Below are positions 1-64,000 of a DNA stretch of 64,000 nt, in pieces. The notes below the pieces were generated by a model that had not been told where the DNA came from, made no database searches, and worked only from the letters and a program-made list of their open reading frames with translations. The translations under genes were made by a program, and so were the position numbers. The number at the start of each line of letters is the position of its first letter. Within the stretch, counting starts at the first letter, position 1. Source of the stretch: Gadus chalcogrammus (lineage: Eukaryota > Chordata > Actinopteri > Gadiformes > Gadidae); contig NC_079413.1 of assembly GCF_026213295.1 (NCBI RefSeq), positions 20,112,378 to 20,176,377 of the forward strand, written 5' to 3'.

Positions 1-146
1 TTTTTTATATAACTTAGCCTACTACGCATAACACGGCATCGTTCATCGCAAAACAAATAGGCTTTCTTAGAATGCAACACTCACCTTGAGTGAAATAGAA
101 AAGCAATCCCGGTGCCGAAAGGAAATTAAACTCCGTGTAGTCGATG

Positions 147-188
<42 letters not shown>

Positions 189-720
189 GTGTATGTGTGT
201 CGGGTATTTGAGATGTTGCGCAGAGGAGCGTCGTGGTCCCGGACAGCTCCGAGGAGGAGTAGGAGGGGGGGAGGTGTGTGTGTGTGTGTGTGTGGGGGGG
301 GGGGGGGGACTTCAGTCAATCAAACGAGACCAAGCCAATTAGAATTGGTCGAGACGTCCAGAAACAAGGATAATATTTAAAATGATTTAAGATGGAAAGC
401 AATTAATGAGCAGCAATCAATGATACATGCCTTTATGAAAGAGCGTGTGTGCGTGCGTGCGTACTCATCATGTAGAGTCCGTAATCCCTCCGTTCTTCCC
501 CTGCCTCCATCCTCCTTTTGTTGACGCTGAATAAGGTATTGTTTCATGTCGTGGTGCTAAATCCTCCATGCCCTGAGAGAGTGCCCAGCCCCAGACCAGC
601 GCTAGCATGTGGCCCAGCCTTCGGCTGCTTCCTCCAGGACGGTATTTAAAGCTTTCTTGGCAGCCCGGGTTTGTGTGAAAGTCATTTCCTGAGGAACAAA
701 CCGAAGACTGCTCACCCCGT
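1..720. repeat. Intergenic DNA with (GT)n microsatellites
   Basis: A (GT)n tract runs from about 151 to 203. A second (GT)n tract at 273-292 is followed by a run of G to 308. The rest of the stretch has no exon-like open frame and no recognised element. Short open frames here are dipeptide translations of the repeats. Confidence 0.8.
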
Positions 721-749
721 TTAAATATAACTCACCGCCCTTCTCCTCT

Positions 750-950
750 TTCCTCTCCCTACTCCGCCCTTTTCCTCCTCTCAGGAGCTCCTCACCACCA
801 CCTCCACCTCACCCTCTCCCTCACTCCTCTCCCTCCTCCTCCCTCTTTCTCCTCTCAGGAGCTCCTCCACACCTCCTCCACCTCACCCTCTCCCTCACTC
901 CTCTCCCTCCTCCTCCCTCTTTCTACTCTCAGGAGCTCCTCAGCACCGCC
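750..950. repeat. 74-bp pyrimidine-rich minisatellite, about 3 copies
   Basis: The segment CTCAGGAGCTCCTC recurs at about 780, 854 and 928, so the period is about 74 bp. Between these lie CT-rich stretches. The strand is almost purely pyrimidine. Confidence 0.75.
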
Positions 951-1208
951 TACACCCCACCCTCTCTGTGAAGTATGTAGTTGATGATACATGGCCTGGT
1001 GCACTATGCTGCCATGCAGGAGATCTCTCCCTGAGTGTACAGTGATGGCTGCTTCAACCTGTGCACACTGATGACTCAACGTGAAACAGGTGTGCAGCCT
1101 CACCCAGCCCCAGAGTCCAATCAGACTGGGCCAGGTGAGGCTGCTTCAACCAGCCATCCTCCACACACACTCTCACGCTTCAATGTGCAAAACGTATAGG
1201 ATAGGTCT

Positions 1209-1804
1209 AAGGCTACGTTTACACGATGACGGTCTGAATAGAAGACGCAAAAGTGGCGTTGCGTCTTACCTTTTTATTCCACGTTTAGACGAGCGTTTTC
1301 GGGAGGAAATCTGCGTGCATACGGTAACGCAAAAGTGTGTGGAATTCGATTGGGTATGCATGCCAGGCTGCTAGGTGGGGCTGTGATAGACTATCACACA
1401 ACACCGCCATGTCTGAGCGCATGCGTAGACTCTTCCTTCTCATATCCGTGCCGCAAAAACCAAAAAGATCCTTCTCTGTTCAGTAATACTATCTGCAAAT
1501 ATCCTGTACATTTCGTGGAAATACGACGCATGGAAATAATCTGACATGTTTGTTTATTTCCTTGTACTGGCACATGTATGTGATGTAAATGCGTACGCGA
1601 CGTGAGCAGATCTGAGCAGTGTTTTGCGTCTTGGCAGACGGAAACGCTACGGAGGAGCGTTTTCAACTTTTCCACTCTGGAGGGTGGTTTCAGATTTATG
1701 CGTTTTCATGCCCCAAAAACGCCGTCACCGTCTAAACAAAAGGCACTTCCGATAAAATATTTTATCGTTTTCACCCGCAAGCGTCCTCGTGTAAACGGGG
1801 CCTT
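1209..1804. mobile_element. Non-autonomous DNA transposon (MITE-like), about 0.6 kb
   Basis: The left end reads GGCTACGTTTACACGA and the right end TCGTGTAAACGGGGCC, which are inverted repeats of one another with two mismatches. TAA/TTA lies just outside the ends. No transposase is visible. The superfamily is not certain; a TWA-type target would suit Harbinger. Confidence 0.6.
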
Positions 1805-2540
1805 AATCTTCCAAACTCAATTTGAGATTAAACCAAAGCCTGTCGGTTCATGTCAGTTTATAGAGCACGTTAAAGAAAGGGAAGAAAAAATGATCTAAGA
1901 AATATTTAAGCATACTGCCTACAAGTAAAGAAGGCTTACAATAGGCTAGGATGGGCTAGCTAGGCTTACGCTCAGCTAGGCTAATGCTAAGCCAAGGTTG
2001 TGAATCCAGCTGTTTTCCCAGACGTGTATTGCGGTGCGTGTGAAGTAGTCGGGGTCAAAAGTCCCGCCAAAGAGGCTGACCCAGGTGTTTACGTTCGGCC
2101 TGCGGCCGTGTTGACGTGGATCCAGGAAGCCGGTGTCATGGTAACAATGGAGCTTTGTGATGAGGTCACCAAGTCCCTCTCACAGGCTAGGACAGTACAC
2201 ACACACACACACACACACTGTTGTAGACATGCCAACAAACACTACAAAGACGGAAAGTGCTACAGAGTGTGTTGTTCAAGGTCTATATATAGCCCTCCCT
2301 GTCTAGGGGGGGGGGGGGGGGTTGAGGGTGGCTTGGAGAGGGGGAGGAGGGGGGTGGGAGGGGTAGGGGTGAGATTAGGGAGTGAAGATGGTGAAGGGGG
2401 CTGAAAAGGGAGGAGGGGGAGGTGGATGAGGAGGTGGATGAGGGGGAGGTGGATGAGGAGGTGGATGAGGGGGAGGTTGTTGATGATGGGTGGGTGAGGA
2501 AGGGGGTGGAGGGAAGGGGCAAGGTGTTTGGAAGAACCAG
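1805..2540. repeat. Unique DNA, then a G-rich GGTGGATGAGG minisatellite
   Basis: No gene is seen in 1,805-2,190. A short (CA)n lies at 2,198-2,218 and a G-run at about 2,307-2,322. From about 2,335 to 2,520 the sequence is a purine-rich array of GGAGGTGGATGAGG-like units. Confidence 0.7.
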
Positions 2541-2845
2541 TGCTGTGTTCCGATATCCATACTTCCATGAGTACACTTCAACGTAATGCACTATTCGCAC
2601 TCGCTAAGTGCGCTGATTTTCAGATGTCAGTGTCGCCGACGTTGGCCCAGGCTCCGCCTCTTCCGCTTCGTAGCTAAGATGGCTGCCGTTGAGTGTGAAA
2701 AGTGTACATCGATACACACTTTGAGTACACCATCCTGGGCCTTTCAGTACACTTCTTTTCGCCCCGATCTTAATTGCAACGCCCTACGTACTCAAAGTAT
2801 AGTAAGTATAGTGAGTGTGGATAGTATGGATATTGGATCACAGCG
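2541..2845. mobile_element. MITE-like inverted-repeat element, about 0.3 kb
   Basis: The ends GCTGTGTTCCGATATCCATA (left) and TATGGATATTGGATCACAGC (right) are imperfect inverted repeats. The interior is non-coding. The family was not identified. Confidence 0.6.
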
Positions 2846-4060
<1,215 letters not shown>

Positions 4061-4839
4061 TCTTTGAGGGCGAGACAAAGCAATGATTCAACTGGAGCAG
4101 GGGGCAATGGGGTGATGGATGGGGGTAAGGAGTGGGAGGGGTGCGATGTCGGTGGGGTGGGTGGGGCGGATGAGTCAGAGACAGCTCTGCAGGGGGTCAG
4201 GGGCAGCCTGTGTGCCATGTCTTACATAACCTTTGTTTCTTTGCTACAATACTACAAAATATTTTCCTGCTCTCTCAACATGTCTGTCTTGTCAGGACCT
4301 TATCCCACCTTACTGTTCTTCCTCAAGGGGAGGGGTCCCTCTCGGTGTTGGGGGGTCTCCTCTAACCTTGGGAGGGCTCAGGATCAGGGAGTTAATATTA
4401 GTATGGGGGATTGTGAGGCCATTTGAGACTTTCAATGTTATCATCTTCGGACATATTTTTTAAATGTCTAATATTAAAATAGGAAAAATGTAACTGCTTT
4501 TAAACTGGACCTGTTTATGAAATCAGATTCGTTGATTCATCTCAGATTGGACGTTAAGATGGGACATTTGTTTTGTTTTATCAAACTGTGCCTTAATTTT
4601 GATTCCATATGTCTCTATTCCTCTAAAAGTTGAATCCTTTGTCCCTGGTGGGTCTCTTTCCGTGCGTCTGTGCGGGCCGCCGCGGCCATACGACACATTC
4701 CAGTGACGAGGTCCTGAGGTCTGGTGCCAGCATGAATGGGCCCTCTGTGTCTCTGTCCCCCTCACCCAGGGCCCAGCATGGCGGACCCCTCACCCCCATC
4801 CTCCAGACTCACACAGAGCTTGGATCTGTCCCCGCTCTC
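4061..4839. other. Intergenic stretch without a recognisable gene
   Basis: No RNA gene, transposon end or convincing exon was seen. The segment at 4,690-4,800 is open in one frame and Ser/Pro-rich, but it has no adequate splice signals. Confidence 0.5.
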
Positions 4840-5480
4840 GGGGAGAGGAGGAGCAAGAGAGGGGACGAGGGGTGGAGGGGGGAGGAGAGGAGAGGAGAGG
4901 AGGAGAAGAAAGGGGATGAGAGGAGGAAAGGGGAGGAGAGGAGAGGAGGAGACATGAGAGGAGAGGATGGGGAGGAGAGGAGAGGAGACGAAAGGGGAGG
5001 AGAGGAGAGGAGGAGACATGAGAGGAGAGGGAAGGGGAGGAGAGCAGAGGAGGAGAGGGGAGGAGAGGAGAGGAGGAGACATGAGAGGAGAGGAAGGGGA
5101 GGAGAGCAGAGGAGGAGAGGGGAGGAGAGGAGAGGAGGAGACGAAAGGGGATGAGGGGAGAGGAGGAGACATGAGAGGAGAGGATGGGAAGGAAAGGAAG
5201 GGTAGAGGAGAGGAGGAGATTTGAGAGGAGAGGAAGGGGGAGGAGAGGAGAGGAGGAGACATGAGACGGGAGAGGAAGGGGGAGGAGAGGAGATGAGGTG
5301 ACATGAGAGGAGAGGGGACCATGGAGAGGAGAGGAGAAACTTGAGAGGAGACTGGAAAGGGGGGGAGAAAATGGGAGGGAGGAGCAAATCAGGGGAGAAA
5401 GGGAGTGGGAGAGGGGAGGAGGAGACATGCGAGGAGAGGAGGGAGGAAAAGAGAGGGAGGAGGGGAAGAGATAGGAGAAG
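4840..5480. repeat. GA-rich (GGAGA-type) minisatellite
   Basis: About 640 bp is almost entirely purine on the + strand. It is built from GGAGAGGAGAGGAGGAGAC and ATGAGAGGAGAGG modules that recur irregularly. All open frames across it on both strands are low-complexity artefacts. Confidence 0.9.
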
Positions 5481-8215
5481 GGGATATGAAAGGAGGGAGG
5501 AGAGCAGTAGAAGAGGACGTCCAGTAGAGGACGGGGAGGAAAGGGCAGCACCACCACATAAAGGTGAAGAACGAAGAAGGGATGAGTGTGAGGAGATGGA
5601 GGAATGTAGAACGAGACAATGGAAGACACAGGGAGTAAGCAAAGGCAGGGTGTTGGATGTGGGCTATCACTCACTGCCGGTTGCCTAGCACTTCCCCGGA
5701 CAGCCCGACTGTTGTATACAGGGCTGTAATGCGCTGGTCCTCTGTCTTTTCTAATGGTTCCGAGTTCTCTGGTTCTGGATCATCTCTGTCAGCAAAGCAG
5801 TGATTTGTGAATCCGTATGGCACAAGGAAGAAACACACAAGTCCAAACAAGGGCAACACAATTCATTGCAGAAATGAATGGCCTTTGGGTTGTAGATTAT
5901 TTGTTGTCCATTCCGGAGTAGTAGGAGGAGCAGGTTATGATATGTTTGTCTGAATTCCATCTCGAGGTATGAGTTCACTCATTCTCAGATAGGTTAATCG
6001 GAATTGATTGGGTGTTCACAGAGTATCTGTGGTTACCTATTGTAATTGCACGATTGGGTATTATTATTATTATTCCGGATTAGTAATGCCTAGATCTCCG
6101 CAGTGGACAGGTCAATAGTTTTGAATTTGTTGTATATAATCATAGCCCCGGTAAGCAGTCTCAAAAAAGTTTGGTGCCGGAAATCCCGATTCCCGTTCCC
6201 ATAAAATATATGTTCTGTCAGAGTTGGGGATCGAGCCCGGATCTGCAAATCCACAGTTCTACTATAAACCCAGTGAACAAAGGGGAAGGGTATTGACTCA
6301 AGTGCAGAGAGGGTTAACTGAAGTGTTGTTTATTATAACAAAGTCTTTGGGCCAAAACACAGAAGATCACAAAATTCTGAAGCGAGGGCAAAATCCAAAA
6401 AGGTCAAAAAGTCCAACAGAGGTAAACAGGTAAATCTTCGTCAATAAAGACAAAAGTTCAAAACGTCATACCAGAGGGGCATATACAAGTGGGTAGTCCA
6501 GAGAGCAGGCAAGCGGTCAAAATACAGAGAATCAATAACAATGTCCTATACAAGACTTAGCTTGGGCAAAAGCAGGGCTTAAATACATGACTTAGCTTTA
6601 GGCAAAAGCAGGGCTTAAATACATGGCTTAATTGGTCAAGTGACAGTAACAACAAGACACAGGTGACAGGAGTAATTAGCAAGGAAACAGAAAATACTTA
6701 AATAACACATGCACGGCCACTAGATGTCGCCAAAGTCCAAAAAGCAAAAAAAATACTTTATTCAAAACCATGGCATGTTCAAAACACTCAGAAACTTGGT
6801 TTACATGCCTTATTTTGCATGCTGAAAATGTAATGTCCGCCGGGATAGATTATGCTTTACAGTGAAAATGTCCTCCAAAAACATAAAAAATCTGTATCTT
6901 AGTAACTTCAAATCAAAAAATGATTTAGATATACAAGATATATGACGTTGCCTGGTTAAAATAGGTTGAATTGGTGTTTATTGTGTTATTGGGCAGAGTT
7001 ATGGCAAATGCAATATTTGCTAATTTGTAAACATTATTCTTTCATCCCCAAGTCAGCTTCAGAAAGAAACCTGCCATACACATAGAGGTCAGCCTCCTGA
7101 ACACATGTGTACAAATTGTGTTTTGACTGCTGAACATTTTGCTCGCAAGTCGGCGTAAGCAGGATGCAGGAACTTGAAACTTGCCAGCAACATAGAGGTC
7201 TTAACATGTGTACATCGTTTGTGTGTCTCTCTGTATGTCTTAATCTGCCTGTCTCTGTATGAATGTGCATGTGCGTGTGAATAACAAAGACCCTCCACTG
7301 ACGGAAGACATTACTCCTAGTCTAGGAGTAATGACTACACCCCTAATTTGCTTGAAAGGGGGGTGCGTGGTTGCCCTTGAACACCTCTGGGGCCAAAATA
7401 GCTGTTTTCATTTACTCTATTCCAGATCCTATCTGAACCTTCTTCAGCCTGTCTTTTGACTGTTCAACTATCTGTAAAGGTGGGGCTCATACCAGCATTG
7501 ACCCACCCAGAAATAAATCCCCTCAGCAACTGGTTATGGAACAAACCCCAAACACACAGAACCCCCAAGGACGCCTCGCTATCCCAAACCAATTATGAAG
7601 AATCGAATAGAGAAGGACTAGAGCCGTTGAATGAATCAACGAAAAAAGACAACTGGAATTCAGCTGCATGTAAATTATGTACTCTAAACAGATTTGCCTG
7701 TATCCTTTTCATCGAAAAGACCACACCCATACATTAACCCCAATACCGTGACGGGAGAATTATTTAAGCCGGAGGGTAATTTACATAATAACACATTAAC
7801 ACATACACATTATTCTTCAAGATGGCACGAAGGCCCGATACTGCACGCTTGAAAAATTTCTCAGATACCATGATCCCATAACACTTGTCGCAACTCGATG
7901 TAACGTTGTAGAGCCAATGAAACCACTGTTGGTTTTTTTTACGTGGTCATTTGTCCTGTATGATTGTCAACATAGTCATCTATGCAGTTTTATCACTGTT
8001 ACTGAAACAGACTTTCTGAGAAAAATGTTGCAATGGCGATGCGGTTTCTTCAGACTCCTAATGCTCTGCCTTTAGAGCCGTTGACTGCAGCATCAGAGAG
8101 AAAGTTTAACTTTTCGAAAAGTTACCGTATTCCGGCACGGTTTGTGAATGTTGAAGCCTCATCTGAGCATCAATTTATTTCATGCCCACGTCCAAGGGTT
8201 AGGCTTCCCGGACAG
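5481..8215. other. Intergenic DNA with a weak LTR- or SINE-like remnant
   Basis: No gene can be supported. At about 6,220-6,240 the minus strand resembles a tRNA T-arm (GGGCTCGATCCCCAAC), which would fit a tRNA-derived SINE or a primer-binding site. A roughly 40-bp direct repeat around AAAGCAGGGCTTAAATACAT lies at 6,550-6,630. A perfect 11-bp hairpin stem with a 1-nt loop lies at 7,310-7,332. The flank at 7,740-8,215 shows nothing recognisable. Confidence 0.4.
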
Positions 8216-8943
8216 TTAGAATGTTTATTTTACTTAGTAAATATTGTGTAGGCAATCAAAAATACTGATGCAGTGTAGGCTCTTGTAAACCGTTTGAAGT
8301 TACCTGCATTGCTGGTGTAATTGCTCATGTGTATATAATATATAAAATAATGTTTCACATTTGATGTGATGCGATTGATGGCCATATATAGTAGTATAAA
8401 TTGTTAATTCACTCTATGTGCGTTGGGCAGGTTATCATATTGTAGACAGTACAAAGTAATTTGCACACGCTGAATCTGGAATGTCTGTACAATAACGGCA
8501 CAATATAGCAGTAGCCTATGCACATGAATTTCCTGTGTTTAATACTTGGTATGATTTTGAATGACATAAATAAACAGAGAGGTCGGATGTGAGTTGAACT
8601 GAAGCAGTGGGGATTGAGTTGAATTCCGACAGGCGGGGTGGTACTTTCGTCAACGGACCCCCGTGTCTCGCAAAGAGATGTGGAGACTATTTATCTCTAT
8701 ATCTCTTTATCATATCACTCCGTTAACGTAGTTGTGCGTGGTATCCGTATTGGCCCTTATGATCACTAGTTTTGAACGTCACTCTATACCGATGTTTGAG
8801 TTCAGTTTCAATGAACTAAGATTTGTATCAGTGCCATCCGTTATTTTTACATGAGCTGAAATATTGTGAAAGTTCTACCTCACAACCACCAGTGAGAAGG
8901 ACTACTCCGTGAATTGGTGCCCGTCCGCGCCCGTTTCAACACT

Positions 8944-9151
8944 AAGATCATACTTTCAGGGATCATTTCTATAGTCTTTGACTTGAGAAATAACGTACGA
9001 AAGTGATCGGTTACTTTAACCACGATGAAGAGAACTGATGTTTTCTGCTGAGTGCGAAGCGGGCAGTGAGTGATGATGCATTTCATCCGCTCCTTGCCAT
9101 TGATGACTGTACCATGCTCTCTAGTAGAGCCTGGAGGTAGGGATCATGGTT
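8944..9151 (+). pseudogene. snord3: U3 snoRNA copy 1, box D deleted
   Basis: The 5' end carries the U3 signature ATACTTTCAGGGATCATTTC. Box B (GAGTGCGAAG) and box C (TTGATGAC) are present. The 3' end reads GGATCATGGTTAGATG, lacking the roughly 10 nt that contain box D (ATCAGAG) in the other copies. Box D is needed with box C' for snoRNP assembly and stability, so this outermost copy is probably not functional. Confidence 0.85.
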
Positions 9152-9637
9152 AGATGTAGGCTAGATATTGTACAAAATAACAATTAGTTATTATTCTGAG
9201 TCGTTGGCAATTTGTTACGCCGTTAGTATGTTTATTTTACTTAGTAAATATTGTGGCAATCAAAAATACTGATGTAGTGTAGGCTCTTGTAAACCGTGTG
9301 TGTTTAATACTTTTTGAATGACATAAATAAACAGAGAGGTCGGATGTGAGTTGAACTAAAGCAGTGGGGATTGAGTTGAATTCCGACAGGCGGGGTGGTA
9401 CTTTCGTCAACGGACCCCCGTGTCTTGCAAAGAGACGTGGGGACTATTTATCTCTATATCTCTTTATCATATCACTCCGTTAACGTAGTTGTGCGTGGTA
9501 CCCGTATTGGCCCTCATGATCACTAGTTTTGAACGTCACTCTTTACCGATGTTTGAGTTCAGTTTCAATGAACTAAGACTTGTATCAGTGCCATCCGTTA
9601 TTTTTACATGAGCTGAAATATTGTGAAAGCTCTACCG

Positions 9638-9657
9638 CACAACCACCAGTGAGAAGG
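9638..9657 (+). promoter_or_regulatory. Candidate proximal sequence element upstream of U3 copy 2
   Basis: CACAACCACCAGTGAGAAGG lies at -63 to -44 from the predicted U3 start and recurs before the other copies. The position suits the Pol II snRNA-type PSE that drives vertebrate U3 genes. The match to published PSE consensus sequences is loose, so this is inference. No clear octamer-type distal element was seen. Confidence 0.4.
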
Positions 9658-9700
9658 ACTACTCCGTGAATCGGTGCCCGTCCGCGCCCGTTTCAACACT

Positions 9701-9916
9701 AAGATCATACTTTCAGGGATTATTTCTGTAGTCTTTGACTTGAGAAATATCGTACGAAAGTGATCGGTTACTCTAACCACGATGAAGAGAACTGATGTTC
9801 CCTTCTGAGCGCGAAGCGGACAGTGAGTGATGATGCATTTCATCCGCTCCTTGCCATTGATGACTGTACCATGCTCTCTAGTGGAGCCTGGAGGTAGGGA
9901 TCATGATCAGAGTGGT
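9701..9916 (+). ncRNA. snord3: U3 small nucleolar RNA, copy 2
   Basis: U3 is the box C/D snoRNA that base-pairs with pre-18S rRNA in the small-subunit processome, in the nucleolus. The gene starts AAGATCATACTTTCAGGG, close to human U3, and continues through box A (GGATCATTTCTATAGT). Box B is GAGCGCGAAG at 9,807-9,816, box C TGATGAC at 9,858-9,864 and box D within ATCAGAG near 9,906-9,912. The length of 216 nt agrees with about 217 nt in human. A 3'-box-like element follows 18 nt downstream. Confidence 0.94.
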
Positions 9917-9933
9917 TAGATGTAGGCTAGATA

Positions 9934-9948
9934 TTGTACAAAATAACA
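9934..9948 (+). promoter_or_regulatory. Candidate 3' box after U3 copy 2
   Basis: TTGTACAAAATAACA lies 18 nt after the predicted RNA end and is repeated behind the other copies. It resembles the GTTT-N(0-3)-AAARNNAGA signal that directs 3' end formation of Pol II snRNA-type genes. Confidence 0.4.
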
Positions 9949-10466
9949 ATTATTTATTATTCTGAGTCGTTGGCAATTTGTTACGCCGTTAGTATGTTTA
10001 TTTTACTTAGTAAATATTGTGGCAATCAAAAATACTGATGTAGTGTAGGCTCTTGTAAACCGTGTGTGTTTAATACTTTTTGAATGACATAAATAAACAG
10101 AGAGGTCGGATGTGAGTTGAACTAAAGCAGTGGGGATTGAGTTGAATTCCGACAGGCGGGGTGGTACTTTCGTCAACGGACCCCCGTGTCTTGCAAAGAG
10201 ACGTGGGGACTATTTATCTCTATATCTCTTTATCATATCACTCCGTTAACGTAGTTGTGCGTGGTACCCGTATTGGCCCTCATGATCACTAGTTTTGAAC
10301 GTCACTCTTTACCGATGTTTGAGTTCAGTTTCAATGAACTAAGATTTGTATCAGTGCCATCCGTTATTTTTACATGAGCTGAAATATTGTGAAAGCTCTA
10401 CCTCACAACCACCAGTGAGAAGGACTACTCCGTGAATTGGTGCCCGTCCGCGCCCGTTTCAACACT

Positions 10467-10682
10467 AAGATCATACTTTCAGGGATCATTTCTATAGTCT
10501 TTGACTTGAGAAATATCGTACGAAAGTGATCGGTTACTCTAACCACGATGAAGAGAACTGATGTTCCCTTCTGAGCGCGAAGCGGGCAGTGAGTGATGAT
10601 GCATTTCATCCGCTCCTTGCCATTGATGACTGTACCATGCTCTCTAGTGGAGCCTGGAGGTAGGGATCATGATCAGAGTGGT
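10467..10682 (+). ncRNA. snord3: U3 small nucleolar RNA, copy 3
   Basis: A complete 216-nt copy. Box A region, box B (GAGCGCGAAGCGGG), box C (TTGATGAC) and box D (ATCAGAG) are all intact. The L2-like LINE end is inserted in its downstream spacer. Confidence 0.93.
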
Positions 10683-10950
10683 TAGATGTAGGCTAGATAT
10701 TGTACAAAATAACAATTATTTATTATTCTGAGTCGTTGGCAATTTGTTACGCCGTTAGTATGTTTATTTTACTTAGTAAATATTGTGTAGGCATCAAAAA
10801 TACTGATGTAGTGTAGGCTCTTGTAAACCGTTTGAAGTTACCTGCATTGCTGATGTAATTGCTCAGGTGTATATAATATATAAAATAATGTTTCACTTTT
10901 GATGTGATGCGATTGATGGCCATATCAAGTAGTATAAATTGTTGATTCAC

Positions 10951-11793
10951 CTCAATCAAAGCCAGAAACCTAGGGGTTATCATGGATTCTGATTTACATT
11001 TCGAAAGTCACATCAAATCAGTTACAAAATCTGCATATTATCACCTTAAAAATGTAGCAAGACTTAGAGGGCTCATGTCCTCAGAAGACTTACAAAAACT
11101 TGTACATGCCTTTATCACAAGTAAGCTTGATTACTGCAATGGTCTCCTTACAGGTCTCCCAAAACAAACTCTAACGAAGATTCAGCTTGTTCAGAATGCT
11201 GCTGCTAGAGTATTAACAAAGACCAAAAAATTTGAACATATTACACCAATTCTTAAATCGTTACATTGGCTTCCTGTAGGTCAGAGAATTGATTTTAAAA
11301 TCATGTTGCTAACCTATAAATCCCTACATGGTTTAGGCCCAAAATATTTAACTGATATGCTTACACTACATAAGCCTTCTAGAACACTAAGATCTTCTGA
11401 GACCAATCTGTTAATTATCCCCCGAGTAAACACGAAACATGGGAAAGCAGGATTTAGTTACTATGCAACAAATAGCTGGAATAAACTCCCTGAGGATTTA
11501 AGACTTGCCCCAACTCTGAGCACCTTCAAAACAAGATTGAAGACTTTTATGTTTGCTTTAGCTTTCTGCTAAATCTTAAATACTTTAGCTTTATTTTACT
11601 AAAATGCCTTTTTAACTTTCCCTTTATTTTCTACTAAAAAGCCTTTTTAACTTTCTATTTCTTCGCATATGTTTTCTTTTACTTATCTATTATTTTATTT
11701 TAATGTATAACAATGTTTATATGTGAAGCACTTTGAGTCTGCCTTGTGTATGAAAAGTGCTATATAAATAAAGTTGCCTTGCCTTGCCTTGCC
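10951..11793 (+). mobile_element. 5'-truncated L2-like non-LTR retrotransposon
   Basis: An open frame from 10,982 to 11,572 encodes about 196 residues typical of the C-terminal end of the fish L2-like reverse transcriptase ORF. Recognisable blocks include KLDYCNGLLTGLP, LVQNAAARVLT, SLHWLPV and NSWNKLPEDLR. The usual 3' tail follows (AAGCACTTTGAG, then TATATAAATAAA) and ends in (CCTTG)n. The catalytic RT core and endonuclease are absent, so this is a dead 3' end. It splits the U3 spacer between ATTCAC and TATGTGCG, with no clear target duplication. Confidence 0.88.
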
Positions 11794-12322
11794 TATGTGC
11801 GTTGGGCAGGTTATCATATTGTAGACAGTACAAAGTAATTTGCACACGCTGAATCTGGAATGTCTGTACAATAACGGCACAATATAGCAGTAGCCTATGC
11901 ACATGAATTTCCTGTGTTTAATACTTGGTATGATTTTGAATGACATAAATAAACAGAGAGGTCGGATGTGAGTTGAACTAAAGCAGTGGGGATTGAGTTG
12001 AATTCCGACAGGCGGGGTGGTACTTTCGTCAACGGACCCCCGTGTCTCGCAAAGAGATGTGGGGACTATTAATCTCTATATCTCTTTATCATATCACTCC
12101 GTTAACGTAGTTGTGCGTGGTACCCGTATTGGCCCTTATGATCACTAGTTTTGAACGTCACTCTATACCGATGTTTGAGTTCAGTTTCAATGAACTAAGA
12201 TTTGTATCAGTGCCATCCGTTATCTTTACATGAGCTGAAGTATTGTGAAAGTTCTACCTCAAAACCACCAGTGAGAAGGATTACTCCGTGAATTGGAGCC
12301 CGTCCGCGCCCGTTTCAACACT

Positions 12323-12538
12323 AAGATTATACTTTCAGGGATCATTTCTATAGTCTTTGACTTGAGAAATAGCGTACGAAAGTGATCGGTTACTCTAACC
12401 ACGATGAAGAGAACTGATGTTCCCTTCTGAGTGTGAAGCGGGCATTGAGTGATGATGCATTTCATCCGCTCCTTGCCATTGATGACTGTACCATGCTCTC
12501 TAGTGGAGCCTGGAGGTAGGGATCATGATCAGAGTGGT
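12323..12538 (+). ncRNA. snord3: U3 small nucleolar RNA, copy 4
   Basis: A complete 216-nt copy starting AAGATTATACTTTCAGG (C to T against the other copies). Box B is GAGTGTGAAGC; boxes C and D are intact. A Harbinger element follows about 180 bp downstream. Confidence 0.92.
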
Positions 12539-12720
12539 TAGATGTAGGCTAGATATTGTACAAAATAACAATTATTTATTATTCTGAGTCGTTGGCAATT
12601 TGTTACGCCGTTAGTATGTTTATTTTACTTAGTAAATATTGTGTAGGCAATCAAAAATACTGATGTAGTGTAGGCTCTTGTAAACCGTTTGAAGTTACCT
12701 GCATTGCTGGTGTAATTGCT

Positions 12721-14602
12721 CTGGGCCCCGTTTCCCGATATCGATGGATCTTCGCTCGTAAGATCATTCTCCCGATGGATCTTTCGAACCATCGATAATT
12801 TCTTTGTCGCATTTCCCGAAACTCCTCTTAACGTGAACGCGCATTCGCTGCACTCACGACGTCGTAGGATTGTAACTGTCTACCGACACGGTGCTGAAAT
12901 GGGCTCCGTAGGAGGGGGAGACGCAGGAATGTCGCAGGAAAATTGTGTTAAAAAGGGTTAAAATATCTCCCCATCAAGGACAACAGCAGAGTAGCCTACG
13001 AAAAAAATAGACTGCAATTATATGAATGCTAAAGACATTAAAACACAATTGATTCGGCTCAAGCCGACATATATCAGTCCTAATCCTGAATGCACTGTGC
13101 GTTTCACGGCATTTCCCCCCTGAAATAATTCCATATGCCAAAAAATTTAAAATAGCTTGTGTGACATCTACATTTATCTTAATGGTCTGATTTCTGAAAC
13201 ATGCTTTGCACAGCAAAGAGAGCCGACTTAATCAGATTCCGCATAAAGTTTCCTTGATTGATCATTTGATTGGCTATAAAAGACCCTCTGGAAAAAGGGT
13301 AAGGCCTCTAGAAACGCGCAGTCATACAGCACTACAGGCTGCCGAGGGAGGCCATCAAACAGCTGCTTGGGGCGATCAGGCAAGACCTCAGACGTGCTAC
13401 AAGGAGGAGCTTTGCGCTCACACCACAAGTGCAGCTCTTAGCCGCCCTCCGATTCTACGCCACAGGGAGCTTCCTGCAGGTGATAGGAGATGGCCAGGGC
13501 CTGTGCAAGGTGTCAGTGTGCAGATCGGTCCAGGCAGTGACAGCCTCCTTCGTCTCGTACCGCGACACGTCCGTTTCCACAGCTGGATGTCGTAGCGAGA
13601 TGGCCTGGAAGCACTCATGAGTCACGACTCCTTCGTGTTCCGCGAGTCCTCCATCGGACAGCTGGCTGCAGCATCCAGGGGAGAGTGGCGGCTCCTCGGA
13701 GACAGTGGCTATCCGCTTAGGCCTCACCTGTTCACCCCACAGGCTAAACCCGGAGACGTCCACGAGGAACGGTACACCGAAGCCCACCGTCTGGCCCGGT
13801 GCATTGTCGAGCGCACGATCGGCAGGTGGAAGTTGCGCTTCCGATGCCTCCACAAGTCCGGCGGAGGGCTCCAGTTTGCGCCAGCCAAGTCGTGCGCTGT
13901 GATCTGCGTGACAGCAATGTTGCACAACATTGCAGCCAAGACTGGGGTGGCGTTTGGTGAACCGGACGAGGACGAGGACGAGGACTAGGAAGATCCGTTT
14001 CGGGATGGCCTCCCGGATTACGATGCTGGTGTGGAATCACGCCGAAGAGTGATCGCGTCTTTTTTTTAACCCCCCCCCCCCCCCCCCCCCCCTCCTTTTG
14101 CCTTTAATTTTTTTCTTTTTTTTTTTCTTTCATTCATTATATGTTTAATTTTTAATTTTTGGGGTTATTTTAGGCTATGTTTTATGAGTAGCCTGTGTCA
14201 CAGTCTGCACAAATCCCCCCACTTTCTCTCACACATTTTGAGTGCCCTGCCTGCGCAAACTTTTTCTGGACTGTCCCGTTTTATTTTGGCCATTTTAACA
14301 TCTTTATTAATAAATAAATTAATAATCTTTATTAATCACCAAACTAAGAACATAAAGGCGCAATGCGTTTTAATAAAACACATCCAATACACGGAATGTC
14401 CGATGATGACGCCACTGAGGCTATAGTAGGCTGACGATGCTCTTAGCGTCCTACGAGTACCTACGAGTACCCCTGGAGTACTCGTTAGCTACGAGCGTTT
14501 TCAAGACGTTCGTTACCAACGATGCTTTCGGGAAACGCGGTGAAAACTCTACGATGCCCTTTCGACGCACTTCACAATCCACTTTCGGGAAACGAGGCCC
14601 AG
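12721..14602 (+). mobile_element. Harbinger/PIF DNA transposon, internally deleted
   Basis: Terminal inverted repeats are CTGGGCCCCGTTTCCCGA at the left and TTTCGGGAAACGAGGCCCAG at the right. The undamaged spacer reads ATTGCTCAGGTG, so a 3-bp CWG target site is likely, with CTG on the left and CAG on the right. Transposase remnants lie inside. Runs of C (14,070-14,092) and T sit near the 3' end. Confidence 0.82.
13330..13988 (+). pseudogene. Harbinger transposase (HARBI1-like) remnant
   Basis: The first part, to about 13,617, encodes a HARBI1-like N-terminal region with blocks RRSFALTPQVQ and LLAALRFYATGSF. The second part, 13,617-13,985, is in another frame and encodes the DDE nuclease C-terminal half, with LLGDSGYPLRPHLFTP (second Asp) and RCIVERTIGRWKLRF (catalytic Glu), then AMLHNIA. 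The segment expected to hold the first catalytic Asp is missing between the two parts. The element therefore cannot encode an active transposase. Confidence 0.8.
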
Positions 14603-15217
14603 GTGTATATAATATATAAAATAATGTTTCACTTTTGATATGATGCGATTGATGGCCATATCAAGTAGTATACATTTTTAATTCACTCTATGTGCGTTGG
14701 GCAGGTTATCATATTGTAGACAGTACGAAGTCATTTGCACACGCTGAATCTGGAATGTATGTACAATAACGGCACAATATAGCAGTAGCCTATGCACATG
14801 AATTTCCTGTGTTTAATACTTGGTAGGATTTTGAATAACATAAATAAACAGAGAGGTCGGATGTGAGTTGAACTAAAGCAGTGGGGATTGAGTTGAATTC
14901 CGACAGGCGGGGTGGTACTTTCGTCAACGGACCCCCGTGTCTCGCAAAGAGATGTGGGGACTATTTATCTCTATATCTCTTTATCATATCACTCCGTTAA
15001 CGTAGTTGTGCGTGGTACCCGTATTGGCCCTTATGATCACTAGTTTTGAACGTCACTCTATACCGATGTTTGAGTTCAGTTTCAATGAACTAAGATTTGT
15101 ATCAGTGCCATCCGTTATTTTTACATGAGCTGAAATATTGTGAAAGTTCTACCTCACAACCACCAGTGAGAAGGACTACTCCGTGAATTGGTGCCCGTCC
15201 GCGCCCGTTTCAACACT

Positions 15218-15433
15218 AAGATCATACTTTCAGGGATCATTTCTATAGGCTTTGACTTGAGAAATATCGTACGAAAGTGATCGGTTATTCTAACCACGAT
15301 GAAGAGAACTGATGTTCACTTCTGAGCGCGAAGCGGGCAGTGAGTGATGATGCAATTCATCCGCTCCTTGCCATTGATGACTGTTCCATGCTCTCTAGTG
15401 GAGCCTGGAGGTAGGGATCATGATCAGAGTGGT
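15218..15433 (+). ncRNA. snord3: U3 small nucleolar RNA, copy 5
   Basis: A complete 216-nt copy with all boxes. It differs from its neighbours by TTCTATAGGC in place of TTCTATAGTC after box A and by a TGCAATTCATC change in a stem. Confidence 0.92.
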
Positions 15434-16234
15434 TAGTTGTAGGCTAGATATTGTACAAAATAACAAATAGTTAATATTCTGTGTCGTTGGCAATTTGTTA
15501 CGCCGTTAGTATGTTTATTTTTACTTAGTAAATATTGTGTAGGCAATCAAAAATACTGATGTAGTGTAGGCTCTTGTAAACCGTTTGAAGTTACCTGCAT
15601 TGCTGGTGTAATTGCTCAGGTGTATATAATATGTAAAATAATGTTTCACTTTTGATGTGATGCGATTGATGGCCATATCAAGTAGTATAAATTGTTGATT
15701 CACTCTACGTGCGTTGGGCAGGTTATCATATTGTAGACAGTACGAAGTCATTTGCACACGCTGAATCTGGAATGTCTGTACAATAACGGCACAATATAGC
15801 AGTAGCCTATGCACATGAATTTCCTGTGTTCAATACTTGGTAGGATTTTGAATAACATAAATAAACAGAGAGGTCGGATGTGAGTTGAACTAAAGCAGTG
15901 GGGATTGAGTTGAATTCCGACAGGCGGGGTGGTACTTTCGTCAACGGACCCCCGTGTCTCGCAAAGAGATGTAGGGACTATTTATCTCTATATCTCTTTA
16001 TCATATCACTCCGTTAACGTAGTTGTGCGTGGTACCCGTATTGGTCCTTATGATCACTAGTTTTGAACGTCACTCTATACCGATGTTTGAGTTAAGTTTC
16101 AATAAACTAAGATTTGTATAAGTGCCATCCGTTATTTTTACATGAGCTGAAATATTGTGAAAGTTCTACCTCACAACCACCAGTGAGAAGGACTACTCCG
16201 TGAATTGGTGCCCGTCCGCGCCCGTTTTAACACT

Positions 16235-16450
16235 AAGATCCTACTTTCAGGGATCATTTCTATAGTCTTTGACTTGAGAAATATCGTACGAAAGTGATAG
16301 GTTACTCTTACCACGATGAAGAGAACTGATGTTCCCTTCTGAGCGCGAAGCGGGCAGTGAGTGATGATGCATTTCATCCGCTCCTTGCCATTGATGACCG
16401 TTCCATGCTCTCTAGTGGAGCCTGGAGGTAGGGATCATGATCAGAGTGGT
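16235..16450 (+). ncRNA. snord3: U3 small nucleolar RNA, copy 6
   Basis: A complete 216-nt copy. One substitution falls in the 5' conserved block (AAGATCCTACTTTCAGG, A to C), which contacts pre-rRNA and could weaken function. Boxes B, C and D are intact. Confidence 0.9.
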
Positions 16451-16775
16451 TAGATGTAGGCTAGATATTGTACAAAATAACAATTAGTCATTATTCTGAG
16501 TCGTTGGCAAATTGTTACGCCGTTAGTATGTTTATTTTACTTAGTAAATTTTGTGTAGGCAATCAAAAATACTGATGCAGTGTAGGCTCTTGTAAACCGT
16601 TTGAAGTTACCTGCATTGCTGGTGTAACTGCTCAGGTGTATATAATATATAAAATAATGTTTCACTTTTGATGTGATGCGAGTGATGGCCATATCAAGTA
16701 GTATAAATTGTTAATTCACTCTATGTGCATTGTGCAAGTTATCATATTGTAGACAGTATCAAGTAATTTGCACAC

Positions 16776-17760
16776 TGTGGCAACCCGGCACGTTGAGCGC
16801 ACCAACTCCTCCCAAACAGGACACCATTTCGTTGGTGAAAGCCAAAACAGGCAGGTTTATTACAGAACATAAAGTCTCTCCAAACACAAATAACTTAAAC
16901 CTCGGGAGGAATCAGCGGTCCCCCTTCTTCGTGGGTGGAAACCCGTCACCCACGAGGACCGGTCTCTCCTTGCAGGAGCTCCCGGGATGGGAGAGCCCCG
17001 AATGAGTGGAGAAGCAGGCTATTTAAGCCCTGCTTCTCCACTTGTTCCTCAGGTGCTCTCAATATCCTTAATTGGCTTGGGCCGGGTTGCCACACTCCTC
17101 CACCCTTTGCTTAAGCCTCGGGTGGCCTTTCGGAGGTGGCAGCGTCCGGCGCGCAGCATGGCTGCTTCTGCTGCCGGCGTGGCTCGTTTCGCAGCCTAGT
17201 CTCCCGCAGTCTCGTCTCAGCTGCCTCGTCTCCCGCGGCCTCGTCTCCCGCAGCCTCGTCTCGGGCTGCGTCGTCTCTGGCGGCGTGTCGTCTCTGGCGG
17301 CATCGTCTCTGCTGCGTCGGCCCCGGCTGCGTCGGCCCCGGCTGCGCCGGCTCCGGTTTGGGGGTGGCTTGAGGTGGGCGCTCCCACCCAAAATGGCCCG
17401 TAGCTCGGTCGAGTTGCCCGCATCCTCCACCATATGTGGCAACCCGGCACGTTGAGCGCACCAACTCCTCCCAAACAGGACACCATTTCGTTGGTGAAAG
17501 CCAACGAAGGTTTATTACAGGTTTATTACAAAACATAAAGTCTCTCCAAACACAAATAACTTAAACCTCGGGAGGAATCAGCGGTCCCCCTTCTTCGTGG
17601 GTGGAAACCCGTCACCCACGAGGACCGGTCTCTCCTTGCAGGAGCTCCCGGGATGGGAGAGCCCCGACTGAGTGGAGAAGCAGGCTATTTAAGCCCTGCT
17701 TCTCCACTTGTTCCTCAGGTGCTCTCAATATCCTTAATTGGCCTGGGCCGGGTTGCCACA
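16776..17760 (-). mobile_element. TRIM-like miniature LTR retrotransposon
   Basis: Two direct repeats, 16,776-17,094 (319 bp) and 17,435-17,760 (326 bp), each start TGTGGCAACCCGG and end CCGGGTTGCCACA. They flank 340 bp of interior. ACAC is duplicated outside (16,772-16,775 and 17,761-17,764) and occurs once in uninterrupted spacers. On the minus strand a TGG-starting primer-binding-like site (TGGTGGAGGATGCGGG, 17,432-17,417) lies 2 nt inside one LTR. A purine tract (AAAGGGTGGAGGAG, 17,108-17,095) abuts the other. This sets the minus orientation. No gag or pol is encoded. Confidence 0.82.
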
Positions 17761-18239
17761 ACACGCTGAATCTGGAATGACTGTACAATAACGGCACAAT
17801 ATAGCAACAGACTATGCACATGAATTTCCTGTGTTTAATACTTGGTAGGATTTTGAATAACATCAATAAACCGAGAGGTCGGATGTGAGTTGAACTAAAG
17901 CAGTGGGGATTGAGTTGAATTCCGACAGGCGGGGTGGTACTTTCGTCAATGGACCCCCGTGTCTCGCAAAGAGATGTGGGGACTATTTATCTCTATATCT
18001 CTTTATCATATCACTCCGTTAACGTAGTTGTGCGTGGTACCCGTATTGGCCCTTATGATCACTAGTATTGAACGTCACTCTATACCGATGTTTGAGTTCA
18101 GTTTCAATGAACTAAGATTTGTATCAGTGCCATCCGTTATTTTTACATGAGCTGAAATATTGTGAAAGTTCTACCTCACAACCACCAGTGAGAAGGACTA
18201 CCCCATGAATTGGTGCCCGTCCGCGCCCGTTTCAACACT

Positions 18240-18455
18240 AAGATCATACTTTCAGGGATCATTTCTATAGTCTTTGACTTGAGAAATATCGTACGAAAGT
18301 GATCGGTTACTCTAACCACGATGAAGAGAACTGATGTTCCCTTCTGAGCGCGAAGCGGGCAGTGAGTGATGATGCATTTCATCCGCTCCTTGCCATTGAT
18401 GACCGTTCCATGCTCTCTAGTGGAGCCTGGAGGTAGGGATCATGATCAGAGTGGT
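18240..18455 (+). ncRNA. snord3: U3 small nucleolar RNA, copy 7
   Basis: A complete 216-nt copy with intact boxes A, B (GAGCGCGAAG), C and D. Its upstream region has GGACTACCCCATGAATTGG where copies 1-6 have GGACTACTCCGTGAATTGG or close variants. This marks copies 7-9 as a subfamily. Confidence 0.93.
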
Positions 18456-19255
18456 TAGATGTAGGCTAGATATTGTACAAAATAACAATTAGTCATTATT
18501 CTGAGTCGTTGGCAATTTGTTACGCCGTTAGTATGTTTATTTTACTTAGTAAATATTGTGTAGGCAATCAAAAATACTGATGCAGTATAGGCTCTTGTAA
18601 ACCGTTTGAAGTTACCTGCATTGCTGGTGTAACTGCTCAGGTGTATATAATATATAAAATAATGTTTCACTTTTGATGTGATGCGAGTGATGGCCATATC
18701 AAGTAGTATAAATTGTTAATTCACTCTATGTGCATTGTGCAGGTTATCATATTGTAGACAGTATCAAGTCATTTGCACACGCTGAATCTGGAATGTCTGT
18801 ACAATAACGGCACAATATAGCAGTAGCCTATGCACATGAATTTCCTGTGTTTAATACTTGGTAGGATTTTGAATAACATAAATAAAAAGAGAGGTCGGAT
18901 GTGAGTTGAACTAAAGCAGTGGGGATTGAGTTGAATTCTGACAGGCGGGGTGGTACTTTCGTCAACGGACCCCCGTGTCTCGCAAAGAGATGTGAGGACT
19001 TTTTATCTCTATATCTCTTTATCATATCACTCCGTTAACGTAGTTGTGCGTGGTACCCGTATTGGCCCTCATGATCACTAGTTTTGAACGTCACTCTATA
19101 CCGATGTTTGAGTTCAGTTTCAATGAACTAAGATTTGTATCAGTGCCATCTGTTATTTTTACATGAGCTGAAATTTTGTGAAAGTTCAACCTCACAACCA
19201 CCAGTGAGAAGGACTACCCCATGAATTGGTGCCCGTCCGCGCCCGTTTCAACACT

Positions 19256-19470
19256 AAGATCATACTTTCAGGGATCATTTCTATAGTCTTTGAATTGAGA
19301 AATAGCGTACGAAAGTGATCGGTTACTCTAACCACGATGAAGAGAACTGATTTCCCTTCTGAGCGCGAAGCGGGTAGTGAGTGATAATGCATTTCAACTG
19401 CTCCTTGCCATTGATGACCGTTCCATGCTCTCTAGTGGAGCCTGGAGGTAGGGATCATGATCAGAGTGGT
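19256..19470 (+). ncRNA. snord3: U3 small nucleolar RNA, copy 8
   Basis: 215 nt, one base shorter than the other copies because of a 1-nt deletion (ACTGATTTCCC for ACTGATGTTCCC) in the hinge and box C' neighbourhood. Boxes B, C and D are intact. Confidence 0.9.
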
Positions 19471-20270
19471 TAGATGTAGGCTAGATATTGTACAAAATAA
19501 CAATTATTTATTATTCTGAGTCGATGGCAATTTGTTACGCAGTTAGTATGTTTATTTTACTTAGTAAATATTGTGTAGGCAATCAAAAATACTGATGTAG
19601 TGTAGGCTCTTGTAAACCGTTTGAAGTTATCTGCATTGCTGGTGTAACTGCTCAGGTGTATATAATATATAAAATAATGTTTCACTTTTGATGTGATGCG
19701 AGTGATGGCCATATCAAGTAGTATAAATTGTTAATTCACTCTATGTGCATTGTGCAAGTTATCATATTGTAGACAGTATCAAGTCATTTGCACACGCTGA
19801 ATCTGGAATGTCTGTACAATAACGGCACAATATAGCAGTAGACTATGCACATGAATTTCCTGTGTTTAATACTTGGTAGGATTTTGAATAACATCAATAA
19901 ACAGAGAGGTCGGATGTGAGTTGAACTAAAGCAGTGGGGATTGAGTTGAATTCCGACAGGCGGGGTGGTACTTTTGTCAACGGACCCCCGTGTATCACAA
20001 AGAGATGTGGGGACTATTTATCTCTATATCTCTTTATCATATCACTCCGTTAACGTAGTTGTGCGTGGTACCCGTATTGGCCCTCATGATCACTAGTTTT
20101 GAACGTCACTCTATACCGATGTTTGAGTTCAGTTTCAATGAACTAAGATTTGTATCAGTGCCATCTGTTATTTTTACATGAGCTGAAATTTTGTGAAAGT
20201 TCTACCTCACAACCACCAGTGAGAAGGACTACCCCATGAATTGGTGCCCGTCCGCGCCCGTTTCAGCACT

Positions 20271-20486
20271 AAGATCATACTTTCAGGGATCATTTCTATA
20301 GTCTTTGACTTGAGAATTATCGTACGAAAGTGATCGGTTACGTTAACCACGATGAAGAGAACAGATGTTCCCTTCTGAGCAAGAAGCGGGCAGTGAGCGA
20401 TGATGCATTTCATCCGCTCCTTGCCATTGATGACCGTTCCATGCTCTCTAGTGGAGCCTGGAGGTTGGGATCATGATCAGAGTGGT
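20271..20486 (+). ncRNA. snord3: U3 small nucleolar RNA, copy 9, altered box B
   Basis: 216 nt. Box B reads GAGCAAGAAGC in place of GAGCGCGAAGC. The B/C motif binds 15.5K/Snu13 and U3-55K/Rrp9, so this copy may be impaired. Boxes C and D are intact. Confidence 0.88.
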
Positions 20487-20654
20487 TAGATGTAGGCTAG
20501 ATATTGTACAAAATAACAATTATTTATTATTCTGAGTCGTTGGCAATTTGTTACGCCGTTAGTATGTTTATTTTACTTAGTAAATATTGTGTAGTTGTGC
20601 GTGGTACCCGTATTGGCCCTTATGATCACTATTTTTGAACGTCACTCTATACCG

Positions 20655-20704
20655 TTCCATGCTCTCTAGTGGAGCCTGGCGGTAGGGATCATGATCAGAG
20701 TGGT
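20655..20704 (+). pseudogene. U3 snoRNA 3' fragment (copy 10)
   Basis: Spacer sequence ending ...CACTCTATACCG joins directly to TTCCATGCTCTCTAGTGGAG, the last 50 nt of U3 including box D. About 400 bp, holding the promoter-proximal DNA and the 5' three quarters of the RNA, is missing. This fragment marks the right edge of the array. Confidence 0.85.
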
Positions 20705-21320
20705 GAGATGTAGTGGTGCCGTGATGATGCCTCATGAAACGTCAAAGCCTCGCAGCCAGATGAACCATCAAAGCGGTTCGACCTCGAAGCTACAAATCAC
20801 CACTAGGGACACCTAGTGGTGAATGAAATTATGATGAAAGAAAGAGTTTCCTGTGATGATGTGATGTTTGCTTCGTACAACATCAAAACGTTTAAGAATT
20901 AAAGTCATTTCAGTGATACGTGTGAGTGTGCCGTTCATAAATATCTCCCGAGCTCATGGTAGAGAAGAAATCATTTGACAAAGATTTTAAGTCATCCCGG
21001 GCAAAATAGATTGTCTTATAACTACAGTAGCCTACTAATAATTGTAATAATAGAACTGCATGATGACTGAGAATGAGTGTGATTAATTACATAGCCATAA
21101 AAGTGATCTTGGAACTGGGTAGGGTCTTCTTTTTGTAAAAATGTGCCAATTGTGAACCCATATCGCGGAACAGCCCGAGATGAAGCCTCGAACGTCACAC
21201 TCTACGTCATTTCGCCTATGTAAATCCTACTCGATACGGAGCTTCGCTGGGGGAGGAGCCGAGGTACTCGACACACGCCCCGATGCCTCGACGCAAACCA
21301 TAACATCACTACCCGAAACT
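20705..21320. mobile_element. Possible degenerate DNA-transposon remnant
   Basis: The left end (GTAGTGGTGCCGTGATGATG) and the right end read on the opposite strand (GTAGTGATGTTATGG) are loosely alike. The interior has GCCTCATGAAACG and CCACTAGGGACACCTAGTGG motifs. No transposase is seen. Confidence 0.3.
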
Positions 21321-21344
21321 GGTGGGGGGGTCTGGTGGATTTAG

Positions 21345-21548
21345 CTTGACCACGGGAGCAATGCTGTTGTCCACAATGAACTCCTCAGAGAATCAGATGA
21401 GGTCAATGTGACGGTCCCAGCACGAAAGACCGTGAGCGTTGATTTGACAGTGGGACGAGCAGACATCAACCTCCCCTACTCAGCCACAGTTAAAATCACA
21501 TGCATGAATGGCAGCGAGCTGGTCTTCTCAGAAAAAAATTCTGTCTAG
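21345..21548 (+). pseudogene. Possible aerolysin/natterin-like C-terminal fragment
   Basis: An open segment of 67 codons ends in TAG at 21,546-21,548. It is preceded by TTTAG, which could be a splice acceptor. Its alternating hydrophobic/polar pattern (VNVTVPARKTVSVDLTVG, then INLPYSATVKIT) resembles the beta-strand tail of fish aerolysin/natterin-like proteins. No upstream exon, lectin domain or pore-forming segment is visible. It is either a lone exon or a gene relic. The assignment is by eye only. Confidence 0.3.
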
Positions 21549-22524
21549 CTAATGCCATTATTTAACGTTTCAGCTTAGTAAATGATAATTTCAGTTCAAA
21601 TATTCCATATGCTGTTAATTTAGTTTTGCAGTCCAACAGCCTGGAAGGATAATACGTTTCTGAACACTTCCAGTCAGATGCTAATCTTACCACTATAATA
21701 GCAGGCCTGTCACACCAGTTACTCAAGTTGGTCATGTGCGCATGTGCCAAGCAGCCTGCAGCTCACACACACACACAGCACACGCAAACCCATACACCGT
21801 AAGCACTAGGGATGGGCACGGTAATTCGAATATTTGATTATTCGAAACGGTGTGGGTAGTTGACTTTGAGATTTTTTTACATTTTTGCCTTAAGTTCATT
21901 CAATATATTCATTAGCTATATTAATAACATATTGTTCATTAAACGTGTATACTAATGCCATTCAATACTTGGAATACTTTGCTATACCGGCAACCTCCGT
22001 TCCAGACAAGTCTTTTCCACGGTGGCCTTGATTGTAAATCGCTTCCGCATCCGCCTATGCCCCCGAGCACGTAGATATGCACAATTTTTTGAACAAGAAT
22101 GACTGAGTGATGCAGTAGGTGGGCTTATGTGTTATGTTAACTGGAAATGTTTTAGACATACTGTATTTCCGTCTTACACTAAATATATTTTTGTTGATGA
22201 GGCAGGCCCATGCGCTGCAAGTGGAGTTCTGTAGATATGCAAGCCCACCAGTACTTGTACTTTTTGCTGCTGTGCTTCAGTTACTTGAATCTATTCAGTT
22301 TGTGCCTTAAATTTACTCTAATCTCATTTCAGTTTGTGCCTTAAGTATGCAATACTGTTCATTCATATTCTTGTCCAAAATGATGGTTTCGTTTGATTCA
22401 GCATACTGATTTCGAGCTGTGTTTTTCCTTCTAAAATGCTCAATTGAACAAATTGGATTTGATTTCCGTTTTCACAGATTTATGGATGGCCCCCTGTGTG
22501 TGTGCGTGTTTGTGTGCCTGTGGC
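21549..22524. other. Spacer between the U3 and 7SL arrays, no gene seen
   Basis: AT-rich DNA with a short (CA)n at about 21,762-21,775 and a TTCGAATATTTGATTATTCGAA palindromic stretch near 21,826-21,847. No RNA gene, exon or complete element was recognised. Confidence 0.5.
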
Positions 22525-22712
22525 TTTAAATTGGACAAGAAATGACCTGAAACACTTTTCTAAAGAGAAAAAGTTAGCCTATACCTCTGCAGTAGGCTAA
22601 CTAAATCCCCTCTAGACGTCCATTTTCTTTAAAATCTTGATTGTTTACTTGCCTCAGATATGACGGCAGGGCTGTGTCGGCGATGTCACTCAATTCCTTC
22701 CAGAAGTACCCC

Positions 22713-23011
22713 GCCGGGTACGGTGGCGCGTGTCTCTAATCCAAGTCACTGGGAGGCTGAAGTTGGCGGTTCGATTGAGCTGAGGAGCTCTGCACTGTAC
22801 CGGACTATGTTGAACGGGTGTCCATGCTAAGTTTGGTATCGATATGGTGGTTCTGGGGGAGCCTTGGAACACCAGGTCTTCTAAGGAGGGGTGTACGGGC
22901 CCAGGTCGGGAACGGAGCAGGTCATAGCCCCCGTGCCGCTCAGTAGTGGGTTTGCATCCGTGAATAGACGTTACAGTGCAGCCTCGGCAAAACAGCGGTA
23001 CCTAATCTTTT
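22713..23011 (+). ncRNA. rn7sl: 7SL (SRP) RNA, copy 1
   Basis: 7SL is the scaffold of the signal recognition particle, which pauses translation and targets ribosomes to the ER. The sequence aligns from end to end with vertebrate 7SL. It has the 5' Alu domain (GCCGGG, then GGGAGGCTGAGG), the S-domain blocks AAGTTTGGTATCGATATGG and CTAAGGAGGGGTG, and the SRP54-binding helix 8 (AGGTCGGGAACGGAGCAGGT). Helix 8 has a GGAA tetraloop. The 3' end is T4 at 23,008-23,011. It starts GCCGGGTACGG. One odd base is GGTCATAG for GGTCAAAG. Confidence 0.93.
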
Positions 23012-23204
23012 CTGTTCAAATTGAGGTTGACATTTTATTTCTTGTATGTGTTTACTATGTAGGCTATAGTTAAATCGGATAAGAAATGACCTGAAACACT
23101 TTTTTAAGGAGAAAAAGGTAGCCAAAACCTCTGCAGTAGGCTAACTAAATCCCCTCTAGATGTCCATTTTCTTTGAAATCTTGTTTGTTTACTTGCCTCA
23201 GATA

Positions 23205-23212
23205 TGACGGCA
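23205..23212 (+). promoter_or_regulatory. CRE/ATF-like element of 7SL copy 2
   Basis: TGACGGCA begins at -52 from the predicted start and differs by one base from TGACGTCA. Human 7SL carries an ATF/CRE site at about -50, needed with the internal boxes for Pol III transcription. Other units have TGACATCA at the same place, also one change from the full site. Confidence 0.6.
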
Positions 23213-23256
23213 GGGCTGCGTCGGCGATGTCACTCAATTCCTTCCAGTAGAATTCC

Positions 23257-23555
23257 GCTGGGCACGGTGGTGCGTGCCTCTAATCCAAGTCACTGGGAGG
23301 CTGAGGTTGGCGGTTCGATTGAGCTCAGGAGCTCTGCACTGTACCGGACTATGTTGAACGGGTGTCCATGCTAAGTTCGGTATCGTTATGGTGGTTCTGG
23401 GGGAGCCTTGGACCACCAGGTCGTCTAAGGAGGGGTGTACGGGCCCAGGTCGGAAACGGAGCAGGTCAAAGCCCCCGTGCTGCTCAGTAGTGGGTTTGCA
23501 TCCGTGAATAGAAGTTACATTGCAGCCTTGGCAAAACAGCGGTACCTAATCTTTT
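23257..23555 (+). ncRNA. rn7sl: 7SL (SRP) RNA, copy 2
   Basis: Helix 8 reads GGTCGGAAACGGAGCAGGTC, the same as I recall for human 7SL, with a GAAA tetraloop. The internal B box is GGTTCGATT at 23,312-23,320. The 5' end is GCTGGGCACGGTGGTGCG. T4 lies at 23,552-23,555. Confidence 0.95.
23552..23555 (+). terminator. Pol III T4 terminator of 7SL copy 2
   Basis: TTTT follows TACCTAATC at the expected 3' end of the RNA. A second run (ACATTTTATTT) about 25 nt further on is kept in nearly all units and could act as a backup terminator. Confidence 0.7.
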
Positions 23556-23800
23556 CTGTTCAAATTGAGGTTGACATTTTATTTCTTGTATGTGTTTACT
23601 CTGTAGGCTATAGTTAAAATGGACAAGAAATGACCTGAAACACTTTTCTAAAGAGAAAAAGTTAGCCTAAACCTCTGCAGTAGGCTAACTAAATCCCCTC
23701 TAGACGTCCATTTTCTTTAAAATCTTGATTGTTTACTTGCCTCAGATATGACGGCAGGGCTGTGTCGGCGATGTCACTCAATTCCTTCCAGAAGTACTCC

Positions 23801-24101
23801 GCTGGGCACGGTGGCACGTGCCTCTAATCCAAGTCACTGGGAGGATGAGGTTGGCGGTTCGATTGAGCTGAGGAGCTCTGCACTGTACCGGACTATGTTG
23901 AACGGGTGTCCATGCTAAGTTCGGTATCGATACGGTGGTTCTGGGGGAGCCTTAGACCACCAGGTCGCCTAAGGAGGGGTGTTTGCGGGCCCAGGTCGGG
24001 AACGGAGCACGTCGAAGCCCCCGTGCCGCTCAGTAGTGGGTTTGCATCCGTGAATAGATGTTACAGTGCAGCCTTGGCAAAACAGCGGTACTTAATCTTT
24101 T
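23801..24101 (+). ncRNA. rn7sl: 7SL (SRP) RNA, copy 3
   Basis: Full length. 5' GCTGGGCACGGTGGCACG, tetraloop GGAA, and the 3' side of helix 8 is GAGCACGTCG in place of GAGCAGGTCA. T4 at 24,098-24,101. Confidence 0.93.
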
Positions 24102-24346
24102 CTGTTCAAATTGAGGTTGACATTTTATTTCTTGTATGTGTTTGCTATGTAGGCTCTAGTTAATTTGGACAAGAAATGACCTGAAACACTTTTCTAAAGA
24201 GAAAAAGATAGCCTAAACCTCTGCAGTAGGCTAACTAAATCCCCTCTAGACGTCCATTTTCTTTAAAATCTTGATTGTTTACTTGCCTCAGATATGACGG
24301 CAGGGCTGTGTCGGCGATGTCACTCAAATCCTTCCAGTAGAACTCC

Positions 24347-24647
24347 GCCGGGTACGGTGGCGCGTGCCTCTAATCCAAGTCACTGGGAGGCAGAGGTTGG
24401 CGGTTCGATTGAGCTGAGGAGCTCTGCACTGTACCGGACTATGTTGAACGGGTGTCCATGCTAAGTTTGGTATCGATATGGTGGTTCTGGGGGAGACTTG
24501 GACCACCAGGTCGCCTAAGGAGGGGTGTTTGCGGGCCCAGGTCGGGAACGGAGCATGTCGAAGCCCCCGTGCCGCTCAGTAGTGGGTTTGCATCCGTGAA
24601 TGGATGTTACAGTGCAGCCTTGGCAAAACAGCGGTACTTAATCTTTT
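24347..24647 (+). ncRNA. rn7sl: 7SL (SRP) RNA, copy 4
   Basis: Full length. 5' GCCGGGTACGGTGGCGCG, tetraloop GGAA, helix 8 side GAGCATGTCG. T4 at 24,644-24,647. It is nearly identical to copy 5. Confidence 0.93.
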
Positions 24648-24892
24648 CTGTTCAAATTGATGTTGACATTTTATTTCTTGTATGTGTTTGCTATGTAGGC
24701 TCCAGTTAATTTGGATAAGAAATTACCTGAAACACTTTTCTAAAGAGAAAAAGATAGCCTAAACCTCTGCAGTAGGCTAACTAAATCCCCTCTAGACGTC
24801 CATTTTCTTTAAAATCTTGATTGTTTACTTGCCTCAGATATGACGGCAGGGCTGTGTCGGCGATGTCACTCAAATCCTTCCAGTAGAACTCC

Positions 24893-25193
24893 GCCGGGTA
24901 CGGTGGCGCGTGCCTCTAATCCAAGTCACTGGGAGGCAGAGGTTGGCGGTTCGATTGAGCTGAGTAGCTCTGCACTGTACCGGACTATGTTGAACGGGTG
25001 TCCATGCTAAGTTTGGTATCGATATGGTGGTTCTGGGGGAGACTTGGACCACCAGGTCGCCTAAGGAGGGGTGTTTGCGGGCCCAGGTCGGGAACGGAGC
25101 ATGTCGAAGCCCCCGTGCCGCTCAGTAGTGAGTTTGCATCCGTGAATGGATGTTACAGTGCAGCCTTGGCAAAACAGCGGTACTTAATCTTTT
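24893..25193 (+). ncRNA. rn7sl: 7SL (SRP) RNA, copy 5
   Basis: Near twin of copy 4 at a 546-bp period. It differs by single bases, such as GAGTAGCTC for GAGGAGCTC. Tetraloop GGAA; T4 at 25,190-25,193. Confidence 0.93.
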
Positions 25194-25438
25194 CTGTTCA
25201 AATTGATGTTGACATTTTATTTCTTGTATGTGTTTGCTATGTAGGCTCTAGTTAATTTGGATAAGAAATTACCTGAAACACTTTTCTAAAGAGAAAAAGA
25301 TAGCCTAAACCTCTGCAGTAGGCTAACTAAATCCCCTCTAGACGTCCATTTTCTTTAAAATCTTGATTGTTTACTTGCCTCAGATATGACGGCAGGGCTG
25401 TGTCGGCGATGTCACTCAAATCCTTCCAGTAGAACTCC

Positions 25439-25739
25439 GCCGGGTACGGTGGCGTGTGCCTCTAATCCAAGTCACTGGGAGGCTGAGGTTGGCGGTTCGA
25501 TTGAGCTGAGGAGCTCTGCACTGTACCGGACTATGTTGAACGGGTGTCCATGCTAAGTTCGGTATCGATATGGTGGTTCTGGGGGAGCCTTAGACCACCA
25601 GGTCGCCTAAGGAGGGGTGTTTGCGGGCCCAGGTCGGGAACGGAGCACGTCGAAGCCCCCGTGCCGCTCAGTAGTGGGTTTGCATCCGTGAATAGATGTT
25701 ACAGTGCAGCCTTGGCAAAACAGCGGTACTTAATCTTTT
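25439..25739 (+). ncRNA. rn7sl: 7SL (SRP) RNA, copy 6
   Basis: Full length. 5' GCCGGGTACGGTGGCGTGTG, tetraloop GGAA, helix 8 side GAGCACGTCG as in copy 3. T4 at 25,736-25,739. Confidence 0.93.
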
Positions 25740-25984
25740 CTGTTCAAATTGAGGTTGACATTTTATTTCTTGTATGTGTTTGCTATGTAGGCTCTAGTTA
25801 ATTTGGACAAGAAATGACCTGAAACACTTTTCTAATGAGAAAAAGTTAGCCAAAACCTCAGCAGTAGGCTAACTAAATCCTCTCTAGATGTCCATTTTCG
25901 TTGAAATCTTGTTTGTTTACTTGCCTCAGATATGACGGCAGGGCTGTGTCGGCGATGTCACTCAATTCCTTCCAGAAGTACTCC

Positions 25985-26283
25985 GCCGGGCACGGTGGCG
26001 TGTGCCTCTAATCCAAGTCACTGGGAGGCTGAGGTTGGCGGTTCGATTGAGCTCAGGAGCTCTGCACTGTACCGGACTATGTTGAACTGGTGTCCATGCT
26101 AAGTTCGGTATCGATATGGTGGTTCTGGGGGAGCCTTGGACCACCAGGTCGTCTAAGGAGGGGTGTACGGGCCCAGGTCGGAAACGGAGCAGGTCAAAGC
26201 CCCCGTGCCGCTCAGTAGTGGGTTTGCATCCGTGAATAGATGTTACAGTGCAGCCTTGGCAAAACAGCGGTACCTAATCTTTT
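25985..26283 (+). ncRNA. rn7sl: 7SL (SRP) RNA, copy 7
   Basis: Full length. 5' GCCGGGCACGGTGGCGTG, tetraloop GAAA. AACTGGTGTCC replaces AACGGGTGTCC in the central helix. T4 at 26,280-26,283. Confidence 0.93.
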
Positions 26284-26528
26284 CTGTTCAAATTGAGGTT
26301 GACATTTTATTTCTTGCATGTGTTTACTATGTAGGCTGTAGTTAAGTCGGATAAGAAATTACCTGAAACACTTTTCTAAAGAGAAAAAGATAGCCTAAAC
26401 CTCTGCAGTAGGCTAACTAAATCCCCTCTAGACGTCCATTTTCTTTAAAATCTTGATTGTTTACTTGCCTCAGATATGACGGCAGGGCTGTGTCGGCGAT
26501 GTCACTCAAATCCTTCCAGTAGAACTCC

Positions 26529-26829
26529 GCCGGGTACGGTGGCGCGTGCCTCTAATCCAAGTCACTGGGAGGCGGTGGTTGGCGGTTCGATTGAGCTGAG
26601 GAGCTCTGCACTGTACCGGACTATGTTGAACGGGTGTCCATGCTAAGTTTGGTATCGATATGGTGGTTCTGGGGGAGACTTGGACCACCAGGTCGCCTAA
26701 GGAGGGGTGTTTGCGGGCCCAGGTCGGGAACGGAGCATGTCGAAGCCCCCGTGCCGCTCAGTAGTGGGTTTGCATCCGTGAATAGATGTTACAGTGCAGC
26801 CTTGGCAAAACAGCGGTACTTAGTCTTTT
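26529..26829 (+). ncRNA. rn7sl: 7SL (SRP) RNA, copy 8
   Basis: Full length. The Alu-domain block reads GGGAGGCGGTGG in place of GGGAGGCTGAGG, at the loop that contacts its partner loop and SRP9/14, so function may be affected. Tetraloop GGAA; T4 at 26,826-26,829. Confidence 0.91.
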
Positions 26830-27074
26830 CTGTTCAAATTGAGGTTGACATTTTATTTCTTGTATGTGTTTGCTATGTAGGCTCTAGTTAATTTGGACAA
26901 GAAATGACCTGAAACACTTTTCTAAAGAGAAAAAGTTAGCCAAAACCTCAGTAGTAGGCTAACTAAATCCCCTCTAGATGTCCATTTTCGTTGAAATCTT
27001 GTTTGTTTACTTGCCTCAGATATGACGGCAGGGCTGTGTCGGCGATGTCACTCAATTCCTTCCAGAAGTACTCC

Positions 27075-27373
27075 GCCGGGCACGGTGGCGCGTGCCTCTA
27101 ATCCAAGTCACTGGGAGGCTGAGGTTGGCGGTTCGATTGAGCTCAGGAGCTCTGCACTGTACCGGACTATGTTGAACGGGTGTCCATGCTAAGTTCGGTA
27201 TCGATATGGTGGTTCTGGGGGAGCCTTGGACCACCAGGTCGTCTAAGGAGGGGTGTACGGGCCCAGGTCGGTAACGGAGCAGGTCAAAGCCCCCGTGCTG
27301 CTCAGTAGTGGGTTTGCATCCGTGAATAGAAGTTACAGTGCAGCCTTGGCAAAACAGCGGTACCTAATCTTTT
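27075..27373 (+). ncRNA. rn7sl: 7SL (SRP) RNA, copy 9
   Basis: Full length. 5' GCCGGGCACGGTGGCGCG. The tetraloop is GTAA (CGGTAACG), still a GNRA loop. T4 at 27,370-27,373. Confidence 0.93.
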
Positions 27374-27618
27374 CTGTTCAAATTGAGGTTGACATTTTAT
27401 TTCTTGTATGTGTTTACTCTGTAGGCTGTAGTTAAGTCGGATAAGAAATTACCCGAAACACTTTTCTAAAGAGAAAAAGATAGCCTAAACCTCTGCAGTA
27501 GGCTAACTAAATCCCCTCTAGACGTCCATTTTCTTTAAAATCTTGATTGTTTACTTGCCTCAGATATGACGGCAGGGCTGTGTCGGCGATGTCACTCAAA
27601 TCCTTCCAGTAGAGCTCC

Positions 27619-27919
27619 GCCGGGTACGGTGGCGCGTGCCTCTAATCCAAGTCACTGGGAGGCTGAGGTTGGCGGTTCGATTGAGCAGAGGAGCTCTGCA
27701 CTGTACCGGACTATGTTGAACGGGTGTCCATGCTAAGTTTGGTATCGATATGGTGGTTCTGGGGGAGCCTTGGACCACCAGGTCGCCTAAGGAGGGGTGT
27801 TTGCGGGCCCAGGTCGGGAACGGAGCAGGTCAAAGCCCCCGTGCCGCTCAGTAGTGGGTTTGCATCCGTGAATAGATGTTACAGTGCAGCCTTGGCAAAA
27901 CAGCGGTACCTAATCATTT
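27619..27919 (+). ncRNA. rn7sl: 7SL (SRP) RNA, copy 10, no T4
   Basis: The RNA body is intact with tetraloop GGAA, but the terminator reads TCATTTC, only three T. Read-through to the next T run, about 25 nt downstream, would be expected. Confidence 0.9.
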
Positions 27920-28164
27920 CTGTTCAAATTGAGGTTGACATTTTATTTCTTGTATGTGTTTGCTATGTAGGCTCTAGTTAATTTGGACAAGAAATGACCT
28001 GAAACACTTTTCTAAAGAGAAAAAGTTAGCCAAAACCTCAGCAGTAGGCTAAGTAAATCCCCTATAGATGTCCATTTTCGTTGAAATCTTGTTTGTTTAC
28101 TTGCCTCAGATATGACGGCAGGGCTGTGTCGGCGATGTCACTCATTTCCTTCCAGAAGTGCTCC

Positions 28165-28463
28165 GCCGGGCACGGTGGCGCGTGGCTCTAATCCAAGTCA
28201 CTGGGAGGCTGAGGTTGGCGGTTCGATTGAGCTCAGGAGCTCTGCACTGTACCGGACTATGTTGAACGGGTGTCCATGCTAAGTTCGGTATCGATATGGT
28301 GGTTCTGGGGGAGCCTTGGACCACCAGGTCGTCTAAGGAGGGGTGTACGGGCCCAGGTCGGAAATGGAGCAGGTCAAAGCCCCCGTGCCGCTCAGTAGTG
28401 GGTTTGCATCCGCGAATAGACGTTACAGTGCAGCCTCGGCAAAACAGCGGTACCTAATCTTTT
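28165..28463 (+). ncRNA. rn7sl: 7SL (SRP) RNA, copy 11
   Basis: Full length. CGTGGCTCT replaces CGTGCCTCT, breaking a pair of the 5' Alu-domain stem. The GAAA tetraloop is closed by G-T (CGGAAATGG). T4 at 28,460-28,463. It is followed by the shorter spacer type. Confidence 0.91.
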
Positions 28464-28700
28464 CTGTTGAAGTTTACATTTTATTTCTTGTACGTTTACT
28501 ATGTAGGCTCCAGTTAAATTGGATAAGAAATGACCTGAAACACTTTTTTAAAGAGAAAGAGGTAGCCAAAACCTCTGCAGTAGGCTAAATAAATCCTCTC
28601 TAGACGTCCATTTTCTTTAAAATCTTGATTGTTTACTTGCCTCAGATATGACATCAGGGCTGTGTCGGCGATGTCAATCAATTCCTTCCAGAAGAACTCC

Positions 28701-28999
28701 GCCGGGCATGTTGGTGCGTGCCTCTAATCCAAGTCACTGGGAGGCTGAGGTTGGAGGTTCGATTGAGCTGAGGAGCTATGCACTGTATCGGACTATGTTG
28801 AACGGGTGTCCATGCTAAGTACGGTATCGATATGGTGGTTCTGGGGGAGCCTTGGAACACCAGGTCGTCTAAGGAGGGGTGTACGGGCCCAGGTCGGGAA
28901 CGGAGCAGGTCAAAGCCCCCGTGCCGCTCAGTAGTTGGTTTGTATCCGTGAATAGATGTTACAGTGCAGCCTTGGCAAAACAGCAGTACCTAATCTTTT
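28701..28999 (+). ncRNA. rn7sl: 7SL (SRP) RNA, copy 12
   Basis: Full length. 5' GCCGGGCATGTTGGTGCG, tetraloop GGAA, CAGCAGTACC near the end. T4 at 28,996-28,999. First full copy of the block repeated at a 3,237-bp offset (twin: copy 18). Confidence 0.92.
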
Positions 29000-29244
29000 C
29001 TGTTCAAATTGAGGTTGACATTTTATTTCTTGCATGTGTTTACTATGTAGGCTGTAGTTAAGTCGGATAAGAAATTACCTGAGACACTTTTCTAAAGAGA
29101 AAAAGATAGCCTAAACCTCTGCAGTAGGCTAACTAAATCCCCTCTAGACGTCCATTTTCTTTAAAATCTTGATTGTTTACTTGCCTCAGATATGACGGCA
29201 GGGCTGTGTCGGCGATGTCACTCAAATCCTTCCAGTAGAACTCC

Positions 29245-29545
29245 GCCGGGTACGGTGGCGCGTGCCTCAAATACAAGTCACTGGGAGGCTGAGGTTGGCG
29301 GTTCGATTGAGCTGAGGAGCTCTGCACTGTACCGGACTATTTTGAACGGGTGTCAATGCTAAGTTCGGTATCGATATGGTGGTTCTGGGGGAGCCTTGGA
29401 CCACCAGGTCGCCTAAGGAGGAGTGTTTGCGGGCCTAGGTCGGGAACGGAGCAGGTCAAAGCCCCCGTGCCGCTCAGTAGTGGGTTTGCATCCTTGAATA
29501 GTTGTTACAGTGCAGCCTTGGCAAAACAGCGGTACTTATTCTTTT
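29245..29545 (+). ncRNA. rn7sl: 7SL (SRP) RNA, copy 13
   Basis: Full length. CCTCAAATACAAG replaces CCTCTAATCCAAG in the conserved Alu-domain loop, and TATTTTGAACGG replaces TATGTTGAACGG. Tetraloop GGAA; T4 at 29,542-29,545. Twin of copy 19. Confidence 0.91.
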
Positions 29546-29790
29546 CTGTTCAAATTGAGGTTGACATTTTATTTCTTGTATGTGTTTGCTATATAGGCTC
29601 TAGTTAAGTCGGATAAGAAATGACCTGAAACACTTTTCTAAAGAGAAAAAGATAGCCTAAACCTCTGCAGTAGGCTAACTAAATCCCCTCTAGACGTCCA
29701 TTTTCTTTAAAATCTTGATTGTTTACTTGCCTCAGATATGACGGCAGGGCTGTGTCGGCGATGTCACTCAAATCCTTCCAATAGAACTCC

Positions 29791-30089
29791 GCCGGGTACG
29801 GTGGCGCGTGCCTCTAATCCAAGTCACTGGGAGGCTGAGGTTGGCGGTTCGATTGAGCTCAGGAGCTCTGCACTGTACCTGACTATGTTGAACGGGTGTC
29901 AATGCTAAGTTCGGTATCGATGTGGTGGATCTGGGGGAGCCTTGGACCACCAGGTCGTCTAAGGAGGGGTGTACGGGCCCAGGTCGGAAACGGAGCAGGT
30001 CAAAGCCCCCGTGCCGCTCAGCAGTAGGTTTGCATCCGCGAATAGACGTTACAGTGCAGCCTCGGCAAAACAGCGGTACCTAATCTTTT
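29791..30089 (+). ncRNA. rn7sl: 7SL (SRP) RNA, copy 14
   Basis: Full length. 5' GCCGGGTACGG, tetraloop GAAA, GTGTCAATGC for GTGTCCATGC. T4 at 30,086-30,089. Twin of copy 20. Confidence 0.93.
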
Positions 30090-30324
30090 CTGTTGAAGTT
30101 CACATTTTATTTCTTGTACGTTTACTATGTAGGCTCTAGTTAAATTGGATAAGAAATGACCTGAAACACTTTTTTAAAGAGAAAGGTAGCCAAAACCTCT
30201 GCAGTAGGCTAAATAAATCCTCTCTAGACGTCCATTTTCTTTAAAATCTTGATTGTTTACTTGCCTCAGATATGACATCAGGGCTGTGTCGGCGATGTCA
30301 CTCAATTCCTTCCAGAAGAACTCC

Positions 30325-30623
30325 GCCGGGCACGGTGGCGCGTGCCTCTAATCTAAGTCACTGGGAGGCTGAGGTTGGAGGTTCGATTGAGCTGAGGAGC
30401 TATGCACTGTATCGGACTATGTTGAACGGGTGTCCATGCTAAGTACGGTATTGATATGGTGGTTCTGGGGGAGCCTTGGACCACCAGGTCGTCTAAGGAG
30501 GGGTGTACGGGCCCAGGTCGGAAACGGAGCAGGTCAAAGCCCCCGTGCCGCTCAGTAGTGGGTTTGCATCTGTGAATAGATGTTACAGTGCAGCCTTGGC
30601 AAAACAGCGGTACATAATCTTTT
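30325..30623 (+). ncRNA. rn7sl: 7SL (SRP) RNA, copy 15
   Basis: Full length. 5' GCCGGGCACGG, tetraloop GAAA, TCTAATCTAAGTC in the Alu domain. T4 at 30,620-30,623. Twin of copy 21. Confidence 0.93.
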
Positions 30624-30868
30624 CTGTTCAAATTGAGGTTGACATTTTATTTCTTGTATGTGTTTGCTATGTAGGCTCTAGTTAAGTCGGATAAGAAATG
30701 ACCTGAAACACTTTTCTAAAGAGAAAAAGATAGCCTAAACCTCTGCAGTAGGCTAACTAAATCCCCTCTAGACGTCCATTTTCTTTAAAATCTTGATTGT
30801 TTACTTGCCTCAGATATGACGGCAGGGCTGTGTCGGCGATGTCACTCAAATCCTTCCAGTAGAACTCC

Positions 30869-31167
30869 GCCGGGTACGGTGGCGCGTGCCTCTAATCCAA
30901 GTCACTGGGAGGCTGAGGTTGGCGGTTCGATTGAGCTCAGGAGCTCTGCACTGTACCTGACTATGTTGAACGGGTGTCAATGCTAAGTTCGGTATCGATG
31001 TGGTGGATCTGGGGGAGCCATGGACCACCAGGTCGTCTAAGGAGGGGTGTACGGGCCCAGGTCGGAAACGGAGCAGGTCAAAGCCCCCGTGCCGCTCAGT
31101 AGTGGGTTTGCATCCGCGAATAGACGTTACAGTGCAGCCTCGGCAAAACAGCGGTACCTAAACTTTT
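30869..31167 (+). ncRNA. rn7sl: 7SL (SRP) RNA, copy 16
   Basis: Full length. 5' GCCGGGTACGG, tetraloop GAAA, 3' end TAAACTTTTC. T4 at 31,164-31,167. Confidence 0.93.
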
Positions 31168-31401
31168 CTGTTGAAGTTCACATTTTATTTCTTGTACGTT
31201 TACTATGTAGGCTCTAGTTAAATTGGATAAGAAATGACCTGCAACACTTTTTAAAGAGAAAGGTAGCCAAAACCTCTGCAGTAGGCTAAATAAATCCTCT
31301 CTAGACGTCCATTTTCTTTAAAATCTTGATTGTTTACTTGCCTCAGATATGACATCAGGGCTGTGTCGGCGATGTCACTCAATTCCTTCCAGAAGAACTC
31401 C

Positions 31402-31700
31402 GCCGGGCACGGTGGCGCGTGCCTCTAATCCAAGTCACTGGGAGGCTGAGGTTGGAGGTTCGATTGAGCTGAGGAGCTATGCACTGTATCGGACTATGTT
31501 GAACGGGTGTCCATGCTAAGTACGGTATCGATATGGTGGTTCTGGGGGAGCCTTGGACCACCAGGTCGTCTAAGGAGGGGTGTACGGGCCCAGGTCGGAA
31601 ACGGAGCAGGTCAAAGCCCCCGTGCCGCTCAGTAGTGGGTTTGCATCCGCGAATAGACGTTACAGTGCAGCCTCGGCAAAACAGCGGTACCTAATCTTTT
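31402..31700 (+). ncRNA. rn7sl: 7SL (SRP) RNA, copy 17
   Basis: Full length. 5' GCCGGGCACGG, GGTTGGAGG and ACTGTATCGG subfamily, tetraloop GAAA. The upstream element is TGACATCA. T4 at 31,697-31,700. Confidence 0.94.
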
Positions 31701-31937
31701 CTGTTGAAGTTTACATTTTATTTCTTGTACGTTTACTATGTAGGCTCCAGTTAAATTGGATAAGAAATGACCTGAAACACTTTTTTAAAGAGAAAGAGTT
31801 AGCCAAAACCTCTGCAGTAGGCTAAATAAATCCTCTCTAGACGTCCATTTGCTTTAAAATCTTGATTGTTTACTTGCCTCAGATATGACATCAGGGCTGT
31901 GTCGGCGATGTCAATCAATTCCTTCCAGAAGAACTCC

Positions 31938-32236
31938 GCCGGGCATGTTGGTGCGTGCCTCTAATCCAAGTCACTGGGAGGCTGAGGTTGGAGGTTCGAT
32001 TGAGCTGAGGAGCTATGCACTGTATCGGACTATGTTGAACGGGTGTCCATGCTAAGTACGGTATCGATATGGTGGTTCTGGGGGAGCCTTGGAACACCAG
32101 GTCGTCTAAGGAGGGGTGTACGGGCCCAGGTCGGGAACGGAGCAGGTCAAAGCCCCCGTGCCGCTCAGTAGTTGGTTTGTATCCGTGAATAGATGTTACA
32201 GTGCAGCCTTGGCAAAACAGCAGTACCTAATCTTTT
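31938..32236 (+). ncRNA. rn7sl: 7SL (SRP) RNA, copy 18
   Basis: Twin of copy 12 at +3,237 bp, sharing its rare GCATGTTGGTGCG 5' stem. Tetraloop GGAA; T4 at 32,233-32,236. Confidence 0.92.
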
Positions 32237-32481
32237 CTGTTCAAATTGAGGTTGACATTTTATTTCTTGCATGTGTTTACTATGTAGGCTGTAGTTAAGT
32301 CGGATAAGAAATTACCTGAGACACTTTTCTAAAGAGAAAAAGATAGCCTAAACCTCTGCAGTAGGCTAACTAAATCCCCTCTAGACGTCCAGTTTCTTTA
32401 AAATCTTGATTGTTTACTTGCCTCAGATATGACGGCAGGGCTGTGTCGGCGATGTCACTCAAATCCTTCCAGTAGAACTCC

Positions 32482-32782
32482 GCCGGGTACGGTGGCGCGT
32501 GCCTCAAATACAAGTCACTGGGAGGCTGAGGTTGGCGGTTCGATTGAGCTGAGGAGCTCTGCACTGTACCGGACTATTTTGAACGGGTGTCAATGCTAAG
32601 TTCGGTATCGATATGGTGGTTCTGGGGGAGCCTTGGACCACCAGGTCGCCTAAGGAGGAGTGTTTGCGGGCCCAGGTCGGGAACGGAGCAGGTCAAAGCC
32701 CCCGTGCCGCTCAGTAGTGGGTTTGCATCCTTGAATAGTTGTTACAGTGCAGCCTTGGCAAAACAGCGGTACTTATTCTTTT
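32482..32782 (+). ncRNA. rn7sl: 7SL (SRP) RNA, copy 19
   Basis: Twin of copy 13 at +3,237 bp, with the same CCTCAAATACAAG loop change. Tetraloop GGAA; T4 at 32,779-32,782. Confidence 0.91.
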
Positions 32783-33027
32783 CTGTTCAAATTGAGGTTG
32801 ACATTTTATTTCTTGTATGTGTTTGCTATATAGGCTCTAGTTAAGTCGGATAAGAAATGACCTGAAACACTTTTCTAAAGAGAAAAAGATAGCCTAAACC
32901 TCTGCAGTAGGCTAACTAAATCCCCTCTAGACGTCCATTTTCTTTAAAATCTTGATTGTTTACTTGCCTCAGATATGACGGCAGGGCTGTGTCGGCGATG
33001 TCACTCAAATCCTTCCAATAGAACTCC

Positions 33028-33326
33028 GCCGGGTACGGTGGCGCGTGCCTCTAATCCAAGTCACTGGGAGGCTGAGGTTGGCGGTTCGATTGAGCTCAGG
33101 AGCTCTGCACTGTACCTGACTATGTTGAACGGGTGTCAATGCTAAGTTCGGTATCGATGTGGTGGATCTGGGGGAGCCTTGGACCACCAGGTCGTCTAAG
33201 GAGGGGTGTACGGGCCCAGGTCGGAAACGGAGCAGGTCAAAGCCCCCGTGCCGCTCAGCAGTAGGTTTGCATCCGCGAATAGACGTTACAGTGCAGCCTC
33301 GGCAAAACAGCGGTACCTAATCTTTT
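33028..33326 (+). ncRNA. rn7sl: 7SL (SRP) RNA, copy 20
   Basis: Twin of copy 14 at +3,237 bp. Tetraloop GAAA; T4 at 33,323-33,326. Confidence 0.93.
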
Positions 33327-33561
33327 CTGTTGAAGTTCACATTTTATTTCTTGTACGTTTACTATGTAGGCTCTAGTTAAATTGGATAAGAAATGACCTG
33401 AAACACTTTTTTAAAGAGAAAGGTAGCCAAAACCTCTGCAGTAGGCTAAATAAATCCTCTCTAGACGTCCATTTTCTTTAAAATCTTGATTGTTTACTTG
33501 CCTCAGATATGACATCAGGGCTGTGTCGGCGATGTCACTCAATTCCTTCCAGAAGAACTCC

Positions 33562-33860
33562 GCCGGGCACGGTGGCGCGTGCCTCTAATCTAAGTCACTG
33601 GGAGGCTGAGGTTGGAGGTTCGATTGAGCTGAGGAGCTATGCACTGTATCGGACTATGTTGAACGGGTGTCCATGCTAAGTACGGTATTGATATGGTGGT
33701 TCTGGGGGAGCCTTGGACCACCAGGTCGTCTAAGGAGGGGTGTACGGGCCCAGGTCGGAAACGGAGCAGGTCAAAGCCCCCGTGCCGCTCAGTAGTGGGT
33801 TTGCATCTGTGAATAGATGTTACAGTGCAGCCTTGGCAAAACAGCGGTACATAATCTTTT
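33562..33860 (+). ncRNA. rn7sl: 7SL (SRP) RNA, copy 21
   Basis: Twin of copy 15 at +3,237 bp. Tetraloop GAAA; T4 at 33,857-33,860. Confidence 0.93.
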
Positions 33861-34105
33861 CTGTTCAAATTGAGGTTGACATTTTATTTCTTGTATGTGT
33901 TTGCTATGTAGGCTCTAGTTAAGTCGGATAAGAAATGACCTGAAACACTTTTCTAACGAGAAAAAGATAGCCTAAACCTCTGCAGTAGGCTAACTAAATC
34001 CCCTCTAGACGTCCATTTTCTTTAAAATCTTGATTGTTTACTTGCCTCAGATATGACATCAGGGCTGTGTCGGCGATGTCACTCAATTCCTTCCAGAAGA
34101 ACTCC

Positions 34106-34404
34106 GCCGGGCACGGTGGCGCGTGCCTCTAATCCAAGTCACTGGGAGGCTGAGGTTGGAGGTTCGATTGAGCTGAGGAGCTATGCACTGTATCGGACTA
34201 TGTTGAACGGGTGTCCATGCTAAGTACGGTATCGATATGGTGGTTCTGGGGGAGCCTTGGACCACCAGGTCGTCTAAGGAGGGGTGTACGGGCCCAGGTC
34301 GGAAACGGAGCAGGTCAAAGCCCCCGTGCCGCTCAGTAGTGGGTTTGCATCCGCGAATAGACGTTACAGTGCAGCCTCGGCAAAACAGCGGTACCTAAAC
34401 TTTT
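34106..34404 (+). ncRNA. rn7sl: 7SL (SRP) RNA, copy 22
   Basis: Its body is like copy 17 and its 3' end (TAAACTTTTC) like copy 16, so it may be recombinant. Tetraloop GAAA; T4 at 34,401-34,404. Confidence 0.93.
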
Positions 34405-34638
34405 CTGTTGAAGTTCACATTTTATTTCTTGTACGTTTACTATGTAGGCTCTAGTTAAATTGGATAAGAAATGACCTGCAACACTTTTTAAAGAGAAAGG
34501 TAGCCAAAACCTCTGCAGTAGGCTAAATAAATCCTCTCTAGACGTCCATTTTCTTTAAAATCTTGATTGTTTACTTGCCTCAGATATGACATCAGGGCTG
34601 TGTCGGCGATGTCACTCAATTCCTTCCAGAAGAACTCC

Positions 34639-34937
34639 GCCGGGCACGGTGGCGCGTGCCTCTAATCCAAGTCACTGGGAGGCTGAGGTTGGAGGTTCGA
34701 TTGAGCTGAGGAGCTATGCACTGTATCGGACTATGTTGAACGGGTGTCCATGCTAAGTACGGTATCGATATGGTGGTTCTGGGGGAGCCTTGGAACACCA
34801 GGTCGTCTAAGGAGGGGTGTACGGGCCCAGGTCGGGAACGGAGCAGGTCAAAGCCCCCGTGCCGCTCAGTAGTTAGTTTGTATCCGTGAATAGATATTAC
34901 AGTGCAGCCTTGGCAAAACAGCGGTACCTAATCTTTT
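34639..34937 (+). ncRNA. rn7sl: 7SL (SRP) RNA, copy 23
   Basis: Full length. 5' GCCGGGCACGG, tetraloop GGAA, TAGTTAGTTTGTATCC near the 3' side. T4 at 34,934-34,937. Twin of copy 32 at +4,878 bp. Confidence 0.93.
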
Positions 34938-35182
34938 CTGTTCAAATTGAGGTTGACATTTTATTTCTTGTATGTGTTTACTATGTAGGCTATAGTTAAG
35001 TCGGATAAGAAATGACCTGAAACACTTTTTTAAAGAGAAAAAGGTAGCCAAAACCTCTGCAGTAGGCTAAATAAATCCCCTCTAGATGTCCATTTTCTTT
35101 GAAATCTTGTTTGTTTACTTGCCTCAGATATGACGGCAGGGCTGTGTCGGCGATGTCACTCAATTCCTTCCAGTAGTACTCC

Positions 35183-35480
35183 GCAGGGCACGGTTGCGCG
35201 TGCCTCTAATCCAAGTCACTGGGAGGCTGAGGTTGGCGGTTCGATTGAGCTGAGGAGCTCTGCACTGTACCGGACTATGTTGAACGGGTGTCCATGCTAA
35301 GTTCGGTATTGATATGGTGGTTCTGGGGGAGCCTTGGACCACCAGGTCGTCTAAGGAGGGGTGTACGGGCCCAGGTCGGAAACGGAGCAGGTCAAAGCCC
35401 CCGTGCCGCTCAGTAGTGGGTTTGCATCTGTGAATAGATGTTACAGTGCAGCCTTGGCAAAACAGCGGTACATAATCTGT
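35183..35480 (+). ncRNA. rn7sl: 7SL (SRP) RNA, copy 24, no T4
   Basis: 5' GCAGGGCACGGTTGCGCG, tetraloop GAAA. The terminator is broken to TCTGTTC. Its twin, copy 33 (+4,878 bp), keeps T4, so the loss is recent. Confidence 0.89.
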
Positions 35481-35726
35481 TCTGTTCAAATTGAGGTTGA
35501 CATTTTATTTCTTGCATGTGTTTACTATGTAGGCTGTAGTTAAGTCGGATAAGAATTTACCTGAAACACTTTTCTAAAGAGAAAAAGATAGCCTAAACCT
35601 CTGCAGTAGGCTAACTAAATCCCCTCTAGACGTCCATTTTCTTTAAAATCTTGATTGTTTACTTGCCTCAGATATGACGGCAGGGCTGTGTCGGCGATGT
35701 CACTCAAATCCTTCCAGTAGAACTCC

Positions 35727-36027
35727 GCCGGGTACGGTGGCGTGTGCCTCTAATCCAAGTCACTGGGAGGCTGAGGTTGGCGGTTCGATTGAGCTGAGGA
35801 GCTCTGCACTGTACCGGACTATGTTGAACGGGTGTCCATGCTAAGTTCGGTATCGATATGGTGGTTCTGGGGGAGCCTTAGACCACCGGGTCGTCTAAGG
35901 AGGGGTGTTTGCGGGCCCAGGTCGGGAACGGAGCAAGTCGAAGCCCCCGTGCCGCTCAGTAGTGGGTTTGCATCCGTGAATAGATGTTACAGTGCAGCCT
36001 TGGCAAAACAGCGGTACCTAATCTTTT
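35727..36027 (+). ncRNA. rn7sl: 7SL (SRP) RNA, copy 25
   Basis: Full length. 5' GCCGGGTACGGTGGCGTG, tetraloop GGAA, helix 8 side GAGCAAGTCG. T4 at 36,024-36,027. Confidence 0.92.
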
Positions 36028-36272
36028 CTGTTCAAATTGAGGTTGACATTTTATTTCTTGTATGTGTTTGCTATGTAGGCTCTAGATAATTTGGACAAGT
36101 AATGACCTGAAACACTTTTCTAAAGAGAAAAAGTTAGCCAAAACCTCAGCAGTAGGCTAACTAAATCCCCTCTAGATGTCCATTTTCGTTGAAATCATGT
36201 TTGTTTACTTGCCTCAGATATGACGGCAGGGCTGTGTCGGCGATGTCACTCAATTCCTTCCAGAAGAACTCC

Positions 36273-36571
36273 GCCGGGCACGGTGGCGCGTGCCTCTAAT
36301 CCAAGTCACTGGGAGGCTGAGGTTGGTGGTTCGATTGAGCTCAGGAGCTCTGCACTGTACCGGACTATGTTGAACGGGTGTCCATGCTAAGTTCGGTATC
36401 GATATGGTGGTTCTGGGGGAGCATTGGACCACCAGGTCGTTTAAGGAGGGGTGTACGGGCCCAGGTCGTAAACAGAGCATGTCAAAGCCCCCGTGCCGCT
36501 CAGTAGTGGGTTTGCATCCGTGAATAGTTGTTACAGTGCAGCCTTGGCAAAACAGTGGTACCTAATCTATT
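36273..36571 (+). ncRNA. rn7sl: 7SL (SRP) RNA, copy 26, altered loop, no T4
   Basis: Helix 8 reads CGTAAACAGAGCATGTC: the tetraloop is TAAA, not GNRA, and the stem is altered. The terminator is TCTATTC. Probably non-functional. Twin of copy 36. Confidence 0.86.
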
Positions 36572-36816
36572 CTGTTCAAATTGAGGTTAACATTTTATTT
36601 CTTGCATGTGTTTACTATGTAGGCTGTAGTTAAGTCGGATAAGAAATTACCTGAAACACTTTTCTTAAGAGAAAAATATAGCCTAAACCTCTGCAGTAGG
36701 CTAACTAAATCCCCTCTAGATTTCCATTTTCTTTAAAATCTTGATTGTTTACTTGCCTCAGATATGACGGCAGGGCTGTGTCGGCGATGTCACTCAAATC
36801 CTTCCAGTAGAACTCC

Positions 36817-37115
36817 GCCGGGTACGGTGGCGCGTGCCTCTAATCCAAGTCACTGGGAGGCTGAGGTTGGCGGTTCGATTGAGCTCAGGAGCTCTGCACT
36901 GTACCGGATTATGTTGAACGGGTGTCCATGCTAAGTTCGGTATCGATATGGTGGTTCTGGGGGAGCCTTGGACCACCCGGTCGCCTAAGGAGGGGTGTAC
37001 GGGCCCAGGTCGGAAACGGAGCAGGTCAAAGCCCCCGTGCCGCTCAGTAGTGGGTTTGCATCCGCGAATAGACGTTACAGTGCAGCCTCGGCAATACAGC
37101 GGTACCTAATCTTTT
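36817..37115 (+). ncRNA. rn7sl: 7SL (SRP) RNA, copy 27
   Basis: Full length. 5' GCCGGGTACGG, tetraloop GAAA, CGGATTATG for CGGACTATG, CCACCCGGTCGCC. T4 at 37,112-37,115. Twin of copy 37. Confidence 0.93.
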
Positions 37116-37349
37116 CTGTTGAAGTTCACATTTTATTTCTTGTACGTTTACTATGTAGGCTCTAGTTAAATTGGATAAGAAATGACCTGAAACACTTTTT
37201 TAAAGAGAAAGGTAGCCAAAACCTGGGCAGTAGGCTAAATAAATCCTCTCTAGACGTCCATTTTCTTTAAAATCTTGATTGTTTACTTGCCTCAGATATG
37301 ACATCAGGGCTGTGCGGCGTTGTCACTCAATTTCTTCCAGAAGAACTCC

Positions 37350-37648
37350 GCCGGGCACGGTGGCGCGTGCCTCTAATCCAAGTCACTGGGAGGCTGAGGT
37401 TGGAGGTTCGATTGAGCTGAGGAGCTATGCACTGTATCGGACTATGTTGAACGGGTGTCCAGGCTAAGTACGGTATCGATATGGTGGTTCTGGGGGAGCC
37501 TTGGACCACCAGGTCGTCTAAGGAGGGGTGTATGGGCCCAGGTCGGAGACGGAGCAGGTCAAAGTCCCCATGCCGCTCAGTAGTGGGTTTGCATCCGTGA
37601 ATAGATGTTACAGTGCAGCCTTGGCAAAACAGCGGTACCTAATCTATT
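37350..37648 (+). ncRNA. rn7sl: 7SL (SRP) RNA, copy 28, no T4
   Basis: Tetraloop GAGA (still GNRA). GTGTCCAGGC replaces GTGTCCATGC. The terminator is broken to TCTATTC. Confidence 0.88.
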
Positions 37649-37893
37649 CTGTTCAAATTGAGGTTGACATTTTATTTCTTGTATGTGTTTGCTATGTAGG
37701 CTCTAGTTAATTTGGACAAGAAATGACCTGAAACACTTTTCTAAAAAGAAAAAGTTAGCCAAAACCTCAGCAGTAGGCTAACTACATCCCCTCTAGATGT
37801 CCATTTTCGTTGAAATCTTGTTTGTTTACTTGCCTCAGATATGACGGCAGGGCTGTGTCGGCGATGTCACTCAATTCCTTCCAGAAGTACTCC

Positions 37894-38191
37894 GCCGGGC
37901 ACGGTGGCGCGTGCCTCTAATCCAAGTCACTGGGAGGCTGAGGTTGGCGGTTCGATTGAGCTCAGGAGCTCTGCACTGTACCGGACTATGTTGAACGGGT
38001 GTCCATGCTAAGTTCGGTATCGATATGGTGGTTCTGGGGGAGCCTTGGACCACCAGGTCGTTTAAGGAGGGGTGTACGGGCCCAGGTCGTAAACGGAGCA
38101 GGTCAAAGCCCCCGTGCCGCTCAGTAGTGGGTTTGCATCCGTGAATAGTTGTTACAGTGCAGCCTTGGCAAAACAGCGGTACCTAATCTTT
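37894..38191 (+). ncRNA. rn7sl: 7SL (SRP) RNA, copy 29, altered loop, T3 only
   Basis: The tetraloop is TAAA (CGTAAACG), outside GNRA. The terminator has lost one T (TCTTTC). Otherwise full length. Confidence 0.87.
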
Positions 38192-38436
38192 CTGTTCAAA
38201 TTGAGGTTGACATTTTATTTCTTGCATGTGTTTACTATGTAGGCTGTAGTTAAGTCGGATAAGAAATGACCTGAAACACTTTTCTAAAGAGAAAAAGATA
38301 GCCTAAACCTCTGCAGTAGGCTAACTAAATCCCCTCTAGACGTCCATTATCTTTAAAATCTTGATTGTTTACTTGCCTCAGATATGACGGCAGGGCTGTG
38401 TCGGCGATGTCACTCAAATCCTTCCAGTAGAAATCC

Positions 38437-38737
38437 GCAGGGTACGGTGGCGTGTGCCTCTAATCCAAGTCACTGGGAGGCTGAGGTTGGCGGTTCGATT
38501 GAGCTGAGGAGCTCTGCACTGTACCGGACTATGTTGAACGGGTGTCCATGCTAAGTTCGGTATCGATATGGTGGTTCTGGTGGAGCCTTAGACCACCAGG
38601 TCGCCTAAGGAGGGGTGTTTGCGGGCCCAGGTCGAGAACGGAGCAGGTCAAAGCCCCCGTGCCGCTCAGTAGTGGGGTTGCATCCGTGAATAGATGTTAC
38701 AGTGCAGCCTTGGTAAAACAGCGGTACCTAATCATTT
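38437..38737 (+). ncRNA. rn7sl: 7SL (SRP) RNA, copy 30, altered loop, no T4
   Basis: 5' GCAGGGTACGG. The tetraloop is AGAA (CGAGAACG), outside GNRA. The terminator is TCATTTC. Confidence 0.86.
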
Positions 38738-38982
38738 CTGTTCAAATTGAGGTTGACATTTTATTTCTTGTATGTGTTTGCTATGTAGGCTCTAGTTAAT
38801 TTGGACAAGAAATGACCTGAAACACTTTTCTAAAGAGAAAAAGTTAGCCAAAACCTCAGCAGTAGGCTAACTAAATCCCCTCTAGATGTCCATTTTCGTT
38901 GAAATCTTGTTTGTTTACTTGCCTCAGATATGACGGCAGGGCTGTGTCGGCGATGTCACTCAATTCCTTCCAGAAGTACTCC

Positions 38983-39281
38983 GCCGGGCACGGTGGCGCG
39001 TGCCTCTAATCCAAGTCACTGGGAGGCTGAGGTTGGCGGTTCGATTGAGCTCAGGAGCTCTGCACTGTACCGGACTATGTTGAACGGGTGTCCATGCTAA
39101 GTTCGGTATCGATATGGTGGTTCTGGGGGAGCCTTGGACCACCAGGTCGTCTAAGGAGGGGTGTACGGGCCCAGGTTGGAAACGGAGCAGGTCAAAGCCC
39201 CCGTGCCGCTCAGTAGTGGGTTTGCATCCGCGAATAGACGTTACAGTGCAGCCTCGGCAAAACAGCGGTACCTAATCTTTT
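38983..39281 (+). ncRNA. rn7sl: 7SL (SRP) RNA, copy 31
   Basis: Full length. 5' GCCGGGCACGG, tetraloop GAAA with one stem pair changed to a wobble (GGTTGGAAACGG). T4 at 39,278-39,281. Confidence 0.92.
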
Positions 39282-39516
39282 CTGTTGAAGTTCACATTTT
39301 ACTTCTTGTACGTTTACTATGTAGGCTCTAGTTAAATTGGATAAGAAATGACCTGAAACACTTTTTTAAAGAGAAAGGTAGCCAAAACCTCTGCAGTAGG
39401 CTAAATAAATCCTCTCTAGACGTCCATTTTCTTTAAAATCTTGATTGTTTACTTGCCTCAGATATGACATCAGGGCTGTGTCGGCGATGTCACTCAATTT
39501 CTTCCAGAAGAACTCC

Positions 39517-39815
39517 GCCGGGCACGGTGGCGCGTGCCTCTAATCCAAGTCACTGGGAGGCTGAGGTTGGAGGTTCGATTGAGCTGAGGAGCTATGCACT
39601 GTATCGGACTATGTTGAACGGGTGTCCATGCTAAGTACGGTATCGATATGGTGGTTCTGGGGGAGCCTTGGAACACCAGGTCGTCTAAGGAGGGGTGTAC
39701 GGGCCCAGGTCGGGAACGGAGCAGGTCAAAGCCCCCGTGCCGCTCAGTAGTTAGTTTGTATCCGTGAATAGTTGTTACAGTGCAGCCTTGGCAAAACAGC
39801 GGTACCTAATCTTTT
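39517..39815 (+). ncRNA. rn7sl: 7SL (SRP) RNA, copy 32
   Basis: Twin of copy 23 at +4,878 bp. Tetraloop GGAA; T4 at 39,812-39,815. Confidence 0.93.
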
Positions 39816-40060
39816 CTGTTCAAATTGAGGTTGACATTTTATTTCTTGTATGTGTTTACTCTGTAGGCTATAGTTAAGTCGGATAAGAAATGACCTGAAA
39901 CACTTTTTTAAAGAGAAAAAGGTAGCCAAAACCTCTGCAGTAGGCTAACTAAATCCCCTCTAGATGTCCATTTTCTTTGAAATCTTGTTTGTTTACTTGC
40001 CTCAGATATGACGGCAGGGCTGTGTCGGCGATGTCACTCAATTCCTTCCAGTAGTACTCC

Positions 40061-40359
40061 GCAGGGCACGGTTGCGCGTGCCTCTAATCCAAGTCACTGG
40101 GAGGCTGAGGTTGGCGGTTCGATTGAGCTGAGGAGCTCTGCACTGTACCGGACTATGTTGAACGGCTGTCCATGCTAAGTTCGGTATTGATATGGTGGTT
40201 CTGGGGGAGCCTTGGACCACCAGGTCGTCTAAGGAGGGGTGTACGGGCCCAGGTCGGAAACGGAGCAGGTCAAAGCCCCCGTGCCGCTCAGTAGTGGGTT
40301 TGCATCCGTGAATAGATGTTACAGTGCAGCCTTGGCAAAACAGCGGTACCTAATCTTTT
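40061..40359 (+). ncRNA. rn7sl: 7SL (SRP) RNA, copy 33
   Basis: Twin of copy 24 at +4,878 bp with the same GCAGGGCACGGTTGCGCG start. Tetraloop GAAA; T4 is intact at 40,356-40,359. Confidence 0.92.
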
Positions 40360-40604
40360 CTGTTCAAATTGAGGTTGACATTTTATTTCTTGCATGTGTT
40401 TACTATGTAGGCTGTAGTTAAGTCGGATAAGAAATGACCTGAAACACTTTTCTAAAGAGAAAAAGATAGCCTAAACCTCTGCAGTAGGCTAACTAAATCC
40501 CCTCTAGACGTCCATTTTCTTTAAAATCTTGATTGTTTACTTGCCTCAGATATGACGGCAGGGCTGTGTCGGCGATGTCACTCAAATCCTTCCAGTAGAA
40601 CTCC

Positions 40605-40905
40605 GCCGGGTACGGTGGCGTGTGCCTCTAATCCAAGTCACTGGGAGGCTGAGGTTGGCGGTTCGATTGAGCTGAGGAGCTCTGCACTGTACCGGACTAT
40701 GTTGAACGGGTGTCCATGCTAAGTTCGGTATCGATATTGTGGTTCTGGTGGGGCCTTAGACCACCAGGTCGCCTAAGGAGGGGTGTTTGCGGGCCCAGGT
40801 CGAGAAAGGAGCAGGTCAAAGCCCCCGTGCCGCTCAGTAGTGGGGTTGCATCCGTGAATAGATGTTACAGTGCAGCCTTGGCAAAACAGCGGCACCTAAT
40901 CTTTT
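40605..40905 (+). ncRNA. rn7sl: 7SL (SRP) RNA, copy 34, altered helix 8 loop
   Basis: The tetraloop is AGAA and its closing stem is changed (CGAGAAAGG), so SRP54 binding is doubtful. T4 at 40,902-40,905. Confidence 0.88.
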
Positions 40906-41150
40906 CTGTTCAAATTGAGGTTGACATTTTATTTCTTGCATGTGTTTACTATGTAGGCTGTAGTTAAGTCGAATAAGAAATTACCCGAAACACTTTTCTA
41001 AAGAGAAAAAGATAGCCAAAACCTCAGCAGTAGGCTAACTAAATCCCCTCTAGATGTCCATTTTCGTTGAAATCTTGTTTGTTTACTTGCCTCAGATATG
41101 ACGGCAGGGCTGTGTCGGCGATGTCACTCAAATCCTTCCAGTAGAACTCC

Positions 41151-41451
41151 GCCGGGTACGGTGGCGTGTGCCTCTAATCCAAGTCACTGGGAGGCTGAGG
41201 TTGGTGGTTCGATTGAGCTGAGGAGCTCTGCACTGTACCGGACTATGTTGAACGGGTGTCCATGCTAAGTTCGGTATCGATATGGTGGTTCTGGGGGAGC
41301 CTTAGACCACCAGGTCGTCTAAGGAGGGGTGTTTGCGGGCCCAGGTCGGGAACGGAGCACGTCGTAGCCCCCGTGCCGCTCAGTATTGGGTTTGCATCCG
41401 TGAATAGATGTTACAGTGCAGCCTTGGCAAAACAGCGGTACCTAATCTTTT
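41151..41451 (+). ncRNA. rn7sl: 7SL (SRP) RNA, copy 35
   Basis: Full length. 5' GCCGGGTACGGTGGCGTG, tetraloop GGAA, helix 8 side GAGCACGTCGTAG. T4 at 41,448-41,451. Confidence 0.92.
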
Positions 41452-41696
41452 CTGTTCAAATTGAGGTTGACATTTTATTTCTTGTATGTGTTTGCTATGT
41501 AGGCTCTAGATAATTTGGACAAGAAATGACCTGAAACACTTTTCTAAAGAGAAAAAGTTAGCCAAAACCTCAGCAGTAGGCTAACTAAATCCCCTCTAGA
41601 TGTCCATTTTCGTTGAAATCATGTTTGTTTACTTGCCTCAGATATGACGGCAGGGCTGTGTCGGCGATGTCACTCAATTCCTTCCAGAAGAACTCC

Positions 41697-41995
41697 GCCG
41701 GGCACGGTGGCGCGTGCCTCTAATCCAAGTCACTGGGAGGCTGAGGTTGGTGGTTCGATTGAGCTCAGGAGCTCTGCACTGTACCGGACTATGTTGAACG
41801 GGTGTCCATGCTAAGTTAGGTATCGATATGGTGGTTCTGGGGGAGCCTTGGACCACCAGGTCGTTTAAGGAGGGGTGTACGGGCCCAGGTCGTAAACAGA
41901 GCATGTCAAAGCCCCCGTGCCGCTCAGTAGTGGGTTTGCATCCGTGAATAGTTGTTACAGTGCAGCCTTGGCAAAACAGCGGTACCTAATCTATT
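41697..41995 (+). ncRNA. rn7sl: 7SL (SRP) RNA, copy 36, altered loop, no T4
   Basis: Twin of copy 26 at +5,424 bp with the same TAAA tetraloop, CAGAGCATGTC stem and TCTATTC terminator. The damaged gene was therefore copied as part of a block. Confidence 0.86.
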
Positions 41996-42239
41996 CTGTT
42001 CAAATTGAGGTTGACATTTTATTTCTTGCATGTGTTTACTATGTAGGCTGTAGTTAAGTCGGATAAGAAATTACCTGAAACACTTTTCTTAAGAGAAAAA
42101 TATAGCCTAAACCTCTGCAGTAGGCTAACTAAATCCCCTCTAGACGTCCATTTTCTTTAAATCTTGATTGTTTACTTGCCTCAGATATGACGGCAGGGCT
42201 GTGTCGGCGATGTCACTCAAATCCTTCCAGTAGAACTCC

Positions 42240-42538
42240 GCTGGGTACGGCGGCGCGTGCCTCTAATCCAAGTCACTGGGAGGCTGAGGTTGGCGGTTCG
42301 ATTGAGCTCAGGAGCTCTGCACTGTACCGGATTATGTTGAACGGGTGTCCATGCTAAGTTCGGTATCGATATGGTGGTTCTGGGGGAGCCTTGGACCACC
42401 CGGTCGCCTAAGGAGGGGTGTACGGGCCCAGGTCGGAAACGGAGCAGGTCAAAGCCCCCGTGCCGCTCAGTAGTGGGTTTGCATCCGTGAATAGTTGTTA
42501 CAGTGCAGCCTTGGCAAAACAGCGGTACCTAATCTTTT
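42240..42538 (+). ncRNA. rn7sl: 7SL (SRP) RNA, copy 37
   Basis: Twin of copy 27 at +5,423 bp. 5' GCTGGGTACGGCGGCG, tetraloop GAAA; T4 at 42,535-42,538. Confidence 0.92.
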
Positions 42539-42783
42539 CTGTTCAAATTGAGGTTGACATTTTATTTCTTGCATGTGTTTACTATGTAGGCTGTAGTTAA
42601 GTCGGATAAGAAATTACCTGAAACACTTTTCTTAAGAGAAAAATATAGCCTAAACCTCTGCAGTAGGCTAACTAAATCCCCTCTAGACGTCCATTATCTT
42701 TAAAATCTTGATTGTTTACTTGCCTCAGATATGACGGCAGGGCTGTGTCGGCGATGTCACTCAAATCCTTCCAGTAGAACTCC

Positions 42784-43084
42784 GCAGGGTACGGTGGCGT
42801 GTGCCTCTAATCCAAGTCACTGGGAGGCTGAGGTTGGCGGTTCGATTGAGCTGAGGAGCTCTGCACTGTACCGGACTATGTTGAACGGGTGTCCATGCTA
42901 AGTTTGGTATCGATATGGTGGTTCTGGGGGAGCCTTAGACCACCAGGTCGCCTAAGGAGGGGTGTTTGCGGGCCCAGGTCGAGAACGGAGCAGGTCAAAG
43001 CCCCCGTGCCGCTCAGTAGTGGGGTTGCATCCGTGAATAGATGTTACAGTGCAGCCTTGGCAAAACAGCGGTACCTAATCATTT
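42784..43084 (+). ncRNA. rn7sl: 7SL (SRP) RNA, copy 38, altered loop, no T4
   Basis: 5' GCAGGGTACGGTGGCGTG, tetraloop AGAA, terminator TCATTTC. Same lineage as copies 30 and 40. Confidence 0.86.
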
Positions 43085-43329
43085 CTGTTCAAATTGAGGT
43101 TGACATTTTATTTCTTGTATGTGTTTGCTATGTAGGCTCTAGTTAATTTGGACAAGAAATGACCTGAAACACTTTTCTAAAGAGAAAAAGTTAGCCAAAA
43201 CCTCAGCAGTAGGCTAACTAAATCCCCTCTAGATGTCCATTTTCGTTGAAATCTTGTTTGTTTACTTGCCTCAGATATGACGGCAGGGCTGTGTCGGCGA
43301 TGTCACTCAATTCCTTCCAGAAGTACTCC

Positions 43330-43627
43330 GCCGGGCACGGTGGCGCGTGCCTCTAATCCAAGTCACTGGGAGGCTGAGGTTGGCGGTTCGATTGAGCTCA
43401 GGAGCTCTGCACTGTACCGGACTATGTTGAACGGGTGTCCATGCTAAGTTCGGTATCGATATGGTGGTTCTGGGGGAGCCTTGGACCACCAGGTCGTTAA
43501 GGAGGGGTGTACGGGCCCAGGTCGTAAACGGAGCAGGTCAAAGCCCCCGTGCCGCTCAGTAGTGGGTTTGCATCCGTGAATAGTTGTTACAGTGCAGCCT
43601 TGGCAAAACAGCGGTACCTAATCTTTT
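43330..43627 (+). ncRNA. rn7sl: 7SL (SRP) RNA, copy 39, altered loop
   Basis: The tetraloop is TAAA as in copy 29, and one base is missing near CAGGTCGTTAAGG. T4 at 43,624-43,627. Confidence 0.88.
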
Positions 43628-43872
43628 CTGTTCAAATTGAGGTTGACATTTTATTTCTTGCATGTGTTTACTATGTAGGCTGTAGTTAAGTCGGATAAGA
43701 AATGACCTGAAACACTTTTCTAAAGAGAAAAAGATATCCTAAACCTCTGCAGTAGGCTAACTAAATCCCCTCTAGACGTCCATTATCTTTAAAATCTTGA
43801 TTGTTTACTTGCCTCAGATATGACGGCAGGGCTGTGTCGGCGATGTCACTCAAATCCTTCCAGTAGAACTCC

Positions 43873-44172
43873 GCAGGGTACGGTGGCGTGTGCCTCTAAT
43901 CCAAGTCACTGGGAGGCTGAGGTTGGCGGTTCGATTGAGCTGAGGAGCTCTGCACTGTACCGGACTATGTTGAACGGGTGTCCATGCTAAGTTCGGTATC
44001 GATATGGTGGTTCTGGTGGAGCCTTAGACCACCAGGTCGCATAAGGAGGGGTGTTTGCGGGCCCAGGTCGAGAACGGAGCAGTTCAAAGCCCCGTGCCGC
44101 TCAGTAGTGGGGTTGCATCCGTGAATAGATGTTACAGTGCAGCCTTGGCAAAACAGCGGTACCTAATCATTT
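43873..44172 (+). ncRNA. rn7sl: 7SL (SRP) RNA, copy 40, altered loop, no T4
   Basis: Tetraloop AGAA, helix 8 side GAGCAGTTCAAAG, one C missing in GCCCCGTGCC, terminator TCATTTC. It is the last full copy before the hAT insertion and probably degenerate. Confidence 0.85.
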
Positions 44173-44224
44173 CTGTTCAAATTGAGGTTGACATTTTATT
44201 TCTTGTATGTGTTTGCTATGTAGG

Positions 44225-44232
44225 CTCTAGTT
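44225..44232. repeat. Left target-site duplication of the hAT element
   Basis: CTCTAGTT is repeated exactly at 47,011-47,018. It is a native part of the 7SL spacer (GGCTCTAGTTAATTTGG). An 8-bp duplication is the mark of hAT transposition. Confidence 0.9.
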
Positions 44233-47010
44233 CAATGGTTCTCAATCTGTGGTACGCGTACGCCATCTAGTGGTACGTGGAGTATGCGCGAAAAAATTGA
44301 AGCAATCGGTAATTGTTACATAAACGTGAATGTCCAGCCACACAAACACTAAACACATAAGTCACACGGTTTCTAAATGGAATTAAAATTAAACTAGGCT
44401 TTATTTCTCCTTATTTCTTTCTGTGTGTATGTTGCCGTTGTTTTTCGTGCGCACCCAAAAGAGACGTTACTACGAGCCTCTTCTTTGGAGCATTAGCTAG
44501 TGATGTTAAACCGGCATAGTTATAACTGCTTTGATGATGAGTGGGGGAAGCAAAAATACTGCAAACTCGTTGCAATCTTGGCTCCAAGGAAATATAAGGA
44601 GTAGAAGTGTGTTACAAAATGAAGTTGCCAACAGTCAAGGTGATCCTAGCGCTAGTGCTAATAGTGCTTGCAGTGATTTGCGCAGTGAGGTTTCAGCACC
44701 GGATAGCAAACGACGCAAAACTGTAAGGAAATACCACTCGAATTACATTAATCTTTGATTTACTTGGACTGGGGCTGAGGATGAACCAAGACCACAGTGC
44801 GTTGTGTGCGGAGATGTTCTCAGCAATGAATGCATGAAGCCATCACATCTCACTCGGCATCTTTCCACCAAGCATCCATCACTGAAAGAAAAGCCAGTTG
44901 ACTTTTTCATCAGAAAACGCGATGAGCTAAAGCAGTCAAAATCAACAATAAGGCACAGCATTACACCCGTTGCCAAAGCTCAGGAAGCTTCCTATCGTGG
45001 CAGCCTTCGTATAGCAAAAGCTGGTAAGCCGCACACGATTGCTGAAGAGCTATGTTTACCATTCGCAAAAGAGATGACGAGCATTATGTGTGGGGAGAAC
45101 GTTGCGAAACAGTTAAGCTTGGTGCCGCTCTCTAATGACACAGTGTCACGGAGGATACAAGCGATGTCAGAAAATGTTAAACAAACACTGGTGGAACGCA
45201 TTAAAGACAGTCCCTACTTTTCTATTCAACTTGACGAGACCACCGATGTTGCAGATTTGGCTAATTTGCTTGTGTTCGTCAGATACAAATATGAAAAAGC
45301 AACTCATGAGGATTTTCTGTTCTGTCAGTCTCTTCAGACGAGAACTACAGCTGAGCACATCTTTCAGCTCGTGAATGCCTTTTTCCAAGAGACTGGGCTT
45401 GATTGGAAAAAGTGCGTCGGAGTCTGCACAGACGGTGCAAGGGCCATGACAGGTCGCCACAGCGGAGTGGTGGCCCGAATCCGGGAGGTGGCACCTGATG
45501 TGCAATGGACTCACTGCAGCATTCACCGCGAAGCTCTTGCAGTGAAGAGAATGCCCGCAGAACTAAAGGCTGTTTTAGACACAGCTGTCAAAGCAGTCAA
45601 TTTCATTAAATCCAGACCGATGCATGCTCGCCTTTTCCATGTCCTCTGCGATGAGATGGGCAGCGAGCATGTCCAACTTCTGTTGCATACAGAAGTGAGA
45701 TGGCTCTCAAGAGGAAGGTGCTGTCCAGGCTTTTTGAGTTGCACAGGGAGGTCCAAGTGTTCTTGCAGGACAAAAGCTTCCCCTTATCAGGTGTGTTTGA
45801 TGACACTTTGTGGCTCAGTCAGCTCGCCTACTTGTCTGACATTTTTTCCCGAATGAATGAGCTGAATTTGGGACTGCAGGGACTCTCTACCAGTGCCTTT
45901 GATGTCCAGGACAAAATCAGTGCGATGCTGAAAAAGCTGGAATTATTCCAGATAAAAATACGGACTGATGATGTGTCTGCGTTCCCTAATCTGGAGACGT
46001 TTCTCTCTGACAATGACCTCAGGCTCGCTGATCAAGTCAGGGACAACATTGCTGAGCACCTGAACTCTCCTACAACAGTTTGCTGAATATTTCCCTGCGA
46101 TTGTGCAGGGGAATACATGGATGCGCAATCCGTTTGTTGTTAAGGCTTATGACGTCCTGGAGGAGAACCTATCGGCTCTTGAGCAGGAGCTTTTAATTGA
46201 ACTGTCCTGTGACGAGACATTGAAGTCAACTTTCAGAGGCCAGACATTGCTGGACTTCTGGATGCAGCGACGAGGCGAATATCCGGCGCTTTCGGACAAG
46301 GCCGTGCGCTTTCTAATTCCATTCGCCACCACTTATTTATGCGAGAAAGGATTCTCTTCTCTCGCCTGCATTAAGAATAAATATAGAAGCAGGTTGGATG
46401 CGGAACCAAGTCTGAGGCTAAAGCTAACCGCAATCGACCCAGACATCGCTGCACTCTGTTCACAGAGCCACGCACACCCCTCTCACTAAGCATGATAGGC
46501 CCAGAGTCGCCATTATCCATTTCCATTCTATTTTTTTTTCTTCTTCTTATAAGTAGCCTACATCCTTTAAATGCATTACTCGAAAATATCACAGTAGGGC
46601 CTACTTTTCATAATTTTCAATGTTCAATTTATCTCTGTAAATGGTTTATACAAGGCAAGTTGCTCATGTTGTTTGACTCCAGTATTTTAATATTCGTGTT
46701 TTGATGCAGTACAATGTACACTTGTTAAACGTCACTAGACTGACTGGTATTTATATCCACATTTGCTGGGTAGGCCTATATTTTGATGCAGATCAGTTGT
46801 GTAGTATTGTCACTTTGTAAGTTTTTTAAATACAATACATGAGTTTACATTAGTTGCTTCAGTCATATGAACAATAAATCATTAATATTAATGCCTTCTG
46901 TGTAATCTCTATGTAGTTACTGGCCTACGCTTTATTTTAATTCTGGTGGTACTTGGAGAGCCAAATCATTTCTAAGGTGGTACTCATGGTAAAAAGTTTG
47001 AGAACCACTG
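44233..47010 (+). mobile_element. hAT DNA transposon (ZBED5/SCAND3-like), 2,778 bp
   Basis: The ends CAATGGTTCTCAA and TTGAGAACCACTG are inverted repeats with one mismatch, flanked by the 8-bp duplication CTCTAGTT. It carries one decayed transposase gene in the + orientation. It lies in a 7SL spacer, and spacer sequence resumes exactly after the right duplication. Confidence 0.93.
44531..46489 (+). pseudogene. hAT transposase (ZBED5/SCAND3-like), inactivated
   Basis: The reading frame starts at 44,531. It carries a BED zinc finger (CVVCGDVLSNECMKPSHLTR, then HLSTKH), RNase H-like blocks (SPYFSIQLDETTDVADLANL, then GVCTDGARAMTG, THCSIHREAL and EVRWLSRG) and a C-terminal hAT dimerisation domain (FLIPFATTYLCEKGFSSL). 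Three lesions break it: a TGA stop at 44,756-44,758 ahead of the BED finger, a 1-nt deletion near 45,712 after EVRWLSRG, and a frameshift near 46,070. The stop is TAA at 46,487-46,489. Domesticated vertebrate relatives exist, but this copy is dead. Confidence 0.9.
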
Positions 47011-47203
47011 CTCTAGTTAATTTGGACAAGAAATGACCTGAAACACTTTTCTAAAGAGAAAAAGTTAGCCAAAACCTCAGCAGTAGGCTAACTAAATCCC
47101 CTCTAGACGTCCATTTTCGTTGAAATCTTGTTTGTTTACTTGCCTCAGATATGACGGCAGGGCTGTGTCGGCGATGTCACTCAATTCCTTCCAGAAGTAC
47201 TCT

Positions 47204-47231
47204 GCCGGGCACGTTGGTGCGTGCCTCTAAT
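47204..47231 (+). ncRNA. rn7sl: 7SL (SRP) RNA, copy 41, cut by the gap
   Basis: Only the first 28 nt are present (GCCGGGCACGTTGGTGCG, then TGCCTCTAAT) before the run of N. The upstream spacer is complete, including TGACGGCA at the expected place. Confidence 0.85.
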
Positions 47232-47331
47232 NNNNNNNNNNNNNNNNNNNNNNNNNNNNNNNNNNNNNNNNNNNNNNNNNNNNNNNNNNNNNNNNNNNNN
47301 NNNNNNNNNNNNNNNNNNNNNNNNNNNNNNN
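47232..47331. other. Assembly gap, 100 N
   Basis: A run of exactly 100 N is the usual placeholder for a gap of unknown size. It begins inside a 7SL gene and ends in unrelated sequence, so the right edge of the array is missing. Confidence 0.98.
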
Positions 47332-48062
47332 CTGCATAACAACCAGGAGAGTGGAGAGATATCAGCCTTCCAAGGCCGAAGTGGGGGCGCCGAATAAGGA
47401 TAACGGATGGCTTAGTCAGGACGACTCTGCAATTTTTCGGCCAGAATTAAGTTTCTATACTCAATATCCAAATTCCAGATTACAGAAAGTCCGCGATTAG
47501 CGGAAATTTAGGTGGCCCGTTTTAAGCCCGACCAGCTACCCACGAATGGCATCAACTTCAGATTAGTTCGCCACATCGCAGAGTCTAGGTGTGTCGGTAG
47601 CCCGCACATAAATCAATGACGGGCAGCTATCAATCAGCACGAACATGCTGCCATCGCCTTCTATCTTTGCGATAGAACAGGGGGGTGAGACCGCGACATC
47701 CCAAACAGCATGCCTCCTCGTTTATCATGATCCCAATATGGAGAGTCTTCAACACCCGACGGAAGTATGGCGAGACTACAAAAGCCCCCACTCTTCCAGG
47801 AGTCCATCGTGTACCCCGCTGAGAGCGTTCTGTCAGGGCAGGCGGGCTCTCCTTGGCCCTGTTTCCTCGTCGAGAAAATTTGATCAATAGCGTTGAGAGA
47901 CCGGCCAATCAGATCCATAATTTAGGGTTCAGATAGAAATGCAGAGAGAGGCTCTGACCGATTTAGAAGAGACCACACAGGACAGAGACAAAGAGCAGAG
48001 GCAGGAGAAATAAGGGCCGGGAGGGAGCAGAGGGAGCAGAGAGAGAAGCAACGCCTTCGTTG
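47332..48062. other. Sequence right of the gap, no gene recognised
   Basis: No 7SL spacer, exon or known element is visible. Short open frames on both strands are not conserved-looking. From about 47,940 to 48,050 it becomes purine-rich (GGAGCAGAGGGAGCAGAG). Confidence 0.5.
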
Positions 48063-48152
48063 GAGGGCAGATCTATAGAGCTATAGATCTATAGATCTAT
48101 AGAGCTATAGAGCTATAGATCTATAGATCTATAGATCTATAGATCTATAGCT
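48063..48152. repeat. Palindromic 10-bp tandem repeat
   Basis: Units AGATCTATAG and AGAGCTATAG alternate about nine times. Each AGATCT and CTATAG is self-complementary, so either strand can fold on itself. Confidence 0.85.
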
Positions 48153-48799
48153 CTAGAACCTAGAATCCATGTGATGTATGCTAATAAAGGTCTAATAATA
48201 ATATATTAATAATATATTATTATGCATGTTGAAGATAATTAAGACAAGCGTGAAAGGAATACGCGTGAATAGATTTAAGGATAATGGAACAACGTTAACA
48301 CTACAAGTGTGAAGCAACGTCAAACGCTTAGAAGCAAACGCATGTTGAGCCCCTATGATGGAGAGGGCCATGACAGTTTGTTTACCGTGGTGGTGAATCT
48401 TAAAGGGCTTTATAAACAATCTTTAGTGGAAAAGACTTGTTCATAAACCATTACTCATGACCATTACCTTCTCTCTCCTGTCTCATCTGTCCCTCCCTCT
48501 CCCCCTCCCTCCCTTCATCCCTCCCTACTCTTCTCCCTCCTCCCCCTATCCTTCCCCCCTACCTACTCTCTCCTCCCCTCCCCCTCCACTTCCCCTCCCC
48601 CCTCCCTCACTACCCACCCTATTCTCTCTCCCTCCCCCTCTTCTCCCTCCCCCATCCCTACTCTCTCCTTCCCTCCCCACCCCTCCCTCCTCCCTCCCCC
48701 CCTCCTACCCTCTTCCTCCACTCCCCCTCCTCCCTCCCCCCCATCCATAAACTCGCCCCTCCCATCCCGTCTTCTGTCCCGCCCATCAGAGAGAGACAG
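48153..48799. repeat. Intron DNA: AT-rich stretch, then polypyrimidine tract
   Basis: No gene is seen in 48,153-48,470. From about 48,474 to 48,760 the + strand is CCCTCC-type pyrimidine-rich. It leads into the splice acceptor (GAGACAG) of the first visible brsk1 exon. Confidence 0.6.
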
Positions 48800-49509
48800 T
48801 ATTCACATTCAACCAATCAGACGTCACCTCCGCCTCCGCCTCCACCCCCTCCACCTCATCCTCCAAACCCAAGGCCGCCGCCGCCGCCGCCGCCGCCGCG
48901 GCGCCGCCGCCACGGCAACCGCGCGCTCGTCCCGCGCCGCGCCCGACCCCAAGACCCAGACCCTGCCCATCAAGACCCCCGCGGCCCGGCCCACCCACCA
49001 GACCATGAAGTCCCTCCCCCTGGCCACGACCCCTCTCGCCCTCGCCCTCCCCCTCCCCGGTGCACTCCACCAGCCCCCGCTACTTCTCTTCCCCTCGCCG
49101 TCCCTGTTCCGCTCGGCGGGCCGCGGCGGCCAGCCGTCGCCGCCCCCCTCCTCCTCTAACGCCTCCTCTGCCGCCGGGACCCCCCCCCCGCTCCCCCCTG
49201 TGTCGCAGGTGACCCCCCAGGGCTCGCCGCTGGCCACGCCCCTCGGCACGCCCGTGCACCAGGCCCACCACCACCACCACCACCCCTCCACCTCCTCCTC
49301 CTCCTCCGGCTCCACCCCTCCTCCCCCGCCCCCCCCCTCCTCCTCCTCCTCCTCCTCCAGGGTGGAGGGGGGGGGCGCCTCGCTGACTCCGCCCTCCAGC
49401 CCCGGCGGGGGGCTGGCCAGCTCTAGCTCCGCCCACTGGCGCACCCGGCTCAACTCCTTCAAGAACAACCTGCTGGGGTCGCCGCGCTTCCACCGCCGCA
49501 AGCTGCAGG
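48800..49509 (+). CDS. brsk1: BRSK1-like kinase, Pro/Ser-rich linker exon
   Basis: The exon lies between the acceptor ...ACAG (48,798-48,799) and the donor GTGAGC at 49,510. It starts in frame with [11 protein letters not shown], like the BRSK1 linker. After a GCC tract the matching frame changes by one: KTQTLP (48,951-48,968), [23 protein letters not shown] and [20 protein letters not shown] all lie in the second frame. The stretch between holds His6, Pro7 and Ser7 runs. BRSK1 is a neuronal AMPK-related kinase that controls polarity and vesicle release, and this is its regulatory linker. The alternative, BRSK2, fits the linker less well. A second possible acceptor lies at 49,207-49,208. Confidence 0.85.
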
Positions 49510-49529
49510 GTGAGCCCGCCGACCGGGGC

Positions 49530-49690
49530 GCACTGGTTTGGACTGGTTTGGACTGGTTTGAACTGGTTTGGACTGGTTTGGACTGGTTTGGACTGGTTTG
49601 AACTTGTTTGAACTGGTTTGAACTGGTTTGGACTGGTTTGAACTGGTTTGGACTGGTTTGGACTGGTTTGAACTGGTTTGGACTGGTTTA
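49530..49690. repeat. 10-bp tandem repeat next to a splice donor
   Basis: ACTGGTTTGG or ACTGGTTTGA repeats about 16 times. It begins roughly 20 nt after the brsk1 donor site. Confidence 0.9.
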
Positions 49691-50518
<828 letters not shown>

Positions 50519-50567
50519 TTCCAACGTCAGAGGACATGTCTAGCTTGACTCCAGAGTCCAGTCCAGA
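50519..50567 (+). CDS. brsk1: BRSK1-like kinase, 49-nt exon
   Basis: The acceptor TTTCAG precedes 50,519 and the donor GTGAGT follows at 50,568. With the split Val codon from the previous exon it encodes VPTSEDMSSLTPESSPE, the conserved BRSK segment joining the linker to the KA1-like region. Splice phases are 1 in and 2 out, and they fit both neighbours. Confidence 0.95.
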
Positions 50568-50930
50568 GTGAGTATTGTGATATCGCTGCAGACGGTGCGC
50601 CAGTTCCCTGTCATTACTGCAAAGTGTTAGTTTGTGCACACTCTATGCACTCCCCAATGCAGATATCAGCAGCCGTTGGTCCAGTGTGTTCCCACAAAGG
50701 TGTAGCAAGTTACATTATTATTATCTCTGTTGTATTCATGCAGCCCACATGTTTTTCATAATGTTTGTTCATATATTTTATCCATAAATCTTTTCCAGTC
50801 CCCCCCAGTGACGTTTAAATAAGCACCGGCAGGCTAGGTGGTGTCAACGTGTCTTATATAAATGAGTCAAACACCACAGAACAACAATCGTTCACCAACA
50901 TGAAACCATAATTGCCTGAGTTCAAATTAA

Positions 50931-51206
<276 letters not shown>

Positions 51207-51239
51207 TAAGGGAGTTGTTTCTTGCCCACTGGGGTGCTA

Positions 51240-51343
51240 GGGTCAGGGGGGGGGGTCATAAATATATGGCCTGTGAAGCCCTTTGAGACTTTACCTGTGA
51301 TTAAGGGCTATACAAATACTATTTTGTTGAATTGAACTGAATT
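51240..51343 (+). mobile_element. L2-like 3' tail fragment
   Basis: GAAGCCCTTTGAGACTTTAC, then GGGCTATACAAATACTA, is the typical 3' end of fish L2-like LINEs. It ends in ATTGA-type short repeats and lies in a brsk1 intron. Confidence 0.55.
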
Positions 51344-51533
51344 GTCTATGGCAGACAATTCAGACACAAGTGATAAAAAAGCGTGGCAAGCCACTCAGCA
51401 AAAATGTGTGTTTTACAACAACGCGCGGGCCGCACTAATGCTAAACTTTGATGTCAAGTAGGGGGCCACAAAATATCATCCCGCGGGCCTCAATTGGCTC
51501 CCGGGCCGGAAGTTTGAGACCCCTAGTCTATGG
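51344..51533. mobile_element. hAT-type MITE in a brsk1 intron
   Basis: GTCTATGG occurs on both sides (51,344-51,351 and 51,526-51,533), giving an 8-bp target duplication. The right end GTTTGAGACCCCTA and the interior GGGCCGCACTAATG resemble widespread vertebrate hAT elements. The left end is degenerate. Confidence 0.65.
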
Positions 51534-52100
51534 CAAATCTCTGGTGGTATAAAAAAATTCATAAGATATGTTACGTTACGTGAGTGTCTTTTCTTAGCAA
51601 CAAAAGATTCTGATTTGGAAAGGCCCAACCTTACTTCAGAATTTCACCACGATGCCCTAAGACTAACAACAGAATGAATAACATAAACACAGGAACATCA
51701 GTTGATATCTAGAATTCCATGGGTTTTACGTTTAGTTTGGTGTCAACGTCCTGACTCCTAGTACGTGGCAGATCCCCTTGCTGCTCAGCAGTGCTCAGTG
51801 AACAGTGGAGTCAACAACATTTGCTACCACTTTGCCGCGACCCTTATAAAGGAGGCTTTCAAGGGATTTACAACATGCACGTAGACAGGAAGGCTGCACG
51901 TTTTACAGAGTATAGGTTTAAAGACCCAATAATAAGTTATACATTAACCGATGTTTTGTCGGTATATCTAGTTTTTTGATCCATAAAACATGTAGCAAGC
52001 GACCACCACACAACATCACACGCACCACACGACACACACACAACCAACACACCAAACGCAACAAACGCACACGCACACATACACTCCTGTACCCATGCAG

Positions 52101-52202
52101 ATCCCCTCCCTAAGCCACAGTGTGGTGTCCCAGACGAGTTTCCGGGCAGAATACAAGTCCTCCGGAGGCCCCTCCGTCTTCCAGAAGCCTGTCAAGTTTC
52201 AG
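52101..52202 (+). CDS. brsk1: BRSK1-like kinase, KA1-region exon 2
   Basis: 34 codons, phase 0 on both sides: [20 protein letters not shown], then [27 protein letters not shown] fits BRSK1 ([13 protein letters not shown] in mammals) better than BRSK2. Acceptor ATGCAG, donor GTATGT. CA-rich DNA precedes the acceptor. Confidence 0.96.
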
Positions 52203-52906
52203 GTATGTAGAAGACACGTACACACGCACTCACACACACACACAAATACACACTTTAAAGGATCGTTTGGGGCATTCAAGCCTGTTTCCGATCATTTAAG
52301 GGAATAATGCGAACAAGACTTTCTGAGATTGGTCGGGTTTTGAGCGCGAGTGCCTTGTGCAAATATGACACTCATGAGATTTGAGCGAGCACTTGTCCAA
52401 AAAACACAATTACAGACTAGTCCCAATTAAAGTGAGAAAGTAGAGAAGAAAGTTTAGAGCCTTAAGGAGCCTTTCTGTAACGTTTTTCAGATGCTTATAA
52501 AATCCATCTGAGCCTCACAGTGGCAAAAACACCTTAGAGGAAGTATATTACAGGGTGCTATTGCCACAAAGGATAACATTGCAGCATCATTCCCTCTTAA
52601 TACTGGAACAATTTCAAAACATTTTATCCTACTTTCACTGTTGAAACCAGAAGAATTATCAATTTTGCTCCAAGTTGAATAATGAATAGTGCTTTGTGAT
52701 GTGTGTTTTTTACCACCATTTGTCTTCTTCTTGTAATTATTATTATTTCCTTGATTCATTGTCAACAATAATTACCGGTCTGACTTCTCACCAGCCTAAA
52801 GTGTTGTTCTTCACACTCGATCAAAGCGGTCCGGGCGCTTATTAAGTGCGTTTTCTCTCTCTCTCTCTTCCTAAACTCAGCCAAACCGTGTTTTCCTTCT
52901 TCCCAG
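52203..52906. other. brsk1 intron
   Basis: 704 bp with a short (CA)n near 52,230-52,250 and a pyrimidine tract before the acceptor. Nothing else was recognised. Confidence 0.7.
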
Positions 52907-53015
52907 GTGGAAATCGCTTTCTCCGAAGGGGAGCGGGAGCGGGAGAGGGAGCGAGCGGAGAGGGAGGGCAGGCGAGAGCTGGGCATCTACAGTGTCACGT
53001 TCACCCTCATATCAG
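52907..53015 (+). CDS. brsk1: BRSK1-like kinase, KA1-region exon 3 with Glu/Arg insert
   Basis: Acceptor CCCAG at 52,902-52,906, donor GTACGA at 53,016. It encodes VEIAFSEG, then a charged run [17 protein letters not shown], then LGIYSVTFTLIS. The flanks match BRSK; the middle, variable in other vertebrates, is here replaced by a GAGCGG-type repeat. The insert falls on a loop between beta strands of the KA1-like fold. It is in frame. Confidence 0.94.
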
Positions 53016-53840
<825 letters not shown>

Positions 53841-53930
53841 GTCCCAGTCGCAGGTTTAAGAGGGTGGTGGAGACCATCCAAGCCCAGCTCCTGAGTACCC
53901 ATGATCAACCCTCTGTACAGGCGCTGGCTG
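53841..53930 (+). CDS. brsk1: BRSK1-like kinase, exon with conserved [10 protein letters not shown]
   Basis: 90 nt. With the split Gly codon it encodes [20 protein letters not shown], then [10 protein letters not shown], matching BRSK1; BRSK2 departs after this region. It forms the amphipathic end of the KA1-like domain. Acceptor ATCAG; donor GTGGGT at 53,931 followed at once by (CA)n. Confidence 0.96.
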
Positions 53931-53960
53931 GTGGGTTACACACACACACACGCACGCACA

Positions 53961-53992
<32 letters not shown>

Positions 53993-54107
53993 CGGCACGC
54001 ACGCACACAAAGGCGCAAGCACACACACACACGCACACACCACACACGCACACGCACACACACACACGCACGGCACACAAAGGCACAACACATACCACAC
54101 ACACCCC

Positions 54108-54148
<41 letters not shown>

Positions 54149-54241
54149 ACCCTCACACACACACACCACTCACACAGCACACACACACACAGACACACCC
54201 TCCGAGGTCCCTCTAACTTCCCCTCTCCGCCCCCCCCCCAG
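53931..54241. repeat. Short brsk1 intron made almost wholly of (CA)n
   Basis: The 311-bp intron is CA and CGCA repeat from 8 nt after the donor to about 54,197. A C-rich acceptor tract ending CCCCAG follows. CA repeats close to a 5' splice site are binding sites for hnRNP L. Confidence 0.9.
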
Positions 54242-54554
54242 ACGAGAAGAACGGTCAGCTACTGCGTCCGCCCAGCACCCCCACCCGACAGAACTCCCGC
54301 CGCTCGGAGGGCGCCCCCGACCGCGAGTGGGACCACGGCGCCGAGCGGGAGAAGGCGGACCGCGGCGGCGAGGGCGGCGGGGTTCAACGGCCGCGCTGGG
54401 CGACGGCGGCGGCGTTGGCGTCGGCGGCGGCGTTGGCGGCGGCGGCGGCGGTGTGGCGGCGGTCGCCGGCGGGGCTGCCCTACAACGGAGGGGCTCGGGG
54501 AAAGACAAGACCCGACTCCTCTCGACCACCAACGGGACGCAGTCTCACCCCTAG
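54242..54554 (+). CDS. brsk1: BRSK1-like kinase, last exon with apparent frameshift
   Basis: The exon continues a split Asp codon as [20 protein letters not shown], as in BRSK1. The characteristic BRSK1 C-terminal end is recognisable further on as [20 protein letters not shown], followed by HP and TAG at 54,552-54,554, but in another frame. The switch must lie in the GGC-rich stretch between about 54,385 and 54,485. Left uncorrected, the first frame runs on to 54,816 through low-complexity sequence. A sequencing indel in the GGC repeat, a tiny intron or a true mutation are all possible. Confidence 0.82.
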
Positions 54555-55234
54555 GTGGAGCCGACGGAGAGACGAGGAAGAGGGGGAGAAAAAGAAGAGA
54601 ATGTCTTGGGGAGACGGGGAGGGGCTTCCCTTGCTGCCCCTTGCTTCCTCCCCTCCCTCCCTGTTTCCCTTCCTCTGTTCTTTCCATCCTCGCTGTCCTG
54701 GGACGGTGACACTCGTCCCCACCCCCCACCCCCACCCCCCCTGCCCCGCCGTCAACACTGAACAACACAAGATGTCAACAGAACAATCAGCGGAGAGCCG
54801 GCTCCAGACTCACTGACCCCGCGGCGCGGACGTCGCGCTCGGAGGGACGGGGGGCGTACCCGGTAACTAGCTCCACTGGTTCATGTGGAGCTACGTGCAC
54901 TTTTGGCTCCGGACTAGGGACCCAACCCCCCCCCCCCCCCCCCCCACGGGGGTCAAGAATCGCCAATGAACACCGTCACGGTCGAACTACTTAAACCGAT
55001 GGCTTCGCGTCTCTAGACGACGTTCACGCATACATATACGTCACCCGTACTCTTTGTTAGAGAGAGACACCATAGTCTACCCCTCAGCTATTAACCAGTT
55101 AACTATGCTTTTGCCACCAAACCACATTTCACTTCTCGTCCAATCCGCCCGCATCCCCAACATCACCTGACCAGAGGTGGAAGGTCACATGACAGTGAGA
55201 TTGCTCTCTGTATTGGCCCCCTCTGGCGAAGATC

Positions 55235-55312
<78 letters not shown>

Positions 55313-55528
55313 CCTGAATGTCTTTTACGAAAACAGAACAATAACAGCTGCGTTACAGAATAGCAATTGAAAGTAGACCTTGACGACAACGTGCACGTTT
55401 TGAATGTGGGTTTTTGATCCATCGTTGACCAATCCCGAGCGTTCTTCTTCATAGCCCCCGCCCACTGCGAGATGACGGAGAATCAACACAATAATAGACA
55501 GTGGAAGGACTGGCTTGTAGCAACCCTG

Positions 55529-55562
<34 letters not shown>

Positions 55563-56487
55563 TACACACGCACACAGCTGACTCAGCAAGTTGAATAGAA
55601 AACCTTCACCTGGGACACAAGCGAGTAGATCATCAGCATAACAAGGGAACCATCCAGAGCAGATGGCCCTCTGAGGAGCTCCTCGACAGCCACGACGCAC
55701 CACATTGCCTTCGGCGAGGAGACGGAAGAGTCGAGAGAGCCTCGCCAGATTTCGCTCGGGTGTAGAAGATCTGACCGTATACCGACAGGTATAAAGGGAC
55801 GGACAAAAGATCCGCTAAACGATAGGTAGGTAGATAGATACTAGCTAGATAGAGCCATAGGTAAGGTAGGTAAGAGCACTGATAAAGGCCGAGGTTAGAC
55901 GCAGGAAGGGTAGAAGGACGGAGGATAGCTATAGGTGTTGCTAGGCGATATCAGGACTGGTCATCAGTTGACGCAGCGCAATGAAAGTAGACAAAGAAAC
56001 GTGTTTGAATGTTTGTCCGAATTTAAACAATAAGTCATTTTAGATTTGATACTGTCGATGCAAAGTGGCATGGGCGGTAAGCATCAACGTGTACAAAAGT
56101 GTTTCTGCAACAAACCTCAGACTCCACATTTACCCTTTCTCCTCTGGACCAATGAAAAGAATGAAAGGCACTGACCACACCCCAGGGGCCATACCCCCAC
56201 CCTATAGCGGACTGCACTGCACGTTCACATTCACACCTTTCGGTCGCTCCCCTCTCCCCATCTCTTTCTCTTGTCATTTTGAGGGAGCGGAAAGAGAAAG
56301 AGAGAGAGCCGGCCGAAGAAGAGACAAAAACTTGCAGGAACTGAACTCTGCCGCTCATCACTGGAGCCAGCCTGTTTCTCCTTCTCTCTCTGCTTCTTCT
56401 TTTTGGGAATGTATCTTTATTGCTTTGACACCAGAAAAAAACACCATGTAGAATGTAAAATGTCACGTCTAGTAATGAATGTTAATA

Positions 56488-56525
56488 TTTATTTATTTAT
56501 TCAAATGTATTTATTTATTTAATTT
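56488..56525 (+). promoter_or_regulatory. AU-rich element cluster
   Basis: At least six overlapping ATTTA pentamers lie within 38 nt downstream of the brsk1 stop. If transcribed they would form a class II AU-rich element, a target of HuD/ELAV and TTP-type proteins. Confidence 0.4.
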
Positions 56526-57159
56526 CAACAGAGCCAACACTTATGTTCATTTTGTTTGTCGGTGGACATTTCGGTGGACATTTTTTTAATTGTTTTTTTA
56601 TAATCGCTAAATGTCCCATGGATGAGGAAGAGGAAGGTACCGCAGACTTTCAGCGGAACGTTTTTTCTGGTCGGCCTCAACGTTGCTGATGAAGTGATGA
56701 TGCGTGTCGACATACTGGCTTTCACTGGGCTGACCGGTGCAATGCAGTGATTCCCACTGTTATTCTACTGTGTCCTGTAGAGAGAACACGACTGAACTGC
56801 AAATACCTTTTCATTTTATAACATTGTTTGACATGCACTGCCGTAAAACAGGAGAACACACATGCAATGAGTGAAAGATTTGCTGCTTTTTAAAGGAGAC
56901 ACCGATCAAACTTGGTCTGCTGGAAACACGTATAGAGGTGACTGAACCAATTTTTTTTTTTTTTAAGTATTTAGCCATTAGTTGTTTAATTCACTCAATC
57001 CCTCCTTTTATTCTCATCGCACTGTACATTGATTGAATACACTTTATTTACTGACACTTAGCGAGGTATGCTGAGCTGACCTGAACTCAAATACCAGAAT
57101 GTTAGTTATTTTTGCAGCTGCGTGCGTGTGTGTGTGTCTGTGTTTGGCTGTGTGAGAGT

Positions 57160-57235
<76 letters not shown>

Positions 57236-57969
57236 AAGGCTGAACATGTTTACCCCCCCTCCCCACCACCATGAACATGTCATCTCCACTGTCCTCAAAA
57301 CTGAGTTTCTCTTCATTCAAACGCAAACGTGTCGTTCCTTCTCCCGAGCCCCTCCTTTTCTCTCTTCTGTGCATTTCCTAGTAGCTACACGCTATACAAG
57401 AGACCACACCCTCTGACCACAAAGCCCGGTATCACCTCCTCCGTTCACCTTTCACCGGTTCCACCCTTGAAGTTCCTACAAAAGCTACATGTGTGATTCG
57501 GTTTTCCCTGTCGCATCACCTGGCAACCGGACAGCTATCTTAAGATACCGCAAAGCCATTTCATACCAGTCATTCCATTTCAGAACTGGGTTTGAAGTTG
57601 AGGTCTGACATTGAAGTTACGTAACAATTGCTTTGTTTTGTTTCCATCTTACTTCGTTGCGACGTCTTACTGCCGAAAAACGACACGACAGTGTGAGAGA
57701 GGTGGTTGGTGAGTTAGTTACCTGGTTAGTTAGGGTAATAGCAGGGAACGACAAAAAGACCACACGCTGCAAGCAGTGATGTAAGGAGGGGAAATGCCTG
57801 GAAGGAGCGCTTGAGCAAGGAGACAGGAATGTAGGGAGTCCCGGGTACTGCGGTACACACACTTACACATGGACATGAGAGGTCAAAGTTCATCCATTTC
57901 ATTTGCATACTCTTGACATTTTGAGAAACCTTCAATGCCACAGTATACCCTGCCTCTCTCGCTCCCGCC

Positions 57970-58100
<131 letters not shown>

Positions 58101-58665
58101 AAACTGAATCCACCTCGCCCATATATGTAATAGCACTCCCCCCCCTCCCCCCGCACCCTATCACTTGTAAACATTTTATACATTGCATACTTTAAATGTC
58201 CGTGCTGGCGGACTCGGTCCGGGCGCGTCCTTCGTCGTATCTATGTACCCTTAACACTATCTTTGATTCGACACTGTAGTCGCCATATCTTCTTCGTCGT
58301 TATTATTCATCTCATTCATCTTCAGCACTTATGATTGTACGATTGTAATCTTCCTCTTCTCCCCCCCCCCCCTGAGCTCTTCATCCTTGCCCCCTCAAAC
58401 CCACACGAGACCCCGCCCCCCTCCCGATCTGCCGTCGTCCTGTCACCTGTACCCCCCGCCCCCCCCCCCCCCCCCCCCCCTACACACACCTTAACCTGCA
58501 CAAAAGAACAAGTTTGTCTCGAAACATCAATAATGACATGGGATACCTGAGAAGGTTAGAAGATCAGCATCGACGTGCTAGATGATGAAAAGAAATGTCT
58601 ACAAAAAATACTAAAGTGAAAATGGTGAAGTGCACTATTATTATTGCCTGTGAGAAATAATGACC

Positions 58666-58671
58666 AATAAA
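58666..58671 (+). terminator. Candidate poly(A) signal of brsk1
   Basis: AATAAA in GACCAATAAACAG. It is the last such hexamer before the cpt1 promoter region. Confidence 0.4.
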
Positions 58672-58999
58672 CAGAAAACAAAATAAGTAGTTGTTTTTTT
58701 AATCGTGGACGTGGTTAAATATTTGCAGATGAAATGGATGTCAATTGACTTTCCGAATTATAGAATTGTTTTTAGCCTATATAAAAATAAATAGCATGGC
58801 TAGATTTTCCGTTGTCAATCATAGGTAGGCTTAAAGATAGAGACTGATAGCCCATATGTTGATTTGTAAGCAACACACAGTGGAGTACAGATAACTAATG
58901 AGACTTATTTTAAATGCTTAGCTGACAGAGAATAATGCAACATTAAATCAAATTCATTGTCCTGTCCCACTGGGACGATACCATGGACATAAAAAGAAC

Positions 59000-59025
59000 G
59001 AAGTTGTGTACCCCTACACAACTTC
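59000..59025. promoter_or_regulatory. Perfect 11-bp inverted repeat between brsk1 and cpt1
   Basis: GAAGTTGTGTA, loop CCCC, TACACAACTTC. It lies just upstream of the candidate cpt1 promoter elements and could be a paired factor site or a transcript hairpin. Function is unknown. Confidence 0.5.
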
Positions 59026-59039
59026 CTTTCTTGGCTTGT

Positions 59040-59280
59040 CACGTGTCAGTGGTGGGCGGGGGCTTCGTCGAGTGACGTCAGCGATGTTTTACAAACCATC
59101 CCTCCAAAAAAAGTGAAGCCGAGCCGAGCCGCGCCCCTTCGTCCCTGCGAGTGTTCTTCCAGTCGCTTCTTCTGTAGGAGCGATAGTGGGCGGTCAGATC
59201 AAAGAGCGTGGTGGAAAGAAAACACAAACGGTTCGGGACTTAGGATTTTCCCCGGGAAGTGAACAAAATATAACCGGGTA
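59040..59280 (+). promoter_or_regulatory. cpt1a: Candidate cpt1 promoter and non-coding exon 1
   Basis: Clustered sites are an E-box CACGTG at 59,040-59,045, a GC box GGGCGGGG at 59,054-59,061 and a full CRE TGACGTCA at 59,073-59,080. A GC-rich stretch without ATG follows, and ACCGG|GTAATT at about 59,278 could be the donor of exon 1. Mammalian CPT1A also begins with a non-coding exon and responds to CREB/PGC-1alpha. The assignment rests on position and motifs. Confidence 0.5.
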
Positions 59281-61393
<2,113 letters not shown>

Positions 61394-61536
61394 AGATGGC
61401 AGAGGCCCACCAGGCGGTGGCCTTCCAGTTCACCATCACCCCCGAGGGCATGGACCTGCAGCTGTCCTACCAGGCCCTGCACCAGATCTACCGCTCTGGG
61501 CTCCGCTCCTGGAAGAAACGGATCAGCCGCATGCAG
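61394..61536 (+). CDS. cpt1a: Carnitine palmitoyltransferase 1, exon 2 with start codon
   Basis: The acceptor TTCCCAG precedes 61,394. ATG is at 61,396 and the donor GTGCGT at 61,537. It encodes 47 residues beginning [18 protein letters not shown] and ending [10 protein letters not shown]. This is the N-terminal regulatory segment of CPT1, the outer mitochondrial membrane enzyme that transfers long-chain acyl groups from CoA to carnitine. The segment takes part in malonyl-CoA sensitivity. Retention of [10 protein letters not shown] and the SGLRSWKK block favours CPT1A or a teleost CPT1A paralogue over CPT1C. Confidence 0.93.
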
Positions 61537-63632
61537 GTGCGTCCCCCCGGTCACTCGTGCACCGAGCTCCCGGCCCCCGCACCAGAGCCGGCCACACGTT
61601 TATTGAGGGGTTACCGGTGTCTGCTTTGCGATATTCAAATAGAGTGATTTATGAGGCTACTCCGATAGGAAGGCTTCGTGTTGTAGGCCCAAGACTGTGA
61701 GTCTTTTGTCTGTGTGGTCTGGACCTGGGAGGCGTCCATCTTTCTTTAACTGGTTTGCACCAGTTGACGTTGACGATGGATGCTTAACGTGCCTGGGTAG
61801 TAAGACCATGTAGGCCGGTGGTTTTAGAATAATGTAGAAGGATAGTCTAGTGGACATTTGTCTACGCAGTGTTAGTTGGACTTTTTCTGGATGCAGGATG
61901 ATGTCTATATTGACAGGTTATAAATGATTGACTGGCTGATGTGCTTGGACATAAGGCTTTGTTTGCACTATAATATGTAAACGCTTATTTCAAGGTTGTT
62001 GTTGTTGTTGTTCAAAAATGGTTTCCTTTTGTGGTTCCAGATGAGCCACAAAAACAAATACCGGTACTTTCGCTTTTGGTATCGTGTCTGAAACCAGGTT
62101 TTACTGAAGTCTGGTTTCAGGGGAGCTGACAGACAAAGGTCTTGTTGAAGGCAATTTTCTTATACTTATATAAATTGAGTTTTGTGGTTTGTTTAATCAG
62201 CCCGACTTATCCTCTGGTTCCAGCTACTTCCACGGTAGACTCTGCATCATATATCAAACATAAATAATTCAAACTAACTTGACTCCCGTTGAAGCAACAC
62301 CAAGACAGGATAATTTCTCATGAGGAAGCAAAGCAATGCGTGAGTGTGTACATCCTAATGCGAGTTTCCTGCCCTGAAGCGACTATAAGCTAAATAAACA
62401 TCCACCTATTTGCCTACCATCGCAAAAAAAAGTTTGCTGGAAATAAATGCTTAATTTGAATAATTTATTGAGCAGCGACCAAAGCAGTTGGAAGGGTTTC
62501 AACCTTTCTCTTGACAGCTCTGGATTACAACTGTGAATCTGATCATCACAGGTATTTAACATTCAGCCCCAGTTCCAAAATACAATCCACCTGTAGAAGG
62601 ACAACAGCTTCGGTCCGTGCACGTCAACCCTGACGCCAATGTAGACGGCATGCATTTCTCCCACACTAAATGCTAGACTGATGTTTATTTCCCACAACAG
62701 GGAAAAGGGTGTTTCCCTGTTCCTCTGCATCAGTGGAGAGTAGACATGGCCATAGCTTCTTCATTGTATCCTCTAGGATGTCAACATTCGGAGAACAAGC
62801 CTACTATTTGAACAAGATATCAATGCAAATGTTTGCTGATAGGCAGGTCAAAAGGCTAATATCAAAGTAAACAAACATTGAGCTGCCATGGCAACATCCA
62901 TGGGGACTTTTGAGCGAGGCCTACAACAATGGAACTGTACAATCAATATTTTTCAGCACGAATACAAATATTGATGGTGCATCCCATCGTTAAGTGCTCC
63001 TGAGTCAGATCTATTTCACATCAACAAACTATGTATGTATGTATGTATGTATGTATGTATGTATGTATGTATGTATGTATGTATGTATGTATGTATGTAT
63101 GTATGTATGTATGTATGTATGTATGTATGTAGTATGTATGTATGTATGTATGTATGTATGTATGTATGTATGTATGTATGTATGTATGTATGTATGTATG
63201 TATGTATGTATGTATGTATGTATGTATGTATGTATGTATGTATGTATGTATGTATGTATGTATGTATGTATTGGAAATCTATTTTGCTGCGTGATGAACT
63301 GTAGCCTGATTTTGCATCATATGCAATGATCACTCATTTATTCTTATGATGTATGCTCAATATCTTTACCCAACAGTCTTGCCTTGTTTACGAATTCAAA
63401 AGCAAGTGATAGTGGGCTCGCTTTAATGTGGCGGTTGGGGGGGGGGGGGTTGGTTGAACACCTAATGAGACCAATTATATCCCGCACATGTACAGACATG
63501 TTGCATCCATCAATAATTCACAAACAAAGGTGTTTCACTTCACCCCACCAGAGCTACGTGCTGCCCTAAGGTGGTTATTGTGTTTCTTGAAGGCTACAAA
63601 GTGTTTTCTTTCTGCTTCTTCCTGGGCCACAG
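61537..63632 (+). repeat. cpt1a: cpt1 intron 2 with long (GTAT)n
   Basis: A (GTAT)n tetranucleotide run of about 60 units occupies 63,031-63,271 with one interruption near 63,130. A short GTT run lies near 61,997. No other element was recognised. Confidence 0.8.
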
Positions 63633-63772
63633 AACAGGGTGATCAAGGGAGTGTATCCTGCGAGCCCTTCTTCCTGGCTCTTCGTCGTCATAGCGATCCT
63701 GGCAACCATGTACATGCGCTCTGATCCCAGCATGGGCCTGATTGCCAAGATACAGCAGCACCTGCCACTGAG
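63633..63772 (+). CDS. cpt1a: Carnitine palmitoyltransferase 1, exon 3 (first membrane segment)
   Basis: 140 nt between the acceptor GGCCACAG and the donor GTAAAC at 63,773. It encodes [20 protein letters not shown], then [20 protein letters not shown] and [20 protein letters not shown] is the first transmembrane helix, which anchors CPT1 in the outer mitochondrial membrane. [10 protein letters not shown] and [11 protein letters not shown] are strongly CPT1A-like. The remaining exons lie beyond the window. A 55-unit (AC)n begins right at the donor. Confidence 0.94.
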
Positions 63773-63774
63773 GT

Positions 63775-64000
<226 letters not shown>

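What the first reader, a model, noticed from the sequence alone, without database searches (positions are those of the whole stretch)
22525..47231. Tandem array of at least 40 full-length 7SL (SRP) RNA genes
The 533-546-bp repeat looks like an ordinary satellite, and its open frames are meaningless. Each unit nevertheless contains a complete 7SL RNA gene with Alu domain, S domain, SRP54-binding helix 8, internal B box and usually a T4 terminator. Vertebrates are usually thought to use only a few functional 7SL genes plus dispersed pseudogenes, so an rDNA-like array of this size is unusual and may not have been described in this lineage.
Basis: partly seen in the sequence, partly recalled or inferred. 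Interest (0 to 1): 0.92.

Follow-up and report, generated by a model that had tools for sequence, protein, structure and literature searches.

The report
Fish array of second-type SRP RNA
A genome that is likely a cod-like fish's holds at least 83 tandem copies of a second version of the RNA core of the protein-export particle SRP, and every full-length copy examined carries the one-letter change that in human SRP RNA weakens binding of the proteins needed to pause translation; this version is predicted to be an egg-stage form, which remains untested.

Summary
In detail: Rfam Metazoa_SRP gives 40 full-length plus-strand hits (193-246 bits, cut-off 70) every 533-546 bp from 22713 to 44172. A 41st copy is cut by a 100-N gap at 47232, after a hAT transposon (44233-47010).

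Seven canonical genes (266-275 bits) lie on contig C21. The window array and two more arrays (24 copies on C2, 19 on C21) form a second class. All 83 carry C at position 24 (UGU to UCU in the Alu-domain U-turn) and UC for CU at 34-35; all 7 canonical copies keep G24. G24C is reported to cut SRP9/14 binding 50-fold (passage in PMC12439944).

The types differ at 45 of 299 sites, yet each keeps 101 of 120 model pairs (86.3 expected at random), so the array type diverged under structural selection. Within the two C2 arrays recent changes drift neutrally.

Most likely this is a high-copy egg-type (maternal) SRP RNA, by analogy with maternal rRNA types; no expression data were available. A decaying 7SL satellite is the main rival. 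U3 snoRNA arrays lie beside both C2 arrays.

The parts
22529..44232 (+). Tandem array of 40 complete array-type 7SL (SRP) RNA units, 533-546 bp each. Gene starts: 22713, 23257, 23801, 24347, 24893, 25439, 25985, 26529, 27075, 27619, 28165, 28701, 29245, 29791, 30325, 30869, 31402, 31938, 32482, 33028, 33562, 34106, 34639, 35183, 35727, 36273, 36817, 37350, 37894, 38437, 38983, 39517, 40061, 40605, 41151, 41697, 42240, 42784, 43330, 43873
   Evidence: 40 RF00017 hits, model 1-299; spacing; left edge by loss of identity to other units
31402..31700 (+). Best-scoring window copy (246.1 bits), as an example of the RNA gene; C at its position 24 is window 31425
   Evidence: alignment
31342..31401 (+). 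5' flank of that copy, with a degenerate CRE-like stretch; this copy reads ATGACATCA where most window units read ATGACGGCA, and canonical genes have TGACGTCA. Predicted promoter part
   Evidence: use as promoter inferred
44233..47010 (+). hAT DNA transposon inserted in the last unit, target duplication CTCTAGTT at 44225-44232 and 47011-47018
   Evidence: Pfam Dimer_Tnp_hAT in frame 46064-46486
47011..47231 (+). Array resumes: 5' flank and first 28 nt of a 41st copy (gene start 47204), also with C at position 24
47232..47331 (.). 100-N assembly gap; sequence to its right is not array, so the true right end and copy number are unknown
8944..20486 (+). Neighbouring cluster of nine full-length U3 snoRNA genes; same pairing of U3 and SRP arrays at C2 20.425-20.484 Mb

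Best explanation
The window holds 40 full-length tandem gene copies of a second type of SRP (7SL) RNA, distinct in sequence from the seven canonical 7SL genes found elsewhere in the genome, and it likely serves as a high-copy egg-type (maternal) SRP RNA whose SRP9/14 binding would be weakened. Shown: each unit carries its own 5' flank, an RNA gene of about 300 nt that fits the SRP model from end to end, and in most copies a Pol III T-run. Shown: C at position 24 and UC at 34-35 in 83 of 83 array-type copies of three arrays; structure-preserving divergence from the canonical type. Inferred: each copy is transcribed by Pol III from a promoter unlike the canonical one (degenerate CRE, tRNA-like GGTTCGA at +56). 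Inferred: the RNA assembles the S domain (SRP19, SRP54, SRP68/72) normally, but the altered Alu domain binds SRP9/14 weakly and pauses translation less. Inferred: many copies supply the large SRP stock of the growing oocyte, while the canonical genes serve somatic cells, as with maternal and somatic rRNA types. The C21 array looks like the maintained one; the window array is a larger, partly decaying relative.
For: Full-length model hits. Two classes: C24 in 83 of 83 array-type copies, G24 in 7 of 7 canonical. Array consensus differs from canonical copy som_1 at 45 of 299 sites, both form 101 of 120 model pairs, random placement gives 86.3, and in 53 of 60 gap-free copies none of 200 randomisations reaches the observed pairs. 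31 both-side-changed cells against 12.5 shuffled, 0 of 500 (32 of 90 copies aligned). C21 array: 18 of 19 copies pass the combined intactness test, 19 of 19 have T4. GGAG loop kept in 81 of 83. Flanks differ: TGACGTCA in 6 of 7 canonical, 0 of 84 array flanks. Genomic pattern matches zebrafish maternal 5S (2330 genes) against somatic (12 genes) (passage in PMC5513064). G24C lowers SRP9/14 binding 50-fold (passage in PMC12439944).
Against: No expression data of any kind. Within the C2 arrays substitutions fall as at random with respect to pairing (97.95 pairs observed against 97.96 expected in the window array; 97.63 against 97.40 in the second), paired sites are no less variable than unpaired ones (0.050 against 0.040), and gene and spacer diversity are close. 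Only 17 of 40 and 9 of 24 C2 copies pass the intactness test, and the SRP54 loop is intact in 65 of 83. CpG transitions are raised in the C2 arrays. Two of five covariation measures do not exceed shuffles. The minimum-energy fold of the best window copy does not reproduce the model's 5' domain and is only z -1.96. No second species was available to show that the array type is kept.
Confidence: 0.48

Rival explanations
1. A 7SL-derived satellite: an old, once functional second 7SL gene was amplified with its flanks by unequal exchange, and most or all copies are now silent and drifting.
For: Neutral drift relative to pairing in both C2 arrays; gene diversity near spacer diversity; raised CpG transitions in the C2 arrays; T4 missing in 9 of 40 and 8 of 24 C2 copies; near-identical blocks in the array.
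Against: Structure was preserved while the type diverged. The C21 array is homogeneous and nearly all copies are intact (18 of 19). The 5' flank is shared by three arrays on two contigs.
Confidence: 0.3
2. A dosage array: ordinary SRP RNA genes in high copy for secretory demand in all tissues, with C24 tolerated because this fish's SRP9/14 compensates.
For: S-domain motifs mostly kept; many copies.
Against: The canonical genes persist with G24 in 7 of 7; different flanks suggest different regulation. SRP9/14 of this genome was not examined.
Confidence: 0.11
3. A 7SL-derived RNA with a new job outside SRP, for example as a decoy or scaffold.
For: Uniform change at the SRP9/14 contact site.
Against: The S domain, GGAG loop and SRP54 loop are largely kept, which a non-SRP role would not need.
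Confidence: 0.08
4. Assembly artefact: repeated assembly of one or a few units.
For: The array ends at a 100-N gap; u14 and u20 are identical, u12/u18 and u13/u19 99.8% alike.
Against: Mean unit identity is only 93.9%; 37 distinct gene sequences in 40 copies; three separate arrays on two contigs.
Confidence: 0.03

Closest known systems
Canonical 7SL (SRP) RNA genes of the same genome (C21 4.03-4.32 Mb; Rfam RF00017)
   Same: Full-length SRP model fit, same pairing, GGAG loop, T-run terminator
   Different: Seven copies found, not in a short-period array; G24 and CU34-35; CRE TGACGTCA upstream in 6 of 7; array type differs at 45 of 299 sites
Maternal (oocyte) and somatic 5S and 45S rRNA types of zebrafish and Xenopus (PMC5513064, passages read)
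   Same: A diverged RNA type in many tandem copies beside few copies of another type
   Different: SRP RNA rather than rRNA; stage-specific expression shown there, not tested here. A preprint on further RNAs of this system (doi 10.1101/869651) was seen only as a title in a reference list; that it treats SRP and U3 RNA is recalled
7SL-derived SINEs (Alu, B1, hagfish SINE1-1_EBu; PMC7245038, passages read)
   Same: 7SL-derived, high copy, internal Pol III promoter boxes
   Different: SINE1 families lack the S domain and keep SRP9/14 binding; here the S domain is present, the copies are head to tail with a shared 5' flank, and the SRP9/14 site is the altered part
Tandem 5S rDNA and other RNA gene arrays
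   Same: Head-to-tail units with spacer, block duplications, partial homogenisation
   Different: 7SL genes; no such fish array was seen in the ten paper searches

Membership tests
Metazoan SRP (7SL) RNA, RF00017 | End-to-end covariance-model match above the gathering score | tested here: met
   40 of 40 window copies, 193-246 bits against 70
Metazoan SRP (7SL) RNA, RF00017 | SRP19 GGAG loop of helix 6 | tested here: met
   81 of 83 array-type copies
Metazoan SRP (7SL) RNA, RF00017 | SRP54-binding loop of helix 8 (CCCAGG and AGCAGG) | tested here: met
   In the consensus and in 65 of 83 copies; 29 of 40 in the window
Metazoan SRP (7SL) RNA, RF00017 | Conserved UGU U-turn with G24 for SRP9/14 | tested here: not met
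   C24 in 83 of 83 copies. Hence 'variant SRP RNA', not a plain member in function
Metazoan SRP (7SL) RNA, RF00017 | Assembly with SRP proteins in the cell | not testable with these tools
   Needs immunoprecipitation and RNA sequencing
7SL-derived SINE | S domain absent, copies dispersed | tested here: not met
   Full model match and head-to-tail order
Maternal-type RNA gene array | Diverged high-copy tandem type beside a low-copy type | tested here: met
   83 array-type against 7 canonical copies found; both counts are lower bounds
Maternal-type RNA gene array | Expression in oocytes, replacement in the embryo | not testable with these tools
   No RNA data

The most novel reading that the evidence does not exclude
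This fish keeps a separate egg-type SRP whose RNA naturally and uniformly carries the G24C change, so that SRP in the oocyte and early embryo targets proteins with little or no SRP9/14-dependent pausing of translation: a natural arrest-deficient SRP, made from arrays that sit beside U3 arrays.
Probability: 0.22. Interest if true: 0.92.

Novelty: new variant of a known kind. Interest (0 to 1): 0.72.

Why it matters
SRP RNA is usually treated as one RNA per animal. A second type in the same genome, conserved in structure yet changed at the very base that human work ties to SRP9/14 binding, would be a natural test of what elongation arrest is for. If egg-specific, it would extend the maternal and somatic dual RNA system from the ribosome to the protein-targeting machinery. 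It also shows how an RNA gene array can pass for an ordinary satellite.

Tried and rejected
Alu-like SINE: rejected, end-to-end hits. Assembly duplicate of one copy: rejected for the array as a whole. Strong present selection on every copy: not supported in the C2 arrays. Minimum-energy folding as evidence: not used as support; z -1.96 for a window copy and -1.33 for a canonical copy. The bacterial promoter and terminator scan does not apply to Pol III genes and is not used. The idea that GGTTCGA at +56 is the working B box was weakened by reading that the human 7SL B box is placed at 76-86. No enrichment of fixed changes in the Alu loops is claimed: 12 unpaired differences in all, 4 of them at positions 24, 32, 34 and 35. 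Relatives in viral and prokaryote contig collections: 0 matches. Genome-wide copy counts and a genome-wide U3 search did not complete, so the U3 genes could not be sorted into types. A look for a solved structure with a right-flank frame gave nothing useful. Lineage: the hAT frame search (1592 proteins, 120 listed) has unnamed best hits; among the named fish entries listed the highest identity is Gadus morhua, 90% over 65% of the query. This is a lead, not an identification; no tool named the species.
Full report
Observation. Rfam release 15 finds 40 end-to-end Metazoa_SRP hits on the + strand of the window, 22713 to 44172, 193-246 bits against a cut-off of 70. Spacing is 533-546 bp. A short Alu-domain pattern finds 40 sites, with a mean of 0.00 in 100 shuffles. 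The array begins inside a unit near 22529. After copy 40 a hAT element lies at 44233-47010 with an 8-bp target duplication. The array then resumes, and copy 41 is cut by a 100-N gap at 47232-47331. So 40 complete copies is a lower bound and the right end is unknown.

Where the window lies. It is contig C2, 20112378-20176377, of a 629.9-Mb genome in 168 contigs. The only hint to lineage is the inserted hAT frame: the best hits are unnamed, and among the named fish entries of the 120 listed the highest identity is Gadus morhua, 90% over 65% of the query. That the host is a cod-like fish is inference.

Two classes of SRP RNA gene. The one genome search that was answered scored 26 of 9592 candidates, so all genome counts are lower bounds. 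I fetched 20 stretches of 10 kb around the hits; all were compared by BLAST and 14 of the 20 by cmscan. Result: window array 40 complete copies; a second C2 array (20.4389-20.4517 Mb) 24; a C21 array (3.7160-3.7260 Mb, minus strand) 19; seven canonical copies on C21 (two on + at 4.028 and 4.048 Mb, five on - at 4.309-4.321 Mb). In one search, 22 of the 24 and 18 of the 19 are seen whole by cmscan (201-248 bits); the other three straddle stretch borders and were read by laying neighbouring stretches together. Canonical copies score 266-275 bits. That the canonical ones are the somatic ones is inference.

Diagnostic changes. Position 24, in the conserved UGU of the Alu-domain U-turn, is C in 83 of 83 array-type copies and G in 7 of 7 canonical copies; positions 34-35 are UC in 83 of 83 and CU in 7 of 7. 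The Rfam consensus has a well conserved G at 24. A passage of PMC12439944 says that G24C reduces SRP9/14 binding 50-fold and that pairing between the L2 and L1.2 loops is needed too; the papers it cites (Chang 1997, Huck 2004) are not held. Passages of PMC8137916 name the UGU U-turn as the conserved SRP9/14 site. That position 24 does not vary among array copies is no proof of selection by itself: 134 of 299 columns are invariant.

Selection on structure between the types. The array consensus (60 gap-free copies of 83) and canonical copy som_1 differ at 45 of 299 positions, yet each forms 101 of 120 model pairs. The 60 copies themselves form 98.2 on average. Placing each copy's substitutions at random leaves 86.3 pairs (sd about 3.0); in 53 of 60 copies none of 200 randomisations reaches the observed number. 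On an alignment of 32 of the 90 copies (5 canonical, 27 array) 31 cells have changes on both sides against 12.5 in shuffles, and the covariation score is 0.077 against 0.064, 0 of 500 shuffles reaching either; but 'pairs with a change on both sides' (8 against 6.4, 87 of 500) and 'further pair types' (52 against 53.0) do not exceed shuffles. The tool warns that relatedness alone can exceed such shuffles. Compensated pairs include 8-19, 10-17, 51-293 and 86-261. Against the Rfam consensus the canonical type keeps the base at 30 of the 45 sites, the array type at 8, neither at 7: the array type is the derived one.

Drift within the arrays. Substitutions relative to each array's own consensus leave 97.95 pairs against 97.96 expected at random in the window array, 97.63 against 97.40 in the second C2 array, and 99.74 against 99.13 in the C21 array, where copies have 3 changes on average. 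Over all 83 copies paired sites vary slightly more than unpaired ones (0.050 against 0.040). Gene diversity in the window array is 0.050, spacer 0.058 (39 units). A combined intactness test passes 17 of 40, 9 of 24 and 18 of 19 copies; T4 is present in 31 of 40, 16 of 24 and 19 of 19. CpG transitions are raised in the two C2 arrays. On a midpoint-rooted FastTree of 82 units (one C21 unit left out) the C21 array is one clade (support 0.77), while the two C2 arrays are intermixed. I read this as an old, once selected second SRP RNA type, kept in shape in the C21 array, with the C2 arrays large, redundant and partly decaying.

Promoter. Flanks of canonical genes have TGACGTCA near -50 in 6 of 7; array flanks have it in 0 of 84 and TGACGGCA at the same place in 67 of 84. 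Array copies have GGTTCGA at +56 in 73 of 83, which resembles a tRNA B box (recalled). The human 7SL B box is given at 76-86 (passage in PMC7245038); there the array type reads AGCTCTGCACT and the canonical type AGTTCTGAGCT. Which one works is open.

U3 neighbours. Nine full-length U3 genes lie upstream in the window, and U3 copies lie on both sides of the second C2 array. Sequences at the two places are alike, with a few truncated copies. Whether they are a second U3 type could not be tested.

Reading. A diverged RNA type in large tandem arrays beside few canonical genes is the genomic pattern of maternal and somatic rRNA: in zebrafish 2330 maternal 5S genes against 12 somatic (passage in PMC5513064). 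A preprint on this dual system (doi 10.1101/869651) is cited in PMC11417395; I saw only its title, and that it covers SRP and U3 RNA is recalled. I commit to an egg-type SRP RNA with predicted weak SRP9/14 binding, at about even odds; a decaying 7SL satellite is the chief rival. Ten paper searches showed no tandem 7SL array in fish; several listings were capped, and subscription papers and preprints were not searched.

Noticed in passing
window 8944-20486; L021-L025, L027: Nine full-length U3 snoRNA genes in a loose tandem cluster beside the SRP array; the same pairing recurs at C2 20.425-20.484 Mb. Possibly a second RNA gene type; the genome-wide search did not complete.
   Followed up: partly
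window 44233-47010: hAT transposon inserted in the array with an 8-bp target duplication; its transposase frames are broken into at least three pieces.
   Followed up: yes
window 13596-13985 and 10946-11572: A DDE_Tnp_4 (Harbinger-like) transposase fragment and, by eye, a reverse-transcriptase-like frame inside the U3 cluster (the second has no Pfam hit).
   Followed up: no
window 22529-44232, units u12-u15 / u18-u21 and u23-u30 / u32-u39: Block duplications of about six and nine units inside the array: recent unequal exchange or unresolved assembly.
   Followed up: partly
window 47332-48060: Sequence right of the gap has no U3 or SRP similarity, so the gap may join unrelated sequence.
   Followed up: no
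window 3691-3871, 53402-53701, 59893-59989, 63030-63271, 63883-64000: Dense simple repeats (AG, TG, GT, TATG) and a 35-bp tandem repeat that runs off the right end.
   Followed up: no
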